A DNA stretch of 64,000 nucleotides from Ideonella benzenivorans (GTDB taxonomy: Bacteria > Pseudomonadota > Gammaproteobacteria > Burkholderiales > Burkholderiaceae_C), in contig NZ_JAGWCB010000010.1 of NCBI RefSeq assembly GCF_020387415.1, positions 620,001-684,000 on the forward strand. Reading direction: 5' to 3'. The notes below the pieces were generated by a model that was not told the DNA's origin, did no database searches, and was given only the letters and a program-made list of their open reading frames with translations. This document shows, one piece after another, positions 1-64,000 of the stretch. Each line of letters starts with the position of its first letter. Position 1 is the first letter of the stretch. Position numbers and translations under genes: made by a program.

Positions 1-229
1 CCAGCGTTCCAGAGTCAGCACCCAGCGTGTATTCGATCTCAACCTTCATCTTCACTTCTTCACCGGCTTGCAGAACTTCCGCAACGCTGGGCGATACCGA
101 GGCAATATGGACCGATGAACCACCAGGAGCGGGAGTCCCAAGGTGCGGATCGCTTCGCTGGCACGCGACGAGCAAGGCAGCAGAGAACAGAATAACTACA
201 AACTGCCTGGAAAGCGTGGGAGTAGTCAT
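1..229 (-). CDS. Putative cassette-borne lipoprotein (C-terminus outside window)
   Basis: The first 76 codons of a minus-strand gene that runs off the left edge. The start ATG at 229 lies about six bases beyond the attC core at 235-241. Residues 9-22 form a hydrophobic signal sequence ending in the lipobox Leu-Val-Ala-Cys, with the lipidated cysteine at residue 23, so the product should be a membrane-anchored lipoprotein exported by Sec. The mature part begins with a Ser/Pro/Gly-rich linker followed by a stretch with alternating charged and hydrophobic residues that looks like the start of a beta-rich domain. I recognise no family. Its place directly behind an attC site makes it a cassette gene. 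Confidence 0.7.
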   Translation of the reverse strand, partial: MTTPTLSRQFVVILFSAALLVACQRSDPHLGTPAPGGSSVHIASVSPSVAEVLQAGEEVKMKVEIEYTLGADSGTL

Positions 230-234
230 AGCAG

Positions 235-306
235 TTCTAACGTTCGAATTCAGCGGACGGTAAAAAGCGCAGATTTTTGACGGTCCGCTGGAATTATTGG
301 TTGGGC
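235..306 (-). other. attC recombination site of the 308-766 cassette
   Basis: On the minus strand the site opens with core GCCCAAC (306-300) and closes with GTTAGAA (241-235). The inner arms are AATTCCAGCGGAC (295-283) and GTCCGCTGAATT (258-247). They pair perfectly except for one extra C in the first arm, the extrahelical base that gives attC sites their orientation. The centre is an A5/T5 hairpin (262-266 with 274-278). The extra base lies on the side expected for a cassette read on the minus strand. The preceding gene's stop codon (308-310) is one base away from the site. Confidence 0.75.
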
Positions 307-307
307 C

Positions 308-766
308 TTAAGTGTCAACGGAAACCCCCTTGAACTCACCTTCCTCAAACCAACAATTGAAAAGATACCCAAGGTTGTCAGTTATGCAGACGAATGTAAT
401 ATCCCAAGGCTTGCTCTCGTCGCCAGCAAGTGGCACACCTATGCCGCCGGGCTGCAGGGCAGTTCCCCAATGCTCCGGGAACGGCTTGCGGACATAACTT
501 TGATACTTGTCTATGACATCTTGCGATACACGGGAAAACATTGAGTCCCAGTTACCAGTCACCGTCTGGAAAAAAGCAACCTGCGCCTCTGAAGGCGGCT
601 CAACTCCTATGGTTTCGATAGAAATCGACAGCTCATCATCCGAATATGCGTCATGCATCCAATATGGGCCACGCTTGCCGCTTTGTAGCGTAAGCCGACC
701 GAAGACCGGATGCTCAAGTGACACGGAAGGAGTACCGAACAGTAGTCGCTTGAACAATCGGATCAT
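308..766 (-). CDS. Hypothetical cassette protein
   Basis: A 152-residue protein of unknown function. I chose ATG 766 because the longer reading would start with TTG inside the attC core. The product begins with a short basic, hydrophobic segment (Ile-Arg-Leu-Phe-Lys-Arg-Leu-Leu-Phe-Gly). It continues as a soluble alpha/beta protein with a recurring hydrophobic-aromatic pattern and several acidic clusters (Asp-Asp-Glu-Leu near residue 45, Glu-Glu-Gly-Glu near the C-terminus). It has no transmembrane segment and no cysteine-rich motif. The shape resembles small immunity-type or DUF proteins common in cassettes, but I cannot name a family. It is bounded on both sides by attC-like sites and has no clear ribosome binding site, both usual for cassette genes. 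Confidence 0.65.
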   Translation of the reverse strand: MIRLFKRLLFGTPSVSLEHPVFGRLTLQSGKRGPYWMHDAYSDDELSISIETIGVEPPSEAQVAFFQTVTGNWDSMFSRVSQDVIDKYQSYVRKPFPEHWGTALQPGGIGVPLAGDESKPWDITFVCITDNLGYLFNCWFEEGEFKGVSVDT

Positions 767-775
767 GGTTGATAG

Positions 776-842
776 GCCCAACGCCCTGGTTAACCGGCAA
801 AAATGCGGAGCATTTTTGTCCGCGTTGAACCTAAAGTTAGGC
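776..842 (-). other. attC recombination site of the 876-1688 cassette
   Basis: On the minus strand it runs from core GCCTAAC (842-836) to core GTTGGGC (782-776). The inner arms are GGTTCAACGCGG (831-820) and CCGGTTAACC (797-788). They pair apart from two extra bases in the first arm, the classical attC asymmetry. The centre is a perfect hairpin AAAAATGC/GCATTTTT (799-806 with 810-817). Size, cores, asymmetry and orientation agree with a cassette transcribed on the minus strand. Its A/T-flanked centre resembles that of the site at 235-306, suggesting one array-specific attC family. Confidence 0.8.
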
Positions 843-875
843 TGGGGCGCGTAGGCACCAACATCTGATGTCGGA

Positions 876-1688
876 TCAATTTTTCTTTAGAAATTCTGCC
901 AAGACCTCGGAGAGGAACGAAAAGCCCAAGCCCATGAGGTAGACAACGATAGCGAAAGCGGCAGAGCCCACAATTGCTTGAAGAATCCAGTGCAGTGCTG
1001 CTTTTTGGGGCCGAATGAATTCAATGTTGGGGAAGAGTTTGCTGAACTGGGATAATAGCAACTGGTTCAGGTGGCCCCATATGTTAGAGAAAACGAGAAG
1101 AATGAATAAGAAGGAAATGGTGAAACCATTTTCGACCTTGACGTTCGGGGTGACTTTGAAGGCGAGCCAAAGGCTGACCAAGAAGCCTAAAGCGACTCCA
1201 ACGAGCTGAACCAATAGGTTCGTCCAAGGGCTTCGTGCCAAGCCGTTTCTAGTCTTGTGTTTTACGATTACCTCATGGACGGCAGCAAAGGATGCCTCGG
1301 CCCAGTCTTTCGTGTCGGACGACGACACTAAGACGCATCTGGCAGGATCTTGTGCGTCCATGCACAGCTCAAGGTACGCGCCAGTGTTTCTATTGCTAGC
1401 TATAGCGTCAGCTGACTCGATAGTGAAGATGACTCGCTCTACTTTATTTGCTTGGTTGAAGTACCTGAGGAGTTCGTTGAGGTCGAAGACTCGATAGCCT
1501 TTGTTATCGAATCGAATGACGTACGTGAAAAATGCGTTTTTGCCTGCAGGGGACAATTCTGCTTGAAGCTGTGTAAAACGCTCCGCGAAGACGCTGTTAA
1601 TTTGTGCAAGCCCCTCCACGTCGAATGACAGATTCTGTACGTGCTGGTCTCGGATGTAGAACGCCATTAGCGAGCCTTTGTTTTGCAC
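876..1688 (-). CDS. Hypothetical cassette membrane protein
   Basis: A 270-residue protein of unknown function. The first 165 or so residues look soluble and mixed alpha/beta. The C-terminal 100 residues contain three hydrophobic segments (approximately 160-180, 189-211 and 237-262), the last followed by a short charged tail ending in Lys-Lys-Asn. This suggests a cytoplasmic or sensing domain anchored by three membrane helices. The start may be the internal methionine at residue 8, which follows Gly-Ser-Leu. The gene is AT-richer than the genome average and sits between an attC-like site at its 3' end and the array-end core at its 5' end. No transporter, kinase or protease motif is visible. 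Confidence 0.65.
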   Translation of the reverse strand: MQNKGSLMAFYIRDQHVQNLSFDVEGLAQINSVFAERFTQLQAELSPAGKNAFFTYVIRFDNKGYRVFDLNELLRYFNQANKVERVIFTIESADAIASNRNTGAYLELCMDAQDPARCVLVSSSDTKDWAEASFAAVHEVIVKHKTRNGLARSPWTNLLVQLVGVALGFLVSLWLAFKVTPNVKVENGFTISFLFILLVFSNIWGHLNQLLLSQFSKLFPNIEFIRPQKAALHWILQAIVGSAAFAIVVYLMGLGFSFLSEVLAEFLKKN

Positions 1689-1693
1689 GAAGA

Positions 1694-1750
1694 GCCTAAC
1701 TAGTTATATACGTCAGAAGTGACGCATAACATCCCGGCGTAACGGATAAC
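1694..1750 (-). other. attI-like array boundary
   Basis: On the minus strand a GTTAGGC core (1700-1694) lies immediately before the first cassette gene, but it has no matching RYYYAAC box at attC distance. Upstream come GATGTTATG (1733-1725) and CGTTACGCCG (1744-1735). As I remember the class 1 integron attI1 site, it contains both strings in the same order before its own GTTAGGC. A short hairpin CGTCA-GAAG-TGACG (1711-1724) lies between. It could be an attI site that has lost its integrase, or a degenerate attC; the resemblance is from memory. Confidence 0.4.
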
Positions 1751-2037
1751 CTTTCAATGCATGGATTGCCAAGTCCTTGTCATATCTGATATTTTCCTGC
1801 TCGATGCAGGATAACATTCCATGCAGCGGCGTCAAATGCGTCAAGATCCCCCCATTTGGGGGTAAGAACACCGCTCCGCGGGTCTGGCAGCGTGCCATGC
1901 TGTGAACCGGCGTCAGGGCCTCTGATGGACGGCAGTAGCCGAACGGTGCCATTCGCGAACCCCCGCTCCTGGCCAAATCCGAGCCCCGACTCAACTCGCC
2001 CCAAACAGCGAGCCATCATTCCCAGCCCAGAAATGGA
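1751..2037. other. Intergenic region without an intact gene
   Basis: About 390 bases separate the first cassette gene from the 3' end of glmS and hold no convincing gene. A C5-6/G5 hairpin with an ATTT loop lies at 1848-1862. Two minus-strand frames (ending at 1713 and 1780) end in tails that look faintly protein-like but have no start signal or recognisable domain; they could be remnants. I see no trace of an integrase motif such as the tyrosine-recombinase HxxR box. Confidence 0.5.
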
Positions 2038-2058
2038 AAAGGGGCCTATGGCCCCTTT
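2038..2058 (-). terminator. Rho-independent terminator of glmS
   Basis: A nine-base perfect inverted repeat, AAAGGGGCC and GGCCCCTTT around a three-base loop, lies 27 bases beyond the glmS stop. Read on the minus strand, the descending arm ends in a short T run. Confidence 0.8.
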
Positions 2059-2084
2059 CACTTCTTCTACCAGGCCGCAAGCCC

Positions 2085-3926
2085 TCACTCCACCGTCACG
2101 CTCTTCGCCAAATTCCGCGGCTTGTCCACATCCGTCCCGCGCGCGCAGGCGGTGTGGTACGCCAGCAGCTGCAGCGGCACCACGTGCAGGATGGGGCTGA
2201 GCGGTCCATAGTGTTCGGGCATGCGGATGACGTGCACGCCTTCGCTGCTTTCGATGCGGCTGTCGGCGTCGGCAAACACATAGAGCTGGCCGCCGCGGGC
2301 GCGCACTTCCTGCATGTTGCTCTTGAGCTTTTCCAGCAGGGCGTCGTGCGGGGCCACCGTCACCACCGGCATTTCGGCGGTCACCAGGGCCAGCGGGCCG
2401 TGCTTGAGTTCACCGGCCGGGTAGGCCTCGGCGTGGATGTAGCTGATTTCCTTGAGCTTGAGCGCGCCTTCCAGCGCGATGGGGTAATGCAGGCCGCGGC
2501 CCAGGAAGAGCGCGTTTTCCTTGCGGGCGAAGGCTTCGGCCCAGGCGACGACCTGGGGCTCCAGCGCCAGCACGCCTTGCAGCGCGGCCGGCAGGTGGCG
2601 CATGGCCTTGAGGTGCCAGGCTTCCTGCGCGTCGGTGGTCTGGCCGCGCACCTGGGCCAGCGCCAGCGTCAGCAGGAACAGCGCGGCCAGCTGGGTGGTG
2701 AAGGCCTTGGTGCTGGCCACGCCCACTTCCACGCCGGCGCGGGTGATGTAGGACAGCGCGCACTCACGCACCATGGCGCTGGTGCCCACGTTGCAGATGG
2801 TCAGCGTGTGGACCATGCCCAGGCTGCGGGCGTGCTTGAGGGCCGCCAGCGTGTCGGCCGTCTCGCCGCTCTGGCTGATGGTGACGACCAGGGTCTTGGG
2901 GTCGGGCACGCTGTCGCGGTAGCGGTATTCGCTCGCGATCTCCACATCGGTCGGGATCTTGGCGATGCTTTCCAGCCAGTACTTGGCGGTCAGGCCGGCG
3001 TAGTAGCTGGTGCCGCAGGCCAGGATGAGCACGCGGTCCACCGCCTTGAAGATGCGGTAGGCCCCGTCCCCGAACAGCTCGGGGGTGATGCTTTCCACGC
3101 CTTCGAGCGTGTCGGCGATGGCGCGCGGCTGCTCGAAGATTTCCTTTTGCATGTAGTGGCGGTACGGGCCCAGCTCGGCCGCGCCACTGTGGGCGTGCAC
3201 GGTGCGCACCGGGCGCTCCACCGGGCGGAACTGGCCTTCGGCGTCACGCGCGACGATCCAGTGCTTGCCCAGCTGCATGTCCACCACGTCGCCGTCTTCC
3301 AGGTAGACGATCTGGTCGGTGACGCCAGCCAGCGCCATCGCGTCCGAGGCCAGGTAGTTGGCGCCACCGGCGGCCGCGCCGCCCACGCCCAGGATCAGCG
3401 GCGAGCCTTCGCGCGCGCCCACCACCCGCTGCGGCTCGTCACGGCAGAAGACGGCAATCGCGTAAGCGCCCTTCAGGCGCTTGACGGTCTGCTGCACAGC
3501 TTCGAAGATGTCACCGTCATACAGGTGGTGCACCAGGTGGGCGATGACCTCGGTGTCGGTCTGGCTCTCGAAGACATAGCCCTTGGCCTGCAGCTCGGCG
3601 CGCAGCTCTTCGTAGTTCTCGATGATGCCGTTGTGCACCAGCGCGATCTTGTCGCCCGAGAAGTGCGGGTGGGCATTGGCCACGGCCGGGGCACCGTGGG
3701 TGGCCCAGCGGGTGTGGGCGATGCCGATCAGGCCCTGCACGCCGTCCTGGTCGATGTGCTCGCGCAGCTCGGCCACGCGGGCGGTGGAGCGGCTGCGGCG
3801 CAGCGCGCCGTCCTGGATGACGGCCACGCCGCAGGAGTCATAGCCGCGGTATTCCAGCCGCTGCAGGCCCTGGACCAGGACGGGAACCACATTGGCCGTG
3901 CTGACGGCGCCGACGATGCCACACAT
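2085..3926 (-). CDS. glmS: Glutamine--fructose-6-phosphate aminotransferase (isomerizing)
   Basis: Makes glucosamine-6-phosphate from fructose-6-phosphate and glutamine, the first step of the UDP-GlcNAc pathway for peptidoglycan and lipopolysaccharide. The start at 3926 gives Met-Cys-Gly-Ile-Val-Gly, placing the catalytic N-terminal cysteine at position 2 as the family requires; longer readings would bury it. Length is 613 residues, close to the usual 610. The N-terminal glutaminase (Ntn) half has His-Thr-Arg-Trp-Ala-Thr-His-Gly and Asn-Gly-Ile-Ile-Glu-Asn. The C-terminal half has two SIS sugar-isomerase domains with Cys-Gly-Thr-Ser and Ser-Gln-Ser-Gly-Glu-Thr. The chain ends in the conserved Asp-x-Asp-x-Pro-Arg-Asn-Leu-Ala-Lys-Ser-Val-Thr-Val-Glu. 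The gene is divergent from an Lrp/AsnC regulator. Confidence 0.97.
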
Positions 3927-3995
3927 GAATCGCTCGCTTTGAGAGTTGACCCGCAGGTCGATGGACGGCATCGTAGAGCGGCCACACACAAAGAT

Positions 3996-4012
3996 GCTTT
4001 CATGTTGAAAGC
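3996..4012. promoter_or_regulatory. Operator-like palindrome 1 (GCTTTCA-TGT-TGAAAGC)
   Basis: A perfect seven-base inverted repeat with a three-base spacer in the glmS-lrp intergenic region. It shares the CTTTCA/TGAAAG arms with a second palindrome 58 bases away. The size, AT-rich centre and place suit an Lrp/AsnC-type operator. Binding is inferred. Confidence 0.55.
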
Positions 4013-4055
4013 TGTTTTGACGGAAAATTTCTTCAAATCACTATCAAAGAACTTT

Positions 4056-4069
4056 CTTTCATTTGAAAG
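4056..4069. promoter_or_regulatory. Operator-like palindrome 2 (CTTTCA-TT-TGAAAG)
   Basis: A second copy of the CTTTCA/TGAAAG palindrome. Its right arm contains the GAAAG that serves as the ribosome binding site of the regulator gene starting at 4076. A protein bound here would cover the start region of its own gene, suggesting autoregulation. The two copies are about 5.6 helical turns apart. Confidence 0.55.
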
Positions 4070-4075
4070 TATTCA

Positions 4076-4585
4076 ATGGAATTTTCCATTACGCTGGACG
4101 CCACCGACTGGCGGCTGCTGGACCTGCTGCAGGCCGACGCCAGCCTGACCAACCACGCGCTGGCCCAGGCGGCCCATGTGTCGCCCGCCACCGCGCTGCG
4201 CCGGGTGCGCCGCCTGCGCGAGGAAGGCGTGATCGAACGCTTCACCGCCCTGCTGGGGGCGCCGCTGGCCGGTCAGGGGCTGCAGGCGCTGTGCGAGGTC
4301 ACGCTGGACCGGCAAGGCGCCGAGCTGCTGGACGACTTCGAGGCCCGCGCGGTGGACGAGCCGCTGGTGCAGCAGTGCTGGCGGGTGTCGCCGGGGCCGG
4401 ATTTCGTGCTGGTGGTCTGGGCGCCGGACATGCCCACCTTCCAGGCCCTGACCCAGCGCCTGTTCACGCAGGATGCGAACGTACGCAACGTGAAGAGCTT
4501 CTTCGCCCTCAAGCGGGCCAAGTTCGACCCGCGGGTGCCGGTGGAAACGCTGGCCGACCGCGCCGATCAGGACACGCGGCGGTAG
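4076..4585 (+). CDS. Lrp/AsnC family transcriptional regulator
   Basis: A 169-residue DNA-binding regulator. Residues 7-60 form the winged helix-turn-helix typical of the family (Asp-x-x-Leu-Leu-x-Leu-Leu-Gln-x-Asp, then Ala-Ala-His-Val-Ser-x-Ala-Thr-Ala-Leu-Arg-Arg-Val and Gly-Val-Ile-Glu-Arg). The rest forms a RAM-type ligand-binding and oligomerisation domain, with the family's Val-Arg-Asn-Val-Lys-Ser near residue 140. The start is fixed by GAAAG six bases upstream and by the N-terminal helix beginning at once. The gene is divergent from glmS, and two matching palindromes lie between, so it probably controls itself and perhaps glmS. Its 3' end overlaps that of the convergent cyclopropane synthase gene by 19 bases. 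The effector is unknown. Confidence 0.9.
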   Translation: MEFSITLDATDWRLLDLLQADASLTNHALAQAAHVSPATALRRVRRLREEGVIERFTALLGAPLAGQGLQALCEVTLDRQGAELLDDFEARAVDEPLVQQCWRVSPGPDFVLVVWAPDMPTFQALTQRLFTQDANVRNVKSFFALKRAKFDPRVPVETLADRADQDTRR

Positions 4586-5745
4586 CCGCCCGCCACCCCA
4601 CGCGGCGAGAGCACCCACTGCCAGAGCTGGATGTCGCGGGCGCGGAAGGCGCCGGCACAGCACAGCAGGTAATAACGCCAGCGGCGGTAGAAGCGGTCGC
4701 CCAGCTCGGCCGCGAAGCGCGGCCAGGCGGCCTCGAAGTTGCGGTGCCAGGCCATCAGCGTGTGGTCGTAATCGGCGCCGAAGTTGTGCAGGTCTTCCAC
4801 CACGAAGTGCGGCTCCATCGCCTTGCCCAGGCGGGCGATGCTGGGCAGCTCGCCATTGGGGAAGACATAGCGGTCGATCCAGGGGTCGGTGCCGTCGGCC
4901 GTGTCGTTGCGGCCGATGGTGTGCAGCAGGAACAGGCCGTCGTCGGCCAGACAGCGCCGGGCCACGGCCATGTAGTCGCCGTAGTTCTTGTGGCCCACAT
5001 GCTCGAACATGCCCAGGCTGACGACGCGGTCGAAACGCTCGTCGAGCTCGCGGTAGTCCTGCAGGCGGAACTCCACCGGCAGATGGGCGTAGCGCTGGCG
5101 GCCATAGCCGGCCTGCTGCTCGGAGATGGTGACGCCCACGCACTGCACGCCATAACGCTCGGCGGCAAAGCCCATGAAGCTGCCCCAGCCGCAGCCGATG
5201 TCCAGCACCCGCATGCCCGGCCGCAGGCCCAGCTTGCGGCAGACCAGGTCCAGCTTGGCCTCCTGGGCCTCATCCAGCGTGCAGGCACCAGCCTGGTCAC
5301 CACGGCCCTGCCAGTAGGCGCAGGTGTACGTCAGGCGCGCATCCAGCATGGCGGCGTAGAAATCGTTGCCCAGGTCGTAGTGCTCGCGCCCCACCTGCCA
5401 GGCCCGGCGCGGGTTCTGCAGGTTGAACAGCTTGGCCCGCAGCACATGCCAGGCCAGCGACAGGCTGTGCACCTGCTCGCCCAGGCGGGCCCGGATCAGG
5501 CGGGTGAACAGCTCATCCAGGCGCTCGCAGTGCCAGTCGCCGTCCATGTAGGACTCGCCCAGCGCCAGCGAACCGCCGGCCAGCACCCGCTCGGGCATCT
5601 CGGGGCGCAGCACACGGATGTCCCAGGGACGGTCCCCGTCCAGCCGCACATCGGCCAGGCCCAACCACTGGCCCAGGGCCTCGCGGGCCGACGACTGCCC
5701 CTTCTGGCGCCCACCGGACGCCGCCTCGGTGAAAACCTCGCTCAT
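4567..5745 (-). CDS. cfa: Cyclopropane-fatty-acyl-phospholipid synthase family protein
   Basis: A 392-residue S-adenosylmethionine-dependent enzyme that adds a methylene bridge to unsaturated acyl chains of membrane phospholipids, usually in stationary phase or stress. The Rossmann motif I Val-Leu-Asp-Ile-Gly-Cys-Gly-Trp-Gly spans about residues 180-188. It is preceded by the family's Tyr-Asp-Leu-Gly-Asn-Asp-Phe-Tyr and Tyr-Thr-Cys-Ala-Tyr-Trp, and followed by Gly-Met-Phe-Glu-His-Val-Gly. The start ATG 5745 follows a GGACAGGG stretch; upstream methionines give a low-complexity extension. Length matches E. coli Cfa (382). The 3' end overlaps the convergent Lrp gene. About 170 bases upstream are free for its promoter. 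Confidence 0.9.
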   Translation of the reverse strand: MSEVFTEAASGGRQKGQSSAREALGQWLGLADVRLDGDRPWDIRVLRPEMPERVLAGGSLALGESYMDGDWHCERLDELFTRLIRARLGEQVHSLSLAWHVLRAKLFNLQNPRRAWQVGREHYDLGNDFYAAMLDARLTYTCAYWQGRGDQAGACTLDEAQEAKLDLVCRKLGLRPGMRVLDIGCGWGSFMGFAAERYGVQCVGVTISEQQAGYGRQRYAHLPVEFRLQDYRELDERFDRVVSLGMFEHVGHKNYGDYMAVARRCLADDGLFLLHTIGRNDTADGTDPWIDRYVFPNGELPSIARLGKAMEPHFVVEDLHNFGADYDHTLMAWHRNFEAAWPRFAAELGDRFYRRWRYYLLCCAGAFRARDIQLWQWVLSPRGVAGGYRRVS

Positions 5746-5917
5746 GCACGAACCCTGTCCAATCGGGGTACCGATGCGGGATGGCTGCCGCATCACAGCA
5801 CGGGTCAATGTGCACCGATCCCGGCCTGTGTGCAAATGCAAAGTGCCCCTCCCCTCCATAGAACATGGCTATGAATTGGGGGGATCTGTCAGTGTTTTCT
5901 GAACCGATGTCAGCCGT

Positions 5918-7111
5918 TCAGCCCTGCTTGAGGATGGCCAGGCCCTTGAGGTATTCGCCCTCCGGGAAGCACAGCGTGGTCGGGTGGTCGGGCGCTGCTT
6001 CCAGGCGCTGCAGCAGGTAACCATCCACCTGGGCATCCAAGCCGGCGCCGGCCACGATCTTGTGGAACAGCTCGGCACCGATGCCGCCGGAGCAGCTGAA
6101 GGTCAGCAGCAGACCACCGGGCTTGAGCAGCTTCAGGCCCAGGCGGTTGATGTCCTTGTAGGCGCGGCTGGCGCGGTCGGCATGGGCCGCGCTGGGGGCG
6201 AACTTGGGCGGGTCCAGCACGATGGCGTCGAACTGGCGGCCGTCCTTGAGCATCTGGCGCAGGGTGCCGTTCACGTCGGCGTCCAGCGCGGTGTGGTGCG
6301 CCGGGTCGAAGCCGTTGAGAGCAACGTGCGCAGTGGCGCGGGCCAGCGCCGGGCCGGAGGAATCGACGCTCACCACCTCGGTGGCGCCGCCGGCCAGGGC
6401 CGAGACGCTGAAGCCGCCGGTGTAGCTGTAGCAGTTCAGCACGCTTTGGCAGCCGAACTGGGCCACCAGCTTGGCGAACAGCGCGCGGTTCTCGCGCTGG
6501 TCCAGGTAGTAGCCGGTCTTGTGGCCCTCTTCCACATCCACGGTCAGCTGGATGCTGTGCTCGCGCAGCGTGATGGTGGTGTCGCCGCCGCCGCGCAGCC
6601 AGCCCTTGGCGGGCGCCAGCCCTTCCATCTGCCGCACGCCGGAATCGCTGCGTTCGTACAGCCGGGTGCAGCCCAGCGCGGCGGTCTCGGCCAGCAGGGC
6701 GTCGGCGATTTGCGCTTTCCAGCGCTCGGTGCCGGCCGAGAGAAATTGCACCGAGAGGATGTCTTCGTAGCGGTCCACGATCAGGCCGGGCAGGCCGTCG
6801 GCCTCGCCGTGGATCAGGCGTACGCCGTTGCTCTGGATGGCCAGGCGCTGGCGCATGGCCACCGCGGCGGCGATGCGGTGCTGGAAGAAGCCCGCGTCGA
6901 TGCGTTCGGCCTCGTCGAAGCTCCAGGCCCGCACCCGGATCTGCGAGCTGGGGCTGAAGGACGCCCAGGCCAGGAAGCCACCGTCGTGGCTTTCCACCCG
7001 CACTGTCTCGCCCAGGTCGGCCTTGCCCTTTTCCACGCTGCCGGCAAACACCCAGGGATGGCGGCGCAGCAGCGAACGTTCTTTTCCTTCGCGCAGGCGG
7101 ATCACTTTCAT
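5918..7111 (-). CDS. rlmI: RlmI-type 23S rRNA (cytosine-5) methyltransferase
   Basis: A 397-residue class I rRNA methyltransferase, expected to methylate C1962 of 23S rRNA in E. coli numbering. It starts with an N-terminal PUA-like RNA-binding region (Arg-His-Pro-Trp-Val-Phe-Ala-Gly-Ser-Val near residue 17). The middle carries Thr-Gly-Tyr-Tyr-Leu-Asp-Gln-Arg, typical of the RlmI/RlmK group. The catalytic region has Leu-Asp-Pro-Pro-Lys-Phe (motif IV) and Phe-Ser-Cys-Ser (motif VI with the catalytic cysteine). I chose ATG 7111 because orthologues begin Met-Lys-Val-Ile-Arg-Leu; ATG 7120 (three residues longer) has a slightly better ribosome site. It stands alone between cfa and the ABC exporter operon. 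Confidence 0.9.
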   Translation of the reverse strand: MKVIRLREGKERSLLRRHPWVFAGSVEKGKADLGETVRVESHDGGFLAWASFSPSSQIRVRAWSFDEAERIDAGFFQHRIAAAVAMRQRLAIQSNGVRLIHGEADGLPGLIVDRYEDILSVQFLSAGTERWKAQIADALLAETAALGCTRLYERSDSGVRQMEGLAPAKGWLRGGGDTTITLREHSIQLTVDVEEGHKTGYYLDQRENRALFAKLVAQFGCQSVLNCYSYTGGFSVSALAGGATEVVSVDSSGPALARATAHVALNGFDPAHHTALDADVNGTLRQMLKDGRQFDAIVLDPPKFAPSAAHADRASRAYKDINRLGLKLLKPGGLLLTFSCSGGIGAELFHKIVAGAGLDAQVDGYLLQRLEAAPDHPTTLCFPEGEYLKGLAILKQG

Positions 7112-7151
7112 GGCCGCCATTTTCGCCTGGGACCGGGCCGAACGCGGCGGT

Positions 7152-8033
7152 TCAGCCCCGTTGACGGCGCCAGACCAGCAGCGCAAAGCCCAGGACAGAG
7201 AGCGCCAGCGCCAGCAGGGCCCAGCCACTGGCCAGCTCCTGCAGGCGCAGCAGCGCGTCCTGTGCCAGCAGGCCGGGCAGCGAGGTCACATCCGGCTGCG
7301 GGCCGTCCAGGGCCGCCGCCAGCGCCGCCGGCTGGTCACGCAAGGGCAGCAGCGCACTGCCCAGGCGCAAGCCAAAGGTCTGCGCCGTCTGCAGCAGCTG
7401 GGGCAGGCCATAGCCCTTGGCCAGGATGGTGCCGCCCACGCCCCAGACCACCCAGAGCATGGGCACGCCCCAGCGCTTGAGCCAGGCGGCCGCGGCCATG
7501 CTCAGCAGGGCCACCGGGGCGATCCAGAAGCTGGCCAGCAGGGAACCCAGCACCATGCGCAGCGCCCCCGCCAGCAGCGGGCCCACCGCGTCCGTCCAGG
7601 GCAGGCCGGCCAGAACGGACCAGCCCAGTCCGCGGCCCACCAGCACGGCCGCCGCCAGCAAGCCGCTGGGAATGGCCAGCACCATCAGCAGCAGTGGCAG
7701 CAGCACCAGGTTCATCAGCACGGTGGCGCCCACGGCCGCCGTGTCGGACACGGGCAGCGAGCGCCAGAATTCGATGCTGCGGTCCTGCCAGTCGCGCCGG
7801 GCCAGGCCGCCGCTCTGGATGTAGGCCACCAGCCAGCCCACGCCCGACAGCAGGGCCGTGTAGACGGTGGCAGTGATCAGCAGCGTGGCCACCGGGCTGG
7901 CGTCGCCGCCCACCTGCACGTGGCCCAGCGACAGGCCCAGCAGGCCGAACGCCAGGGGCACCAGCGCGATCAGCCACCAACGGCGGCCGTGCTGCAGCCA
8001 CTCGCGCAGCAACAGGGTTTGAAAGGTCTTCAT
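7152..8033 (-). CDS. ABC-2 type transporter permease
   Basis: A 293-residue integral membrane protein, the permease of the ABC exporter whose ATPase gene ends 15 bases upstream. After an amphipathic start (Phe-Gln-Thr-Leu-Leu-Leu-Arg-Glu-Trp-Leu-Gln-His), about six hydrophobic segments follow. They include ones near residues 21-38, 53-72, 100-125, 140-175, 180-200 and the C-terminal 265-285. The arrangement is that of ABC-2 permeases of the Ytr/CcmB-like type that act in small GntR-controlled operons. The substrate cannot be read from sequence; relatives have been linked to antibiotic or cell-envelope stress. It is the last gene of the operon. Confidence 0.85.
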   Translation of the reverse strand: MKTFQTLLLREWLQHGRRWWLIALVPLAFGLLGLSLGHVQVGGDASPVATLLITATVYTALLSGVGWLVAYIQSGGLARRDWQDRSIEFWRSLPVSDTAAVGATVLMNLVLLPLLLMVLAIPSGLLAAAVLVGRGLGWSVLAGLPWTDAVGPLLAGALRMVLGSLLASFWIAPVALLSMAAAAWLKRWGVPMLWVVWGVGGTILAKGYGLPQLLQTAQTFGLRLGSALLPLRDQPAALAAALDGPQPDVTSLPGLLAQDALLRLQELASGWALLALALSVLGFALLVWRRQRG

Positions 8034-8048
8034 GCGCAGGTCTCCGGT

Positions 8049-8930
8049 TCAGCGCGGGGTCGCGCGGTTGAGTTCGGGCGCGCGGGTCAGCGCGACGAAC
8101 AGGTCCACCAGGCTGGGCCGCAGCCGCTGGCCCAGCGCCGCCACCTCGGGCGGCGGCTCGCCCTGGAACAGCGCCGCCGGCTGGCCCTGACTGCGGTAGC
8201 GCAGCAGCGGGTGCGCGGCCGCCACGGCGTCGGCCACGGCCGGGTCGTGGCTGAAGGCCACGAAGCGCTCATCCACCTCGGTCAGCGGGATGTTGAGCAC
8301 CAGCCGGCCTTCGCTGAGCATCAGCACGTCCGACAGCAGCGACTCCACCTCTTCCACCTGGTGGGTGGAGATGAGCACGCTGCGCTCGCCGTCGCACCAC
8401 TCGTCCAGCAGCATCTCGTAGAAGGCCTTGCGCGAGAGCACGTCCAGCCCCAGCGTGGGTTCGTCCAGGATCATCAGCCGCGCGTCAATGGCGGCCACCA
8501 GCGCCAGGTGCAGCTGCACCACCATGCCACGCGAGAGGGTCTTGACCTTGTCGTTCAGGCCGACGCTGGTGCGCTGCAGCAGCTGCCGCGCCCGCTCCGC
8601 CGAGAAGCGCGGGTGCAGGCCGGCCATCAGCGTGATCAGCTCCGAAGCCCGGGCCCAGCGCGGCAGGATGGCCACGTCCGGGATGTAGCAGAGCGACTGC
8701 AGCAGCGTGGTGCGCTGGCGCTGCGGGTCCAGCCCCAGCACGCGCAGCGCGCCCTCGTGGCTGCTCAGCCCGACCAGGGTGCGCATCAGGCTGGTCTTGC
8801 CGGCGCCGTTGTGGCCCAGCAGGCCGACGATGCGGCCGGCCGGGATCTCGAAATCCAGCCCGTCGAGCACGCGCTTCTTGCCGTAGTGCAGGCCCAGGCC
8901 GCGGGCCTGGATCAGGGGTTCGCCCGTCAT
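8049..8930 (-). CDS. ABC transporter ATP-binding protein
   Basis: A 293-residue ATPase that powers the neighbouring ABC-2 permease. Walker A Gly-His-Asn-Gly-Ala-Gly-Lys-Thr-Ser is at residues 39-47. The signature appears as Leu-Ser-Arg-Gly-Met, a variant of LSGGQ common in exporters of this type. Walker B is Leu-Met-Ile-Leu-Asp-Glu-Pro-Thr, followed by the D-loop Leu-Gly-Leu-Asp and the switch histidine in Ser-Thr-His-Gln. The start codon overlaps the stop of the GntR gene (ATGA), indicating translational coupling. The operon order regulator-ATPase-permease is that of Bacillus-type ytr operons. Confidence 0.92.
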   Translation of the reverse strand: MTGEPLIQARGLGLHYGKKRVLDGLDFEIPAGRIVGLLGHNGAGKTSLMRTLVGLSSHEGALRVLGLDPQRQRTTLLQSLCYIPDVAILPRWARASELITLMAGLHPRFSAERARQLLQRTSVGLNDKVKTLSRGMVVQLHLALVAAIDARLMILDEPTLGLDVLSRKAFYEMLLDEWCDGERSVLISTHQVEEVESLLSDVLMLSEGRLVLNIPLTEVDERFVAFSHDPAVADAVAAAHPLLRYRSQGQPAALFQGEPPPEVAALGQRLRPSLVDLFVALTRAPELNRATPR

Positions 8931-9280
8931 GCGAGGTGTCCTTCCCAGTCAAGTTCATCGGGGCCCAGCCCCAGTCGCCGCAGGCGCCGCCGCAGTGCCG
9001 GCCATTCCTGTTCGAGAAAGCGCTGGCGGGCCAGTGCGCGCAGACGCTCACGAGCCCCCTCGCGCACGAACAGGCCCAGACCGCGGCGGTTCTCCAGCAA
9101 CCCATCTTCGCTGAGGGCCTGCAAGGCCCGTCCCACGGTCAGGGGATTGAGCAGGTACTGGCCGGCCAGCACGCGCACCGAAGGCATGGCCTCGCCCTCG
9201 CGCGGCTCGCCGTCCAGCAGCCGGCCGGCCAGTTGCTCGGCCAGTTGGCGGTAGATCGGTTGACGGTCATCCCAGTGCAT
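8927..9280 (-). CDS. GntR family regulator, YtrA-like
   Basis: A 117-residue repressor with only the N-terminal winged helix of GntR proteins and a short helical C-terminus, the size and build of the YtrA subfamily. Residues 8-70 carry Pro-Ile-Tyr-Arg-Gln-Leu-Ala-Glu-Gln-Leu, Met-Pro-Ser-Val-Arg-Val-Leu-Ala and Asn-Pro-Leu-Thr-Val-Gly-Arg-Ala-Leu-Gln. I chose ATG 9280 because GGGAG lies at the right distance; a start ten residues further upstream would fall in the operator. It is the first gene of the exporter operon. A GTGTGTT/AACACAC palindrome just upstream fits the family's GTGT-N-ACAC operators, so it probably represses its own operon until a ligand or stress relieves it. Confidence 0.88.
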   Translation of the reverse strand: MHWDDRQPIYRQLAEQLAGRLLDGEPREGEAMPSVRVLAGQYLLNPLTVGRALQALSEDGLLENRRGLGLFVREGARERLRALARQRFLEQEWPALRRRLRRLGLGPDELDWEGHLA

Positions 9281-9290
9281 GGGCGCTCCC

Positions 9291-9312
9291 GTGTGTTGGT
9301 GAGGTAACACAC
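9291..9312 (-). promoter_or_regulatory. Probable operator of the GntR/ABC operon
   Basis: A perfect inverted repeat, GTGTGTT (9291-9297) and AACACAC (9306-9312), with an eight-base spacer. It ends 11 bases upstream of the repressor start codon. GTGT...ACAC arms are characteristic of YtrA-type GntR operators, and the place between promoter and start suits repression of the operon. Confidence 0.6.
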
Positions 9313-9461
9313 TCTAGGCGCTTGCCGGCCCACCCACCCGGCCGATGCGACGAACGACCGCCCGGGCCGACGAACGACAGCCCCACCTGTCACCTGGCTG
9401 CGGGATGGCCGCACCGCCGCCGGGCTGGCAGCATCGCGGCCACACACTTTCAGGAGGAACC

Positions 9462-10028
9462 ATGAACCACCCCGTGCCCCCCCGCCTCGCCCCCGCCCTG
9501 CTGCTGGCCCTGCTGACGCTGGCCGGTTGCGGCAAGGTGCAGGAAGCCACCAGTGAGAAGGCCACCGAGAAGATGGCCGAAGCGGCCATCAACCAGAACG
9601 GCGGCGATGCCAAGGTCGACATCCACCAGGGCGGTGTGAAGGTGGAAGGCACCGACGAGAAGGGCCAGTCCTTCAAGATGGAGATGGGCGCGGCCCAGAT
9701 CGGCGAAAAGGACCTGGGCATTCCCTTCTACCCCGGCGCCAAGCCGGTGCCCAACCACAGCAACCGCTTCGCCAACGGCGACCAGGAGATGCTGCAGGTG
9801 GAGCTGACCAGCAGCGATGCGCCCCAGAAGGTGGCCGACTGGTACCGCAGCCAGCTCAAGGCCCACACCGAGGGCAAGATGGTGATGGACCAGAGCGAAG
9901 ACCAGGGCATGTCGCTGACCATCAACGACCCGAAGAGCGAGAGCACGGTGATCGTCGAGGTCAAGGCCGCCGACAGCGGCAGCTCCATCAGCCTGACCCA
10001 TGGGCGCAAGGCCCCCACCAAGGGCTGA
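9462..10028 (+). CDS. Putative lipoprotein
   Basis: A 188-residue exported lipoprotein. The signal peptide ends in Leu-Ala-Gly-Cys (cysteine at residue 23). The start is fixed by AGGAGG five bases ahead. The mature protein has a charged, helix-prone linker (about 25-75). It is followed by a compact domain with Pro-Phe-Tyr-Pro-Gly-Ala (about 90) and a pattern Val-Ala-x-Trp-Tyr-Arg-Ser-Gln-Leu (about 126), common in small envelope proteins that bind or sense at the membrane surface. I cannot assign a function. It is transcribed divergently from the ABC exporter operon, whose regulator starts 180 bases away, so shared regulation is possible but unproven. Confidence 0.8.
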   Translation: MNHPVPPRLAPALLLALLTLAGCGKVQEATSEKATEKMAEAAINQNGGDAKVDIHQGGVKVEGTDEKGQSFKMEMGAAQIGEKDLGIPFYPGAKPVPNHSNRFANGDQEMLQVELTSSDAPQKVADWYRSQLKAHTEGKMVMDQSEDQGMSLTINDPKSESTVIVEVKAADSGSSISLTHGRKAPTKG

Positions 10029-10067
10029 CTGAGAGAGTACTTAAGTAGTTTCCCGTACCATGTGGGC

Positions 10068-11363
10068 ATGACTTGGAATGAAAACCTGGCCCGCGTCCGG
10101 GCCTCTGTGGACGATGCCGTCGGCCTGGTGCGCGACGGCGATTGGCTGGTCGTGCCGGTCGGTGCCGGTGAGCCCCCCGCCCTGCTGACCGCGCTGTCGG
10201 AGCGCCGCCGCTCGCTGCACGGTGTCACCGTGGTGCAGATGCTGCCGCTGCGCCCCTTCGGCTATTTCGACCCAGAGACGGTGGACCACATCCGGCCGGT
10301 GTCGATGTTCCTGGGGGGCCCCTCGCGCGCGGGCGCCCAGGCGGGCTGGCTGCCGCTGATCCACGGCCATTTCTCGGACTTTCCGGTGATGTTCGCCCGC
10401 GGCGAGGTGCGTTCGGACATCGTGTTCGCGCTGGCCTCGCCGATGGATGCGGACGGCTATTTCCACCTCGGCGTCTCGGCCGACTACACGCTGGCCGCCA
10501 TCGAGCGCGCCCGCACCGTGGTGCTGGAAGTGAATCCTCACGTGCCCCGCACCGGCGGCCCGGCCAAGGTGCACATCTCCAAGGTCAGTGCCTGGATCGA
10601 GGATGATCGGCCGCTGACCACGCTGCCACCGTCCGAGACCGGCCCGGTGCAGCAGGCGATCGCGAAGTTCGTCGAACCGCTGATCCACGACGGCGACACG
10701 CTGCAGATCGGCATCGGCGGCATCCCGGACGCGGTGGTGGCGCTGCTCAAGGGCAAGCACGACCTGGGCGTGCACAGCGAGATGATCGGCGACGGCCTGC
10801 TGAGCCTCATCGAGAGCGGTGCCGTCACCAACCGGCGCAAGACCTTCATGCCCGGCAAGATGGTGGCCACCTTCGCGCTGGGTTCGGAGAAGCTCTACCG
10901 CTTCCTGGACACCTGCCCGGATTTCGAGCTGCACCCGTCGGACTTCACGAACGACCCCTACATCGCCAGCCAGAACGACAACCTGGTGTCGCTCAACGCG
11001 ACGCTGCAGATCGACCTGCTGGGCCAGTGCGGCTCGGAAAGCCTGGGGCCCAAGCCCTACTCGGCCACCGGCGGCCAGACCGACTTCATCCGCGCGGCCA
11101 ACCGCTCCAAGGGTGGGCGCTCGATCATCGTCGTGCCCTCCACCGCCAAGGGCGACACCATCTCGCGCATCGTGCCCACGCTGACGCCGGGCACCCATGT
11201 CAGCGCCAGCAAGAACGATGTGAACTACGTCGTCACCGAGTACGGCGTGGCCCAGTTGCGCGGGCGCACCTCGAACGAGCGGGTCGAGGCCCTGATCGGG
11301 ATCGCCCATCCGGCCTTTCGCGACGAGCTGCGGGCCCAGGCCAAGGCGATGCACCTGATCTGA
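10068..11363 (+). CDS. Acetyl-CoA hydrolase/transferase family protein
   Basis: A 431-residue CoA transferase of the acetyl-CoA hydrolase/4-hydroxybutyrate CoA-transferase family. These enzymes move CoA between acetate-like acids through a glutamyl-CoA intermediate. The N-terminal half holds a glycine-rich region (Val-Pro-Val-Gly-Ala-Gly-Glu-Pro-Pro). The second half has Ile-Gly-Ile-Gly-Gly-Ile-Pro-Asp-Ala-Val and His-Ser-Glu-Met-Ile-Gly-Asp-Gly, where the glutamate is the expected nucleophile. Further on are Gly-Gln-Cys-Gly-Ser-Glu and Gly-Gly-Gln-Thr-Asp-Phe. I chose ATG 10068 because the alternative two codons upstream is GTG with no better ribosome site. It is monocistronic and converges on xerC. 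Confidence 0.88.
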   Translation: MTWNENLARVRASVDDAVGLVRDGDWLVVPVGAGEPPALLTALSERRRSLHGVTVVQMLPLRPFGYFDPETVDHIRPVSMFLGGPSRAGAQAGWLPLIHGHFSDFPVMFARGEVRSDIVFALASPMDADGYFHLGVSADYTLAAIERARTVVLEVNPHVPRTGGPAKVHISKVSAWIEDDRPLTTLPPSETGPVQQAIAKFVEPLIHDGDTLQIGIGGIPDAVVALLKGKHDLGVHSEMIGDGLLSLIESGAVTNRRKTFMPGKMVATFALGSEKLYRFLDTCPDFELHPSDFTNDPYIASQNDNLVSLNATLQIDLLGQCGSESLGPKPYSATGGQTDFIRAANRSKGGRSIIVVPSTAKGDTISRIVPTLTPGTHVSASKNDVNYVVTEYGVAQLRGRTSNERVEALIGIAHPAFRDELRAQAKAMHLI

Positions 11364-11370
11364 GCGGGGC

Positions 11371-12342
11371 TCAGCCCCCGCCGGTCTTGCGCCGCGCGCG
11401 CGGGTGCGCGGCGTCGTACACCTTGGCCAGGTGCTGGAAATCCAGCTGGGTGTAGATCTGCGTGGTGCTGATGCTGGCATGGCCCAGCAGCTCCTGCACC
11501 GCCCGCAGGTCGCCACTGGACTGCAGCAGGTGGGTGGCGAAGCTGTGGCGCAGCATGTGGGGATGCACCGAGGTGGGCAGGCCCGCCTCCAGCGCCAGCC
11601 GCTTGAGCCGGCTGCGCACCTGGCTGTCCGACAGCCGGGTGCCGCGGCTGCTGACGAACAGCGCCGCCTCGCCCGGCGCGGCCAGGCTGACGCGCTGCAG
11701 GTCCCAGGCCGCCAGCGCCTGCAGCGCATGCGAGCCCACCGGCACACTGCGCCGCTTGTGGCCCTTGCCCAGCACATGGACGGTGGCGTCGTCCGCATCC
11801 ACCCAGCCGGCGGCGTCGGCACTGGGCAGGGCATCCAGCGAGACCAGTTCCCCCACCCGCAGACCGCTGCCGTAGAGCAGCTCGACGATGGCGTGGTCGC
11901 GCGCCGCCAGCGCGGGGTCGGTGTTCTGAGCGCTGTGGCTGGCCAGCGCCACCGCCTGGTCCACCGGCAAGGCCTTGGGCAGCGGCTTGCCAGCCCTGGG
12001 CGGGCGGATGCCGTCCACCGGGTTCAGGGCCACGCCACCGCGCCGACCCCACCAGCGGTACAGCCCGCGCCAGGCCGACAGCTGCAGCGCCAGGCTGCGC
12101 GGTGACAGGCCCGGCCCCTGGCCGGCGCCATGCAACTGGGCCAGCAGCAGGCGCACATGGTGCGGCTGCAGGCGCTCCAGCGGCACGTTCAAGCCGGCCG
12201 CGCCCCGCGCCAGCCGGGTCAGCGCGTCGGTGTAGAGGGCCAGCGTGCGCGCGGCGACGCGGCGCTCCACCCGCAGATGGTCCAGGTAGCGCGGCAGCGG
12301 CTCGGGCAGGGCCTGCCCCGCGTCCGGGCCGCCGTCGCTCAT
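11371..12342 (-). CDS. xerC: Tyrosine recombinase XerC
   Basis: A 323-residue site-specific recombinase that, with XerD, resolves chromosome dimers at dif. The SAM-like N-terminal domain covers about residues 10-100, and the catalytic domain follows. The catalytic set is complete: Arg162 (Gly-Leu-Arg-Val-Gly-Glu), Lys193 (Gly-Lys-Gly-His-Lys-Arg), His262 and Arg265 (His-Met-Leu-Arg-His-Ser), His288 (Leu-Gly-His-Ala) and the nucleophile Tyr297. The gene lies four bases after DUF484 and in the same operon as dapF, the usual arrangement. A GC-rich hairpin (11364-11381) lies at the junction with the convergent CoA-transferase gene. Confidence 0.95.
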   Translation of the reverse strand: MSDGGPDAGQALPEPLPRYLDHLRVERRVAARTLALYTDALTRLARGAAGLNVPLERLQPHHVRLLLAQLHGAGQGPGLSPRSLALQLSAWRGLYRWWGRRGGVALNPVDGIRPPRAGKPLPKALPVDQAVALASHSAQNTDPALAARDHAIVELLYGSGLRVGELVSLDALPSADAAGWVDADDATVHVLGKGHKRRSVPVGSHALQALAAWDLQRVSLAAPGEAALFVSSRGTRLSDSQVRSRLKRLALEAGLPTSVHPHMLRHSFATHLLQSSGDLRAVQELLGHASISTTQIYTQLDFQHLAKVYDAAHPRARRKTGGG

Positions 12343-12346
12343 GGCC

Positions 12347-13045
12347 TCACTCGCCCGTCACCATCAGCCGGCCCAGGGCCGCGCTGGCGATGTCGCCCAC
12401 CTGTTCCAGGAACTCGGTGCCCATGTCGCTCTGGTAGCGCAGCGCGTCGGGCGAGCCCAGCACCAGCAGGCCGAAGCACTCGGCGGCCGACGGCCCCAGG
12501 CGCAGCGGCACCAGCGCCAGCGACTGGGCCGGCGTCGCGTCGCCCAGCCATTGCGCGGCCTCGAACTGGGCGTTCAGGCCGCAGTAGGGTTGCGACAGGC
12601 TGGCGGCGAAGGTCTTGATGTCCTCGCTGACGCCCTGGGCCCAGGGCAGGTGGGCAAAGGCCGGGGCCACGCCCCAGACGCGCACCGCCGCCTGCGGGAT
12701 CAGGAACTCGTGCTTGAGCTCGGCCACCAGCACCTCGCCCAGCATGGTGGCGCCGCGCGCCAGCATCACGGCGCAGGTCCAGCGGTGCATGCGCTCGGCG
12801 ATCAGCACGTTCTCCTGCCCGGCGCGGATCATCTCCATGATCTTGCGCTCCAGGCCCTTGATGCGCTCGCGCAGCATCTCCATCTGCCGCTCCTGCAGCG
12901 AGACGGCGCGCTGGCCATGCGGGCTGGTGAGCTGGATGCTGGCCAGCAGCTCGGCCTGGCGCTCGAAGAAGCCCGGGTTGTTGGCCAGGTAGTTGGCGAT
13001 GTCCTGTTCGGTGATGCCCTGCACCCCGTTCTCGTTGCTCGTCAC
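12347..13045 (-). CDS. DUF484 family protein
   Basis: A 232-residue protein of the DUF484 family, found almost always between dapF and xerC in proteobacteria. Its N-terminus has the family's [13 protein letters not shown], with Pro-His-Gly-Gln-Arg-Ala-Val-Ser-Leu-x-Glu-Arg-Gln further on. A coiled segment follows (about 50-75), then a GAF-like domain with Pro-Leu-Arg-Leu-Gly and [10 protein letters not shown]. Function is unknown; the GAF-like fold suggests ligand sensing. The start overlaps the dapF stop by four bases, indicating translational coupling. Confidence 0.92.
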
Positions 13046-13899
13046 AGCTCGATCTCTCCTTCAAAGACGGTCACCGCCGGACCGGTCATCATCACCGAGT
13101 GGCCCTCGCCGGCCCAGGTGATGGTCAGCACGCCGCCGCGGGTGTGCACGTCCACCGTGGCATCCAGCCAGCCCAGGCGAATGCCGGCCACCACCGCCGC
13201 GCAGGCGCCGGTGCCACAGGCCAGGGTCTCGCCCGCATCACGCTCATAGACACGCAACGCCACCTCGGTGCGCGAGCGCACCTGCAGAAAGCCGGCGTTG
13301 ACCTTGCGCGGAAAGCGCGGGTGGGCTTCGATCTTCGGACCCCAGTCGGCCACCGGCGCGGTGGCCACGTCGTCCACCCGCAGCACGGCGTGCGGGTTGC
13401 CCATCGACACCAGCGCCACCTCGGCCTGCACGCCACCGCCCAGGTCCAGCGGCCACAGCGGCATGCCGTTCACCTCGCGCGGCGTCAGCCCGGTGGGGTC
13501 GAAAGGCAGGTCGGCCGGCGCGAAGCGGGGCTGGTTCATGTCCACCGTGACCCGACCGTCGGGCTGCAGGGTCAGGGTCAGCAGGTTGTTGACGGTTTCC
13601 ACGCGGATGGTGGTCTTGTCGCTCAGCCCGTGGTCGTGCACATAGCGCACGAAGCAGCGCGAGCCATTGCCGCACTGCTCCACCTCGTCGCCGGTGGCGC
13701 CGTTGAAGATGCGGTAGCGGAAGTCGACCCCCGGCGCCTGCGCGGCCTCGACGACCAGGATCTGGTCGGCGCCCACGCCAAAGCGGCGGTCGCCCAGGAA
13801 CTGCAGCTGTTCCCGGCGCAGCGCCAGCGGCGCACGGGTGGCGTCCAGCACGACGAAGTCGTTGCCGGCACCGTGCATCTTGGTGAAGTGCAAACGCAT
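13042..13899 (-). CDS. dapF: Diaminopimelate epimerase
   Basis: A 285-residue PLP-independent epimerase that converts LL- to meso-diaminopimelate for lysine and peptidoglycan synthesis. The two catalytic cysteines are present, Cys76 in Gln-Cys-Gly-Asn-Gly-Ser-Arg-Cys and Cys228 in Ala-Cys-Gly-Thr-Gly-Ala-Cys. The start at 13899 gives [10 protein letters not shown]-x-Gly-Asn-Asp, where all orthologues start. No Shine-Dalgarno precedes it: the bases before ATG read AATCCCCCC. A GATAAT hexamer (minus strand, 13912-13907) lies so close that a transcript from it would be nearly leaderless. In the flagellum-free order I expect this gene to follow the two acyltransferases, so its old upstream context has probably been lost. 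Confidence 0.95.
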
Positions 13900-14060
13900 G
13901 GGGGGGATTATCAGACGGCGGGACAGCCCCCCCGACCCGGCGCCGCGCGCCCTTTTCGAATTTTTTTGAGTCCGGCATTTAAGGCCGCCGCCCCCCGCGC
14001 CGCCTAGTGAGGGGGAGGACGTCAATCAGAGGTCCTGAAACCCAACCAGGAGTGATCCCC

Positions 14061-14942
14061 ATGCTGAGCCTGAACACCAACCTCGCCGCGCTGTCCACCC
14101 AAAACTCGCTGTCCGCCAGCCAAAAGGCCCTGTCGACGTCCATGGCCCGCCTGGGCACGGGCTACCGCGTCAATTCCGCGATGGACGACGCCGCCGGCCT
14201 GCAAATCGCCACCCGCCTGAACGCCCAGACCCGCGGCATGGCCGTGGCCCAGAAGAACACCCAGAACGGCATCTCGATGATGCAAACCGCTGAAGGCGCC
14301 TTCAGCGAAGTGACCGACATCCTGCAGCGCATGAAGGATCTGGCGACCGAGGCCTACACCGCCTCGACCACGTCCACCGACCAGACCGCCATGCAGTCCG
14401 AGTTCGACGCCCTGGGCACCGAACTGGGCAACATCGTCAAGAACACCTCGTTCGGCGGCAAGCAGCTGTTCAGTAACGGCACGACGACCGACGGTTCCGG
14501 CGGCCTGCTGAGCACCGCCACGCTGACCTTCCAGATCGGCGCCTCGGCCGGCGAAACGATGAAGGTCGACACCCAGACCTCGCTGACCGCCGTGGCCACC
14601 GCCCTGGACAGCGCCAGCTCGAACTACGCCACCCCGGGCACCGCCGGCACCGAACTGACCGGCGGCTCAAACGCCATCATCACCACGCTGAGCACGGCCC
14701 TGGACGCCGTCGGCTCGTTCCGCTCCACGCTGGGCGCGGCCTCCAACCGCCTGGACCACGTCTACAACAACCTGGCCAACATGAGCACCAACACCTCGGC
14801 GGCCAAGGGTCGGATCATGGACGTGGACTACGCCACCGAGACCTCGAACATGACCTCCAAGCAAATGCTGCTGCAAGCCGGTACCTCGATGCTCAAGCAA
14901 TCGAACTCGATGTCGCAAATGGTCCTGTCGCTGATGCAGTGA
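14061..14942 (+). CDS. lafA: Flagellin, short lateral type
   Basis: A 293-residue filament subunit. It consists almost wholly of the conserved D0/D1 helices. The N-terminal part reads Asn-Thr-Asn-x-Ala-Ala-Leu-Ser-Thr-Gln, then Leu-Gly-Thr-Gly-Tyr-Arg-Val-Asn-Ser-Ala-x-Asp-Asp-Ala-Ala-Gly-Leu. The C-terminal part reads Asn-Arg-Leu-Asp-His-Val, Gly-Arg-Ile-Met-Asp-Val-Asp-Tyr-Ala-Thr-Glu and Met-Leu-Leu-Gln-Ala-Gly. The variable outer domain is reduced to about 60 Gly/Ser/Thr-rich residues, which would give a thin, plain filament. Size resembles lateral flagellins such as Vibrio LafA. ATG 14061 follows AGGAGTG, and a strong terminator ends the transcript. Sigma-28 control is expected, but I found no clear sigma-28 box in the upstream 160 bases. 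fliC would also be an acceptable name. Confidence 0.93.
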   Translation: MLSLNTNLAALSTQNSLSASQKALSTSMARLGTGYRVNSAMDDAAGLQIATRLNAQTRGMAVAQKNTQNGISMMQTAEGAFSEVTDILQRMKDLATEAYTASTTSTDQTAMQSEFDALGTELGNIVKNTSFGGKQLFSNGTTTDGSGGLLSTATLTFQIGASAGETMKVDTQTSLTAVATALDSASSNYATPGTAGTELTGGSNAIITTLSTALDAVGSFRSTLGAASNRLDHVYNNLANMSTNTSAAKGRIMDVDYATETSNMTSKQMLLQAGTSMLKQSNSMSQMVLSLMQ

Positions 14943-14981
14943 TGGACCGCGGGCCGGCCCCCCGCCGGCTCCTGGACCACG

Positions 14982-15010
14982 GCCGGGCTGGCGACAGTCC
15001 GGCTTTTTTT
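14982..15010 (+). terminator. Rho-independent terminator after flagellin
   Basis: GCCGG (14982-14986) pairs with CCGGC (14999-15003), followed by seven T (15004-15010), 40 bases after the flagellin stop. It would isolate the highly expressed flagellin transcript. Confidence 0.85.
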
Positions 15011-15119
15011 ATGGTGTTTTCCCGCCTTAAGGCCCTGCCGCCGCCCGTCGCCCCTTATGGGTAAGGGACCGGCTGGGGTCCCCGTCCTGCCCCCCACCCT
15101 TTTCTGAGAGGCCACCCCG

Positions 15120-16187
15120 ATGGCACTGGACCGCGTCGCCCCCGTCAGCATGCCGCGCCCGGTGCTGGGCACCGGCAGCTGGGCCCCCCCCGCCTGGCGA
15201 GCCGGCGACCTGGTGCTGCTGCGCCTGGTGGGTTTTCAGGACGGCATGGCCTTGCTGCAAGGGGCCGAGGGCCGGGTCTGGCGCCTGCCGGGCTCGGACC
15301 CACGCCTGGCCAACCTGCCCCCGGGCACGCCGCTCAGTTGGACCGTGGTCAGCACCCGGCCCCAGCTGGCCTTGCAGCTGCAAAGCACGACCGCGACGCC
15401 CGGCGACGATGGCCCGCCCAGCACGGCGCCCCCTCAGGCCACCGCCGAGGCCCCCCCGACCGCCACCCCGGCCGCCGGCCCGGCGCTGAACGACCTGCGC
15501 CCCGATGCCGAGATCCTGCGGTTGATCCACCCCCTGAGCGCCGAGGCCACGCGGCTGGCCTTCCAGTGGCGCCGCCAGGTGCTGACCGGCACCGGCCGCG
15601 GCAGCGATGCGCGCGAGCGCTGGCGCCAGCGCGCCGCGGATGGCGCCCTGCCCTGGGGGCTGCTGGCCAGCTGGCTGTCGCAGGAGGAGGCGCCGGACGA
15701 AGACACGGCGCCGCCGCCCCGGTCACCACGCTTTGAACTGGGTCTGGGCCCTTTGCGCCTGGGCTTGCTGCTGGTCGAGCCCGACCCCGACCTGGATCGC
15801 GACGCGCCCCCACAGGTCCGCCCCCTGGCCCTGCGCGTGATGCTGAACCCGCCCGGCTGGGGGCCGGTGGTGCTGCAGATCGAACTGGGGCGCCCCGGGC
15901 TGCGCCTGCGGCTGGCCGCGGCCGAGGCCGCCACCTTGGCGCGGCTGCAGGCGCGGCTGCCGCAGCTGACCGGCCTGATCAGCCGCCTGGGGCTGACGCT
16001 GCAGGCCAGCCGGCTCGACCGGCTGGGCCCGGGCATGGACCTGTGGACGCCGCCGGCCGGCAGCGTGCGGCCAGCCCGCCTGCCGCCACTGCTGTTTCGC
16101 GTGGCGGCCGAGCTCTGCCTGGCACTGTGGGCGGACGAGCTGGTGCCCCCCGCCCCGCGGTCGCGGCGGGCTGCCTCAGCCCAGTGA
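15120..16187 (+). CDS. FliK-like protein of unknown role, next to flagellin
   Basis: A 355-residue protein that I do not recognise with certainty. The N-terminus (about 25-80) resembles the domain seen in some hook-length proteins (Leu-Val-Leu-Leu-Arg-Leu-Val, Gly-Arg-Val-Trp-Arg-Leu-Pro-Gly, Leu-Pro-Pro-Gly-Thr-Pro-Leu). Residues 85-125 are an Ala/Pro/Thr-rich linker. The C-terminal part (about 240-310) has the pattern of the FliK C-terminal domain: Gly-Pro-Val-Val-Leu-Gln-Ile-Glu-Leu, then Leu-Arg-Leu-Arg-Leu and an Ala/Leu helix Leu-Pro-Gln-Leu-Thr-Gly-Leu-Ile-Ser-Arg-Leu-Gly-Leu. A clearer FliK is encoded at 31174. It may be a second export-substrate or length-control protein. Its 3' end overlaps the convergent flhA by 12 bases. 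Confidence 0.7.
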   Translation: MALDRVAPVSMPRPVLGTGSWAPPAWRAGDLVLLRLVGFQDGMALLQGAEGRVWRLPGSDPRLANLPPGTPLSWTVVSTRPQLALQLQSTTATPGDDGPPSTAPPQATAEAPPTATPAAGPALNDLRPDAEILRLIHPLSAEATRLAFQWRRQVLTGTGRGSDARERWRQRAADGALPWGLLASWLSQEEAPDEDTAPPPRSPRFELGLGPLRLGLLLVEPDPDLDRDAPPQVRPLALRVMLNPPGWGPVVLQIELGRPGLRLRLAAAEAATLARLQARLPQLTGLISRLGLTLQASRLDRLGPGMDLWTPPAGSVRPARLPPLLFRVAAELCLALWADELVPPAPRSRRAASAQ

Positions 16188-18266
16188 GCCGACGATGCTG
16201 ACCTCGCGCTGCTCGGGCACCTCGTTGTAGGACAGCACACTCAGGCCCGGCGCGAACAGCCGCGCGTAGCGGGCCAGCAGCGGCCGGATCTGCGGCATCA
16301 CCAGCAGCACCGGCGCGGTGGCCTGCTGCTTCATCTGCTCGCGCACGGTGGGCATGTTCAGCTGCAGCTGCGACAGCAGCTGCGGATCGACCGGGAAGTT
16401 GTCCAGCGCCACCTTCTGGTTGCCCTGGCGGGCCTGGTTCAGCGCCCCCAGCAGCAGGCTTTCCAGCTCGCCGCTGAGGTTGAAGGCCTTGAGTTCGGCC
16501 GCCGGCCCGCACAGGCCGTTGACGATCTGGCGGCGCAGCGTGCAGCGCACCTCGGCGGCCAGCATCAGCGGGTCCTTGGTGGCCTCGGCGTTCTCCAGCA
16601 GCGTGGTGGCCACCGGCACGATGTCCTTGAGCGACACCCCTTCGGCCAGCAGCGCGCGGAAGACCTTGAGCAACTGGCTGTGGTTGAGCGCCTTCTCCAG
16701 CGCGGCCGCCAGCTTGGGCGCCAGCGTGGTCAGGCGCTCCAGCAGCGCGGCCACGTCGTCGTGGCGCAGCAGCTCGGGCAGCTGCTCGCGCACCAGCTTC
16801 GACAAGTGGGTGGCGATCACGCTGGGCACATCCACCACCTGGTAGCCCAGGCCCAGCGCATGGGCCTTGTCTTCCGGGGCGATCCAGACCACCGGCATGC
16901 GGTAGGCCGGGTCCACCGCCGGCAGGCCGTCCAGCTCGCCGTAGGTCTGCGGCGAAGGAATGGCCATCAGCCGGTCGGGGTGCACCTCGCCACCGGCCAG
17001 CGGCGTGCCGTTGAGCAGCACGCTGTACTGGGTGGGCTTGAGGCCCAGGTCGTCGCGCACGCCGATGGCCGGCAGCAGCAGGCCCATCTGCTCGCTGAGC
17101 GTCTGGCGCAAGCCCTTGACCCGCTGCGTCAGCGGCGCGCCGTGCGCCTGGTCGATCAGGCCCACCAGGCGGTAGCCCACGGTCAGGGTCAGCGGCTCGA
17201 CCACCGGCAGGCTGCGCCAGTCCAGCTCGGGCGGGCGCTCCACCACCAACGCCGCCTGCAGAGCCTGTTCGGGCTCGGCCACCGGCTTGGGCTCGCGCTG
17301 GTGCATGCGCCAGCCGGCAAAGGCCAGCAGCGCGGCAAAGGCCAGGAAGGTCATCCGCGGCATGCCGGGGATGCTGGCCAGCAGCGCCATCATGCCGGCG
17401 GCGCTGAACAGCACCGCCGGGTTGGCCAGCAGCTGCTCGCCGACCTGGGTCTCGAAGTCGCCCGAATCGCTGATGCGGGTGACGATGATGGCGGCGGCCG
17501 AGGACAGCAGCAGCGCCGGAATCTGGGCCACCAGGCCATCGCCGATGGTCAGCAGCGCGTACTGGCGGAAGGCATCGGAGAAGCTGAGGTCGTGCATCAG
17601 CGCGCCGATGGCCACGCCGCCCAGCATGTTGATCAGCAGGATCAGGATGCCGGCGACGGCGTCGCCGCGCACGAACTTGGAGGCGCCGTCCATCGCGCCG
17701 TAGAAGTCGGCCTCCATGCCCACCTCGCGGCGGCGGGCCTGGGCCTTCTCCTGGTTGATCAGGCCGGCGTTCAGGTCGGCGTCGATCGCCATCTGCTTGC
17801 CGGGCAGCGCATCCAGCGTGAAGCGGGCCGAGACCTCCGAGATGCGCTCCGCGCCCTTGGTGACCACCACGAAGTTGATGATCATCAGGATGACGAAGAC
17901 CACCAGGCCGACGACGAAGTTGCCGCCGATCACCACGTTGCCGAAGGCCTCGATCACATGGCCGGCCGCCTGCGTGCCCTCGTGGCCGTGCAACAGCACC
18001 ACCCGGGTGGAGGCCACGTTGAGCGTCAGCCGCATCAGCGTGGTGGCCAGGATGATGGTCGGGAAGACCGAGAAATCCAGCGGCCGCTTGGCGCTCACGC
18101 TGACCAGCACCACCACCATCGCCAGCACGATGTTGAACGTGAACAGCACGTCCAGCAGCGCCGGCGGCAGCGGCAGGATGATCATGGCCAGCACGGCCAT
18201 CAGGAACAGCGGCGTGGCCACCTTCTGGCGACGGACTTCGGCAAGGAATCGGCTCAGCGCGTTCAT
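16176..18266 (-). CDS. flhA: Flagellar export gate protein FlhA
   Basis: A 696-residue inner-membrane protein, the major component of the flagellar type III export gate that uses the proton gradient. The first 320 residues carry about eight membrane segments. Between them is the conserved cytoplasmic FHIPEP-type loop with Leu-Thr-Leu-Asn-Val-Ala-Ser-Thr-Arg, Phe-x-Leu-Asp-Ala-Leu-Pro-Gly-Lys-Gln-Met-Ala-Ile-Asp-Ala-Asp and Ala-Asp-Phe-Tyr-Gly-Ala-Met-Asp-Gly-Ala-Ser-Lys-Phe-Val. The remainder is the soluble domain that docks chaperone-substrate complexes. ATG 18266 overlaps the flhB stop (ATGA). It is the last gene of the minus-strand block that begins with fliM, the order seen in lateral flagellar loci. 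Confidence 0.97.
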   Translation of the reverse strand: MNALSRFLAEVRRQKVATPLFLMAVLAMIILPLPPALLDVLFTFNIVLAMVVVLVSVSAKRPLDFSVFPTIILATTLMRLTLNVASTRVVLLHGHEGTQAAGHVIEAFGNVVIGGNFVVGLVVFVILMIINFVVVTKGAERISEVSARFTLDALPGKQMAIDADLNAGLINQEKAQARRREVGMEADFYGAMDGASKFVRGDAVAGILILLINMLGGVAIGALMHDLSFSDAFRQYALLTIGDGLVAQIPALLLSSAAAIIVTRISDSGDFETQVGEQLLANPAVLFSAAGMMALLASIPGMPRMTFLAFAALLAFAGWRMHQREPKPVAEPEQALQAALVVERPPELDWRSLPVVEPLTLTVGYRLVGLIDQAHGAPLTQRVKGLRQTLSEQMGLLLPAIGVRDDLGLKPTQYSVLLNGTPLAGGEVHPDRLMAIPSPQTYGELDGLPAVDPAYRMPVVWIAPEDKAHALGLGYQVVDVPSVIATHLSKLVREQLPELLRHDDVAALLERLTTLAPKLAAALEKALNHSQLLKVFRALLAEGVSLKDIVPVATTLLENAEATKDPLMLAAEVRCTLRRQIVNGLCGPAAELKAFNLSGELESLLLGALNQARQGNQKVALDNFPVDPQLLSQLQLNMPTVREQMKQQATAPVLLVMPQIRPLLARYARLFAPGLSVLSYNEVPEQREVSIVGSLG

Positions 18267-19396
18267 GGCGTGATCTCGGAAAGGTGGGCTGGCACCGGGA
18301 TGTCGGTGGGCAGCACGGGCGCGGCGGGGCGGCGCCCCTGCTGGAAGGCCTGGAGTGCCAGCACGTGGTGCAGCACCAGTGCCACGGCCTTGTAGAGCGC
18401 GGCGGGGATCTGCTGCTGGACCTGGCTGGTGCGGTAGATGGCGCGCGCCAGCGGCGGGATCTCCAGCACCTCCACCCGGTGTTCCCGCGCCAGCTGGCGG
18501 ATGTAGAGGGCCATCTCGTCCACGCCCTTGGCCACCACGTAGGGGGCCTGGGCGCGCTTCTCGTCGTACTTCAGCGCAACGGCGTAGTGCTCGGGGTTGA
18601 CGATCACCACGTCCGCGGTGGGCACCGTCTTGCGCGCACCGCGGCGGGCCAGCGCCAGCTGCAGCTGGCGGATGCGCTGGCGCACCTCGGGCCGGCCCTC
18701 GTTGTTCTTGTGCTCTTCCTTGACTTCCTGCTTGCTCATGCGCTGCTGGCGCATGAACAGGAAGCGCTGCAGCGGCAGGTCGGCCAGCGCGAACAGCACG
18801 AAGACCATCGCCATCGACAGGATGCCGTCCATCATCAGCCCGGCCCCGACCTCGATGGCCTGGCTCAGGCTGAGCGACTGCAGGTGCAGCTCCGCGGGCA
18901 GCGCCGAGCGCACCACATGCCACAGCACCGCCAGCAGCACGCCCACCTTGAACAGCGACAGGCCGAACTCGCTGAAGTGTTTGCCCGAGACGAGCCGGCC
19001 CAGGTTGCTCAGCGGGTTGAAGCGTTCCAGCTTGGGCTGCAGGTTGCTGGTGCTGAAGATCCAGCCGCCCGGCCACAGCGAGCCCGCGATGATGGCCAGC
19101 GGAATCACCGCCAGCGGGGCCACCATCTTGACCAGCAGCAGCATGACCGCCGGAAAGACCAGCGAGCCCAGGTTCAGCAGGCTCTCGGGTCCGTCCAGCG
19201 GCGAGAGGATCAGCTGGAACAGGGCCCGGAAATCGGCCAGCCAGGACGGCATCAGCAGCATCACCAGCTTGATGCCCAGCAGCAGGCCGATGGCCGTGGC
19301 GACGTCGCGCGAGCGGACGACCTGGCCCTGCTCGCGCACCTTGCGCAGCTTCTGCTGCGAGGCCTGTTCGGTCTTGTCGCTGGCTTCATCGGCCAT
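18263..19396 (-). CDS. flhB: Flagellar export switch protein FlhB
   Basis: A 377-residue export-gate protein that switches specificity from hook to filament substrates. It has four membrane segments in the first 210 residues. Then comes the basic linker and the autocleavage site Asn267-Pro268-Glu269-His270, a NPEH form of the usual NPTH. The N-terminus Asp-Lys-Thr-Glu-x-Ala-Ser-Gln-Gln-Lys-Leu is typical of the family. The start overlaps the fliR stop by 11 bases and the stop overlaps the flhA start. Partner FliK proteins are encoded in this locus. Confidence 0.96.
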   Translation of the reverse strand: MADEASDKTEQASQQKLRKVREQGQVVRSRDVATAIGLLLGIKLVMLLMPSWLADFRALFQLILSPLDGPESLLNLGSLVFPAVMLLLVKMVAPLAVIPLAIIAGSLWPGGWIFSTSNLQPKLERFNPLSNLGRLVSGKHFSEFGLSLFKVGVLLAVLWHVVRSALPAELHLQSLSLSQAIEVGAGLMMDGILSMAMVFVLFALADLPLQRFLFMRQQRMSKQEVKEEHKNNEGRPEVRQRIRQLQLALARRGARKTVPTADVVIVNPEHYAVALKYDEKRAQAPYVVAKGVDEMALYIRQLAREHRVEVLEIPPLARAIYRTSQVQQQIPAALYKAVALVLHHVLALQAFQQGRRPAAPVLPTDIPVPAHLSEITP

Positions 19397-20183
19397 GCGC
19401 GGCCTCCTTGGCCTGCATCAGCCCCTGCTGCAGCAGGTCCAGCGTGTGCTGGGTCGCCTGCAGGTAATGCGCCGGCAGCGACGGGGCCAGCGCCCACAGC
19501 ATCAGCACGCCAAACAGCGTGACCACCGAGAAGCCGAGCGAGAACAGGTTCATCGTCGGCGCCACCCGGTTCAGAAAACCGAAGCCGATCTGCACCACCA
19601 GGGTGGAGAACACCAGCGGCAGCGCCAGCAGCATCGCGGCCGAGAAGACCCAGCCCACCTGCAGCACCAGCGTGTCCAGCGACAGCTGCCCCCAGCCGGC
19701 GCCGACCGGCCAGGCCTTGAAGCTGGCGCCCAGCACGCCGGTGATCACCAGGTGGCCGTCCACCGCGAAGAACACCAGGGTGCAGAGGATGAACAGCAGG
19801 TTGGACACCGCGTCCGACGCGCTGCCGTTGAGCGGGTCGTTCATCACCGCCATCGCCAGCCCCATCTGCGAGGAGGCCAGGTAGCCCAGCACCTGGAACA
19901 CCGCGATGGCCAGTTGCAAGGCCAGCCCGATGGCCAGGCCGATCACCGCCTGCTCCAGCGTGGCGACCACGCCCTGCAGGGACAGCGGGTCGATCGGCAC
20001 CGCGCCCTGGGCGGCCACCGGCATCAGGATCACGCCCAGCACCAGCGCCAGCAGGATGCGCACCGTCACCGGCACCAGGGCCTCGCCCAGCACGGGCGCC
20101 ATGCTGAGCACGGCCAGGCTGCGGCAGAACGGCCACCACAGGGCCGCGAGCAGCGCCGGCAGTTTCAGCAGCAGGGCGTCCAT
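19386..20183 (-). CDS. fliR: Flagellar export protein FliR
   Basis: A 265-residue integral membrane protein of the export gate, which forms the FliP-FliQ-FliR core in the centre of the MS ring. About six hydrophobic segments are visible. Family landmarks are the early Arg-Ser-Leu-Ala-Val-Leu-Ser-Met-Ala-Pro-Val-Leu-Gly, the central Gly-Leu-Ala-Met-Ala-Val-Met-Asn-Asp-Pro-Leu-Asn-Gly and Asn-Leu-Leu-Phe-Ile-Leu. It lies 13 bases after fliQ and overlaps flhB. Confidence 0.95.
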   Translation of the reverse strand: MDALLLKLPALLAALWWPFCRSLAVLSMAPVLGEALVPVTVRILLALVLGVILMPVAAQGAVPIDPLSLQGVVATLEQAVIGLAIGLALQLAIAVFQVLGYLASSQMGLAMAVMNDPLNGSASDAVSNLLFILCTLVFFAVDGHLVITGVLGASFKAWPVGAGWGQLSLDTLVLQVGWVFSAAMLLALPLVFSTLVVQIGFGFLNRVAPTMNLFSLGFSVVTLFGVLMLWALAPSLPAHYLQATQHTLDLLQQGLMQAKEAAHGR

Positions 20184-20196
20184 CGGCGGGCCGCCC

Positions 20197-20469
20197 TCAG
20201 CCGACCAGGGCCGCGGCCCGGTGGAAGATGCTGACGCAGTAGTCCATCAGCATGACCACCATCCAGCGCCCGGCCAGGCCCACCACCAGCAGCGTGACCA
20301 GCAGGCGCGGCAGAAAGCTCAGGGTCTGCTCGTTGATCTGGGTGGCGGCCTGGAACAGGCTGACCACCAGGCCCACCACCAGGCCCGGCAACACCAGCAC
20401 CGTGACCAGCAGCATCACCAGCTTCAGGCATTCGGCCACCAGGTCGGCGGCGATCTCGGGGGTCAGCAT
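20197..20469 (-). CDS. fliQ: Flagellar export protein FliQ
   Basis: A 90-residue protein with two membrane helices (about 10-38 and 50-76), the standard length for FliQ, which surrounds FliP5-FliR1 in the export gate. Diagnostic are Leu-Val-Val-Gly-Leu-Val-Val-Ser-Leu-Phe-Gln-Ala-Ala-Thr-Gln-Ile-Asn-Glu-Gln-Thr and Leu-Ser-Phe-Leu-Pro. It sits between fliP and fliR with short gaps, in one operon. Confidence 0.96.
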   Translation of the reverse strand: MLTPEIAADLVAECLKLVMLLVTVLVLPGLVVGLVVSLFQAATQINEQTLSFLPRLLVTLLVVGLAGRWMVVMLMDYCVSIFHRAAALVG

Positions 20470-20491
20470 GGGCGGCGTTCCTCGCGCGGGT

Positions 20492-21262
20492 TCAGACGGG
20501 ATGCACGCTGCTGACCAGGGTCTGGACGGTCAGCGTCCAGCCGTCCACCAGCACGAACAGCAGCAGCTTGAGCGGCAGCGAGATGACCAGCGGCGAGAGC
20601 ATCATCATCCCCATGGCCATCAGCACCGAGGACACCACCAGGTCGATGACCAGGAAGGGGATGAACAGCAGGCAGCCGATCTGGAAGGCGGTCTTGAGCT
20701 CGCTGAGCACGAAGGCCGCCAGCTTGACGGTGAAGGCATGGTCCTCGGGCTTGGCCACCTTGGTGTCGCCGGCCAGGCCCGCCACCTGCTGCAGCGCGGC
20801 CTTGCTGGTCTGGGCCAGCATGAAGCGCGACAGCGGCTGCGCAGCGCGCTCCAGCGCCACCTCCATGCTGATCTGGTTCTGGTCGTAGGGCTTGAAGGCC
20901 TGGCTCCAGATCTGGTCGCCCACCGGGCGCATCACCAGCAGCGTGAGGATCAGCGCCACGCCGGTGACGATGCGGTTGGGCAGGCCCTGCTGCAGGCCCA
21001 GGGCCTGGCGCAGCAGCGACAGCACGATCACGAAGCGGGTGAAGCTGGTCATCATGAGCACCAGCGCGGGCAGCAGCCCGAGCAGGGTCATCAGGACCAG
21101 GATCTGCGACTTGACGGTCAGGCCGCCGGCGGGGCCGGCCGCCCCCAGGTCGGGCAGCTTCAGTTCGTCGGCCTGCGCCGCGGCCGCGCCAGCCAGCAGG
21201 GCCAGCATCAGCAGCGGACGGGCCCAGGCCCGCAGCACCGGCCATCGCGGCATGGAACTCAT
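20492..21262 (-). CDS. fliP: Flagellar export protein FliP
   Basis: A 256-residue export-gate protein with a cleavable signal peptide (about 1-31, ending Ala-Gln-Ala), which is usual for FliP. The conserved core starts at Leu-x-Leu-Leu-Pro-Ala-Leu-Val-Leu-Met-Met-Thr-Ser-Phe-Thr-Arg. It includes Arg-Gln-Ala-Leu-Gly and, at the C-terminus, Met-Gly-Met-Met-Met-Leu-Ser-Pro and Lys-Leu-Leu-Leu-Phe-Val-Leu-Val-Asp-Gly-Trp. Its start codon overlaps the fliN stop by four bases. No room is left for fliO, which in primary systems stands between fliN and fliP. Confidence 0.96.
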   Translation of the reverse strand: MSSMPRWPVLRAWARPLLMLALLAGAAAAQADELKLPDLGAAGPAGGLTVKSQILVLMTLLGLLPALVLMMTSFTRFVIVLSLLRQALGLQQGLPNRIVTGVALILTLLVMRPVGDQIWSQAFKPYDQNQISMEVALERAAQPLSRFMLAQTSKAALQQVAGLAGDTKVAKPEDHAFTVKLAAFVLSELKTAFQIGCLLFIPFLVIDLVVSSVLMAMGMMMLSPLVISLPLKLLLFVLVDGWTLTVQTLVSSVHPV

Positions 21263-21627
21263 CCTTGCAGGCTGTCCAGGTCCAGGCCGCTGAGCTCGAC
21301 GACCTTCAGGCCGTAGTTGTCGCCGGAGACCACCACCTCGGCCCGGCCCACCGGCGTGCCGTTGGCCTTGATGACCAGCGGCTCGCCGGCCAGCGCGTCG
21401 AGCTCGACCACCGACTCTTCGTTCAGGTCGGCCAGGTCCTGCAGGCTGACGCGGGCGCTGCCGACTTCCAACGTCAGCGTGATGGGGATGCGGCGCATCA
21501 TCTGCGACAGGTCGCGGCGCGGCTTGGCCGGCGCGGCCGTCGGAGCCACCTCGGGCGTGTCCAGGTCGATCAGGTCAGGGCCGTCGCCCAGCAGGGGGTC
21601 CATCTCCAGCTTGTCGTTGGCGTTCAT
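21259..21627 (-). CDS. fliN: Flagellar switch protein FliN
   Basis: A 122-residue C-ring component made of a variable acidic N-terminus (about 1-50) and one SpoA domain. The domain reads Ile-Pro-Ile-Thr-Leu-Thr-Leu-Glu-Val-Gly-Ser-Ala-Arg-Val-Ser-Leu, then Val-Val-Glu-Leu-Asp-x-Leu-Ala-Gly-Glu-Pro, Ala-Asn-Gly and Glu-Val-Val-Val. I chose ATG 21627, nine bases from the fliM stop, because a longer reading would overlap fliM. It forms the lower C ring with FliM and is translationally coupled to fliP. Confidence 0.94.
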   Translation of the reverse strand: MNANDKLEMDPLLGDGPDLIDLDTPEVAPTAAPAKPRRDLSQMMRRIPITLTLEVGSARVSLQDLADLNEESVVELDALAGEPLVIKANGTPVGRAEVVVSGDNYGLKVVELSGLDLDSLQG

Positions 21628-21635
21628 GGGTTCGG

Positions 21636-22499
21636 TCACTCCGCGTCTTGGAAGGAAGTCAGGCACAGCTTGCCCTGGCGTTCGGCCACCGTGGCGGTGA
21701 ACAGCCGGGCATCGTCGATCAGCACATCGGTGGCCCCCAGGCGCACCGGCAGCACCTCACCGGGCCGCAGGTCCAGCAGCCTGCCCAGCGGCATGTCCTG
21801 CTGCAGCAGGCGGGCGGTCAGGGTCAGGCCCAGGCGGTGCGGGAAGGGCCGGGCCGCGTCCCGCTGTTCGCGGCCCCGGCTGCGCCGCATCGGCTCCAGC
21901 CACTTGAACAGGCGCTCCATCCAGAAGGCGTCGAGCACGAAGGCCCCCCGGCCCCGCACACCGGAGTCGGCGTCCTGCAGCTCGAAGTCCAGTTGCCAGC
22001 CCTGCGCCGGTGCCGGGCAGCCGCCCAGGCCCTCGGGCTGCGCCGCGCTGGCCGGCACGGCGCCTTCCAGCCCGTCCCGGCAGCGGGCCAGCAGCACGGC
22101 CAGCCACTGCCGGCCCAGCTGGCGCACCAGCCGTTCTTCGGTGCTGGTCTCACCCACCTGGGTCGGATCGCAGGCCGGCGGCAGCTGTTCGCGGCTCAGC
22201 CCGTAGCGGTAGCCCAGCACGCACAGGGCGGCGCTGCGGTCGAGCATGAACTGCAGGCGCCCGTCCTCGGCGGCGTAGGCCGTCCAGCGCCCGGGCCGGG
22301 GCTGGACCGCGCCGAAGCGCAGGCCGTCCAGCGACAAGGCCGCACGGTGATGGCGGTTGAAGGGCTGGACCCAACTGCGTTCCAGGTCGTCGTGCAGGCG
22401 TTGCGCCACCTCGGCCAGTCGGTGGACTGGACGCCCGAGGTAGCGGGGGTCCACCACCTGCGGCGCACCGACGCGCGGCGTCGAAGATGTATTGGCCAT
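21636..22499 (-). CDS. fliM: Atypical, short FliM-like switch protein
   Basis: A 287-residue C-ring protein, about 40 residues shorter than usual FliM. The C-terminal SpoA domain is clear (Leu-Gly-Arg-Leu-Leu-Asp-Leu-Arg-Pro-Gly-Glu-Val-Leu-Pro-Val near residue 245). The middle domain is diverged: where FliM normally has Gly-Gly-x-Gly before a Thr-Glu-Ile-Glu stretch, this protein has Gly-Tyr-Arg-Tyr-Gly and later Thr-Ser-Thr-Glu-Glu-Arg-Leu. The N-terminal CheY-binding motif (Leu-Ser-Gln-x-Glu-Ile-Asp-Ala-Leu) is absent; the chain starts Met-Ala-Asn-Thr-Ser-Ser. I chose ATG 22499 because upstream sequence is basic and low in complexity; a longer start at 22550 would not add the motif. Its place before fliN makes FliM the best reading. 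It heads the minus-strand operon. Confidence 0.85.
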   Translation of the reverse strand: MANTSSTPRVGAPQVVDPRYLGRPVHRLAEVAQRLHDDLERSWVQPFNRHHRAALSLDGLRFGAVQPRPGRWTAYAAEDGRLQFMLDRSAALCVLGYRYGLSREQLPPACDPTQVGETSTEERLVRQLGRQWLAVLLARCRDGLEGAVPASAAQPEGLGGCPAPAQGWQLDFELQDADSGVRGRGAFVLDAFWMERLFKWLEPMRRSRGREQRDAARPFPHRLGLTLTARLLQQDMPLGRLLDLRPGEVLPVRLGATDVLIDDARLFTATVAERQGKLCLTSFQDAE

Positions 22500-23426
22500 G
22501 GATGTGCTGTCTGTACAGGATGAAGCCGATGAATTTCGACCCCAGCACATGCTAGTGAAGCGACGCGCCGGGCGATCCCTCGCACAGCGCCTGTTTTTCT
22601 GCCGTATTTCACATTGCAATGCAGCATGTCCGCAGGGTGAGGCCGGCGGCGTGGGGGGGCGCACCGCCACACCGGATATCCCGCGCCGGGCCCTTTGAAT
22701 CCCGGGGCGCCCTTCACAAAAGGTTCACCGGATTCCGTGCAGCAGATCACGGGGCCGGATGTTGCATTGCATCAAACCCAACTTGCATTTCTTCACAGAG
22801 CCAGCAGAATGGGCACCATTCTTGGCACACCCGCACGAAAGTCGGGGTCGCAAAGCTTCCGGTCTGTCGTCCTGTCCAGGACCACGATAGCGGGGCCGCC
22901 GAACCGGTGGCAGCCGGCCTTGCGCCGCGCTGCCGACCTGGATGCCCGTCCAGCACCCCTGGCAGGGCCGGTTCGTCGCCGTCACCACGGCCGTGGTGAC
23001 GTTGCGCCCTTTCTCTCCTCGGGAGCGCCGCTGCCGCCACCCGCTTCAGAAAGGACGCCCGCATGCTCTCCAGAGCCCCCTGCACCGCATGCCATCCACG
23101 GCACCTTCGCCACGGCAACGGCAGGCCTGCCACCCCCCAGGCACTTCCTGTCGCAGACCTGCGGGATAGCCCGGAGAAACAGGTCAAGGACGGCCTTTAC
23201 TTTTCTTTGAACTTGCCGTTACCACAGCGAAGATAGGTTTCAACGAAAACACAGGGCAACGCCGCCCGTTCGCTGGGAATCCCCACCATGCATGGACACC
23301 CGAGCCTCAGGGCAAGGGTCAGGGATTCCTTTGCCCTTCGCCGGGAATGTCTCGCGGAGAAATGGTCGGCAGCTCCGGTTTTCCATCCGAAATCCCTTAG
23401 CGAACATTCAGGAAATTCTGACCGCC
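22500..23426. other. Long non-coding divergent region between fliM and fliE
   Basis: About 930 bases between the two divergent flagellar operons, with no credible gene on either strand. In enterobacterial Flag-2 and Vibrio lateral loci this position holds lafK, a sigma-54 activator gene. Here only short frames without ribosome sites are present. Visible elements are a ten-base palindrome CATTGCAATG (22612-22621), a CTGTACAG palindrome 10 bases upstream of fliM (22510-22519 area), and one GG-N10-GC element with a perfect TTGCAT -12 half (22757-22770), a possible but weak sigma-54 promoter. Both operon promoters should lie here. Confidence 0.6.
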
Positions 23427-23771
23427 ATGGATATGTCTGTTGCACTGCAACGCGAGTTGGCCGATATTCAGTCAAACCTGACATCCATTCGGAATAATCC
23501 GATGGATATCGCCACGCCCTCGTCCCAGGCCGACGCTGCGGGCACCGGAAACCCCGGTTTCCTGGCCGCCATGCAGGACGTGGTCCGTTCGGTCGACGGC
23601 CAGGAACAGACCGCCGCCCAGAAGGTCGAGGCGGTGGAGAGCGGCCGCTCCGACGACCTGGTGGGCGCGATGCTCTCCAGCCAGGAGGCCAGCCTGTCGT
23701 TCTCCATGCTCATGCAGGTGCGCAACAAGGTGATGGGCGGCCTGGACGAGCTGATGAAGCTCCCGCTGTGA
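23427..23771 (+). CDS. fliE: Flagellar hook-basal body complex protein FliE
   Basis: A 114-residue protein linking the MS ring to the rod and the first axial protein exported. The conserved C-terminal half is clear: Gln-Lys-Val-Glu-Ala-Val-Glu-Ser-Gly, Asp-Leu-Val-Gly-Ala-Met-Leu-Ser-Ser-Gln-Glu-Ala-Ser-Leu-Ser-Phe-Ser-Met-Leu-Met-Gln-Val-Arg-Asn-Lys. The start is uncertain. ATG 23427 gives a normal length, with AGGAAA 12 bases ahead; ATG 23433 is possible. It begins the plus-strand operon that continues through fliJ. Confidence 0.92.
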   Translation: MDMSVALQRELADIQSNLTSIRNNPMDIATPSSQADAAGTGNPGFLAAMQDVVRSVDGQEQTAAQKVEAVESGRSDDLVGAMLSSQEASLSFSMLMQVRNKVMGGLDELMKLPL

Positions 23772-23784
23772 GGCCGAGCGCGCA

Positions 23785-25482
23785 ATGAGCACCCTGCAAA
23801 GCCTCACCCCGATGCTGGGCCAGTGGCGCACCCGCCTGGCCACCCGCACGCCGGCCCTGGCCCCGCTGCTGCGCCACTTCGTGCCGCTGATGCTGCTGGC
23901 CGCCGGCGTGACCGCGGTGGTGTTGATGCTGCTGTGGCGCGACGAATCCAATTACAAGCCGGTGTTCGGCGAGCGCGAGCGCGTCGCCGTGGGCGACATG
24001 GTGGCGGTGCTGGATGCCGAGCATGTGCCCTACCGACTGCACCCCGAGACCGGCCAGGTGCTGGTGCCGCAGGACAAGCTGGGCCAGGTGCGCATGATGC
24101 TGGCCGCCAAGGGCGTGACCGCCAAGCTGCCCGCCGGCATGGAACTGATGGACAAGGACGACCCGCTGGGTGTCAGCCAGTTCGTGCAGGACATGCGCTT
24201 TCGCCGCGGCCTGGAGGGCGAGCTGGCGCAAAGCATCATGACGCTGGACCCGGTGGCCTCGGCCCGGGTGCACCTGTCGATCGCCAAATCCTCGTCCTTC
24301 GTCGTCAACGACGGCGAGAAGAGCTCGGCCTCGGTGGTGCTCAGCCTCAAGCCCGGCCGCCAGCTGGGCCACGAACAGATCGCCGCCATCATCAGCCTGG
24401 TGTCGGGCAGCCTGACCAGCCTGGACCCGCAGCGCGTCAGCGTGGTCGACCAGAACGGTGACCTGCTGTCGGCCCGGGTGGACCTGAGCGAGGGCTTCGA
24501 GAGCGGCCAGGGCAGCGAGGCCGCCAACCGCTACCAGGACGAGGTGCGCCGCAATGTGCAGGATCTGCTGGCCCCGGTGCTGGGCGCGGGCAACTACCGC
24601 CTGAGTGTCACCGCCGAGGTCGACAACGACAAGGTCAACGAGACCCACGAGAAATACGGCGAGGCCCCCAAGGTCACCACCGAGGCGATGCGCCAGGAAA
24701 CCGACCGCGACAGCCTGGCCGTGGGCGTGCCCGGCTCGCTGAGCAACCGGCCGGTGGCCGTGGCTGCCTCGGCCCCCGCGTCGGACGCCGCCACCGCCCG
24801 CAAGGAAGCCACCAGCCGCCAGTACGCCTACGACCGCAGCATCACGCAGATCCAGCGCAGCCGCGGCCGCCTGGCCCGCATGAACGTGGCCGTGGTGCTG
24901 AACACCCGCGCCGCCCCCGGGGGCCTCAAGACCGGCTGGACCCCGGCCGAGCTGGCCAACATCGACAAGACCCTGCGCAGCGGCCTGGGCATCGACGCGC
25001 AGCGCGGCGACAAGCTCACGGTCTCGGCCTTCGCCTTCCCGGTCGTCGCGGCCCCCGTGCCCTGGTGGCAGGAGCGCGACACCATCCTGGACGGTGTGAA
25101 CTGGGCCACCTGGGCACTGGGCAGCCTGCTGCTGTTCTTCCTGGTGCTGCGCCCACTGACCCGCGCCGCCCAGCAGCGCCTGCTGCCGGCCCGGGCGCCG
25201 GACGTGACCCCGCTGACCGAACTGGAACGCAGTGCCAGCCCCGCCACGGCCCCAGCCGCCGCCCTGCCCGGCAAGGGGACCGAAGGCGCCCCGGCGCTGC
25301 CCGGCACGGCCTCTGCCGCCGAGATGCCGGTGGTGCCGCTGCTCGAGAACTACGACCTGCCGCCCGCCGGCTCCCCGGTGGATGTGCTGGTCGATCACCT
25401 GAAGACGCTGGCCGGCAAGGAGCCGGAACGCGTGGCCGAAGTCGTCAAGCAATGGATGCAACACCATGCCCAGCCCGAATGA
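23785..25482 (+). CDS. fliF: Flagellar MS-ring protein FliF
   Basis: A 565-residue protein that forms the MS ring, the base on which the flagellum is built. Membrane helix 1 is at about residues 31-51 and helix 2 at about 437-455, with the periplasmic ring-building domains between. Landmarks are Tyr-Lys-Pro-Val-Phe-Gly near residue 57, Leu-Asp-Pro-Val-Ala-Ser-Ala-Arg-Val-His-Leu and Ala-Ser-Val-Val-Leu-Ser-Leu-Lys-Pro-Gly. The C-terminal tail (about 525-565) is the FliG-binding segment (Val-Ala-Glu-Val-Val-Lys-Gln-Trp-Met). It follows fliE by 13 bases, and its end overlaps fliG. Confidence 0.96.
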   Translation: MSTLQSLTPMLGQWRTRLATRTPALAPLLRHFVPLMLLAAGVTAVVLMLLWRDESNYKPVFGERERVAVGDMVAVLDAEHVPYRLHPETGQVLVPQDKLGQVRMMLAAKGVTAKLPAGMELMDKDDPLGVSQFVQDMRFRRGLEGELAQSIMTLDPVASARVHLSIAKSSSFVVNDGEKSSASVVLSLKPGRQLGHEQIAAIISLVSGSLTSLDPQRVSVVDQNGDLLSARVDLSEGFESGQGSEAANRYQDEVRRNVQDLLAPVLGAGNYRLSVTAEVDNDKVNETHEKYGEAPKVTTEAMRQETDRDSLAVGVPGSLSNRPVAVAASAPASDAATARKEATSRQYAYDRSITQIQRSRGRLARMNVAVVLNTRAAPGGLKTGWTPAELANIDKTLRSGLGIDAQRGDKLTVSAFAFPVVAAPVPWWQERDTILDGVNWATWALGSLLLFFLVLRPLTRAAQQRLLPARAPDVTPLTELERSASPATAPAAALPGKGTEGAPALPGTASAAEMPVVPLLENYDLPPAGSPVDVLVDHLKTLAGKEPERVAEVVKQWMQHHAQPE

Positions 25483-26506
25483 ATCCCAGGACAGCGGCAC
25501 GCCCCTGACGATGGGCGGCACCATGACGCCGGTCGAGCAGGCCGCCATCGTGATGCTCAGCATCGGTGAGGAGCCCGCCGCCGCCGTGCTGCGCTGCCTC
25601 AGCCGCGAGGAGCTGCTGGAATTGACCCAGGTGATGTCGCGCATGAGCGGCATCAAGGTGGACACGGTCAAGACCGCGCTGCAGCGCTTCTTCGACGACT
25701 ACCGTCAGCAAAGCGGCCTGCACGGCGCCTCGCGCTCCTACCTGAAGCGCTCGCTGGACCTGGCGCTGGGCTCGGAGATCGCCAACAGCGTGCTCAACAG
25801 CATCTATGGCGATGCGATCCGGCCCAAGATGGCGCGGCTGCAGTGGTCCACGCCCAAGTGGCTGGCCGAGCGCATCGCCCGCGAGCATGTGCGCATGCAG
25901 GCGGTGTTCCTGAGCTTCCTGCCCTCGGCGCTGGCCGGCCAGGTGATCGAGGCCCTGCCCGACGAGAGCCGCGACCTGGTGCTGATCAACGTGGCCCGCC
26001 TCAGCGAAATCGACCACGAGCTGCTGCACGAGCTGGAGGAGCTGGTGGACCGCTGCCTGGAGGCCATGGGCAGCCAGAGCGCCACCGTCGAAGGCATCCG
26101 CCAAGCCGCCGAGATCCTCAACCGCCTGCCCGGCGACCGGGCCCGCATGGTCGAGCTGCTGCGCGCCCACGACCCCAAGGTGGTGGCCGAGATCGAAGTC
26201 AGCATGTACGACTTCTTCATCCTCAGCCGCCAGACCGAGGCCACGCTGCAACGCCTGATCGAGGCCGTGCCGCTGGAGCAGTGGGCCATCGCGCTCAAGG
26301 GCGCCGAGCCCGCCATCCGCGACGCGGTGCTGCAGACCATGCCGAAACGCCAGGCCCAGAGCTTCGAGGACATGATGCGCCGCAGCGGCCCGGTGCCGAT
26401 GAGCCGCGTCAAGCAGGCCCGCGAGGAGATCATGGCCCAGGTCAAGGCCTTGGCCGAGGCCGGCGAGGTCGATGTGCAACTCTTCGCGGAGGCGGTGGTC
26501 GAGTGA
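25466..26506 (+). CDS. fliG: Flagellar motor switch protein FliG
   Basis: A 346-residue rotor protein that binds FliF through its N-terminus, FliM through its middle domain and the MotA stator through its C-terminus. The N-domain has Ala-Ala-Ile-Val-Met-Leu-Ser-Ile-Gly-Glu-Glu, and the C-domain ends with Ala-Leu-Lys-Gly-Ala and Gly-Pro-Val. Two conserved spots are altered. The FliM-binding Glu-His-Pro-Gln motif reads Glu-His-Val-Arg, and the torque helix that usually has Leu-Asp-Asp-Arg reads Gln-Thr-Glu-Ala, leaving one acidic residue of the pair. The Met at residue 20 is another possible start. The stop overlaps the fliH start (TGATG). Confidence 0.94.
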   Translation: MPSPNESQDSGTPLTMGGTMTPVEQAAIVMLSIGEEPAAAVLRCLSREELLELTQVMSRMSGIKVDTVKTALQRFFDDYRQQSGLHGASRSYLKRSLDLALGSEIANSVLNSIYGDAIRPKMARLQWSTPKWLAERIAREHVRMQAVFLSFLPSALAGQVIEALPDESRDLVLINVARLSEIDHELLHELEELVDRCLEAMGSQSATVEGIRQAAEILNRLPGDRARMVELLRAHDPKVVAEIEVSMYDFFILSRQTEATLQRLIEAVPLEQWAIALKGAEPAIRDAVLQTMPKRQAQSFEDMMRRSGPVPMSRVKQAREEIMAQVKALAEAGEVDVQLFAEAVVE

Positions 26507-27210
26507 TGCTCAAGCACGCCCGTCCCTACCGCTTCCCGCCGCTGGCCCAGGTCCGCGCGCAAACCCCGTCGGGCGAGCACCCGCTGCTGGGGGATGTGCA
26601 GGCCACCCTGTCCCAGGGCTTCCAGGAAGGCCTGGACAAGGGCTACCAGGAAGGCCTGGCGGGCGGCCGCGCCGACGGGCTGGCGCAGGGCCTGCAGGAA
26701 GGCCTGGCCAAGGGCCGCCAGCAGGCGCTGGACCAGGCCCGCGCCGAGGCCCGTGCCCGCTGGGACGCGCTGGCCGCACCGATCGACGCGCTGATGCAGG
26801 CGCTGCGCCAGCAGCGCGCCGAGGAACAGGCGGCCCTGCGCCAGGATGTGGTGGAGCTGGTGGCCAAGGTGGCCCGCCAGGTCATCCGCTGCGAGCTGGC
26901 CCTCAAGCCGACCCAGCTGCTCAGCCTGGTCGAGGAGACCCTGACCGCCCTGCCCCCCACCCGCGACGACGAGGTCGAGGTCTTCCTGAACCCCGAAGAG
27001 CTTGAACGCATCCGCGAACTGGATCCGGCCCGTGCCGGACGCTGGCAGCTGCGCCCTGACCCGGCGCTGGAACCCGGCGAATGCCGGGTGCAGGCCGCAG
27101 GCCGCGAAGCCGACGCCGGCTGCCGCCAGCGCCTGAGCGCCTGCATGGACCAGGTCCAGGCCCAGTTGGCCCAGGACGACGAGCCACCGCCGCTGGAGGC
27201 CGCCGCATGA
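26506..27210 (+). CDS. fliH: Flagellar assembly protein FliH
   Basis: A 234-residue regulator of the export ATPase FliI. Residues 34-66 are a run of Gly-x-x-x-Gly repeats (about eight consecutive glycines at four-residue spacing, with Gln-Glu or Ala-Asp between), the signature of FliH/YscL helices. The C-terminal half has the FliI-binding region with Val-Val-Glu-Leu-Val-Ala-Lys-Val-Ala-Arg-Gln-Val-Ile and Val-Phe-Leu-Asn-Pro-Glu. The start overlaps the fliG stop and the end overlaps fliI. Confidence 0.93.
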   Translation: MLKHARPYRFPPLAQVRAQTPSGEHPLLGDVQATLSQGFQEGLDKGYQEGLAGGRADGLAQGLQEGLAKGRQQALDQARAEARARWDALAAPIDALMQALRQQRAEEQAALRQDVVELVAKVARQVIRCELALKPTQLLSLVEETLTALPPTRDDEVEVFLNPEELERIRELDPARAGRWQLRPDPALEPGECRVQAAGREADAGCRQRLSACMDQVQAQLAQDDEPPPLEAAA

Positions 27211-28517
27211 TCGGAGCCGCCCTGCGCCGGGTCGATCTCGATGCCGTGCCCGTCGCCACGCTGACCGGCCGCCTGGTGGGCGCATCGGGTCTGCTGCTGG
27301 AGAGCACCGGCTGCCCCTTCCACACCGGGCAGCGCTGCCGCATCGAGGCGGCCGATGGCGGCTGGATCGACGCGCAGGCGGTGGGCTTTCGCAACGAGGT
27401 CTCCTACCTGATGCCGCTCAAGCAGACCGATGGTCTGGCCACCGGCGCGCGGGTGCTGCCCGCCAGCGACAGCGGCACGCTGCGCATCGGCCCGGCCTGG
27501 CTGGGCCGCATCGTCAACGGCCTGGGCGAGCCGATCGACGGCCTGGGCCGGCTCGACGGCGAGCAGGTGCTGGAGACCCGCCCGCCCAAGGTCAACCCGT
27601 TGAAGAAGACCCCGGTGCACGAGCGCCTGGACGTGGGCGTGCGCGCCATCAACGGCCTGCTGACGCTGGGCCGCGGCCAGCGCGTGGGCCTGATGGCCGG
27701 CTCCGGCGTGGGCAAGAGCGTGCTGCTGGGCCTGATCACCCGCCAGACCGTGGCCGACGTGGTCGTGGTCGGCCTGATCGGCGAGCGCGGCCGCGAGGTG
27801 CGCGAGTTCATCGACCTGTCGCTGGGCGCCGCCGGCCTGGCCCGCTCGGTCGTGGTCTGCGCGCCAGCCGACGAATCCCCGCTGATGCGGCTGCGCGCCA
27901 CCGAGCTGTGCCACGCCATCGCCGCCCACTACCGCGACCAGGGCCTGCATGTGCTGCTGCTGGTTGATTCACTGACCCGCTACGCCATGGCCCGACGCGA
28001 GGTGGCGCTGGCCCTGGGCGAGCCGCCGGCCACGCGCGGCTACCCGCCTTCGGTCTTCAGCCTGCTGCCGCAGCTGGTGGAGAGTGCCGGCAACGGCGAG
28101 CACCCCGAGGGCAGCATGAGCGCGATCTACACCGTGCTGGCCGAGGGCGATGACCAGCAGGATCCGGTGGTGGACACCGCCCGCGCCATCCTGGACGGCC
28201 ACATCGTGCTCTCGCGCGAGCTGGCCGAACGCGGCCACTACCCGGCCATCGACATCGCCCAATCGATCAGCCGCTGCGCCGGCCTGGTCAGCCCCAAGCC
28301 GCAGCTGGAAGCCGCACGCGCCTTCAAGGAGCTGGCCGCCCGCCACGCCCAGGTGCGTGAGCTGCTGCCGCTGGGCGCCTATGTGGCCGGCGCCGACCCG
28401 GCCACCGACCGCGCGGTGCAGCTGGCCCCGCGCATGGAAGCCTTCCTGAAACAAGGCACGGCCGAGGCCGCCCCGATGGCCGACGTCGAACGCCAACTGC
28501 TGGAGTTGATGGCATGA
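27207..28517 (+). CDS. fliI: Flagellum-specific ATP synthase FliI
   Basis: A 436-residue F1-beta-like ATPase that unloads chaperones and feeds substrates to the export gate. Walker A Ala-Gly-Ser-Gly-Val-Gly-Lys-Ser is at residues 164-171, followed by Gly-Leu-Ile-Gly-Glu-Arg-Gly-Arg-Glu-Val-Arg-Glu-Phe. Walker B is Leu-Leu-Leu-Val-Asp-Ser-Leu-Thr-Arg-Tyr-Ala. I chose ATG 27207, which overlaps the fliH stop, because it gives the standard length; frames upstream lie inside fliH. Confidence 0.97.
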   Translation: MIGAALRRVDLDAVPVATLTGRLVGASGLLLESTGCPFHTGQRCRIEAADGGWIDAQAVGFRNEVSYLMPLKQTDGLATGARVLPASDSGTLRIGPAWLGRIVNGLGEPIDGLGRLDGEQVLETRPPKVNPLKKTPVHERLDVGVRAINGLLTLGRGQRVGLMAGSGVGKSVLLGLITRQTVADVVVVGLIGERGREVREFIDLSLGAAGLARSVVVCAPADESPLMRLRATELCHAIAAHYRDQGLHVLLLVDSLTRYAMARREVALALGEPPATRGYPPSVFSLLPQLVESAGNGEHPEGSMSAIYTVLAEGDDQQDPVVDTARAILDGHIVLSRELAERGHYPAIDIAQSISRCAGLVSPKPQLEAARAFKELAARHAQVRELLPLGAYVAGADPATDRAVQLAPRMEAFLKQGTAEAAPMADVERQLLELMA

Positions 28518-28966
28518 CCCGTGACGAACGACAGCTGAAGCAACTGGGCACCCTGGTGGACCTGCGCGAGCGCGAATGCGCCCGGCTGGAGGCCACGCTG
28601 GCCGACCAGCGGGCCGTCGAACAACGTTACCAACGCAACCTGGACCGGCTGCAGCAGCTCGCCCGCAGCGCCGGCACCGGTGCCGCCACCGCCGTGTCGC
28701 CCGCGCTGTCGCTCAACGCCGGCCAGTACCGGCAGACCGTGCTGGCCCTGGCCGAGCGCCACCGCGCCGACCTGGCCGAGCACACGGCCCAGCTGGCCCA
28801 GACCCAGCAGGCCCTGGTGGGCGCCACGCTGCGCCACCGCGCGCTGGACCAGGTGCGCGACCGCCAGCAGCAGCGCGTCAGCCAGGGCCAGGCGCAAAAG
28901 GCCCAGAAGCAGCAGGACGACCTGGCGATGCAGGTCTGGTGGCGCGGCCAGACGGCGGCCGGATGA
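28514..28966 (+). CDS. fliJ: Flagellar export protein FliJ
   Basis: A 150-residue, almost wholly helical, Gln/Arg/Ala-rich protein predicted to form an antiparallel coiled coil. It matches FliJ, the stalk between the FliI hexamer and FlhA and an escort for export chaperones. Its sequence alone is weakly conserved; the assignment rests on length, heptad pattern and position directly after fliI, with ATGA overlap. Confidence 0.88.
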   Translation: MTRDERQLKQLGTLVDLRERECARLEATLADQRAVEQRYQRNLDRLQQLARSAGTGAATAVSPALSLNAGQYRQTVLALAERHRADLAEHTAQLAQTQQALVGATLRHRALDQVRDRQQQRVSQGQAQKAQKQQDDLAMQVWWRGQTAAG

Positions 28967-29012
28967 GGGGCCACGCAATGACGCTTCAGTTCTGCGGCCC
29001 GACGGTCGCCTA

Positions 29013-29034
29013 TTGACGGAGCAACCCCCGTCAA
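29013..29034. promoter_or_regulatory. Inverted repeat between fliJ and fliD
   Basis: TTGACGG (29013-29019) and CCGTCAA (29028-29034) form a perfect seven-base repeat with an eight-base loop, 20 bases upstream of fliD. It could be an operator or an mRNA hairpin separating the early (fliE-J) from the late (fliD onward) genes. No T run follows. Confidence 0.4.
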
Positions 29035-29054
29035 CCGAACCAGGAGTTCACACC

Positions 29055-30431
29055 ATGGGAACCAGCACCATCGATCCCGCCAGCATGGCCCAGCAGCTGG
29101 CCACGGCTTACACCTCGGGCACGCAGACCCTGCTCAGCACCCAGTCGAGCCAGGCCCAGACCACCTCGACGGCCCTGAGCAAACTGCAGTCGGCCCTGAG
29201 TGCCTTCAGCAGCGCGCTGAGCAGCCTGACCACCCAGAAATCGGTGCTCAGCTACACGGCCAGCCTGAGCAGCACCGGCTATGCCACGGCCACCGCCTCG
29301 GCCACCGCCACGCCGGGCAACACCAGCGTGTTCGTCGAGCAGGTCGCCAGCGCCAACCAGGTCGCCTTTGAGGACCTGCCAGCCGTGCCGGTGGTGCTGG
29401 GCGGCCCGCTGGTGGTGCAGCTGGCCAACGGCAGCAGCTTCAACGTCAACCTGGCGAGCGCCGACGCGAACAGCGACGGCACCCTGTCGCAGACCGAGAT
29501 CGCCCGCGCGATCAACCAGGCCTCGGGCAACAACGGCATGGTCAGCGCGATGGTGGTCACCTCGGGCACCCAGACCAACCTGGTGCTGAGCGCCGGCGAA
29601 ACCGGCGCGGGCAGCGCCATCACGCTGGACGCCAGCGGCCTGCCGGCCAGCACGCTCAAGGATGCGCTGAGCACCGGCGGCAAGCAGCTCGCCGCCGCGC
29701 AGGACGCCGTCCTGTGGCTGGGCGCCCAGGGCACCGGCGTGAAGGTGCAGCAGGCCTCCAACACCTTCACCGCCATTCCCGGTGTGAGCCTGACGCTGAC
29801 GCAGGCCCAGGCTGCCGGCAGCTCGCCGATGATGCTGTCCGTGGCCAGCGACCAGAGCGGCACGGTCAGCAACATCCAGAAGTTCATCGACGCCTACAAC
29901 ACGCTCGACACGGCCCTGGACAGCCTGACGGCGATCAGCAGCAGCACCAGCGGCAGCTCCACGACCACCAAGGCGGGCGCCTTCGCCAACGATTCCAGCG
30001 TGCGCAGCCTGCGCAACCGCCTGACCACCATCCTGCGCCAGCAGGTGGGCACCCAGCGGCTGATGGACTACGGCATCACCGCCAACCGCGACGGTCAGCT
30101 GTCGCTGGACCAGACCAAGCTGACCAAGGCCCTGAGCGCCAACCCCAGCGGCCTGGACACCATCCTGGGCAGCGCCAGCACCACCTCGCCCAGCGGCGTG
30201 ATGGGCAGCTTCTCGACCCTGCTCAAGCAGTGGACCAACAGCACCAACGGCCTGATCAAGAACCGGCAGGACGCCGTCCAGCGCCAGCAGACCAACATCA
30301 GCACGCGCCAGACCAAGCTGGAGGACCAATACAACACGCTGTACCAGCGCTACCTGGCCCAGTTCACCCAGCTGCAGACCCTGCAGTCGAGCATGAGTGA
30401 CAACACCAGCCTGCTCAGCAGCCTGAGCTGA
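29055..30431 (+). CDS. fliD: Filament cap protein FliD (HAP2)
   Basis: A 458-residue cap protein that sits at the filament tip and guides flagellin folding; it corresponds to LafB in lateral systems. The N-terminal helix region (about 1-70) is rich in Gln, Ser, Thr and Ala. The middle contains the family's Phe-Ala-Asn-Asp-Ser-Ser-Val-Arg-Ser-Leu-Arg-Asn-Arg-Leu and Gly-Ile-Thr-Ala-Asn-Arg-Asp-Gly-Gln-Leu-Ser-Leu-Asp. The C-terminal coiled region ends Arg-Tyr-Leu-Ala-Gln-Phe-Thr-Gln-Leu-Gln. ATG 29055 follows AGGAGT. It begins the fliD-S-T-K-L-A-motAB block. Confidence 0.94.
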   Translation: MGTSTIDPASMAQQLATAYTSGTQTLLSTQSSQAQTTSTALSKLQSALSAFSSALSSLTTQKSVLSYTASLSSTGYATATASATATPGNTSVFVEQVASANQVAFEDLPAVPVVLGGPLVVQLANGSSFNVNLASADANSDGTLSQTEIARAINQASGNNGMVSAMVVTSGTQTNLVLSAGETGAGSAITLDASGLPASTLKDALSTGGKQLAAAQDAVLWLGAQGTGVKVQQASNTFTAIPGVSLTLTQAQAAGSSPMMLSVASDQSGTVSNIQKFIDAYNTLDTALDSLTAISSSTSGSSTTTKAGAFANDSSVRSLRNRLTTILRQQVGTQRLMDYGITANRDGQLSLDQTKLTKALSANPSGLDTILGSASTTSPSGVMGSFSTLLKQWTNSTNGLIKNRQDAVQRQQTNISTRQTKLEDQYNTLYQRYLAQFTQLQTLQSSMSDNTSLLSSLS

Positions 30432-30465
30432 GCGTTTCCGCGACCCCTCACCCCGAGAGACGACC

Positions 30466-30852
30466 TTGTACCAAGACGCCTACCAGAGCTATCAGACGGT
30501 CAACCTGGGCGCCCAGACCGCCCAGGCCTCGCCCGTGCAGCTGGTGCTGATCCTGATGGACGGCCTGCTGGAAGAGCTGGCCCGCGCACGGGCCCACATC
30601 GAGGCCCAGCGCTACGAGCTCAAGGCCAGGAGCCTGGACAAGTGCATCGCCATCCTCAACGGTCTGTCCAGCGCGCTGGACACCGACCAGGGTGGAGAGG
30701 TCGTGGACAACCTGGGCCGGCTGTACGACTTCTGCGCCGACCGCCTGTGCCGGGCCGGCATCGCGCTGGATCCTGCCATGGTGGACGACGTGGTCCAGGT
30801 GCTGGGCACCCTGCGCCAGGGCTGGCAGGAAGTGCAGGTCCGGCATGGCTAG
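30466..30852 (+). CDS. fliS: Flagellin export chaperone FliS (TTG start)
   Basis: A 128-residue chaperone that keeps flagellin unfolded in the cytoplasm. Near the start stands Tyr-Gln-Ser-Tyr-Gln-Thr-Val-Asn-Leu, then Ser-Pro-Val-Gln-Leu-Val-Leu-Ile-Leu-Met-Asp-Gly-Leu and Leu-Asp-Thr-Asp-Gln-Gly-Gly-Glu-Val, all FliS landmarks. The start codon is TTG at 30466. It follows GAGAGA and gives the canonical Met-Tyr-x-x-Ala-Tyr N-terminus; no ATG exists nearby. Weak initiation may hold FliS below flagellin level. The stop overlaps the next gene by eight bases. Confidence 0.92.
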   Translation: MYQDAYQSYQTVNLGAQTAQASPVQLVLILMDGLLEELARARAHIEAQRYELKARSLDKCIAILNGLSSALDTDQGGEVVDNLGRLYDFCADRLCRAGIALDPAMVDDVVQVLGTLRQGWQEVQVRHG

Positions 30853-31177
30853 ACAGGCCCGCCTGCAGCAGCTGCGGGCGTCCCTGGTCCGTGGGCTGGC
30901 CCTGGCACGCGAAGGCCAGGGTTGGCAGGCGCTGGTGCAGGCCGAGGCCGCCCTGGCGCGCGAACTGCCGGTGCTGGCCCGCGCGGGCCACTGGACGCAG
31001 GCCGAGCGGCCGCACTGGGCCCGCTTGTGCGAGGTCCATGCCGAGGCCCGCACGGCCTGTGAAGAAGCCATGGTCGACCTGCAGGAACGCCTGCAGACCC
31101 TGGGTGAACAACGCGAAGGCTGGCTGGCCTATGCCCTGACCAGCCTTCAGGACCCGCTGGAAGAAGCACAGCCATGA
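30845..31177 (+). CDS. fliT: FliT-like export chaperone (LafD position)
   Basis: A 110-residue, mainly alpha-helical protein with Ala, Leu, Arg and Glu dominating, the build of FliT, the chaperone of the cap protein FliD. Sequence similarity to FliT is weak to the eye; the call rests on size, helicity and position between fliS and fliK, where lateral loci have lafD. The start ATG lies within the last codons of fliS, and the stop overlaps the fliK start by four bases. Confidence 0.75.
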   Translation: MARQARLQQLRASLVRGLALAREGQGWQALVQAEAALARELPVLARAGHWTQAERPHWARLCEVHAEARTACEEAMVDLQERLQTLGEQREGWLAYALTSLQDPLEEAQP

Positions 31178-32373
31178 CCCTTGCCCTGAACCCGACCTCC
31201 TCCAGCCCCCGAGCCACCCCCAACGACACCGCGGCCGCCCCCGCGGGGGCGCCGGCCGACAACGTCACGCCGGACACCACCCAACCGACACAGGACACCG
31301 CCGCCTCGGACAGGCCCCCCACGGCCGGCTTCCAGCAAGCGCTGCAACAGGCCGGGGCCCAGGACGACGCCAGTCCATCGACCGAGGCCGACGCCACCCT
31401 CGAGGCGTTGGATCTGGCCCGCTGGCTGAGTGGGCAGTCTGCGGCCGCGACCACCACCGCGACGGCCACCGATCCCGCACCGGCCGACGCCCCCCAGGAC
31501 GGCAACGACGGCACGGCGCAGGCCTTGGCCCAGGACAGCCCCGCCTTGCGGATGGACTGGACCAACCTGCCCGTGGCCATGACAGCCAGCCTGGTCGGAC
31601 AGAACGCGCCCCGCACCACGGGCCGCGCCGACACCTCGGCCGCCGCCCCTGCCATCGCAGCGGCCCCGCACCCCGCCCTGCTGCCCGGGTCGACGGCGCA
31701 GCCACCGCGCCCGTCCCAGCCCACCCCGGACAGCGACGCCGCCCCGGCCACCTCGGCTGCGGCGACCAACTCTGCCCCCGCCCCCGCCCCGGCCGAGGCG
31801 CGGGCCAGCCTCGCGGTCGCCGTCCCCTCGCCCACCGCCGATGGCGACAGCGACAGCCCGGCATCGGGCGCCGTGTCGCCCAGCCCGAACAGCACCCCCC
31901 TCGCGTGGGGGCATCTCGATGCCGCCTCGGCGGGGACGGGCAGCCCCGCGACCGACGCCTCCAGCCCGGTGCGGGCCCACACGCCGCAAGCCCTGCGCGA
32001 GACCCTGGGCGAGCGCCTGTCCTGGCAGGTGGACCAGCGCAGCGAGCAGGCCACGATCCGCCTGAGCCCGGAGCGGCTGGGCCACATCGAGATCCAGATC
32101 CGCCACGAGGCCGGCGGCCTGCAGGTCCAGCTGGCCGCCAGCCACAGCGAGGTGGCCCGCCAGCTGCAGCAGGTCAGCGACGGCCTGCGCCAGGACCTGG
32201 GCCTGCGCCATGGCGGCGAGGTCAGCGTCCAGGTGGCCGAGCGCCGTGACAACGCCGGCCTGGGCGAAGGCGGTGGCCGGCAGCAGCAAGGCCGTTCCCC
32301 CGAGGAACAGCGCCCGGGCCGCGCGCTGGCCGAGGCCGATCAGGACGCCGAATCGCCCTTCACGTTTGCGTGA
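31174..32373 (+). CDS. fliK: Flagellar hook-length control protein FliK (LafE position)
   Basis: A 399-residue molecular ruler and export-switch protein. Residues 1-270 are a low-complexity, Ala/Pro/Thr/Ser-rich secreted ruler with no fixed fold expected. The C-terminal domain (about 275-360) contains Leu-Ser-Pro-Glu-Arg-Leu-Gly-His-Ile-Glu-Ile-Gln-Ile, the FliK hallmark that contacts FlhB, followed by Leu-Gln-Val-Gln-Leu-Ala-Ala-Ser-His. The last 40 residues are charged and disordered. It lies in fliT-fliK-fliL order as in lateral loci. Confidence 0.92.
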   Translation: MTLALNPTSSSPRATPNDTAAAPAGAPADNVTPDTTQPTQDTAASDRPPTAGFQQALQQAGAQDDASPSTEADATLEALDLARWLSGQSAAATTTATATDPAPADAPQDGNDGTAQALAQDSPALRMDWTNLPVAMTASLVGQNAPRTTGRADTSAAAPAIAAAPHPALLPGSTAQPPRPSQPTPDSDAAPATSAAATNSAPAPAPAEARASLAVAVPSPTADGDSDSPASGAVSPSPNSTPLAWGHLDAASAGTGSPATDASSPVRAHTPQALRETLGERLSWQVDQRSEQATIRLSPERLGHIEIQIRHEAGGLQVQLAASHSEVARQLQQVSDGLRQDLGLRHGGEVSVQVAERRDNAGLGEGGGRQQQGRSPEEQRPGRALAEADQDAESPFTFA

Positions 32374-32406
32374 CCCCCGTTTCACCTTCTTTTCTCCGCA
32401 CATTCC

Positions 32407-32871
32407 ATGACCAAGATTCAGAAACTCTTGATTGGCGGCGTACTCGCGCTGCTGGTGGTGGGCGGTGCTGGTGCCGCAGCCTGGTGGAAGTTCAAGGGAC
32501 CGGCCGCACATGGCGCTCCCGAGGAGAAAGCCGAGGCCCCCACCGATCCCATTGAGTACAAGTACATCACCTTGGACAAGGTCATCGTCATGCTGCGCAA
32601 CGGAGAGGGAGAGACCGGGAGCCACTACCTGGCCGTGGACCTGGTCTTCAAGACGCCGCCCAAGAGCGAGAAGCTGACGAAGGAGCACCTGCCGCTGCTG
32701 CGTAGCGTGGCCGTGCGCTCCCTGTCCAGCCAGACCCGGGCCCAGGCCACCGCGATGACGGTGGACCAGCTGTCCGAGCGCCTGAACAAGGCCTACACCC
32801 AGGCCTACCAGGACGAACACCATGACAAGCCGTTCACCGAGGTGATGATCGGCAAGCTCATCGTGGAATGA
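32407..32871 (+). CDS. fliL: Flagellar basal body-associated protein FliL
   Basis: A 154-residue single-pass inner-membrane protein that surrounds the stator and supports torque. One membrane helix at about residues 7-26 is followed by a short linker and a periplasmic stomatin-like domain. The domain includes Tyr-Lys-Tyr-Ile-Thr-Leu-Asp-Lys-Val-Ile-Val and His-Tyr-Leu-Ala-Val-Asp-Leu. The C-terminus reads Lys-Pro-Phe-Thr-Glu-Val-Met-Ile-Gly-Lys-Leu-Ile-Val-Glu. It corresponds to LafF. The stop overlaps the sigma factor start by four bases, so the two are probably co-translated. Confidence 0.92.
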   Translation: MTKIQKLLIGGVLALLVVGGAGAAAWWKFKGPAAHGAPEEKAEAPTDPIEYKYITLDKVIVMLRNGEGETGSHYLAVDLVFKTPPKSEKLTKEHLPLLRSVAVRSLSSQTRAQATAMTVDQLSERLNKAYTQAYQDEHHDKPFTEVMIGKLIVE

Positions 32872-33608
32872 CCATGGACCTGCACGCGGGCTATGGCGAG
32901 ATGGCGGCCTATGTGGCGGTGGCCGAGGCCGCTCCGGCCGAGATCGACCGCCGCAGCGAGCAGCAGCGGCTGCTCGAACACGCCCCGCTGGTCAAGCGCG
33001 TGGTGCGCCAGCTCCATGCCCAGGCCAGCGCCGTGCTGGACCGCGAAGACATGGAGCAGATCGGCCTGATGGGCCTGCTGGAGGCGCTGCGCCGCTACGG
33101 CACGCCCGACGAACGTTTTCCCGCCTTCGCGACGCTGCGCATCCGCGGTGCGATCCTTGACGAACTGCGCCGCCAGGACTGGCGGCCGCGCGGTGTGCGC
33201 CAGGACAGCCACCGTCTGCGCGACGGCGTGCGCGAACTGACCCGCCGGCTCGGCCGCGTGCCGACCGAGGCCGAGGTGGTCCAGACCCTGAAGCTCACGC
33301 CGCAGACCTACCAGGAACTGCTGGTGGCCGAGAACGCCGAACAGATGGACAGCTTCGACGAGATGGTCAGCGAGCTCTCGCAACGTCCGTCCGAGCAATG
33401 CTCCCCGGAAGACCGCCTGATCCTGCGTCGCAGCCTGGAGCAGGCCCTGAGCTGCCTCAACGAACGCGAACAGCTGGTGATCCAGCTGTACTACGAATAC
33501 GAGCTGAGCCTGAAGGAAATCGCCGCGGTGCTGGCGCTGACCGAAGCCCGCATCTGCCAGATCAACAAGGGAGCGCTGCAGAAGATGAAGCAGCGACTCG
33601 CCGCCTGA
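32868..33608 (+). CDS. fliA: RNA polymerase sigma-28 factor FliA (LafS position)
   Basis: A 246-residue sigma-70 family factor without region 1.1, for late flagellar genes. Region 2 has Leu-Val-Lys-Arg-Val-Val and Asp-Met-Glu-Gln-Ile-Gly-Leu-Met-Gly-Leu-Leu-Glu-Ala, then Arg-Ile-Arg-Gly-Ala-Ile-Leu-Asp-Glu-Leu-Arg, typical of FliA. Region 3 has Arg-Arg-Leu-Gly-Arg-Val-Pro-Thr-Glu-Ala-Glu. Region 4 has Leu-Asn-Glu-Arg-Glu-Gln-Leu-Val-Ile-Gln-Leu-Tyr-Tyr and a final helix-turn-helix. Its antagonist FlgM is encoded 1.9 kb downstream. Its place between fliL and motA is that of lafS. Confidence 0.95.
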   Translation: MTMDLHAGYGEMAAYVAVAEAAPAEIDRRSEQQRLLEHAPLVKRVVRQLHAQASAVLDREDMEQIGLMGLLEALRRYGTPDERFPAFATLRIRGAILDELRRQDWRPRGVRQDSHRLRDGVRELTRRLGRVPTEAEVVQTLKLTPQTYQELLVAENAEQMDSFDEMVSELSQRPSEQCSPEDRLILRRSLEQALSCLNEREQLVIQLYYEYELSLKEIAAVLALTEARICQINKGALQKMKQRLAA

Positions 33609-33629
33609 CACCCGCCACGAGAGTTCCCC

Positions 33630-34523
33630 ATGCAATCCATCCTCGGCATCCTCCTCATCATCGGCTGCGTGTTCGGTGGCTACATGATCCACGGCGGCAA
33701 GATGGACGTGATCTGGCAGCCCACCGAGCTGCTGATCATCGTCGGAGCCGGCGTCGGCGCCATCGTGCTGGGCAACCCCAAGCACGTGCTCTCGGAGATG
33801 TGGCACCAGGTGCGCAAGGTGATGCTGCGCAAGAAGCCCGACGAGCAGTTCCAGCGCCAGCTGCTGCTGCTGATGTACGAGCTGCTGCAGACCGCCGCCG
33901 GCGGCCTGAAGGCGCTGGACGCCCACGTCGAAGCGCCACAAGAAAGCGAATTGTTCAAGCGTTATCCACTGATCCTGGCCGAGAAGAAGCTGCTCAACTT
34001 CATCGTTGACAACTTCCGCTTGATGGCCATGGGCAAGATCAACGCCCACGAGCTCGAAGGCGTGTTGGACCAGGAAATCGAATCCATTCACGAAGAGATG
34101 AATCAGCCAGCCAAGTCCCTGGGCAAGATCGGTGAGGCCATGCCGGGTTTCGGCATCCTGGCCGCGGTGCTGGGCATCGTGATGACGATGAGCGTGGTGG
34201 CCGAGGGTGCGGGCACCGGCGAGATCGCCGAGCGCGTGGGGGCCGCGATGGTCGGCACTTTCATCGGCATCTTCATGTGCTACGGCCTGCTCGACCCGAT
34301 CAGCAACATGATGAAGCAGCTGGTCAGCGAAGAGATGCAGGCCCTGGAAACCGTCAAGGTGGTGCTGGTGACCCACGTGGCCGGCAAGCCGCCGCTGCTG
34401 GCCATCGATGCCGGCCGCCGTCTGGTGCAACTCAACCTCAAGCCCAGCTTCGCCCGCCTGGAAGGCTGGATCGACAAGCTGCAGAACCCGGACGCCGCGC
34501 CGGCGGGAGCCGAGCGTGGCTAA
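33630..34523 (+). CDS. motA: Flagellar stator protein MotA (LafT position)
   Basis: A 297-residue proton-channel stator subunit with four membrane helices (about 3-20, 32-50, 170-192 and 205-224). The large cytoplasmic loop carries the charged residues that push on FliG. The conserved proline follows Gly-Glu-Ala-Met (Met-Pro-Gly-Phe-Gly-Ile-Leu-Ala-Ala-Val-Leu-Gly-Ile-Val). The second membrane proline region appears as Gly-Leu-Leu-Asp-Pro. The final codons overlap the motB start. Helix composition and the MotB partner indicate proton rather than sodium coupling, by inference. Confidence 0.95.
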   Translation: MQSILGILLIIGCVFGGYMIHGGKMDVIWQPTELLIIVGAGVGAIVLGNPKHVLSEMWHQVRKVMLRKKPDEQFQRQLLLLMYELLQTAAGGLKALDAHVEAPQESELFKRYPLILAEKKLLNFIVDNFRLMAMGKINAHELEGVLDQEIESIHEEMNQPAKSLGKIGEAMPGFGILAAVLGIVMTMSVVAEGAGTGEIAERVGAAMVGTFIGIFMCYGLLDPISNMMKQLVSEEMQALETVKVVLVTHVAGKPPLLAIDAGRRLVQLNLKPSFARLEGWIDKLQNPDAAPAGAERG

Positions 34524-35448
34524 GGCAGACGCCCACGAACCCACCATCATCAAGCGTGTCTCCGGCAAGGGGCACGACGATGGTCACGGCGGCGCCTGGA
34601 AGGTCGCCTTCGCCGATTTCTGCCTGGCCCTGCTGTGCCTGTTCCTGGTGCTGTGGTTGCTCAACGCCCGCGAGAAGGAAGAGATCGAGAAGGCCATGCA
34701 GGCCGTGATGGGCAACCCGATGGACGAGGGCAGCCAGGGCCGCATCCCGGACCTCAACGGCTCGCCCAACGGCAGCCTGATCTCGCGCGAGCCGGTGCCC
34801 GGTCAGGGCGGCCCGGCCACCAGCCAGGGACAGGAGGTCGCGCGCCAGCAGCTCGACAGCCCGGAACAGCTGCAGGCCCTGGCCCAGAAGCTCTCCGAGA
34901 TGGCCGAGGACGCCGGCCTGGCCGGCCACCTGGAAACCACGGTGACCGCCGAAGGCCTGCGCGTGATGCTGCACGACACCGACGGCGAGGGCATGTTCGC
35001 CCGCGGCAGCGCGGTGCTCAACAAGCGCTTCTCGGTGCTGCTCAACCAGATGGGCCCGATCTTCGCGCGCATCCGCAACCAGCTGCTGATCCTGGGCCAC
35101 ACCGATGCCACGCCCTACTTCAACGTCGACGTGGGCGGCTTCTCGAACTGGAACCTGTCCAACCAGCGCGCCATGGCCGCCCGCCTGACCCTGCTCAACG
35201 GGGGCATGCACGCCGACAGCGTGCTGCAGGTCATCGGCATGGCCGACAAGGCCCCGCTGGACGCCGAACACCCGCGCGCCGCGCCCAACCGCCGCATCGA
35301 ACTGGTCGTGCTCACCACCGCCCAGGCCCGCCGTCTCGCCTCGGCCTTCGGCATGCCCGCCCCCACCGGCAGCAGCTCCGACAGCGCCACGCTGGCGCGG
35401 GCGCGCACCCAGGTGAACCAGAGCGTGGCGCCGGCCCAGGAGCCTTGA
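34516..35448 (+). CDS. motB: Flagellar stator protein MotB (GTG start, LafU position)
   Basis: A 310-residue stator subunit that anchors MotA to peptidoglycan. The single membrane helix (about 29-48) begins Ala-Phe-Ala-Asp-Phe; Asp34 is the proton-binding residue. After the plug and a linker comes the OmpA-like domain with Leu-Leu-Ile-Leu-Gly-His-Thr-Asp-Ala and Asn-Leu-Ser-x-x-Arg-Ala-Met-Ala-Ala-Arg, then Ala-Ala-Pro-Asn-Arg-Arg-Ile-Glu-Leu. The start is GTG 34516, eight bases inside motA, preceded by GGGAG. The only upstream ATG lies deep in motA. Overlap suggests matched production of the two stator proteins. Confidence 0.94.
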   Translation: MAKADAHEPTIIKRVSGKGHDDGHGGAWKVAFADFCLALLCLFLVLWLLNAREKEEIEKAMQAVMGNPMDEGSQGRIPDLNGSPNGSLISREPVPGQGGPATSQGQEVARQQLDSPEQLQALAQKLSEMAEDAGLAGHLETTVTAEGLRVMLHDTDGEGMFARGSAVLNKRFSVLLNQMGPIFARIRNQLLILGHTDATPYFNVDVGGFSNWNLSNQRAMAARLTLLNGGMHADSVLQVIGMADKAPLDAEHPRAAPNRRIELVVLTTAQARRLASAFGMPAPTGSSSDSATLARARTQVNQSVAPAQEP

Positions 35449-35479
35449 GATGCAGACCCGTCCCACCCGAGGATCCCGC

Positions 35480-35758
35480 ATGAAGATCACCAGCCGTTCC
35501 GTGAGCATTTCGCCGGTCGGCGGCAGCGCTGGCACGGCCAGCGTCGACAGCGCCGAGCCGGTCGCCACCGGCGCCGCCGAGAACGCCCCCCTGCAAGCGG
35601 CCACACTGGGCCCGGCCCAGGCCGCGCTGGAGGCGATGCCCGAAATCGACAACGCCCGCGTGGCCGCCGTGCGCGATGCGCTGGCGCGCGGCGAGATCCA
35701 GTTCGACGCCAAGCGCCTGGCCGGCCTGATCGAGCGCTTCCACGGAGGCCGGGGATGA
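35480..35758 (+). CDS. flgM: Anti-sigma-28 factor FlgM
   Basis: A 92-residue protein that holds FliA inactive until the hook is complete and FlgM is exported. The C-terminal third carries the family pattern Val-Ala-Ala-Val-Arg-Asp-Ala-Leu-Ala-Arg-Gly-Glu-Ile-Gln-Phe-Asp-Ala-Lys-Arg-Leu. The N-terminus is Ser/Gly/Ala-rich and disordered. I chose ATG 35480, preceded by GAGGA, since it gives the common Met-Lys-Ile start; ATG 35450 is possible. It overlaps flgN by four bases. Confidence 0.9.
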   Translation: MKITSRSVSISPVGGSAGTASVDSAEPVATGAAENAPLQAATLGPAQAALEAMPEIDNARVAAVRDALARGEIQFDAKRLAGLIERFHGGRG

Positions 35759-36174
35759 CCCCACGCGAAGCCGCCGAGCAACTGCTGCGCGACCTGCGCG
35801 CCGACCTGGCCCAGGCCGGCGAGTTGCGCACCTTGCTGGAAGCACAGTACCAGGCCGCGCTGCGCCACGACGCCGCGGCGCTGCAGACGCTGGGGGAGCA
35901 GATCGTCGCCTGCGTCGATGTGATGGAGGCGCGCCGCAGCCGCCGCGTCAGCCTGGCCCAGCAGCTGGCCGGCCCGGACGCCCGCATGGACGCGGTGTTC
36001 CCGCGCCTGGGCCAGGGCTGGGGCCGCACCGGCCAGACCTGGTGGCTGCGCCTGGAGACGCTGGTGCGCGACTGCAAGGCCGCCAACCAGCGCAACTGCG
36101 CGCTGCTGGCCGAACAGCAGGCGCTGATGCAAAGCCTGCTGCAACCGCAAGGGGAGCTGTATGCGCCTGCCTGA
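35755..36174 (+). CDS. flgN: Flagellar export chaperone FlgN
   Basis: A 139-residue helical protein of the FlgN family, chaperone for the hook-filament junction proteins FlgK and FlgL. It is rich in Leu, Ala, Gln and Arg with a heptad pattern and has no membrane segment. Position between flgM and the muramidase gene, and the ATGA overlap with flgM, support the call; sequence conservation in this family is low. Confidence 0.82.
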   Translation: MTPREAAEQLLRDLRADLAQAGELRTLLEAQYQAALRHDAAALQTLGEQIVACVDVMEARRSRRVSLAQQLAGPDARMDAVFPRLGQGWGRTGQTWWLRLETLVRDCKAANQRNCALLAEQQALMQSLLQPQGELYAPA

Positions 36175-36898
36175 CAGCACGCTGTTCCCGGCCCTGACAC
36201 CCACCGCCGCCACGGCCCCGACGGCCGGCCTGAGCGCGCGCAGCGAGGGTGCGGGCTTTGGTAACCTCTACCGCAGCCTGTCGCAGGAAGTGCAGGACTA
36301 CATCGCCCACGGCGACAGCAGCCCGGATGGCGGCAATGCCACCGCGCTGAGCGCCGAGGCCCGGGCCCGCTGGGCCCTGTCCGCGGGGGGCCCGACCGAA
36401 GACGCCACCGGCAGCGGCGGTGTGGACGCGCCCGCCCGCCAGGCCTTCCTGGAGCAGATCGCCCCGTTGGCCGCCCAGGCCGGCGCCCAACTGGGCGTGG
36501 ACCCGGCCATCCTCAGCGCCCAGGCGGCGCTGGAGTCCGGCTGGGGCCAGCGCCCGCTGCGCAACGCGGCCGGCGAGAACAGCCACAACCTCTTCGGCAT
36601 CAAAGCCAGCACCGACTGGAAGGGCGCCGTGGCCGAGGCCGCAACGACCGAGGTCGAGAACGGCCAGGCGGTGGCCACCACCGCACGCTTTCGCGCCTAC
36701 GCCGATGCCTCGGGCTCGTTCCAGGACCTGACCCGGCTGCTGCGCAACAGCCCGCGCTACCAGGGCGCCCTCAACACCGGCAGCGACGCCCAGGCCTATG
36801 CCCAGGCCCTGAGCCGTGGCGGCTATGCCACCGACCCGGCCTACGCGGCCAAGCTGACCGGACTGGCGCGCCAGCTCCAGTCGCGCGGCGGCAACTAA
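36161..36898 (+). CDS. Stand-alone flagellar glucosaminidase (FlgJ C-terminal domain)
   Basis: A 245-residue protein whose C-terminal half (about 95-240) is a GH73 glucosaminidase domain, the one usually fused to the C-terminus of FlgJ. It opens gaps in peptidoglycan for the growing rod. Visible are Ala-Ala-Leu-Glu-Ser-Gly-Trp-Gly-Gln with probable catalytic Glu124 or 125, Asn-Leu-Phe-Gly-Ile-Lys-Ala and Phe-Arg-Ala-Tyr. The N-terminal 90 residues are disordered-looking and have no Sec signal, so the enzyme may be exported through the flagellar apparatus. The rod-cap half of FlgJ is encoded 7 kb away at 43671. The gene overlaps flgN by 14 bases and converges on flgA (four-base overlap). Confidence 0.85.
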   Translation: MRLPDSTLFPALTPTAATAPTAGLSARSEGAGFGNLYRSLSQEVQDYIAHGDSSPDGGNATALSAEARARWALSAGGPTEDATGSGGVDAPARQAFLEQIAPLAAQAGAQLGVDPAILSAQAALESGWGQRPLRNAAGENSHNLFGIKASTDWKGAVAEAATTEVENGQAVATTARFRAYADASGSFQDLTRLLRNSPRYQGALNTGSDAQAYAQALSRGGYATDPAYAAKLTGLARQLQSRGGN

Positions 36899-37614
36899 GG
36901 AACCGACGGCGTGTCCACCTGCACCGGCTCCACCGTGCCCTCGCCGATGACCCGTGCCCGGATCACCCGCCCGGTGGCGCTGTTGCGCACCCGCACGACC
37001 TCGCCGTCGCGACCGGCCTCCAAGGCCTCGCCGGCGTTGCGCACCTCCACCGGCCCGCTGCGCACGACGATGGCCACACCGTCGCCGCGCCGCACCAGCT
37101 GCGTGGCCGCCAGCATGCGCGTGCGCACGATCTGGCCGGCCCGCATCGGCCGGCGCGGGCTGAGCGCCGCCAGCTGCGACAGGTCGGAACTGGCATCGGG
37201 CACCGTGCTGATGTCGCGCCGCTCCAGCACCAGGGCCTGCTCGCCCAGCGGCTGGTTGGCCGGCGCATCGGTGGCCATCACCACCACCTCGGCCGACAGC
37301 GTGGCGCGCAGCTGCACCAGCTGGCGGGCGGCCGCGCCGCTGGCGCCCGAACACACCAGCGCCAACCGCAGACGCGCCGGGTTGCGCGCGTCGACCGTCT
37401 CGATCTGCGGCTCGGCACAGGCCATCGGCGTGCGTGGCAAGGCCACCACCGTGGCCTCGACCTGCACCCCCTGCAGGCCGCTGCGCGCGGCCTCTTCGGT
37501 CACGGCCTGCCGGCCGGCCGCCTCCAGCCGGGCGGTCAGCGTCGGCGCGGCCATCGCACCGCTGCCGAGCAGCCACCCCATCACCCCGAACGAAAGGACC
37601 GAAAGGAACCGCAT
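36895..37614 (-). CDS. flgA: P-ring assembly chaperone FlgA
   Basis: A 239-residue periplasmic protein needed to assemble the FlgI P ring. The signal peptide is residues 1-22 (ending Ala-Met-Ala). The C-terminal SAF-type domain carries Arg-Arg-Pro-Met-Arg-Ala-Gly-Gln-Ile-Val and Val-Arg-Arg-Gly-Asp-Gly-Val, then Gly-Arg-Val-Ile-Arg-Ala-Arg-Val. ATG 37614 overlaps the flgB start codon on the other strand: the four bases CATG (37612-37615) hold both. GGAAG nine bases upstream, inside flgB, can act as ribosome site. The promoter must therefore lie within flgB or flgC. Confidence 0.88.
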   Translation of the reverse strand: MRFLSVLSFGVMGWLLGSGAMAAPTLTARLEAAGRQAVTEEAARSGLQGVQVEATVVALPRTPMACAEPQIETVDARNPARLRLALVCSGASGAAARQLVQLRATLSAEVVVMATDAPANQPLGEQALVLERRDISTVPDASSDLSQLAALSPRRPMRAGQIVRTRMLAATQLVRRGDGVAIVVRSGPVEVRNAGEALEAGRDGEVVRVRNSATGRVIRARVIGEGTVEPVQVDTPSVP

Positions 37615-37975
37615 GAGCATTGACTTCCACCAAGCGCTCGGGATCCATCCCCAGGCGCTGGAACTGCGCGCCCAGCGCACCCAGCTGCTGGCGGCCAACA
37701 TCGCCAACGAGAACACGCCGGGCTACCAGGCCCGCGACATCGACTTTGCCGCCGCGCTGGCCAGCGCCACGGCGGAGGATGGCTCCGGCCTGGTGCTCGA
37801 CAGCGACGGCGACGCGCACTACCGCGTGCCCAACCAACCCTCGGCCGACGGCAACACCGTCGAGCTGGGGGTCGAACAGGCCGCATTCTCCCAGAACGCG
37901 GTCGACTTCCAGACCAGCCTGACCTTCCTGAACATGAAGCTCAAGGGCCTGGCCAAGGCCATTGCAGGACAGTAA
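37613..37975 (+). CDS. flgB: Flagellar rod protein FlgB
   Basis: A 120-residue proximal rod protein. The family signatures are Leu-Leu-Ala-Ala-Asn-Ile-Ala-Asn-Glu-Asn-Thr-Pro-Gly-Tyr-Gln-Ala-Arg-Asp-Ile-Asp-Phe (about 30-50) and the C-terminal helix. ATG 37613 is preceded by AAAGGAA. It begins the flgB-L operon and shares its start-codon bases with divergent flgA, so its promoter must lie inside flgA. Confidence 0.95.
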   Translation: MSIDFHQALGIHPQALELRAQRTQLLAANIANENTPGYQARDIDFAAALASATAEDGSGLVLDSDGDAHYRVPNQPSADGNTVELGVEQAAFSQNAVDFQTSLTFLNMKLKGLAKAIAGQ

Positions 37976-37978
37976 GCC

Positions 37979-38389
37979 ATGCCATTCCGCGACATCGCGA
38001 CCATCGCCGGCTCGGCCATGACGGCCCAGACCACCCGGCTCAACACCATCGCCAGCAACCTGGCCAACGCGCAGTCGGCCGCCGGCACCGAGGCCGGCGC
38101 CTACCACGCCCGCAAGCCGGTCTTCGCCGCCGTGATGGGCCAGGACAACGGTGCCGGCGCCCGCGTGCAGGTGCTGGACGTGGTCACCAGCACCGAGCCG
38201 CTGCGCGAGGCCTACGAGCCCGAGAACCCGCTGGCCAACGCCGACGGCAAGGTGTTCTACCCGAACGTCAACCCGGTGGCCGAAATGACCGACATGATGT
38301 CCGCCTCGCGCGCCTTCGAGACCAATGTCGAGGTGCTGGGGCGGGTCCGTTCCATGCAGCAATCGCTGCTTCGTCTGGGAGACGCCTGA
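37979..38389 (+). CDS. flgC: Flagellar rod protein FlgC
   Basis: A 136-residue proximal rod protein. Asn-Thr-Ile-Ala-Ser-Asn-Leu-Ala-Asn-Ala near the N-terminus and Pro-Asn-Val-Asn-Pro-Val-Ala-Glu-Met-x-Asp-Met-Met-Ser-Ala-Ser-Arg-Ala-Phe-Glu-x-Asn-Val near the C-terminus are diagnostic. It follows flgB by three bases. Confidence 0.96.
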   Translation: MPFRDIATIAGSAMTAQTTRLNTIASNLANAQSAAGTEAGAYHARKPVFAAVMGQDNGAGARVQVLDVVTSTEPLREAYEPENPLANADGKVFYPNVNPVAEMTDMMSASRAFETNVEVLGRVRSMQQSLLRLGDA

Positions 38390-38391
38390 CC

Positions 38392-39051
38392 ATGAGCACC
38401 GCCACCCTCAACGGCAGCAGTGCCGGCTCCACCACCGGCACCAGCGCACTGTCGAACGCGCTGGTCAGCGCCAACGGCAGCGGCACCGACCTGTTCACCA
38501 CGCTGCTGGTCGCGCAGATCCAGAACCAGAACCCGCTGGAACCCAACGACCCCAGCGACTTCGTCAACCAGCTGACCCAGCTCTCGCAGATGGAGTCGCT
38601 GCAGACGCTGTCCAGCCAATCCGCCTCCACCAACACGCTGCTCGACAGCCTGCAGACGCTGGCCCTGGGCAACCAGGTGGGCAACAGCGTGACGGTGGCC
38701 ACCAAGCAAGTGCAGCTCGATGGCACGACGGTGCCGGCGTCCTACAGCCTGGACAGCGCCGAGACCTCGGTCACGCTGGTGCTGACCGGCAGCGACCAGA
38801 AGGACCACCGCATCACGCTGGGCAGCCAGCCCAAGGGCGAGCACCCGCTGAGCCTGGACCCGAGCGCGCTGGGCCTGCCCGCGGGCAGCTACAGCGTCAA
38901 GCTGGAGACCGCCAGCGGCGCCACCCCGACCTTCGCGGTCACCGGCCAGATCCAGAACATCCGCCTGTCCACCAGCGGCATGACGCTCAACGTCAGCCAC
39001 CTGGGCGAAGTCTCGCCCGCCGACATCACCCAGTTCAACGGCAAGTCCTGA
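38392..39051 (+). CDS. flgD: Hook-cap protein FlgD
   Basis: A 219-residue scaffold for hook assembly. The N-terminal region has Leu-Phe-Thr-Thr-Leu-Leu-Val-Ala-Gln-Ile-Gln-Asn-Gln-Asn-Pro-Leu-Glu-Pro and Gln-Leu-x-Gln-Leu-Ser-Gln-Met-Glu-Ser-Leu-Gln, the FlgD hallmark. The rest is the Tudor/Fn3-like region. It lies two bases after flgC and is followed by flgE. Confidence 0.94.
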   Translation: MSTATLNGSSAGSTTGTSALSNALVSANGSGTDLFTTLLVAQIQNQNPLEPNDPSDFVNQLTQLSQMESLQTLSSQSASTNTLLDSLQTLALGNQVGNSVTVATKQVQLDGTTVPASYSLDSAETSVTLVLTGSDQKDHRITLGSQPKGEHPLSLDPSALGLPAGSYSVKLETASGATPTFAVTGQIQNIRLSTSGMTLNVSHLGEVSPADITQFNGKS

Positions 39052-39064
39052 AGGAGTCCCATCC

Positions 39065-40249
39065 ATGAGCTTCGAAATCGCCCTGTCCGGCATCAACGCC
39101 GTCAACACCCAGCTCGACACCATCAGCAACAACATCGCCAACACCGGCACCTACGGCTTCAAGTCCAGCCGCGCCAATTTCAGTTCCATGGTGGCCGGCG
39201 GCCCCAATGGCGCCGAGGTGGGCTCGCTGACCCAGTTCATCGGGGTGGGCGGCAGCACGCTCAACACCGGCCGTTCGCTGGATGCGGCCATCCAGGGCCG
39301 CGGCTTCTTCGCCCTGAAGGACAACGCCGGCGGCATGAGCTACAGCCGCGTGGGCAACTTCGTGGTGGACAAGACCGGCATGCTGGTGGACAGCGCCGGC
39401 CGCAAGGTGCAGGGCTATGCCATCACCCCGGGCAACCCCACCCGCGGCGCGCTGGGTGACATCACCGTGCCCAGCGGCCAGATCGCGGCCAAGGCCTCGA
39501 CCCAGCTGAACTACGTGGCCAACATGTCGTCCGACTGGACCACGCCCTCGGTCACGCCTTTCGACAAGACCAATGCCCAGAGCTTCAACAGCTCGATGGT
39601 CTCGGTGGTCCACGACTCGCTGGGCCAGCAGCACACGCTGACCCAGTACTTCGTGAAGTCGGGCGCCAACCAGGTGGACGTGCACTACACGATGGACGGC
39701 ACCGACCTGGGCACCACCACCCCGCTGCAGTTCAGCACCCAAGGTGTGCTGACCTCGCCGACCGCGCCGGTCAACCTGGCCCTGGGCACCCCCACCGGCG
39801 CCAACGCGCTGACGGTGGCGGTGAACTACACCGGCACCACGCTGTACGCAGGCGAGGCCACCAACAGCGTCAACAGCGCCGATGGCTATGCCTCGGGCAC
39901 GCTGACCGGCACCACCATCGCCGAGGACGGCTCGGTGATCGCCCAGTACAGCAACGGCCAGAAGCAGACCATCGCCCAGCTGGCCCTGGCCACCTTCCCG
40001 AGCGAGGACGGTCTGACTCCCACCAGCGACACCAGCTGGGTGGCCTCGCAGGCGTCGGGCAGCGCGCTGTACGACGCCCCGGGCGTCGGCGTGTCGGGCA
40101 CGCTGACGGTGGGTGCGCTGGAACAGTCCAACGTGGACATGACCGGCGAGCTGGTCAACCTGATGTCGGCCCAGCGCAACTACCAGGCCAACACCAAGGT
40201 CATCTCGTCGGAGAACGAGATGATGCAGGCCCTGTTCCAAGCGGTCTGA
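39065..40249 (+). CDS. flgE: Flagellar hook protein FlgE
   Basis: A 394-residue subunit of the hook. N-terminal D0 helix: Leu-Ser-Gly-Ile-Asn-Ala-Val-Asn-x-Gln-Leu-Asp-Thr-Ile-Ser-Asn-Asn-Ile-Ala-Asn. The C-terminal D0 part has Glu-Gln-Ser-Asn-Val-Asp-Met-Thr-Gly-Glu-Leu-Val-Asn-Leu-Met and Gln-Arg-Asn-Tyr-Gln-Ala-Asn-Thr-Lys-Val. Length is at the short end of the family. AAGGAG lies ahead of the start. Confidence 0.96.
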   Translation: MSFEIALSGINAVNTQLDTISNNIANTGTYGFKSSRANFSSMVAGGPNGAEVGSLTQFIGVGGSTLNTGRSLDAAIQGRGFFALKDNAGGMSYSRVGNFVVDKTGMLVDSAGRKVQGYAITPGNPTRGALGDITVPSGQIAAKASTQLNYVANMSSDWTTPSVTPFDKTNAQSFNSSMVSVVHDSLGQQHTLTQYFVKSGANQVDVHYTMDGTDLGTTTPLQFSTQGVLTSPTAPVNLALGTPTGANALTVAVNYTGTTLYAGEATNSVNSADGYASGTLTGTTIAEDGSVIAQYSNGQKQTIAQLALATFPSEDGLTPTSDTSWVASQASGSALYDAPGVGVSGTLTVGALEQSNVDMTGELVNLMSAQRNYQANTKVISSENEMMQALFQAV

Positions 40250-40259
40250 GGCCGACGCG

Positions 40260-40988
40260 ATGGACGCCCTGATCTACACCGTGATGAGCGGCGCGGAACG
40301 CGCGCTGCATGCGCAGCAGGTGCACGCCAACAACCTGGCCAACCTGGACACGCCGGGCTTCCGGGCCGATCTGGAGCTGGCGTCCAGCCAGGCCGTGGAC
40401 GGCTATGGCTACGACACGCGCCACCTCAGCGAGCTCAAGGCCAATGCGGTCTCCACCCGCGAGGGCACGGTGAAATCCACCGGCCGGGACCTGGACGTGG
40501 CCCTGCAGGGGCCCGGCTACCTGGCGGTGGAGCACGGCACCGGCGAGGCCTACACCCGCGCCGGCACGCTGCAGGTCGATGCCGATGGCGCGCTCACACT
40601 CAATGGCCGGCCAGTGCTGGGCCAGGGCGGCCCCATCGTGCTGCCGCCCTACACCCGCGTCGAGATCGGCACCGACGGCAGCATCTCGGTGCAGCCCGCG
40701 GGCGAGACCGAGATGCAGACGGTCGACCAGCTCAAGCTGGTCAAGGCCGACGGCAAGGACCTGACCAAGAACGCGGCCGGCCTGATCGTCGCCCGCGACG
40801 GCCAGCCGCTGGACGCCGATGACAGCGTGCGCGTGCGCAGCGGCTTCCTGGAAGGCAGCAACGTCGGCGCGGTCGAGGAGATGGTCGCCACGATGACGAT
40901 CAACCGCGACTTCGAGATGCAGATGAAGCTCTACCAGGCCGCCGACTCGATGACCCAGACCGGCAACCGCCTGATCCGCGGCGAGTAA
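40260..40988 (+). CDS. flgF: Flagellar rod protein FlgF
   Basis: A 242-residue proximal rod protein. Asn-Asn-Leu-Ala-Asn-Leu-Asp-Thr-Pro-Gly-Phe-Arg-Ala near residue 23, Gly-Arg-Asp-Leu-Asp-Val-Ala-Leu-Gln-Gly-Pro-Gly-Tyr-Leu-Ala-Val in the middle and Glu-Gly-Ser-Asn-Val near the C-terminus are the expected axial-protein motifs; order between flgE and flgG fixes the identity. Confidence 0.95.
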   Translation: MDALIYTVMSGAERALHAQQVHANNLANLDTPGFRADLELASSQAVDGYGYDTRHLSELKANAVSTREGTVKSTGRDLDVALQGPGYLAVEHGTGEAYTRAGTLQVDADGALTLNGRPVLGQGGPIVLPPYTRVEIGTDGSISVQPAGETEMQTVDQLKLVKADGKDLTKNAAGLIVARDGQPLDADDSVRVRSGFLEGSNVGAVEEMVATMTINRDFEMQMKLYQAADSMTQTGNRLIRGE

Positions 40989-41021
40989 GCCCTCTCCACC
41001 CCTTTTCCGAACGGAGTCCCC

Positions 41022-41810
41022 ATGAATCCCGCCCTCTGGATCAGCAAGACCGGTGTCCAGGCCCAGGACGCCAAGCTGCAGACCATCGCCAACAACCTGG
41101 CCAACGTCAACACCGTCGGCTTCAAGCGCGACCGCGTGATGTTCGAGGACCTGTTCTACCAGGTCGAATCGGCGCCGGGCGCGCAGCAGGCCGATGGCAC
41201 GCAGGCCCCCACCGGCGTGCAGCTGGGCACCGGCACCCGCGTGGTCGGCACGCAGAAGGTCTTCACCACCGGCAACCTGCAGACCACCGGCCAGAGCCTG
41301 GACGTGGCCATCGTCGGCAACGGCTTCCTGCAGGTGGCCCTGCCCAATGGCGATACCGCCTACACCCGCGCCGGCCAGCTGCAGGTCAACTCCGACGGCA
41401 AGCTGGTCAACGCCCAGGGCCTGGCCATCCAGCCCGAGATCACCATCCCGGCCAATGCCACGGCCATCAGCATCTCCGAGAGCGGCCTGGTGACTGCCAC
41501 CGTGGCCGGCAGCACCGCACCCAGCGAGCTGGGCCAGATCCAGCTGGCCGGCTTCATCAACCCGGCCGGCCTGCTGGCCCGCGGCGAGAACCTGTTCGAG
41601 GAGACCGTGGCCAGCGGCACGCCCACCACCGGCAACCCCGGCAGCGACGCGCTGGGCAAGCTCAAGCAGGGCGCGCTGGAAGGCTCCAACGTGCAGGTGG
41701 TGGAAGAGATGGTGGACATGATCGCCGCCCAGCGCACCTACGAGATGAACACCAAGGTGCTCTCCGCCGCCGACAACATGCTGCAGAACCTGGCCCAGGC
41801 CGCACGATGA
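41022..41810 (+). CDS. flgG: Flagellar distal rod protein FlgG
   Basis: A 262-residue distal rod subunit, the usual length. [13 protein letters not shown], Leu-Gly-Thr-Gly-Thr-Arg-Val and [16 protein letters not shown] are standard FlgG motifs. The stop overlaps the flgH start. Confidence 0.97.
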
Positions 41811-42481
41811 TGACCCGCCGTCTCCTGCTGTGGCTGGGCGCCCTCCCGGCCTGGATCCTGGGCGGCTGCGCGGTGATCGAGCCGCCGCGGCCGCCCGAGC
41901 TGAGCACCCCCGATCCCCTGCCGCTGGTGCAGGAGAAGCCGCGCCAGGGCTCGGCCGGCGGCGTCTTCGTGCCCGACAACGGCTGGTCGCTCACCTCGGA
42001 TGTGCGCACCTTCCACCCGGGCGACGTGCTGACCGTGATGCTCAACGAGACCACCCAGGCCAGCAAGAAGGCCGACACCAGCTTTGGCAAGAACAGCGAC
42101 GTGGCGGTGTCGCCCGCGGTGATCGCCGGCAAGTCGATCAAGACCGACATCGGCCTGACCAACAAGACCGACTTCTCCGGCACGGCCGCCAGCACGCAGC
42201 AGAACACGCTGCAGGGCGCGATCACCGTGGTCGTGCACGAGGTGCTGCCCAATGGCCTGCTGCGGGTGCAGGGCGAGAAGAGCCTGTACCTGAACCAGGG
42301 CGAGGAGATGATCCGCCTGGCCGGCTATGTGCGCGCCGCCGATGTGACGCCGGACAACCGGGTCTCGTCGCAGCGCCTGGCCAACGCCCGCATCGCCTAC
42401 GCCGGCAGCGGCGCCCTGGCCGATGCCAACAACGCCGGCTGGCTGACGCGCTTCTTCGCCAGCCCCTGGATGCCGTTCTGA
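41807..42481 (+). CDS. flgH: L-ring lipoprotein FlgH
   Basis: A 224-residue outer-membrane lipoprotein forming the L ring. The signal peptide ends in Leu-Gly-Gly-Cys (cysteine at residue 21). Mature motifs are [13 protein letters not shown], Asn-Gly-Leu-Leu-x-Val-x-Gly-Glu-Lys and Gly-x-Val-Arg-Ala-Ala-Asp-Val. A second ATG one codon downstream is an equally possible start. Confidence 0.95.
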
Positions 42482-42516
42482 CCCCCCGACACGACCGCTT
42501 GAGCACAGGCCCCACG

Positions 42517-43671
42517 ATGTCCGCTGCCCTCCGTTCCCTGTTCCTGCTGGCCGCCCTGGGCGGCCTGGCCCTGCCGGCGGCCCAGGCGGTCCCCCGGCCC
42601 ACCCACGCCACCCCGGCGACCGCGCTGCCGGCCGGCCAGGCCCTGCGCAACCTGGTCAGCATCGAAGGCCAGCGCGAGAACCAGCTGCTGGGCTACGGCC
42701 TGGTGGTCGGCCTGAACGGCAGCGGCGACAGCACGCAGGTGAAGTACGCCGGCCAGTCGGTCAACAACATGCTCAAGCAGTTCGGCGTCAAGCTGCCCGA
42801 CAACGTGGACGCCAAGTCCAAGAACGTCGCCACCGTGATGGTCAGCGCCAGCTTCCCACCGGGTTACCGCAAGGGCCAGACGATCGACATCACGGTGGCC
42901 TCGCTGGGCGATGCCAAGAGCCTGCGCGGCGGCATGCTGCTGCTCACCCCGATGCGGGCGGCCAACGGCGAGGTCTATGCGCTGGCCCAGGGCAACGTGG
43001 TGGTCGGCGGCGTCTCGGCCCAGGGCGCCAGCGGCTCCAGCGTGACGATCAACACCCCGACCTCGGGCCGGGTGCCCAACGGCGCCAGCATCGAGCGCGA
43101 GATCGAGACCGATTTCGACCAGGCCCCGACCGTGCGGCTGAGCCTGCGCCGGCCCCATTTCCAGACCGCGACCAACATCGTCGAGGCCATCAACCGCCGC
43201 TTCGGCCCGGTGGCCACGGCGCGTGACGCCACCAGCGTCGAGGTGCAGGCCCCGGCCGACCCGACCCAGCGCGTGGCCTTCGTCGCCGCGCTGGAGGCGA
43301 TGAGTGTGGACGCCGGCACCGCCACGCCGCGCGTGATCTTCAACTCCCGCACCGGCACGGTGGTCATCACCGAAGGGGTGCGGGTGCGGCCGGCTGCGGT
43401 CTCGCATGGCTCGCTCAAGGTGGTCATCTCGGAAGCCCCGCAGGTCAGCCAGCCCGCCCCGTTCAGCCAGGGCCAGACGCAGACCGTGCCGCGCTCGCAG
43501 GTCAGCGTCGAACAGGGCGGTGGCCGCATGTTCAAGTGGGCCCCGGGCGCCAGCCTGCAGTCCATCATCGACGCGGTCAACGCCACCGGCGCGACGCCCG
43601 ACGACATCATGTCCATCCTGCAGGCGCTGGACCAAGCCGGCGCGATCGACGGCACGCTGGAGGTGATCTGA
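42517..43671 (+). CDS. flgI: P-ring protein FlgI
   Basis: A 384-residue periplasmic P-ring subunit. A Sec signal (1-25, ending Ala-Gln-Ala) is followed by [17 protein letters not shown], nearly invariant in FlgI. Then come Ala-Ser-Leu-Gly-Asp-Ala-x-Ser-Leu-Arg-Gly-Gly and, near the end, [14 protein letters not shown]. ATG 42517 was chosen because it begins the signal peptide. The stop overlaps the flgJ start (TGATG). Confidence 0.96.
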
Positions 43672-44051
43672 TGAGCTCGCCCGACACCCCGATCACCACC
43701 GCCAGCCTGGGCGCCACCTCGCCCACCGACCCGCTGGGCCTGAACACCATCCGGCCCGCGCTGGACAGCGATGCCGCCACGGCCCAGGCCGCCCGCAAGG
43801 CCGCCCAGCAGTTCGAGAGCCACTTCATCGCCCAGATGCTGCACGACATGCGGCGCAGCAGCCAGGCCCTGTCCGACCCGGACGGCAGCCACCCCAGCCA
43901 GGGCCAGGAGATGCTGGACCTGGCCGACACGATGGTGGCCGACCAGCTGGCCACGCAGGGGGCCTTCGGGATCGCCGACCTGCTGCTGCGCCAGGTGCTG
44001 CCGCAGGACGCGACCCCGCCCACCGCGCCGAAACCGGCCAAGCCGGCTTAA
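43671..44051 (+). CDS. flgJ: Rod-cap protein FlgJ, N-terminal domain only
   Basis: A 126-residue protein equal to the rod-binding half of FlgJ. It shows Ala-Ala-Gln-Gln-Phe-Glu-Ser-His-Phe-Ile-Ala-Gln-Met-Leu, Gln-Gly-Gln-Glu-Met-Leu-Asp-Leu-Ala-Asp-Thr-Met and Gly-Ile-Ala-Asp-Leu-Leu, and stops before any glucosaminidase domain. The enzyme half is a separate gene at 36161. Single-domain FlgJ is known in several phyla, usually with a separate muramidase. Position between flgI and flgK is standard. Confidence 0.92.
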   Translation: MSSPDTPITTASLGATSPTDPLGLNTIRPALDSDAATAQAARKAAQQFESHFIAQMLHDMRRSSQALSDPDGSHPSQGQEMLDLADTMVADQLATQGAFGIADLLLRQVLPQDATPPTAPKPAKPA

Positions 44052-44117
44052 GCGGTCCGCCCCGGCGGTCGCCTTTCCCTGTTGAACCCCTCCTGAAACG
44101 ACACCGACGCCCGACCG

Positions 44118-45497
44118 ATGACCCTCCTGACGAATGCCCTCTCCGGTGCCGTGGCGGCGCAGACCGCGCTGAACACCACCAGCCAGAACATCGCCAACGT
44201 GATGACCGAGGGCTACACCCGCCAGGGCGTGATGCTGCGCTCGGCCCAGCCCTCGCGCAGCGGCACCGCCGCCGCGGGTGACGGCGTTTCGGTGCCCTCG
44301 CTGTTCCGCTTCAGCGACAGCTACAAGAACCTGCAGCTCTGGCAGTCCAACTCGACGCTGGGCCAGAACAGCGTGATCCAGCCCTACCTGACCCAGCTGG
44401 AACAGGTGATGGGCGACGACACGGCCAGCATCGCCGATGGCCTGGACAAGTTCTTCAACGCGCTCAACGCGGCCAGCGTGGAGCCCACCTCCAGTCCGCT
44501 GCGCGACAGCGTGCTCAACGCCGCCGACGCCCTGGCCCAGCGCTTCAACAGCCTGCGCCAGACCCTGTCCAGCCAGCAGCAGGCCGTGGCCCAGCAGCGC
44601 AAGGACCTGGTGGCCCAGACCAACACCTACACCGCCGACATCGCCAACCTGAACCAGCGCATCGCCGAAGCCAATGCCACCGGCGTCAACGCCTCGGGCC
44701 TGATCGACGAGCGCGACCAGAAGATCGACAAGCTGGCCTCGCTGGTGGGCGTGCAGGTCGTCACCCAGCCCGATGGCAGCGCCAATGTCTCGCTCAAGGG
44801 CGGCCAGCCGCTGGTGGTGGGACAGCAGGCCTCCACGCTGGCGGTCAACACCCTGCCCAACGGCAGCCAGCAGATGTCGCTGACCTTCGCCAGCGAGACC
44901 TTCGCGCTGGGCAGCAGCCCGCTGGGCGGCCAGTTGGGCGGGCTGGACACCTTCGAGCAAATCCAGCTCAAGCCCATGGTGCAGTCACTGCAGGACATGG
45001 CCAGCGGCCTGGCCACCGGGGTCAACAACACGCTGACCGCGGGCTATGCCATGAATGGCAGCGCCGGCAAGCCACTGTTCGTGATCGACACCACCAGCAC
45101 CTCGTCCCTGGTGACGATCGACCACAGCCTGCAGGCGGCCGACCTGGGTTTCTCGGGCAGCGCCACCGAGCCGGGCAACAGCGACCAGCTGCAGGCCCTG
45201 ATCGCGCTGAAGTCGCAGCCGGTCAGCATCACCGGCCTGGGCAATGTGCTGCTGGGCGATGTCTACACCCAGCTGGTCGGCAAGCTGGGCATGGCCAGCC
45301 AGGCCAACCAGACCGCCACGACCACGGCCCAGACCGTGCGCGACCAGGCCGATGCCAACTGGAAGTCCACCAGCGGCGTGAACGAGGACGAAGAGGCGGT
45401 GAACCTGATGCAGTACCAGCAGATGTACAACGCCAACATGAAGGTCATCTCGGTGGCCAACGAACTGTTCGACGCCATGTTGCAAATGGTGGGCTGA
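44118..45497 (+). CDS. flgK: Hook-filament junction protein FlgK (HAP1)
   Basis: A 459-residue junction protein. The N-terminus has Ala-Leu-Ser-Gly-Ala-Val-Ala-Ala-Gln-Thr-Ala-Leu-Asn-Thr-Thr-Ser-Gln-Asn-Ile-Ala, and the mid-part has Leu-Ile-Asp-Glu-Arg-Asp. The C-terminus has Ser-Gly-Val-Asn-x-Asp-Glu-Glu-Ala-Val-Asn-Leu, all FlgK features. It is about 90 residues shorter than E. coli FlgK, mostly in the variable outer domain. Confidence 0.95.
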   Translation: MTLLTNALSGAVAAQTALNTTSQNIANVMTEGYTRQGVMLRSAQPSRSGTAAAGDGVSVPSLFRFSDSYKNLQLWQSNSTLGQNSVIQPYLTQLEQVMGDDTASIADGLDKFFNALNAASVEPTSSPLRDSVLNAADALAQRFNSLRQTLSSQQQAVAQQRKDLVAQTNTYTADIANLNQRIAEANATGVNASGLIDERDQKIDKLASLVGVQVVTQPDGSANVSLKGGQPLVVGQQASTLAVNTLPNGSQQMSLTFASETFALGSSPLGGQLGGLDTFEQIQLKPMVQSLQDMASGLATGVNNTLTAGYAMNGSAGKPLFVIDTTSTSSLVTIDHSLQAADLGFSGSATEPGNSDQLQALIALKSQPVSITGLGNVLLGDVYTQLVGKLGMASQANQTATTTAQTVRDQADANWKSTSGVNEDEEAVNLMQYQQMYNANMKVISVANELFDAMLQMVG

Positions 45498-45511
45498 GCC
45501 GGAGAACGATG

Positions 45512-46423
45512 ATGCGCATTGCCAGCACCCAGTACCACACCACGATGAGCACGGCGCTGCAGCGGGCCCAGGCCAAGCTGGAGCAGACGATGGAGCAGAT
45601 GTCCAGCGGCGCGCGCATCCAGAAGCCCTCGGACGACCCGGTGACCAACGTGCGCCTGTCGCGCCTGACCCGCGAGGACGCGGCCACCACCCAGTACCGC
45701 GACAACATCGCCGCGCTGAAGACCCGGTTGAGCAACAGCGAAGCCCTGCTCGACAGCATGAACACCGACATGCAGGAGGTGCGCGACCTGATGGTGTGGG
45801 CGCCCAACGGCAGCAACACCTCCGAGGACGTGGCCGCCATGGCCAGCTCGCTGACCACGCTGCGCGACAGCCTGCTCTACACCAGCAACAGCAAGGACCA
45901 GGAAGGGCGCTACCTGTTCTCGGGCACCGCCTCGACCACCCCCACGGTCACCTACAACGCCGCCGCCGCGGTGGGTTCGCGCTACAGCTACACCGGCAAC
46001 GGCCAGACCCAGCAGGTGGTGGTGGGCAATGGCGTGACCCAGGCGGCCAACGTGGCCCTGCCGGAGGTCGCGCCCCTGCTCAACCAGCTCGACCAGATGA
46101 TCGCGACGCTGACCACGCCCGGCGTGAACGTCAACGACGCCGCCGTGCAGGCCCAGCTGACCACCGCGCTGAACCAGCTCGACAGCAGCATGGGCTCGGT
46201 CACCGCCCGCATCTCCAAGCTGGGCGGCGCGCAGAACATGCTCGACACCCTGGACACCGGCCATGCCAACGTGAGCCTGTCCAACCAGCAGGCTGCGCTG
46301 ACGCTGGGCAAGCTGGACTACAACCAGGCCGCGGTGCTGCTCAACGGCTACACCACGGCGGTCCAGGCGACGCAGAAAGCGTACGCCAAGGTCAGCGCAC
46401 TGTCGCTTTTCAACGCCTTGTGA
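45512..46423 (+). CDS. flgL: Hook-filament junction protein FlgL (HAP3)
   Basis: A 303-residue flagellin-like junction protein. Met-Arg-Ile-Ala-Ser-Thr-Gln-Tyr at the start, Met-Ser-Ser-Gly-Ala-Arg-Ile-Gln-Lys-Pro-Ser-Asp-Asp-Pro and the final Asn-Gly-Tyr-Thr-Thr-Ala-Val-Gln-Ala are typical. I chose the second of two adjacent ATG codons because GGAG then lies seven bases ahead and the N-terminus matches the family; ATG 45509 would add one residue. Confidence 0.94.
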   Translation: MRIASTQYHTTMSTALQRAQAKLEQTMEQMSSGARIQKPSDDPVTNVRLSRLTREDAATTQYRDNIAALKTRLSNSEALLDSMNTDMQEVRDLMVWAPNGSNTSEDVAAMASSLTTLRDSLLYTSNSKDQEGRYLFSGTASTTPTVTYNAAAAVGSRYSYTGNGQTQQVVVGNGVTQAANVALPEVAPLLNQLDQMIATLTTPGVNVNDAAVQAQLTTALNQLDSSMGSVTARISKLGGAQNMLDTLDTGHANVSLSNQQAALTLGKLDYNQAAVLLNGYTTAVQATQKAYAKVSALSLFNAL

Positions 46424-46451
46424 GTCGCCGCGGCGCGGCACACTGGGCGTC

Positions 46452-47498
46452 ATGCAGATCCGCTCGCTGGACCCTTCCCTCGCCCGGACGGCCCCAACGG
46501 CCGGCCCCCGCACGCAGCGCAGCAACGCGCCCGCGGGGGTCACCCCGCTGTCCGACCTTCGCGCGGCGCCCGACGCCCCGGTGGCCGGCCGCCGCACGCT
46601 GCCCGGCCGCGGCGTGGCCAGCTGGACCACGGGCTGGCAGCGCCAGGTCGCCGGTGCCCAGCAGAGCCTGGCCTACCTCGACGAACTCGGCCAGGGCCTG
46701 ACAGACTTCAAGACCGGCTTGAGCCGCACCCTGGCCCTGGGCACCGACGCCCCGGCCTCACTGCGCCAGCAACGCGATGCCGTGGCCAGCCTGTGGGACC
46801 AGCGCCGGGCCGCCACCGCCGGCACCCTGGACAGCCAGGGCCGCTGGGTGGCCGATGGCCAGGCCCGCCGCAACGTGCAGATCAAGGGCCTGGACCAGGC
46901 CAGCCTGCAAAGCCCGGAGCGCGAAGCCCTGACCTTCTCGGTCCCCGGGCTGCGCCAGCCGCTCACCCTGCTGCTGGGCGGCAGCCGGTCCAGTGCCGAG
47001 GCCTTGCGCGCCCTGGCACAGACCCTGGCCCCGGCCGAACTGCAGACCCAGGTCGGCGACGACGGCACGGTGTGGCTGTCGGTGGCCGAGGAACAGTGGC
47101 CTGCACTGCGCGACGGGCTGACCGTGCGCGGCGGCGGCCAGCGCTTCCCGGCCGGTCAACCCACCCGCCCCCGCCTGGAGACCCAGCCCGACATCCTGCA
47201 GGCCCGGGCCTGGAGCCTGGAGAGCACCGCCGACCAGCGCGCCACGCTGCAGGCCGTGGTGCGGGCCCAGAGCTGGGTGCAGCGCCAGACCGAGCGGCTG
47301 CGCCAGCGGCTGGCCGGCTGGGCGGACGAACTGGCCGCGGCGAACGCGCCCGACACGCCGCAGGCCCTGGCTCAGGCCGAACAGACCGCCCGCCAGCTGG
47401 GCGAGGCCGCCGGCTTCGGCGCCTGGACCACGCTGCTGCCAGCGCTGGGCACGCTGCGGCGCGAGCGGGTCGACGCGGTGCTGGCCCCGCGTCAGTAG
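46452..47498 (+). CDS. lafW: LafW-like flagellar protein after flgL
   Basis: A 348-residue protein of uncertain function. The first 60 residues are Pro/Ala/Arg-rich and unstructured. Residues 60-115 are helical with a heptad pattern (Gln-Arg-Gln-Val-Ala-Gly-Ala-Gln-Gln-Ser-Leu-Ala-Tyr-Leu). The middle is beta-rich with Val-Asn/Gln-Ile-Lys-Gly-Leu and Arg-Gln-Pro-Leu-Thr-Leu-Leu-Leu-Gly. A second helical pair (about 255-315) includes Gln-Arg-Gln-Thr-Glu-Arg-Leu. There is no Sec signal, so it may leave through the flagellar apparatus. Lateral (Flag-2) loci have lafW, a putative hook-associated protein, in exactly this place. The name is inferred from position and build. The stop overlaps the convergent acyltransferase by seven bases. 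Confidence 0.6.
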   Translation: MQIRSLDPSLARTAPTAGPRTQRSNAPAGVTPLSDLRAAPDAPVAGRRTLPGRGVASWTTGWQRQVAGAQQSLAYLDELGQGLTDFKTGLSRTLALGTDAPASLRQQRDAVASLWDQRRAATAGTLDSQGRWVADGQARRNVQIKGLDQASLQSPEREALTFSVPGLRQPLTLLLGGSRSSAEALRALAQTLAPAELQTQVGDDGTVWLSVAEEQWPALRDGLTVRGGGQRFPAGQPTRPRLETQPDILQARAWSLESTADQRATLQAVVRAQSWVQRQTERLRQRLAGWADELAAANAPDTPQALAQAEQTARQLGEAAGFGAWTTLLPALGTLRRERVDAVLAPRQ

Positions 47499-48382
47499 AG
47501 CTTGGCTTCGCCCTCGGGCCGGGTTTTGAAGCGCCGGTGCACCCAGTAGTACTGGGCCGGCTGCTCGCGGATGCGGGCTTCCAGCCAGCGGTTGAAGGCC
47601 GCCGCGGCCTGGGGCAGGTCGGGGTTGTCGAAGCCCTCGGGCGCCTCGCAGAAGCGCACCACATAGCCCTGGCCGCGCGGCAGCATGGTCACGACGATGG
47701 GCTGCACCAGCATGTTCATCGACTGCGCCATGCGCGCTGGCGCCAGCAGCGTGGCCGCCGGCACCCCGAAGAAGGGCACGAAGGCCGCATCCTTGGTGCC
47801 GAAGTCCATGTCCGGCAGGTTCACAAAGCCGGCGCCTTCCTTCTGGATGGCGCGGATCACCGGCCGGATGCCGGCCTGGCGGTCGAACAGCCGGGCCTGG
47901 CCGAAGCGGGCCCGGGCCTTCAGCAGGGCCTCGTCGAACACCGCGTTGCTCTGGCGCTGGTAGATGGTGATCGCCGGCTTGCTCTGCTTGAGCATCAGCG
48001 CCGGTGCGGTGTAGTCCAGCCCGACGAAGTGCGGCAGCAGCCACATCACCGGCCGGCCAGTGCGCTCGGCCAGGTGGATGTCGCCCTCGATGTGCACCAT
48101 GCGCAGCAGCCGCTGCTCGGAGGCGAACCACAGGTAGCTGTGCTCCAGAAAGCCCCGCGCCACGCAGCCGAAGTGCTCTCGGGCCAGCCGGCGGCGGGCG
48201 GCCTCGTCCAGTTCCGGAAAGCACAGGGCCAGGTTCTTCAACACCACGCGCCGGCGCGAACCGGCCAAGCACCACAGCAGCGCGCCCACGCCCTCCCCAA
48301 GGGCCGCCAGCAACGGCAGCGGCAACCAGTGCAGCAGCCACATCAGAAAAATGGCAGCCTGCGATCCCCAACGTTTGATCAT
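47492..48382 (-). CDS. LpxL/HtrB-type lysophospholipid acyltransferase
   Basis: A 296-residue inner-membrane acyltransferase of the LpxL family, likely adding a secondary acyl chain to lipid A. A membrane anchor (about 7-38) precedes the catalytic motif His-Phe-Val-Gly-Leu-Asp (HX4D). Asn-Leu-Pro-Asp-Met-Asp and the C-terminal Pro-Ala-Gln-Tyr-Tyr-Trp-Val-His-Arg-Arg-Phe-Lys-Thr-Arg-Pro are characteristic. I chose ATG 48382 because it lies inside the last codons of the upstream paralogue (ATGA-type coupling) and starts the anchor. In related genomes dapF follows this gene; here the flagellar locus intervenes. Confidence 0.92.
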   Translation of the reverse strand: MIKRWGSQAAIFLMWLLHWLPLPLLAALGEGVGALLWCLAGSRRRVVLKNLALCFPELDEAARRRLAREHFGCVARGFLEHSYLWFASEQRLLRMVHIEGDIHLAERTGRPVMWLLPHFVGLDYTAPALMLKQSKPAITIYQRQSNAVFDEALLKARARFGQARLFDRQAGIRPVIRAIQKEGAGFVNLPDMDFGTKDAAFVPFFGVPAATLLAPARMAQSMNMLVQPIVVTMLPRGQGYVVRFCEAPEGFDNPDLPQAAAAFNRWLEARIREQPAQYYWVHRRFKTRPEGEAKLY

Positions 48383-49251
48383 GCCCGGGATTGTCCCCCG
48401 GCCGGTGGCTCGGCCCGGCGGGGTTGTTTGAACCGGTTGTAGCCCCACAGGTACTGGGCCGGGCACTGGCCGATCACCCAGGCCATGGCCTCGTTGACGG
48501 CGGCAGCGCAAGCCTGCTCACCCGCCTCGGGGGGCGGCAGCTGGAACGGCCGGTAGTGGTTGATGAAGCCCCGGCCATGGGGCAGCCGCTCGGTCCAGGT
48601 CAGCAGGGGGATGCACCCGGTCTGCTGCACCAGGCGCGCCGCCAGCGTCATGGTGTAGGCCGACTGGCCGAAGAACGGCGCCCAGACGCCCTGCCCTTCG
48701 GGCGGTACCTGGTCGGGCAACAGGCCCACCGTTTCGCCCTTGCGCAGCGCGCGCAGCATCTGCCGCACCCCCGACAGGTTGGCCGGCGCGGCCTGCATGC
48801 CCGGCGCGGTGCGGGAGTAGGTTTGCCACTGGGCGATGCGGGCCTGGCGGGCCGGCCGGTACAGCACCGTGACCGGCTGACGGTGGCCATAGCGCTCGGC
48901 ATAGCCGCGGGCGGCGAACTCGAACGCCCCCAGGTGGGGCGTGAGCAGCAACAGCCCCTTGCCGGCGGCGATGGCCTGCTCCACCAGGGCCTCGTTGTCC
49001 CACTGCAGGTAGGGTGCCAGCCGGCGATCGGGCGTGCGGAACCAGAGCCAGGGCACCTCGGCCGACATGCGGCCGGCATGGGCCACGGCGGCGCGGCGCT
49101 GGGCCGGTGTCAGGCCGGCACGCGCGGCATTGGCCGCCAGCCGGCGGCGGTAGGTGGGCGAGGCAGCCCACACGATCCAGCCCAGCAGGGCGCCCGCGAA
49201 CTGCACCAGCCAAAGGGGCCAATAAGCGACCCAACGCAGCAACAACATCAT
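48379..49251 (-). CDS. Second LpxL-type lysophospholipid acyltransferase (HX4E)
   Basis: A 290-residue paralogue of the downstream acyltransferase. The N-terminal anchor is at about residues 4-30. The catalytic motif is His-Leu-Gly-Ala-Phe-Glu, with Glu in place of Asp, a known variant. Leu-Leu-Pro-Asp-Gln-Val-Pro-Pro and the C-terminal Pro-Ala-Gln-Tyr-Leu-Trp-Gly-Tyr-Asn-Arg-Phe-Lys match the family. The two enzymes probably act on lipid A one after the other, with different acyl donors or positions. It is divergent from metK, with 190 bases between. Confidence 0.92.
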   Translation of the reverse strand: MMLLLRWVAYWPLWLVQFAGALLGWIVWAASPTYRRRLAANAARAGLTPAQRRAAVAHAGRMSAEVPWLWFRTPDRRLAPYLQWDNEALVEQAIAAGKGLLLLTPHLGAFEFAARGYAERYGHRQPVTVLYRPARQARIAQWQTYSRTAPGMQAAPANLSGVRQMLRALRKGETVGLLPDQVPPEGQGVWAPFFGQSAYTMTLAARLVQQTGCIPLLTWTERLPHGRGFINHYRPFQLPPPEAGEQACAAAVNEAMAWVIGQCPAQYLWGYNRFKQPRRAEPPAGGQSRA

Positions 49252-49270
49252 GCTTCAGCTAAGATTCCGG

Positions 49271-49343
49271 CGTCGCCGAGTTAACAGGACAACTTGCGGG
49301 GCGACGTGGCCGGTTTTCAACCGATGCCGCCGGAACGGTTCCG
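49271..49343 (+). promoter_or_regulatory. Structured leader region upstream of metK
   Basis: Three perfect inverted repeats follow one another in the 5' region of metK. They are CGTCGCC/GGCGACG (49271-49277 with 49300-49306), CGGTT/AACCG (49311-49315 with 49319-49323) and CGGAAC/GTTCCG (49331-49336 with 49338-49343). This is more ordered structure than a simple promoter needs. It may be an RNA leader, but it also overlaps the upstream region of the divergent acyltransferase operon. I match it to no known riboswitch. Confidence 0.4.
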
Positions 49344-49442
49344 ACAGAATCGCCCGACCAAATGCCGCTAAAGCGTTCGCCGCTCCCATGGTTGCCGAGT
49401 TGGACGACGCTCCCTTGATACGCAACCGAAAGAAAAACCACA

Positions 49443-50630
49443 GTGGCGAACGATTATCTCTTCACCTCCGAGTCGGTTTCGGAAGGCCATCCGGACAAGG
49501 TCGCCGACCAAATCTCCGATGCCATCCTGGACGCCCTGCTGACGCAGGATCCCTACGCCCGGGTGGCGGCCGAGACGCTGACCAACACCGGGTTGGTGGT
49601 GCTGGCCGGTGAGATCACCGCCAAGGAAGGCACCAACGTCGACTACATCCAGGTCGCGCGCGACACCATCAAGCGCATCGGCTACGACAACACCGAGTAC
49701 GGCATCGACTACAAGGGCTGCGCGGTGCTGGTGGCCTATGACAAGCAGAGCGCCGACATCGCCCAGGGCGTGGACCGCGCCAGCGACGACTACCTGAACA
49801 TCGGCGCCGGCGACCAGGGCCTGATGTTCGGCTACGCCTGCGACGAGACGCCCGAGCTGATGCCCGCGCCGATCTACTACGCCCACCGCGTGGTCGAGCG
49901 CCAGGCCCAGCTGCGCAAGGACGGCCGCCTGCCCTTCCTGCGCCCGGACGCCAAGAGCCAGATCACGATGCGCTACGTGGACGGCAAGCCGCACTCGATC
50001 GACACCGTGGTGCTGTCCACCCAGCACAGCCCGGACCAGTCCGAGACCGCCACGAAGATGAAGGCCAGCTTCTACGAGGCCTGCATCGAGGAGATCATCA
50101 AGCCGGTGCTGCCGGCCGAATGGCTGCTGGACACCAAGTACCTGATCAACCCGACCGGCCGCTTCGTGGTTGGGGGCCCGCAGGGCGACTGCGGCCTGAC
50201 CGGCCGCAAGATCATCGTCGACACCTACGGCGGCGCCTGCCCGCATGGCGGTGGCGCCTTCTCGGGCAAGGACCCGACCAAGGTGGACCGCTCGGCCGCC
50301 TACGCAGCGCGCTACGTGGCCAAGAACATCGTGGCCGCCGGCCTGGCCCGCCAGTGCCAGATCCAGGTCAGCTACGCCATCGGCGTGGCCCGCCCGATCA
50401 ACATCACGGTCTACACCGAGGGCACCGGCGTGATCTCGGACGAGAAGATCGCCGAACTGGTGCAAGGGCATTTCGACCTGCGGCCCAAGGGCATCATCCA
50501 GATGCTGGACCTGCAGCGCCCGATCTTCGCCAAGACCGCGGCCTACGGCCACTTCGGCCGCGAAGAGCCCGAGTTCACCTGGGAGCGCACCGACAAGGCC
50601 GCCGAGCTGCGCGCCGCCGCAGGGCTCTGA
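49443..50630 (+). CDS. metK: S-adenosylmethionine synthase (GTG start)
   Basis: A 395-residue enzyme making S-adenosylmethionine from methionine and ATP. Landmarks are Glu-Gly-His-Pro-Asp-Lys (residues 14-19), Gly-Ala-Gly-Asp-Gln-Gly and Gly-Gly-Gly-Ala-Phe-Ser-Gly-Lys-Asp-x-x-Lys-Val-Asp-Arg-Ser. The start is GTG 49443, which gives the orthologous [12 protein letters not shown]; the ribosome site (GAAAGAAA) is weak. A long structured leader precedes it. Its product feeds the SAM-dependent enzymes of the window and is recycled by ahcY and metF encoded nearby. Confidence 0.97.
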
Positions 50631-50648
50631 ACGCCCCACGTCTGAGTG

Positions 50649-50674
50649 AACAGGCCGCCCGAGGGCGGCCTGTT
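50649..50674. terminator. Bidirectional terminator between metK and purT
   Basis: A perfect 12-base inverted repeat with a two-base loop, AACAGGCCGCCC and GGGCGGCCTGTT, midway between two convergent genes. T-rich bases follow on the plus side (TGTTTGC). It can serve both transcripts. Confidence 0.8.
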
Positions 50675-50693
50675 TGCTGTCTGGCGCGGGCGC

Positions 50694-51917
50694 TCAGGCC
50701 TGCCGCGGCTTGACCTTGCTGGCCGCCAGCTTGGCCTGGGTCCGGGCCACCTCGACATCGGCATCGTGCACCAGGGCCACGCCCATGCGGCGTTTGACGA
50801 AGCTCTCGGGCTTGCCAAACAGGCGGATGTCGGAGTTGGGCACTTGCAGCGCCTCGGCCACGCCGTCAAAGACGATGCCGCAGGCATCCACCCCACCGTA
50901 GATCACCGCGCTGGCCCCGGGGCTCTTGAGCGAGGTGTCCACCGGCAGGCCCAGGATGGCACGGGCATGCAGCTCGAACTCGTTCTGCCACTGGGTGATC
51001 ATCGTCACCATGCCGGTGTCGTGCGGGCGGGGGCTGACCTCGCTGAACCAGACCCTGTCGCCCTTAACGAAGAGCTCGACGCCGAACAGGCCCTGGCCGC
51101 CCAGGTTGGCGGTGATGGCCAGGGCGATGTCGCGCGCCTGCTGCTGGGCCACCGGGCTCATCGGGTGCGGCTGCCAGCTCTCCACGTAATCACCGCTCAC
51201 CTGCACATGGCCGATCGGCTCGCAGAAATGGGTCTCGACCTGGCCCGTGGCGCCCACGGCCCGCACGGTCAACTGGGTGATCTCGTAGTCGAAGTCGATG
51301 AAGCCCTCGACGATGATGCGGCCCTTGGCGACGCGGCCGCCGGCCATGGCGTAGTCCCAGGCCTTCTGCACGTCGGCCGGGCTGTCGATCTTGCTCTGCC
51401 CCTTGCCGGAGCTGCTCATCACCGGCTTGACGATGCAGGGGTAGCCGATGCCAGGTCGACCATCCGCGCCATCAATGGCGGCCTGCAGCTCGGCCAGCGA
51501 ATCGCAGAAGCGGTAGGGGCTGGTGGGCAGGTCCAGTTCCTCGGCCGCCAGGCGGCGGATGCCCTCGCGGTCCATGGTCAGCCGCGCGGCGCGGGCGGTC
51601 GGGATGCAGCGGATGGTGCCCTCGGCCTCCAGCGCCTCCAGCACCGGGGTGGCGATGGCCTCGATCTCGGGCACCACCAGGTCGGGCTGCTCGGCCTCGA
51701 TCAGCGGGCGCAGCTGCTCGGGGTCGCTCATCGCGATGGTGCGGGCGTGGTGGGCCACCTGCTGGCCGGGGGCGTTGTGGTAACGGTCCACCGCGATGGT
51801 TTCCACGCCCAGACGCTGCAGCGCGATCAGCACCTCCTTGCCAAGCTCGCCGGAGCCCAGCAGCATCACGCGGGTGGCAGACGGGGACAACGGGGTGCCC
51901 AGGGGCTGGACGGCCAT
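50694..51917 (-). CDS. purT: Formate-dependent phosphoribosylglycinamide formyltransferase
   Basis: A 407-residue ATP-grasp enzyme that uses formate and ATP for the third step of purine synthesis, independent of folate. The start region has [12 protein letters not shown]. Later come [12 protein letters not shown], [13 protein letters not shown] and [13 protein letters not shown], all diagnostic of PurT. It is divergent from ppk2. Confidence 0.97.
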
Positions 51918-52058
51918 GGCGAGACCTCATGCAGTGGTGACAACGGCCGATATTGTCGCCAAGGTGGCGCCGCCGGCCCCTGGGGGAACGCTTGATGTTC
52001 CTCAAGATCGGTGACCGCCAAAGTTTCATGATGGTCAGCTTGATCTGTCACACACACC

Positions 52059-53231
52059 ATGGCCCGTACCCACACCCCCACCGTTTCGGACACCTTTGCC
52101 ACGCCGGCCGCTGAACCCGCCCCCACCCCATCGAGCCCCGCCCGCCGCAGCACACCGGTGGCCGTGGGCAGCGTCAAGCCGCGCGCCAATGCCCGCCAGC
52201 TGAAGAAGCTGCGCGTGGACGAGGCCACCGAGGCGGCGCAACTGGTCCAGGCCGAGGTGGTGGGCAGTCTGCTCCGCGACGGCGAGCCGATCGACCAGTT
52301 GCGCGCGCTGCTGGACGGCGCCTCGCCCGACGACCTCAAGGCCCTGCGTCGCGAGCTGAACGTCCGGCGCAAGCCGGCCGCCGCCGGTCTGGACCCCGAT
52401 CTGGAGCTGTCCGCCGGCTGGCGCGAAGGGCACTACCCCTACAAGAACCTGCTCTCGCGCCGCAGCTACGAGGAACAGAAGTACCGCCTGCAGGTGGAGC
52501 TGCTGAAGCTGCAGGCCTGGGTCAAGGAGAACCGCCAGCGGGTGGTGATCCTGTTCGAGGGCCGGGACGCCGCCGGCAAGGGCGGCACGATCAAGCGCTT
52601 CATGGAACACCTGAATCCGCGCGGCGCGCGTGTCGTCGCGCTGGAAAAACCCAGCGAAGTGGAACAGGGCCAGTGGTACTTCCAGCGCTACATCCAGCAC
52701 CTGCCCACCCGCGGCGAGATCGTGATGTTCGACCGCAGCTGGTACAACCGCGCCGGCGTCGAACGGGTGATGGGCTTCTGCTCCGAACACCAGTACCAGG
52801 AGTTCCTGCGTCAGGCGCCGGAGTTCGAGCGCCAGTTGGTGCGCGACGGGGTGCACCTGTTCAAGTTCTGGTTCTCGGTCAGCCGGGATGAGCAGCGCCG
52901 CCGCTTCAAGGAGCGCAAACTGCATCCGCTCAAGCAGTGGAAGCTCAGTCCGATCGACATGGCCAGCCTGGACAAATGGGACGACTACACCCGCGCCAAG
53001 GAAGCGATGTTCCTGCAGTGCGACACCTCGGACGCGCCCTGGACGGTGATCAAGAGCGACTGCAAGAAGCGCGCGCGCCTGAACGCGATGCGCTATGTGC
53101 TGCACCGCCTGCCCTATGGCAAGAAGAACCTGGACGGGATCGGCTCGGTGGATCCGCTGATCGTCGGCCGGCCCTCGCTGGTGCCCAGCCTGGGCGAGGA
53201 CCAGCTGGCCACGATGGACGGCCAGGCCTGA
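52059..53231 (+). CDS. ppk2: Polyphosphate kinase 2
   Basis: A 390-residue PPK2-family kinase that phosphorylates nucleotides with polyphosphate as donor. The first 110 residues are an Ala/Pro-rich and helical extension. The core has Walker A Glu-Gly-Arg-Asp-Ala-Ala-Gly-Lys-Gly-Gly, then Leu-Glu-Lys-Pro-Ser-Glu, and Walker B Met-Phe-Asp-Arg-Ser-Trp-Tyr-Asn-Arg-Ala-Gly-Val-Glu-Arg-Val-Met-Gly-Phe. The lid has basic Arg-Arg-Arg-Phe-Lys-Glu-Arg. This is a one-domain PPK2; whether it prefers ADP, GDP or AMP cannot be read. It stands alone, followed by a terminator. Confidence 0.94.
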   Translation: MARTHTPTVSDTFATPAAEPAPTPSSPARRSTPVAVGSVKPRANARQLKKLRVDEATEAAQLVQAEVVGSLLRDGEPIDQLRALLDGASPDDLKALRRELNVRRKPAAAGLDPDLELSAGWREGHYPYKNLLSRRSYEEQKYRLQVELLKLQAWVKENRQRVVILFEGRDAAGKGGTIKRFMEHLNPRGARVVALEKPSEVEQGQWYFQRYIQHLPTRGEIVMFDRSWYNRAGVERVMGFCSEHQYQEFLRQAPEFERQLVRDGVHLFKFWFSVSRDEQRRRFKERKLHPLKQWKLSPIDMASLDKWDDYTRAKEAMFLQCDTSDAPWTVIKSDCKKRARLNAMRYVLHRLPYGKKNLDGIGSVDPLIVGRPSLVPSLGEDQLATMDGQA

Positions 53232-53247
53232 CCTCCCGCCACGACAA

Positions 53248-53271
53248 AAGCGGGCCAAGGTGCCCGCTTTG
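53248..53271 (+). terminator. Terminator after ppk2
   Basis: AAAGCGGGC (53248-53256) and GCCCGCTTT (53263-53271) form a perfect nine-base stem with a six-base loop; the distal arm ends in TTTG. It separates ppk2 from the ahcY riboswitch. Confidence 0.75.
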
Positions 53272-53335
53272 TCACACCTGGCGCCGGGTCGGGCCCTGGG
53301 CGACGCCAGCGCCCCGCTGCTACACTGGCGCCCTG

Positions 53336-53412
53336 CTTCCGAGGAGCGTTGCAAGGGCCGTCGCACGGCGGTCCCCAGGCTCGGAACCCCTTCTTCTGCA
53401 ACGGCGCTCACC
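53336..53412 (+). promoter_or_regulatory. S-adenosylhomocysteine (SAH) riboswitch
   Basis: Matches the SAH riboswitch architecture known from betaproteobacteria upstream of ahcY. Helix P1 is CCGAG/CTCGG (53339-53343 with 53380-53384). An internal hairpin with loop lies at about 53355-53376, and the conserved CCAGGCTCGG closes P1. A long-range pairing joins GAGCG and GTTGCA (53344-53353) with TGCAAC and CGCTC (53397-53409). A TACACT -10-like hexamer (53321-53326) lies just upstream. The family is an ON switch: rising SAH raises AhcY expression. Confidence 0.88.
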
Positions 53413-53521
53413 CGCACCCCCGTGGTGCCGCGGTGAGCCCTGGGCGAGCGTTTGACACGCCGCCCCGCTGGTTGTCCTTCGGCCCCGCGCGTGCGGGCTT
53501 GTCGAACCGATGGAGCAACCG

Positions 53522-54964
53522 ATGAACGCTGCACTGCCCAAGACCTCCCTGGCCCCCGAACAGTACGTGGTGGCCGACCTGTCGCTGGCCGACTGGGGCC
53601 GCAAGGAACTGACCATTGCCGAGCACGAGATGCCCGCGCTGATGGCCATCCGCACCGAATACGCCGCCAGCCAGCCCCTGAAGGGCGCGCGCATCGCCGG
53701 CTCGCTGCACATGACGATCCAGACCGGCGTGCTGGTCGAGACGCTGCAGGCTCTGGGCGCCGAGGTGCGCTGGGCCTCCTGCAACATCTTCTCGACCCAG
53801 GACCACGCCGCCTCGGCGCTGGTGGCCGCCGGCACGCCGGTGTTCGCCTACAAGGGTGAAACCCTCAAGGACTACTGGGACTACACCCACCGCATCTTCG
53901 AATTCGGCGCCAAGGGCACGGCCGGCGAAGGCCCGAACATGATCCTGGACGACGGCGGCGACGCGACGCTGCTGATGCACCTGGGCCAGAAGGCCGAGAA
54001 GGACCCGTCGGTGCTGGCCCACCCGGGCTCCGAGGAAGAGCGCGTCCTGTTCGCCGCGATCCAGGCCAAGCTGGCCCAGGACCCGACCTGGTACAGCCGC
54101 AAGTCGGCCGAGATCCTCGGCGTGACCGAGGAAACCACCACCGGCGTGCACCGCTTGAACGAGATGAGCGCCAAGGGCACGCTGCTGTTCCGCGCCATCA
54201 ATGTCAACGACTCAGTCACCAAGAGCAAGTTCGACAACCTGTACGGCTGCCGCGAATCGCTGGTGGACGGCATCAAGCGCGCCACCGACGTGATGGTGGC
54301 CGGCAAGATCGCCGTGGTCTGCGGCTACGGTGACGTGGGCAAGGGCTCGGCCCAGGCCCTGCGCGCCCTGTCGGCCCAGGTCTGGGTGACCGAGGTCGAC
54401 CCGATCAACGCCCTGCAGGCCGCGATGGAAGGCTTCCGCGTGGTGACCATGGAGTGGGCCGCTTCCCAGGCCGACATCTTCGTGACCACCACCGGCAACC
54501 GCGACGTGATCCGCTACGAGCACATGGCGGCGATGAAGAACAACGCCATCGTCTGCAACATCGGCCACTTCGACAACGAGATCCAGGTCGCCAAGCTGGA
54601 AGAGAAGTGCCAGTGGGAGGAGATCAAGCCCCAGGTGGACCATGTGATCTTCCCGGACGGCCACCGCATCATCCTGCTGGCCAAGGGCCGCCTGGTGAAC
54701 CTGGGTTGCGCCACCGGCCACCCCAGCTACGTGATGAGCTCCAGCTTCGCCAACCAGACCCTGGCGCAGATCGAGCTGTTCACCCGCCCGAACGACTACC
54801 AGGCCGGTCAGGTCTATGTGCTGCCCAAGAAGCTCGACGAGAAGGTGGCTCGCCTGCAGCTGACCACGCTCAACGCCCAGCTGACCACGCTGACGCCCGA
54901 GCAGGCCGCCTACATTGGCGTGCCGGTCGAAGGTCCGTACAAGCCGGATTCGTACCGGTACTGA
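53522..54964 (+). CDS. ahcY: Adenosylhomocysteinase
   Basis: A 480-residue NAD-dependent hydrolase that splits SAH into adenosine and homocysteine, which removes the inhibitor of all SAM methyltransferases. Landmarks are His-Met-Thr-Ile-Gln-Thr near residue 60, Asp-Asp-Gly-Gly-Asp near 145 and Gly-Tyr-Gly-Asp-Val-Gly-Lys-Gly (NAD binding). The conserved C-terminus is Lys-Pro-Asp-x-Tyr-Arg-Tyr. I chose ATG 53522 with GGAG six bases ahead. The about 40-residue insertion of proteobacterial and eukaryotic-type enzymes is present. An SAH riboswitch controls it; tlyA follows four bases after the stop. Confidence 0.97.
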
Positions 54965-54968
54965 GCCC

Positions 54969-55724
54969 GTGCGCGCCGACCAGCTTCTGGTTCAGCAGGG
55001 CCTGGCGCCCAGCCGGTCGGCCGCCCAGCGGCTGATCGAACGCGGTGCCGTGCGCTGGCTGGGCCCACGCGGCTGGCAGCCGCCCAAGAAGGCGGGCGAA
55101 GACCTGCCCGAGGGCTGCGAGATCGAGGTCACCGACGATGCCGAGCTGCGCTGGGCCTCACGCGGCGGACTCAAGCTCGAAGGTGCGCTGCGCGAGGCCG
55201 GCCTGGACCTGCAGGGCGCGGTGGCCTTGGACGTGGGCCAGAGCACCGGCGGCTTCACCGACGTGCTGCTGCACGCCGGCTGCCGCCAGGTGGTGGGCGT
55301 GGACGTGGGCCGCGATCAACTGCTGCCGCGGCTGCGCCAGGACCCGCGGGTGACGGCGCTGGAAGGCGTCAACGCCCGCGAGCTCAGTCCCGCCACGCTC
55401 GGTGCAGTCTGGCCGGCGGCGGGTTTCGACCTCATCACCGGCGACCTGTCGTTCATCTCGCTCACCCTGGTGCTGCCGGCCCTGGCGCCGCTGCTGGCGC
55501 CGAGCGGCACGCTGCTGATGCTGGTCAAGCCGCAGTTCGAGCTGCAGCCGGCCGACATCGGCAAGGGCGGGCTGGTGAAGGACCCGACGGCCTACGCCCG
55601 GGTCGAGGCCCGGCTGCGCGAGGCCTGCGCCGCCTGTGGCCTGGCCGTCACGGCCTGGCGTGACAGCCCGATCACCGGTGGCGATGGCAACCGCGAATTT
55701 TTCGTTCAGGCGCAACGGGCCTGA
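54969..55724 (+). CDS. tlyA: TlyA family RNA methyltransferase (GTG start)
   Basis: A 251-residue protein with an N-terminal S4 RNA-binding domain (about 2-60: Arg-Ala-Asp-Gln-Leu-Leu-Val, Ser-Arg-Ser-Ala-Ala-Gln-Arg-Leu-Ile) and a FtsJ-like methyltransferase domain. The latter has Ala-Leu-Asp-Val-Gly-Gln-Ser-Thr-Gly-Gly-Phe-Thr-Asp-Val-Leu-Leu, then Asp-Leu-Ser-Phe-Ile-Ser and Lys-Pro-Gln-Phe-Glu. TlyA of mycobacteria 2'-O-methylates rRNA; the betaproteobacterial substrate is inferred. GTG 54969 begins the S4 domain; no ATG fits. Linked to ahcY, probably because both handle SAM turnover. Confidence 0.9.
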   Translation: MRADQLLVQQGLAPSRSAAQRLIERGAVRWLGPRGWQPPKKAGEDLPEGCEIEVTDDAELRWASRGGLKLEGALREAGLDLQGAVALDVGQSTGGFTDVLLHAGCRQVVGVDVGRDQLLPRLRQDPRVTALEGVNARELSPATLGAVWPAAGFDLITGDLSFISLTLVLPALAPLLAPSGTLLMLVKPQFELQPADIGKGGLVKDPTAYARVEARLREACAACGLAVTAWRDSPITGGDGNREFFVQAQRA

Positions 55725-55742
55725 GCCCTGGAACACGAGACG

Positions 55743-56579
55743 ATGAACCCCGACTTTCCCCTGAGCCTGGAATTCTTCCCGCCCAAGACGCCCGAAGGCG
55801 CCGAGAAGCTGAGCGCGACGCGCCAGCAGCTCTATGCGCTGGACCCGACCTTCTGCTCGGTCACCTACGGTGCCGGCGGTTCCACCCAGGACGGCACACT
55901 GCAAACGGTGCAGGCCATCCTGGCCGAAGGCCACGACGGCGCTTCGCACTTCACCTGCGTGGGTGCCACCCGCGACTCGGTGCGCGAGAAGCTCGCCCAG
56001 TTCCAGGCCATGGGCCTGCGGCGCATCGTTGCCTTGCGGGGGGACCTGCCCAGCGGCTATGGCAGCATGGGTGAGTTCCGCCACGCCAGCGAGCTGGTGG
56101 CCTTCATCCGCGCGGAGACGGGCGAACACTTCCATCTGGAGGTGGCGGCCTATCCCGAGATGCACCCGCAGGCGCGCAGCCCGCAGGCCGACCTGCAGGC
56201 CTTCGCGGCCAAGGTCCAGGCCGGCGCCAGCTCCGCCATCACCCAGTTCTTCTTCAACGCCGACGCCTACTTCCGCTTCGTCGACGAGGCCCGCGCGCTG
56301 GGCGTGACCGTGCCCATCGTGCCGGGCATCATGCCCATCACCAATGCCAGCGGCATCCTGCGCTTCGCCGACGGCTGCGGCGCGGACATTCCGCGCTGGG
56401 TGCGGCTGCGCCTGCAGAGCTTTGGCGACGACAGCGCCAGCATCAAGGCCTTCGGCCTGGAGGTGGTGACGGCCCTGTGCGAGCGGCTGCGCGCTGGCGG
56501 CGCCCCGGGGCTGCACTTCTACACGATGAACCAGAGCGGCCCGACGCTGGAGATCTGCCGCCGGCTGGGGCTGATCTGA
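55743..56579 (+). CDS. metF: 5,10-methylenetetrahydrofolate reductase
   Basis: A 278-residue flavoenzyme that makes 5-methyl-THF for methionine synthesis. Family motifs are Ser-Leu-Glu-Phe-Phe-Pro-Pro-Lys-Thr near the start, Val-Thr-Tyr-Gly-Ala-Gly-Gly-Ser, Ala-Leu-Arg-Gly-Asp-Leu-Pro, Ile-Thr-Gln-Phe-Phe-Phe-Asn and Val-Pro-Gly-Ile-Met-Pro-Ile. The last gene of the ahcY-tlyA-metF group, 18 bases after tlyA, so it probably shares the riboswitch-controlled transcript. FAD binding is expected. Confidence 0.96.
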   Translation: MNPDFPLSLEFFPPKTPEGAEKLSATRQQLYALDPTFCSVTYGAGGSTQDGTLQTVQAILAEGHDGASHFTCVGATRDSVREKLAQFQAMGLRRIVALRGDLPSGYGSMGEFRHASELVAFIRAETGEHFHLEVAAYPEMHPQARSPQADLQAFAAKVQAGASSAITQFFFNADAYFRFVDEARALGVTVPIVPGIMPITNASGILRFADGCGADIPRWVRLRLQSFGDDSASIKAFGLEVVTALCERLRAGGAPGLHFYTMNQSGPTLEICRRLGLI

Positions 56580-56629
56580 CCGGTACGTGGCCGGATGTTG
56601 CGCGCGCGCGTCAGGCCCACCCTGCGGAT

Positions 56630-56643
56630 CTGATGCAGATCAA
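56630..56643 (+). promoter_or_regulatory. FNR/ANR-type box upstream of ompW
   Basis: CTGAT-GCAG-ATCAA differs by one base from the FNR consensus TTGAT-N4-ATCAA. It lies about 145 bases upstream of ompW. ompW is known to be controlled by oxygen regulators in other bacteria. The same region also forms the palindrome GATCTG-ATG-CAGATC (56627-56641), an alternative explanation. Confidence 0.5.
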
Positions 56644-56781
56644 GTCACATCCGCCGGACAGCCCGAGCATGGGGGTGGTTTGCGCCGACGCAGGTTGACT
56701 TCGGTCCATTCACGGTGCAATCCATTTCAGACCGCAGGGTCTTACCTACATTGCAACCGAGAGAAGACGGAGTCTCCCACC

Positions 56782-57393
56782 ATGCGCAAGCAACTGATCG
56801 CTCTGGCCGCCGTGGCCGCCACCCTGGCCCCTCAATTCGCCTCTGCCCAGGATTCGGGCAACTGGATTGTGCGTGGCCGTGCGCTGTACCTGCAGTCGGA
56901 CAACCACGACACCACGGGGCTGGACCTGTCGGTGAACGACAAGGCCTTTCCGGAACTGGACATCAGCTATTTCTTCACGCCCAACATCGCGGCTGAGCTG
57001 ATCCTGACCTATCCGCAGTACCACAAGATTGAAGCGGGCGGCACCAAGATCGGTGGCCTGCGTCACCTGCCCCCGACCCTGACGGCCCAGTACCACTTCA
57101 CCAACTTCGAAGGCTTCCGCCCGTACCTGGGTGCTGGTGTGAACTACACCAATGTGACCAAGGTGACCTGGGATCCGGCGGTTGAAACCGCTCTGCACCC
57201 GAGCGTCACCCGTGACAGCTTCGGCTGGGCCGTGCAAGCCGGTGTGGACATCCCCGTCGGCAAGGGCTGGCTGGTCAACGTGGACGTCAAGAAGGTCAAG
57301 ATCGGTGTGGACGTCAAGTCGTCCGGCACCAAGGTGGGCGAATTTGACATCGACCCGCTGCTGTTCAGCGTCGGCGTCGGCTACCGCTTCTGA
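56782..57393 (+). CDS. ompW: OmpW family outer membrane protein
   Basis: A 203-residue eight-stranded beta-barrel of the OmpW family. A signal peptide (1-22, ending Ala-Ser-Ala) is followed by Trp-Ile-Val-Arg-Gly-Arg-Ala. Strand motifs include Phe-Pro-Glu-Leu-Asp-Ile-Ser-Tyr-Phe-Phe-Thr-Pro-Asn-Ile-Ala-Ala-Glu-Leu, His-Leu-Pro-Pro-Thr-Leu and Tyr-Leu-Gly-Ala-Gly-Val-Asn-Tyr. The chain ends in Tyr-Arg-Phe, the C-terminal phenylalanine needed for barrel insertion. The start follows GGAG. OmpW forms a hydrophobic channel for small molecules; an FNR-like box suggests oxygen-dependent expression. Confidence 0.94.
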   Translation: MRKQLIALAAVAATLAPQFASAQDSGNWIVRGRALYLQSDNHDTTGLDLSVNDKAFPELDISYFFTPNIAAELILTYPQYHKIEAGGTKIGGLRHLPPTLTAQYHFTNFEGFRPYLGAGVNYTNVTKVTWDPAVETALHPSVTRDSFGWAVQAGVDIPVGKGWLVNVDVKKVKIGVDVKSSGTKVGEFDIDPLLFSVGVGYRF

Positions 57394-57440
57394 TGAAGCG
57401 CGGGCACCTGCGGGTGCCCGGTTGAAGGGTCCATGCGTCA

Positions 57441-57468
57441 AAGGGCTGCCTCCGGGCAGCCCTTTTTT
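57441..57468 (+). terminator. Rho-independent terminator after ompW
   Basis: AAGGGCTGCC (57441-57450) pairs with GGCAGCCCTT (57455-57464), running into six T. A second stem without T run, CGGGCACC/GGGTGCCCG (57401-57420), precedes it. It lies 12 bases before the 3' end of the convergent next gene. Confidence 0.88.
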
Positions 57469-57479
57469 GTGGCCGTTGT

Positions 57480-58088
57480 TCAGTCCTCGCCGCGCTGCCA
57501 GTACACGCCCTCGTCCGTCAGGATGGCGTCCAAGGGAATGTCGTGCGGCTCGGGCTGCAGCCAGGGCACGTAGCCATGCGTGTAGCCCACACCCGCCGTG
57601 GCCGGACGGGGCTGCAACGCGGCCAGCGTGCGGTCGTAGAAACCACCGCCATAACCCAGCCGCACGCCCCCCGGGCCATAGCCCACGCAGGGCACCAGCA
57701 GCAGCTCGGGGTGGAAGGCCTCGGTGTCCTTGGGCTTGGGAATGCCATAGGCATCCTCTTCCATCGGGCAGCCGGGGTACCAGACATGAAAGGTCAGTTG
57801 CTTGGTCTCGCGGTTGATCACCGGCAGGCCGATACGGCGCTCCTCCCCCGGTTCCGCCGCCTCGCTCCAACGGTAGAGCGCCGGCAAGGCGTCAAACTCG
57901 CCCTTGATCGGCCAGTAGGCGCCAATCGTCTTCTCCGGCCGGCTGATCAGCCAGACCATCAGCACCTCCTGCAGGTGCGCAGCCCGCTGGTGGCGGTCCA
58001 GCAGGGCCATGCGTTCGGCCTGCAACTGCTTGCGCAGCTGGGCCTTGTCACGCGAAGGTTCGAGGTTGAGCTTGAACGGCAGGGTCAT
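57480..58088 (-). CDS. 5-formyltetrahydrofolate cyclo-ligase
   Basis: A 202-residue enzyme that converts 5-formyl-THF to 5,10-methenyl-THF with ATP, returning a storage folate to the one-carbon pool used by metF. The basic N-terminus has Leu-Arg-Lys-Gln-Leu near residue 19. Catalytic-region motifs are Tyr-Trp-Pro-Ile-Lys-Gly-Glu, Gly-Ile-Pro-Lys-Pro and Gly-Tyr-Gly-Gly-Gly-Phe-Tyr-Asp-Arg-Thr-Leu-Ala. ATG 58088 starts the conserved part. No 6S RNA gene, often upstream of this gene in proteobacteria, fits in the short gap here. Confidence 0.92.
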   Translation of the reverse strand: MTLPFKLNLEPSRDKAQLRKQLQAERMALLDRHQRAAHLQEVLMVWLISRPEKTIGAYWPIKGEFDALPALYRWSEAAEPGEERRIGLPVINRETKQLTFHVWYPGCPMEEDAYGIPKPKDTEAFHPELLLVPCVGYGPGGVRLGYGGGFYDRTLAALQPRPATAGVGYTHGYVPWLQPEPHDIPLDAILTDEGVYWQRGED

Positions 58089-58174
58089 GGCGTGGTGTGG
58101 GTCAGACCGTCGGGAACACGCCCCGATTGTGCGACCAAGCCCACCCGCCACCGCGCCAAGCCCGGGTGGAACAC

Positions 58175-58546
58175 TCAGCGGTGCAGGCCCAGGGCCTCGT
58201 CACCGGCGGGCGCCAGGCTGGCCGCCCAGGCCTGCAGACGCCGCGCCGCCCGCTCCAGCCGGACCGCCAAGGCCGCAGCCAGGGCACGCCGCCAGGCACG
58301 GGCCCCGACTGCATGGACCGGCACCTGCCACAGCAGCACCGGCGCCCGTGCGCCCGCTTGCCAGGGCTCCAGCGTGATGCATTCGCCCGCCCGCAGCGCC
58401 AGGCGGTCGCCCGCCGACAGCACATGGTCCTCGGCGTCGCCATCCCGGGTCAGCCACACCTGGCCGGTGGCCACCAGCAGTTCGCCCGCCCGCGCCGTCC
58501 GGCCGCGCCAGACCCCTTGCAGGCACATCGTGGAATGCAGCTTCAT
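58175..58546 (-). CDS. DUF2917 domain protein
   Basis: A 123-residue protein. Residues 10-80 form a cupin-like all-beta domain with Gly-Gln-Val-Trp-Leu-Thr-Arg-Asp-Gly-Asp-Ala-Glu-Asp-His, Leu-Ser-Ala-Gly-Asp and Leu-Arg-Ala-Gly-Glu, the pattern of DUF2917, often encoded next to a LysR regulator in Burkholderiales. The C-terminus is a basic helix. No function is known. Of two adjacent ATG codons I took 58546, seven bases from GGAG. It is divergent from the LysR gene, with 100 bases between. Confidence 0.8.
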   Translation of the reverse strand: MKLHSTMCLQGVWRGRTARAGELLVATGQVWLTRDGDAEDHVLSAGDRLALRAGECITLEPWQAGARAPVLLWQVPVHAVGARAWRRALAAALAVRLERAARRLQAWAASLAPAGDEALGLHR

Positions 58547-58649
58547 CATCAATCTCCCCGGCCCACCGGGGCCATCACAAGCCTTATCTTGAAGATGATT
58601 CGGCCGGAAATCCAATGACGAGTGGAACCTTGATTGATACCATTTGCGC

Positions 58650-59639
58650 ATGAATTACCCCAGCCAGCGCGCCCTGTCCCTGGACTGCCTGCGCAGCTTC
58701 GAGGCGGTGGCCCGGCGCCTGAGCTTCAGCGCCGCGGCGGAAGAGATGCACCTGACCCAGCCGGCCATCAGCCGCCAGATCAAGGGGCTGGAGGAAGAGT
58801 TGGGCGCCCCGCTGTTCTCCCGCGGCACCCGCCGGGTGGAGCTGACCGTGGCCGGCCAGACCCTGCTGCGGGCTGTGGCCCCTTTGCTGACCCGGCTGGA
58901 CGCCACGGTGCGGCAGATCCGTCTGGCGCGTTCGCGTCACCAGGTCAGCCTGACCACCTTCCCGTCCTTCGCCTCGCTGTGGCTGATGCCGCGGCTGGTG
59001 GACTTCGAACGCGCCCACCCGGCGCTGGACATCCGCATCTCCGCCTCGGACCGCCTGGTCGACGAGGACGACCCCGAGCTGGACCTGGCGCTGCGCCAGT
59101 GCCGGGCCGAGCGCGCGCCGGCTTCGGCCATCCGGCTCTTTGGCGAGGTGCTGAGCCCGGTGATCGGCGCCGGCCTGGCCGCCGCGGTGGCCCGGGGCGA
59201 TGCGCCACCGCTGGACACGCCGGCCGACCTGGCCCAGCACACCTTGCTGGAGATGGAGGACAGCAGCACCCAGGCCGGCAGCCTGGCCTGGCCGGCCTGG
59301 CTGGCCGCACAAGGGCTGGAGCGCCTGCAGCCCAAGCGCTGGTTCAGCACCAACTACACCCACCAGCAGATGCAGGCCGCGCTGGCCGGCCAGGGGGTGG
59401 CGCTGGCCCGGCTGGCCCTGGTGCACGACGGCCTGAGCCGCGGCGAGCTGGTGGAGCCCTTCGGCCCCGCGGCCCGGCTGTGGAGCCCGCACGTCTACTG
59501 GATGGTGCCGCTGGGCGGCAGCCAGCCCCCGCGCCCCGAACTGGAGGCCTTCACCGCCTGGGTGCTGGACCAGGCGGCCGCCACCCGGGCGGCGATCGGC
59601 GACCACGCCGACCCCGACAGCCTGGCCCACGCCGACTGA
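58650..59639 (+). CDS. LysR family transcriptional regulator (GcvA-like)
   Basis: A 329-residue LysR regulator. The N-terminal helix-turn-helix (about 10-68) reads Leu-Arg-Ser-Phe-Glu-Ala-Val-Ala-Arg-Arg-Leu-Ser-Phe, Leu-Thr-Gln-Pro-Ala-Ile-Ser-Arg-Gln-Ile and Pro-Leu-Phe-Ser-Arg. The two-lobed effector domain follows, with Val-Ser-Leu-Thr-Thr-Phe-Pro-Ser-Phe-Ala-Ser-Leu-Trp-Leu-Met-Pro-Arg-Leu typical of the GcvA/AmpR branch. I used ATG 58650 rather than a TTG two codons upstream. Divergent placement suggests control of the DUF2917 gene and itself. Confidence 0.9.
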   Translation: MNYPSQRALSLDCLRSFEAVARRLSFSAAAEEMHLTQPAISRQIKGLEEELGAPLFSRGTRRVELTVAGQTLLRAVAPLLTRLDATVRQIRLARSRHQVSLTTFPSFASLWLMPRLVDFERAHPALDIRISASDRLVDEDDPELDLALRQCRAERAPASAIRLFGEVLSPVIGAGLAAAVARGDAPPLDTPADLAQHTLLEMEDSSTQAGSLAWPAWLAAQGLERLQPKRWFSTNYTHQQMQAALAGQGVALARLALVHDGLSRGELVEPFGPAARLWSPHVYWMVPLGGSQPPRPELEAFTAWVLDQAAATRAAIGDHADPDSLAHAD

Positions 59640-59742
59640 CCGCCCATCCATGCCGTGCGCGCATGGCGGTGATGCGCCGAAATCACCCCGCCGCCCGGAC
59701 CGGCCCCGTAGCATGGGCAGCTTCGCATCCCAAGGCCACCCC

Positions 59743-60432
59743 ATGCAGCTCTACATCGGCAACAAGAACTACTCGTCCTGGTCCATGCGCCCCTGGGTGC
59801 TGATGACCCACTTTGGCCTGCCCTTTGAGGAGGTCCTGGTCCGCTTCGACAGCTTCGACCCCGGCTCCCGCTTCAAGACCGTGGTGGGCGCGCTGGCCCC
59901 CACCGGCAAGGTGCCGCTGCTGGTGGAGGGCGAGCTGGTCGTCTGGGACTCGCTGGCGATTGCCGAGACGCTGGCCGAGCGCTTCCCGCAGCACCCGCTG
60001 TGGCCGGCCGACCCGCTGCAGCGGGCCCGCGCCCGCAGCCTGTGCGCCGAGATGCACAGCGGTTTTGGCGCCCTGCGCAACGCCTGTCCGATGAACATCG
60101 AGGCCCACCTGCCGGAGGTGGGCACCCAGGTGCTGCGCGAGCAGCCGGACGTGGCCGCCGACCTGGCCCGCCTGCAGACCATGTGGACCGAGGCCCTGGC
60201 GGCCAGCGGCGGCCCCTTCCTGTTCGGGCCGTTCGGCATCGTCGATGCGTACTACGCCCCCGTCGTGGCCCGGCTGCGCAGCTATGCCCTGCCGGTCAGC
60301 CCGGTGGTGCAGGCCTACATGGACCGCGTCTGGGCCAGCCCGGGCGTGGCGGCCTGGGTGGCGCAGGCGCTGCAAGAGCGGGATTTCCTGCCGTTCGAAG
60401 AGCCCTACCGCAAGGCGGGCGCCCCGGGTTGA
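59743..60432 (+). CDS. Glutathione S-transferase family protein
   Basis: A 229-residue GST-like protein. The thioredoxin-fold N-domain (about 1-80) has Asn-Tyr-Ser-Ser-Trp-Ser-Met-Arg-Pro-Trp with the candidate catalytic serine, Thr-Gly-Lys-Val-Pro-Leu-Leu and Val-Trp-Asp-Ser-Leu-Ala-Ile (glutathione binding). The helical C-domain has Phe-Gly-Ile-Val-Asp-Ala-Tyr-Tyr-Ala-Pro-Val. It lies between the LysR and slt genes without clear operon partners. Substrate unknown. Confidence 0.9.
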   Translation: MQLYIGNKNYSSWSMRPWVLMTHFGLPFEEVLVRFDSFDPGSRFKTVVGALAPTGKVPLLVEGELVVWDSLAIAETLAERFPQHPLWPADPLQRARARSLCAEMHSGFGALRNACPMNIEAHLPEVGTQVLREQPDVAADLARLQTMWTEALAASGGPFLFGPFGIVDAYYAPVVARLRSYALPVSPVVQAYMDRVWASPGVAAWVAQALQERDFLPFEEPYRKAGAPG

Positions 60433-60473
60433 CCCCAGGCGCGTCGGCGCCCCTGCGGTACAGTGGATAGACG

Positions 60474-62501
60474 ATGCGCATCCCCCTGTTCCGCCCCCTG
60501 GCCGCCCTGTCGATGGGCCTGCTGATTGGCGCGGCCGCCTGGTCGCCCGAAGCCACGGCCCAGGCCATCGACGACAGTCTCATCCGCCAGGCCCGCGACG
60601 CCTTCCAGAAACGCGACAAGGCCCGCTTGGCCATGCTCAAGACTGTCGCGCTGGACAGCCGCTACCCCTTGGCCACCTGGGTGGACTACTGGGAGCTCAG
60701 CAGCCGCCTCCGCGAAGCCCAGGTGCCCGAGGTCGAGGCCTTCTACGCCCGCTGGCCGGGCAGCTATGTCGAGGACCGGCTGCGCAACGACTGGCTGCTG
60801 GAACTGGGCAAGCGGCGCGACTGGGCCAACGTGGCGCGCGAATACCCGCGCTTCCGGATGGACGACGACCGCGAGGTCACCTGCTACGCGCTGGTCGCCT
60901 CGCAACAGGCCGGCCAGCCGGTGGTCGACGCCGCCCGCCGCGCCTGGATGGCCCAGAAGGAGGCCGACGACGGCTGCCAGCTGATGGCCCAGACCCTGTT
61001 CGACGCGCACCAGTTCAGCGAGACCGATGTCTGGCGCAAGCTGCGTCAGGCCGTGGAGTTCAACCGCCAGAAGCAGGCCCGCGCCATCGCTGGGCTGCTG
61101 GGCGAGGCAGTCGCCAAGCCGCTCAACGACATCTTCGACAACCCGGCCCGCTACCTGGCCCGCAAGGCCGGCAGCGGCGGCCGGCAGGCCGACCACCTGA
61201 CCGCGCTGGCCCTGGCCCGGCTGGCCGCCGCCGATCCGGCCCAGGCCGCCCGCCAGCTGGACGACGGATGGAGCCGCCGGCTCGATGCCGACGACGCTGC
61301 CTGGGCCTGGGCCATCACCGCCCGCCAGGCCGGCTTTGCACTGCTGCCCGATGCGCTGGACTGGACCCGCAAGGCCTGGGCCCGGCTGAAGAAGCGCGAT
61401 GCCCAGGACCCCGATTGGACCGACGACACCCTGGCCTGGCATGCCCGGGTCTGGCTGCGGCTGGGCCAGGGCGAAGAGCGCTGGACCGGCGTTCTGCGCT
61501 GCATCGAGGCGATGAACGTCGAGGAACGCAACAGCCCGGTCTGGCAGTACTGGCGCGGCCGGGCCCTGCTGGCCCTGGCCAAGCCGGGCACCGCCGGTCA
61601 GGCCCAGCGCCAGGAAGGCACGGCCCTGCTGCAGGCCCTGGCGCCGCAGCTGGGCTATTACGGCCAGCTGGCCTCGGAAGACCTGGGCGCCCCGCAGGCC
61701 CTGCCCCCGCGGCCCACCCCGCTGACCCCGACCGAGCGCGACGCGATGCGACGCCACCCCGGCCTGCAGCGCTCGCTCGCGATGCTCGACATCGGCTTGC
61801 GCTCCGAGGCGGTGCGCGAATGGAACTTCTCGCTGATCGGCCTGAGCGACCGCGAGCTGCTCTCGGCCGCGCAGATCGCCTGTGAGCGCGAGATCTGGGA
61901 CCGCTGCATCAACAGCAGCGAAAAGACCCGGGCCGAGTTCGACATGGCCCAGCGCTTCCCCACCCCCCACAGCGAGGACCTGCTGCCGCGCGCCAACGCC
62001 ATCGGCCTGGACCCGGCCTACGCCTACGGGCTGATCCGCCAGGAATCGCGCTTCATCACCAGCGCCCGCTCTGGCGTCGGGGCGAACGGGCTGATGCAGG
62101 TGATGCCCGCCACCGCCAAGTGGACGGCCAAGAAGATCGGCATGAGCGACTACCGGCCCGAGCTGCTGTCCGAGCGCTCGGTCAACCTGAAACTGGGCAC
62201 CGCCTACCTGAAGCTGGTGCTCGACGACATGGACGGCTCGCAGGCCTTGGCCGCGGCGGCCTACAACGCCGGCCCGAACCGGCCCCGCCGCTGGCGCGAC
62301 GGTCCGGTGCTGGAGCCGGCGATGTGGGTCGAGAACGTGCCATTCACCGAAACCCGGGACTATGTCAAAAAGGTCCTCTCCAACGCCACCTACTATGCGG
62401 GCCTGATGAGCGGCAAGCCGGCATCGCTGAAGGCCCGCCTGGGCAGCAGCATCGGCCCCCGCACCACCCCGCCCCCGGCACTGGACGCCGACCTGCCCTG
62501 A
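60474..62501 (+). CDS. slt: Soluble lytic murein transglycosylase
   Basis: A 675-residue periplasmic enzyme that cleaves peptidoglycan to 1,6-anhydro-muropeptides. The signal peptide is about 1-30 (Ala-Thr-Ala-Gln-Ala). A long superhelical, Ala/Arg/Trp-rich U-domain (about 35-470) precedes the SLT catalytic domain (about 510-640). The domain carries Gly-Leu-Ile-Arg-Gln-Glu-Ser-Arg-Phe (catalytic Glu), Gly-Leu-Met-Gln-Val-Met-Pro-Ala-Thr-Ala and Ala-Tyr-Asn-Ala-Gly-Pro. Length matches the Slt70 family. It heads the slt-NDUFA9-cca group. Confidence 0.95.
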   Translation: MRIPLFRPLAALSMGLLIGAAAWSPEATAQAIDDSLIRQARDAFQKRDKARLAMLKTVALDSRYPLATWVDYWELSSRLREAQVPEVEAFYARWPGSYVEDRLRNDWLLELGKRRDWANVAREYPRFRMDDDREVTCYALVASQQAGQPVVDAARRAWMAQKEADDGCQLMAQTLFDAHQFSETDVWRKLRQAVEFNRQKQARAIAGLLGEAVAKPLNDIFDNPARYLARKAGSGGRQADHLTALALARLAAADPAQAARQLDDGWSRRLDADDAAWAWAITARQAGFALLPDALDWTRKAWARLKKRDAQDPDWTDDTLAWHARVWLRLGQGEERWTGVLRCIEAMNVEERNSPVWQYWRGRALLALAKPGTAGQAQRQEGTALLQALAPQLGYYGQLASEDLGAPQALPPRPTPLTPTERDAMRRHPGLQRSLAMLDIGLRSEAVREWNFSLIGLSDRELLSAAQIACEREIWDRCINSSEKTRAEFDMAQRFPTPHSEDLLPRANAIGLDPAYAYGLIRQESRFITSARSGVGANGLMQVMPATAKWTAKKIGMSDYRPELLSERSVNLKLGTAYLKLVLDDMDGSQALAAAAYNAGPNRPRRWRDGPVLEPAMWVENVPFTETRDYVKKVLSNATYYAGLMSGKPASLKARLGSSIGPRTTPPPALDADLP

Positions 62502-62529
62502 ACGACCACCCACCCACCTCCTGACGCGC

Positions 62530-63483
62530 ATGGCCCTGAACACGGTGCTCATCCTGGGCGGCAGCGGCTTTGTCGGCCGCGCCCTCTGCGAAACCCTGGT
62601 GGACCGCTGGGTGGCCGGGCCGCGGCTGCGGGTGCCCACCCGTCGGCTGTCACACGCCCAGGCCCTGCTGCCGCTGCCGCTGGTGGACGTGCTGCCCGCC
62701 GACGTGCATGACGACGCGACACTGGACCGCCTGGTGGCCGGCTGCGATGCGGTGGTCAACCTGGTGGCCATCCTGCAGGGCAGCGAAGCCGCCTTCGAGG
62801 CCGTGCACGTGACCCTGCCACGCCGGCTGGCCGCCGCCTGCCAGCGCCAGGGCGTGCGCCGGCTGATCCATGTCAGCGCGCTGGGCGCCGATCCGCAGGG
62901 CCCGTCGCGCTACCTGCGCAGCAAGGGTCGGGGCGAGGCCGTGCTGCGCGAGGCCGACCTGGACCTGACCCTGCTGCGCCCCTCCGTCATCTTTGGCGCG
63001 GGCGACCGTCTCCTCAATCTGTTCGCGCAGTTGCAGGCCCTGTTCCCGGTGTTGCCGCTGGCCGGGGCGAACGCCCGCTTCCAGCCGGTCTGGGTGGCAG
63101 ATGTGGCCGCCGCGATCGCCACCTGCCTGGAACGCCCCGCCACCGCCGGCCAGACCTTCGAATGCGCCGGACCCGAGGAAGCCACCCTGGCCCAGCTGGT
63201 GCGGCTGGCCGGCGAGGCCAGCGGCCACCCGCGGCCCATCCTGCCGCTGCCGGCCCCGCTGGCCACGCTGCAGGCCTGGCTGATGGAGCTGGCCCCGGGC
63301 GAGCCGCTGATGAGCCGGGACAACCTGGCCTCGATGACCGTCCCCAACGTGGCCACCGGACAGCTGCCCGGCTTGGCGGCGCTGGGCATCACGCCGACCC
63401 CGCTGCTGGCCGTCGTCCCGGGCTACCTGCGCCCCGGCCAACGCTGTGCGCGGCTGGACGCCTGGCGCGCCCGGCACCGCTGA
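62530..63483 (+). CDS. Complex I NDUFA9-like NAD(P)-binding protein
   Basis: A 317-residue atypical short-chain dehydrogenase. The N-terminal dinucleotide-binding motif is Gly-Gly-Ser-Gly-Phe-Val-Gly-Arg (about 10-17). [12 protein letters not shown], His-Val-Ser-Ala-Leu-Gly-Ala and Leu-Leu-Arg-Pro-Ser-Val-Ile-Phe-Gly follow, all common in the NDUFA9/NmrA-like branch. The Tyr-x-x-x-Lys pair appears as Tyr-Leu-Arg-Ser-Lys-Gly. Function in bacteria is not settled; relatives act as quinone- or complex I-associated proteins. Located between slt and cca, as in related genomes. Confidence 0.88.
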
Positions 63484-63511
63484 CCTTCCCCATCCCACAA
63501 GGAGCCTGGCC

Positions 63512-64000
63512 ATGCAAGCCTATGTCGTCGGAGGCGCGGTGCGCGATGCGCTGCTGGGGCGGCCGGTGCACGACCATGACTGGGTGGTGGTGGGTGCCAC
63601 GCCCGAGCAGATGCTGGCCGCCGGCTACACCCCGGTGGGCAAGGACTTCCCGGTCTTCCTGCACCCGCAGACGCACGAGGAATACGCCCTGGCCCGCACC
63701 GAGCGCAAGACCGCGCCGGGTTACCACGGCTTCGTCTTCCACGCTGCGCCCGAGGTCACGCTGGAGCAGGACCTGCAGCGCCGCGACCTGACGATCAATG
63801 CCATCGCCCGCGCCGAGGACGGCACGCTGATCGACCCCTGCGACGGCCAGCGCGACCTGGCCGCCAAGGTGCTGCGCCATGTCAGCGCCGCCTTTGCCGA
63901 GGACCCGGTGCGCATCCTGCGCCTGGCCCGCTTCGCCGCCCGCTTCCCCGATTTTTCCGTGGCGCCGGAAACGTTGGCGCTGATGCGCCAGATGGTCGAG
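63512..64000 (+). CDS. cca: CCA tRNA nucleotidyltransferase (N-terminal part)
   Basis: The first 163 codons of a gene that runs off the right edge. The enzyme adds or repairs the 3' CCA of tRNAs. The nucleotidyltransferase head starts at once: [12 protein letters not shown], then [11 protein letters not shown] (metal-binding acids) and [10 protein letters not shown]. [15 protein letters not shown] follows. AAGGAG precedes the ATG. Whether the HD domain of the betaproteobacterial form follows lies outside the window. Confidence 0.95.

Follow-up and report, generated by a model that had tools for sequence, protein, structure and literature searches.

How did a flagellar gene block come to lie between the acyltransferase (lpxL) genes and dapF of Ideonella benzenivorans, and what controls it? 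The block was found in a 64,000-nucleotide stretch of contig NZ_JAGWCB010000010.1, here called the window, in which lpxL and dapF are 33.6 kb apart. The original prediction was that a whole flagellar system had been acquired in one piece. The block and its flanks were examined for gene content, for empty sites in related genomes, for age and for control elements.

Gene content and class of the block

Genes in the window were identified using NCBIfam and Pfam profiles (Table 1). The start of dapF was set at the ATG at 13899; a longer open reading frame (327 aa) is available, and most homologues align from approximately that ATG on. The tight minus-strand packing foreseen for the left flank is present, with a 4-base overlap of dapF and DUF484 and a 4-base gap between DUF484 and xerC. 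The coupled lpxL pair on the right flank also overlaps by 4 bases and is divergent from metK, as had been proposed. The last flagellar gene, orf348, converges on lpxL1 with the expected seven-base 3′ overlap (47492-47498).

Table 1. Features of the window, by position.
Feature	Coordinates	Strand	Remarks
xerC	11371..12342	-	left flank; NCBIfam TIGR02224, 316 bits against a cut-off of 335 (E 2e-94)
DUF484 gene	12347..13045	-	left flank; Pfam PF04340 E 6e-25
dapF	13042..13899	-	left flank; TIGR00652 E 8e-80; left junction directly upstream of start
lafA (lateral flagellin)	14061..14942	+	block left end; top NCBIfam match LafA 325.6 bits, below cut-off 365
orf355, FliK-like C-terminal domain	15120..16187	+	Pfam Flg_hook E 1.8e-6, 28.1 bits, cut-off 29.8
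flhA flhB fliR fliQ fliP fliN fliM (lfhAB-lfiRQPNM)	16176..22547	-	best matches are E. coli flag-2 namesakes; fliM start approximate
CRP-type dyad CGTGC-N6-TCACG	22736..22751	+	upstream of riboswitch
c-di-GMP-I riboswitch aptamer (predicted)	22814..22903	+	upstream of fliE; Rfam RF01051 58.6 bits, cut-off 35
fliE-fliF-fliG-fliH-fliI-fliJ	23427..28966	+	fliE start 23427 set by homology
fliD fliS fliT fliK fliL fliA (sigma28) motA motB (lafBCDEFSTU)	28998..35448	+	fliD start approximate
flgM, flgN, glucosaminidase (FlgJ-type)	35474..36898	+	Pfam
flgA	36895..37716	-	E. coli flag-2 namesake match
flgB to flgL	37616..46423	+	NCBIfam, Pfam and E. coli flag-2 matches; flgB start approximate
rod-binding FlgJ-like gene	~43668-44051	+	within flgB-flgL run
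orf348 (LafW homologue)	46452..47498	+	block right end
lpxL1	47492..48382	-	right flank; NCBIfam PRK06946 E 1e-81, below its cut-off
lpxL2	48379..49251	-	right flank; NCBIfam PRK08905, above cut-off
metK	49443..50630	+	TIGR01034, above cut-off

Namesakes in the E. coli flag-2 locus were matched by 35/39 block proteins, the comparison set consisting of flag-2 proteins alone, without flag-1. Identity to the E. coli proteins was 61% for FlhA, 49% for LafA and 24% for FliM. No flag-2 namesake match was obtained for orf355 (65% identity in genome G006), fliT, flgM or the glucosaminidase; fliT was named from its position and its G006 homologue. Tandem copies of lafA occur in the related genomes G006 (3) and G010 (4). 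When the orf348 family profile was searched against 40 flag-2 proteins, the sole match was E. coli LafW (2.4e-35), and flgL adjoins the orf348 homologue in 15/15 genomes where it was found. A low-confidence model of LafW (pLDDT 67.5, 4 sequences) had flagellins as its best PDB matches (E 7e-6, TM 0.27), and we offer a filament-like LafW as a lead only.

The block was assigned to the lateral class because it contains LafW, which is absent from primary loci, and because its FlhA is near that of lateral systems. A primary flagellar cluster is located on another contig (C13). It has flgB-K, fliA, flhAB, fliFGINPQR and fliD, along with three genes for flagellin, the last of which is truncated at the end of the C13 stretch examined. 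By its gene complement the block is a supernumerary lateral-type (Flag-2) system, which would build a second flagellum beside the primary one, probably for surfaces or viscous media. The description as a whole flagellar system is right in that one block holds the complete set; it does not hold for the cell, which has the C13 cluster besides. A tblastn search for LafK gave no match in the window or in the beta locus stretches tested; the same search found LafK in gamma loci L048-L052. LafZ was matched neither in the window nor in the gamma loci compared.

Empty sites, age and loss of the block

The dapF region was retrieved from 40 of 59 other genomes. An lpxL gene lies on the dapF strand within 1 kb of dapF in 23/40 genomes, 18 of them within 100 bp. 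L025, outside the 23, has two lpxL copies, the nearer ~0.8 kb and the farther 1.7 kb from dapF. The flagellar block is at dapF in 2/40 genomes (G006 and G010), and lpxL is absent from the retrieved stretch in 14/40. All 13 non-carriers in the genus have lpxL 26-960 bp from dapF (11/13 within 82 bp), keep the order lpxL2-lpxL1-dapF-DUF484 and give no flagellar matches in their empty-site stretches. The row is adjoined by metK in 11/13 (the L009 stretch ends too early, and none was found in L013, genome G004) and by xerC in 12/13 (none was found in L005). These empty sites are what the original prediction expected a synteny comparison to reveal, and the block is not common to all close relatives. 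The same order had also been attributed to other Burkholderiales. It does recur, with small deviations, in other families of the order (L028, L030, L032, L035, L037, L039), but several members of the family of I. benzenivorans (e.g. L021-L024) have dapF-DUF484-xerC without lpxL alongside. The lpxL-dapF arrangement is more than chance.

Lateral FlhA was found in 3/16 genomes of the genus, and the lateral cluster is sporadic in the family (23/399). G006 has the same insertion site at both ends; G010 has it at the left end, its right junction being unassembled. Of the other 22 carriers in the family, 17 have dapF and the lateral cluster on different contigs, and 5 have them on one contig but >1.5 Mb apart. 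None of these 22 was seen to have the block at the dapF site, a result limited by draft contigs in G136 and G168. Outside the genus, lateral FlhA identity was not significantly correlated with gyrB identity (rho 0.21, p 0.35, 22 genomes). Transfer of the lateral cluster between genera is likely.

At fourfold sites, identity between the window's genome (G000) and G006 is 80.6% in the block (n=5458), 77.9% in the flanks (n=1215) and 77.2% in primary flagellar genes (n=2602). The values for gyrB and rpoB (86 and 84) are above that of the block; these genes are highly expressed and therefore a biased yardstick. Tetranucleotide z-correlations of the block halves are 0.913 and 0.889, compared with 0.783-0.941 (median 0.927) for 22 background stretches. 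Both GC and tetranucleotide use of the halves fall in the genome range, towards its lower end, so that the suggested composition check does not set the block apart. With in-range composition and divergence equal to that of the flanks and primary flagellar genes, the block is not a recent foreign acquisition. The part of the proposed acquisition that stands is arrival in one piece, into a gene row that is otherwise conserved.

The gyrB+rpoB tree groups G006, G001 and G009 against G000 (support 100/100), and an AU test on these genes rejected a G000+G006 clade (p 4.8e-13). Since this tree places G001 and G009 in one clade with the carrier G006 and leaves the carrier G000 outside it, their empty sites are secondary and arose by loss. 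The closest relatives therefore do not display the ancestral site; the ancestral empty state is represented by more distant genomes.

In the history we favour, an ancestor within the genus received a Flag-2 cluster, with lafA and lafW at its ends, between lpxL1 and dapF, and the row metK / lpxL2-lpxL1-dapF-DUF484-xerC was thereby broken up. The G000/G006 lineage inherited the cluster vertically, and the ancestor shared by G001 and G009 lost it cleanly. We give this history, taken jointly with a riboswitch-headed fliE operon, a probability of roughly 0.88. The block might instead never have been inserted, being native to the site throughout the genus or family and lost elsewhere. Loss does occur, as in G001 and G009, and the divergence of lateral FlhA in the genus is near that of primary FlhA (G010: 89% vs 88.5%). 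Nevertheless, lpxL lies beside dapF in other genera and in other families of the order, and carriers from other genera were not seen with the cluster there, which makes a native block very improbable. We felt that independent gains by G000 and G006, or a recent passage from one to the other, with G001 and G009 never having been carriers, deserved just as little weight. Carriers are few in both genus and family, and two gains need no more steps than a gain and a loss, but G000 and G006 share the same site and the same two ends, and the block has diverged about as far as the flanks and primary genes.

G010 presents a conflict within the preferred history. We see even odds that another member of the genus was the source of its block and left flank, through homologous recombination in the flanks that they share. 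The AU test on gyrB+rpoB rejected a grouping of G010 and the G000 clade (p 0.0016), yet the dapF+DUF484 tree joins it weakly to that clade (88/81), and metK, on the opposite flank, groups it with G005 (84/94). The flank trees are not decisive, the alternatives having p 0.22 (dapF+DUF484) and 0.34 (metK). Block identity between G000 and G010 (75.0%) is like that of the genome (68-78%), and the primary FlhA tree also places G010 beside the G000 clade, where no block explains it. The alternative is that a common ancestor gained the block and several lineages then lost it; on gyrB+rpoB and other trees we count ≥6 losses.

Traces of movement were sought at several levels. The window contains no tRNA, and the annotated genes from ~10 to 50.6 kb include no integrase or transposase, housekeeping xerC aside. 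The longest words common to the junction regions are 9 (direct) and 8 (inverted), against a random-pair control mean of 8.8, and no scars were seen by eye in the empty-site gaps, including those of G001 and G009. A plasmid search returned 473 records with an FlhA match, 4 of them at 60-80% identity, those listed being from E. coli (3) and a Vibrio (1). The core of the aptamer described below had 0 exact matches in viral contigs. At this locus the gain of a whole second flagellum and its later loss can both be given a direction, and the two junctions and the empty sites can be read.

The fliM-fliE gap and its predicted riboswitch

Among 25 family carriers of the lateral cluster, 20 have a c-di-GMP-I aptamer upstream of fliE. 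In 19 it lies 4.5-4.9 kb from FlhA; in the 20th, G168, it is in the fliM-fliE gap of a short contig. The Roseateles terrae locus L042 is among those with the riboswitch. No aptamer was found near FlhA in 4/25 carriers, all of one genus, or anywhere in the G010 genome. The fliM-fliE gap is also without one in the Chromobacterium, Massilia, Pandoraea, Rugamonas and Pseudorhodoferax loci; the Ralstonia locus stretch does not include the fliE end. In a related genus the gap is occupied by a BetR-response regulator gene.

Across 19 genomes from 13 genera the aptamer core is nearly invariant, whereas the remaining leader drifts, being variable downstream of the aptamer. The aptamer is on the fliE strand in 19/19 leaders. 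In the aptamer 97.1% of cells pair, compared with 92.2% in shuffles, and 25 cells are changed on both sides, compared with 9.6. Double changes affect 5 pairs, a single variable helix accounting for 4, and slid pairing controls gave 26-43%. The CRP-type dyad pattern, which was picked after viewing the alignment, occurs in 13/19 leaders (0.055 expected per set), so that many genomes of the riboswitch branch also have a candidate CRP-type operator upstream. A consensus scan in the window found no promoter. Terminator-like sites number 2 over both strands (1.0 expected), one being a weak hairpin-T site on the fliE strand. Sigma54 sites with ≤2 mismatches number 35 over the block; one of these lies at the aptamer edge, inside the fliM-fliE gap.

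The predicted riboswitch occupies the place of the usual LafK master regulator gene, between fliM and fliE. It would head a ~0.5 kb leader of the fliE operon, behind a weak sigma70-like promoter and the CRP-type dyad, and may gate the operon directly. It would likely be an OFF switch, so that high c-di-GMP, as in a biofilm, would silence the genes for the basal body, export, sigma28 and the stator. The Rfam match could alternatively be a relic or act on another transcript, with FlhDC or a CRP-type factor as the sole control of the operon. The scan of the window, without a clear terminator or promoter, and the variable downstream leader fit this explanation; a core conserved with compensatory changes while its surroundings drift, always on the fliE strand, argues against it, and we consider it unlikely. 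We lean towards the idea that one branch of the family exchanged a LafK/sigma54 switch for a c-di-GMP riboswitch, giving a self-contained gated cassette that the chromosome can gain or lose as a block. The BetR-response regulator gene suggests that Flag-2 systems may use the fliM-fliE gap as an exchangeable site for control elements. If true, the surface flagellum would be tied to the biofilm messenger c-di-GMP.

Comparison with known flagellar systems

The lfh/lfi/lfg/laf gene content is common to this block and to Flag-2 of E. coli and other Enterobacterales and the lateral systems of Vibrio and Aeromonas, as these are described. Flag-2 and lateral systems are reported to have a divergent lfiM/lfiE centre, LafW after lfgL and a primary system alongside (PMC6993521, PMC7526173), and this block has the same three features. 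It differs from Flag-2 systems in the absence of a LafK match; LafZ gave no match either, here as in the gamma loci compared. It differs from E. coli Flag-2 in that cluster 3 (fliD to motB) comes directly after fliJ and that lafA and lafW are at the two ends, lafA on the flhA side. The E. coli locus examined is between rayT and dinB, whereas this block is beside dapF.

Burkholderia dolosa and other beta-proteobacteria are described as having putative lateral flagella beside a polar system, with the flagellin not adjoining fliD (PMC5773237). A beta-type lateral system beside another flagellum, with flagellin away from fliD, is common to B. dolosa and this block. In B. dolosa-type loci, as reported there, lafA adjoins fliM (PMC5773237), unlike the arrangement here. 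The main text of that paper makes no mention of "riboswitch", "c-di-GMP" or "LafK". Sensing of c-di-GMP directly in the operon leader is a candidate answer to how LafK-less Flag-2 systems are controlled. A precedent is the class I c-di-GMP riboswitch Cd1 of Clostridioides difficile, located upstream of the flgB operon, where c-di-GMP binding is reported to cause early transcription end (PMC5386303). The operon, the flagellum and the phylum differ, and the C. difficile leader terminates, whereas no clear terminator was found here. Cd1 and the present aptamer are both of class I, and both are at the start of a ~0.5 kb leader of an early flagellar operon.

Insertion site and identity of the block

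The flagellar block of the source genome (4.49 Mb) lies between dapF and lpxL1. Gene identities were assigned using NCBIfam and Pfam, plus comparison with relatives, and the coordinates and tight right junction of the original prediction were borne out. The first 2 kb of the window are low in GC, possibly the edge of an island. The SAH riboswitch to the right of the block stands presumably in the ordinary arrangement that precedes ahcY.

Features of the window
Feature	Position	Strand	Remarks
Low-GC stretch	1-2000		GC 0.51 vs ~0.69 elsewhere
ORF	876-1688	-	no Pfam match
xerC, DUF484, dapF	up to 13899	-	left flank
lafA (flagellin)	start 14061		left end of block
orf355	15120-16187	+	between lafA and flhA
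c-di-GMP-I aptamer	22814-22903	+	full; fliM-fliE gap; 58.6 bits, cut-off 35
fliK	31174-32373		regular fliK of block
lafW	46452-47498		
Right end of block	47498		7 bases within lpxL1 3' end
lpxL1-lpxL2		-	right flank
metK			divergent from lpxL1-lpxL2
SAH riboswitch (RF01057)	53335-53416	+	64.7 bits; shortly ahead of next ORF
ORF	start 53510		

The dapF region was surveyed in 40 genomes taken from 59 others. lpxL was found on the same strand within 1 kb of dapF in 23/40 and within 100 bp in 18/40, and was absent from the fetched dapF stretch in 14/40. In one stretch with two lpxL copies (L025, ~0.8 kb and 1.7 kb from dapF) the distance was taken from the farther copy. DUF484 lies within 200 bp of dapF in 38/40. 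The block was found at dapF in 2/40, the genus relatives G006 and G010. All 13 block-free genus members have the row lpxL2-lpxL1-dapF-DUF484, with metK found alongside in 11 and xerC in 12. The lpxL-dapF gap is 26-82 bp in 11 of the 13, 656 bp in G008 (L019) and 960 bp in G015 (L011); in the nearest relatives of the source genome, G009 and G001, it is 30 bp and 55 bp. No block relics were seen by eye in the empty-site gaps, and words shared between the two junctions were no longer than between random stretches. With lpxL and dapF joined in 13/13 block-free members, the predicted insertion into a conserved row is real.

By its protein sequences the block is a lateral-type or Flag-2 flagellar system. 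35/39 block proteins match namesakes in the E. coli NZ_CP076706 flag-2 locus, a comparison set without flag-1 proteins. LafW, LafK and LafZ are described as marks of flag-2 in passages of two papers (PMC6993521, PMC7526173). The family profile of the last block gene, run against 40 E. coli flag-2 proteins, matched LafW (2.4e-35) and no other. LafW was sought in 35 genomes, 18 of them with lateral FlhA; flgL adjoins its gene in 15/15 genomes where it was found, and three carriers, G010 (fragmented), G066 and G068, gave no match. A second FlhA, 48% identical to that of the block, is encoded on another contig (C13) as part of a primary cluster that includes three flagellin genes. Lateral flagellin genes number one in the window, three in tandem in G006 (L003 10511-13441) and four in G010 (L004 95-4030). 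A weak FliK C-terminal domain in orf355 suggests a second hook-length-like protein besides the regular FliK.

Age, spread and loss of the block

Lateral FlhA occurs in 3/16 genus genomes and in 23/399 sampled genomes of the family, which we take to be Burkholderiaceae in the GTDB sense, from 15/141 genera. Three family members were identified through named records: Roseateles terrae (G269 = G061 = L042), Methylibium sp. (G089 = G062 = L043) and Pseudorhodoferax soli (G425 = G073 = L055). Of the 22 family carriers from other genera, 17 have dapF on a different contig and 5 have it >1.5 Mb away, with draft contigs leaving two ambiguous.

The original prediction read the insertion as acquisition in one piece. 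Wholesale flagellar transfers, including that of a lateral system into a beta-proteobacterium, are described in part of one paper (PMC8042155). Passages of a B. dolosa paper report lafA homologues in many beta-proteobacteria, argue for old presence with loss and leave regulation open (PMC5773237). The composition of the block is inside the genome's range. Fourfold-site identity between the source genome and G006 is 80.6% in the block, 77.9% in the flanks and 77.2% in the primary flagellar genes, as expected under vertical descent from their common ancestor; it is higher for gyrB and rpoB (86 and 84). The gyrB+rpoB tree places the source genome outside G006+(G001,G009) with full support; a grouping of the source genome with G006 is rejected (p 4.8e-13). 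Since block-free G001 and G009 nest with the carrier G006, they most likely lost the block. The insertion stands, and the acquisition reading is supported in part: the block is an old second system, most likely lost secondarily in the nearest relatives. FlhA of any kind was not found in G007 and G009 (the latter 90% complete), which may have lost flagella altogether.

The history in G010 is less simple. Four flagellins lie directly upstream of its dapF; its FlhA (89%) sits on a separate short contig, and the right junction is outside the assembly. Grouping G010 with the clade of the source genome is rejected on gyrB+rpoB (p 0.0016). The dapF+DUF484 tree places it in that clade (88/81), the alternative not being rejected (p 0.22), and the metK tree places it with G005 (84/94), the other placement again not rejected (p 0.34). 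In the primary FlhA tree it stands beside that clade (re-rooted, support values unreadable). The block may have passed within the genus through recombination between shared flanks, or may reflect a deeper gain followed by repeated loss.

A c-di-GMP-I riboswitch in the fliM-fliE gap

The c-di-GMP-I riboswitch was present in 32/65 genome handles searched, equivalent to 29 distinct genomes (three handles are duplicates). Family carriers number 25 (23 from the family sample plus G006 and G010). The riboswitch is 4.5-4.9 kb from FlhA in 19/25, and 20/25 with G168, whose copy sits in the fliM-fliE gap of a short contig. It was not near FlhA in four carriers of one genus (G122, G227, G368, G425) and had no match in any contig of G010, whose assembly breaks inside fliM. 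The loci of Chromobacterium, Massilia, Ralstonia (a stretch that does not include the fliE end), Pandoraea, Rugamonas and Pseudorhodoferax gave no match, and neither did L048-L052, L054 and L244. The genomes of Ralstonia (G065) and a Rhodoferax MAG (G060) have copies on other contigs. Copies also occur elsewhere in non-carriers (G003, G011, G016, G026) and as extras in several carriers, with as many as six per genome in total.

In the 18 other leaders fliM is directed away and fliE lies downstream on the aptamer strand at about 352-688 nt; in the window the distance is 523 nt (start codons estimated). The aptamer core is near-invariant across 19 genomes from 13 genera. Under the Rfam structure 97.1% of cells in the 19 leaders pair vs 92.2% in shuffles, and 25 cells vs 9.6 are changed on both sides of a pair, most covariation being within one variable helix. 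Slid structures gave 26-43% pairing.

A CRP-type dyad precedes the aptamer in 13/19 leaders (0.055 expected per set), starting 84-86 nt before it in 11 of the 13 and 78 nt in the window. The pattern was picked after inspection of an alignment of related genomes, so this candidate site is a lead. Ten of 19 leaders carry TACAGT 8 nt ahead of the aptamer, in many cases with a TTG-type hexamer another 16-18 nt upstream; the window's match is weaker, and a sigma70 consensus scan found no promoter in it. No terminator or ribosome-site sequestering element was demonstrable in the leader. We infer that transcription would start near the aptamer and that production or use of the long fliE-to-motB transcript would depend on c-di-GMP.

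Comparison with known systems

In Cd1 of C. difficile, as described in part of one paper, c-di-GMP binding leads to early transcription end (PMC5386303). By analogy the aptamer would probably be an OFF switch, and the second flagellum would therefore be built when c-di-GMP is low. No description of a riboswitch at a lateral-flagellar operon in this arrangement was found among the open-licence papers listed.

LafK is encoded between lfiM and lfiE in gamma Flag-2 loci. By tblastn LafK was detected in L048-L052 and not in the window, in the beta loci L041-L047, L053 and L055 (L041 stops short of the gap and L046 is without fliE), in 20 more stretches from carriers or in the contig of G010; the search covered these stretches. 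The same gap in Pseudorhodoferax (L055 4649-5548, minus strand) is occupied by a gene whose product combines BetR and response-regulator domains, in contrast to LafK or the riboswitch in others. A riboswitch in the LafK slot is what a specialist would not expect.
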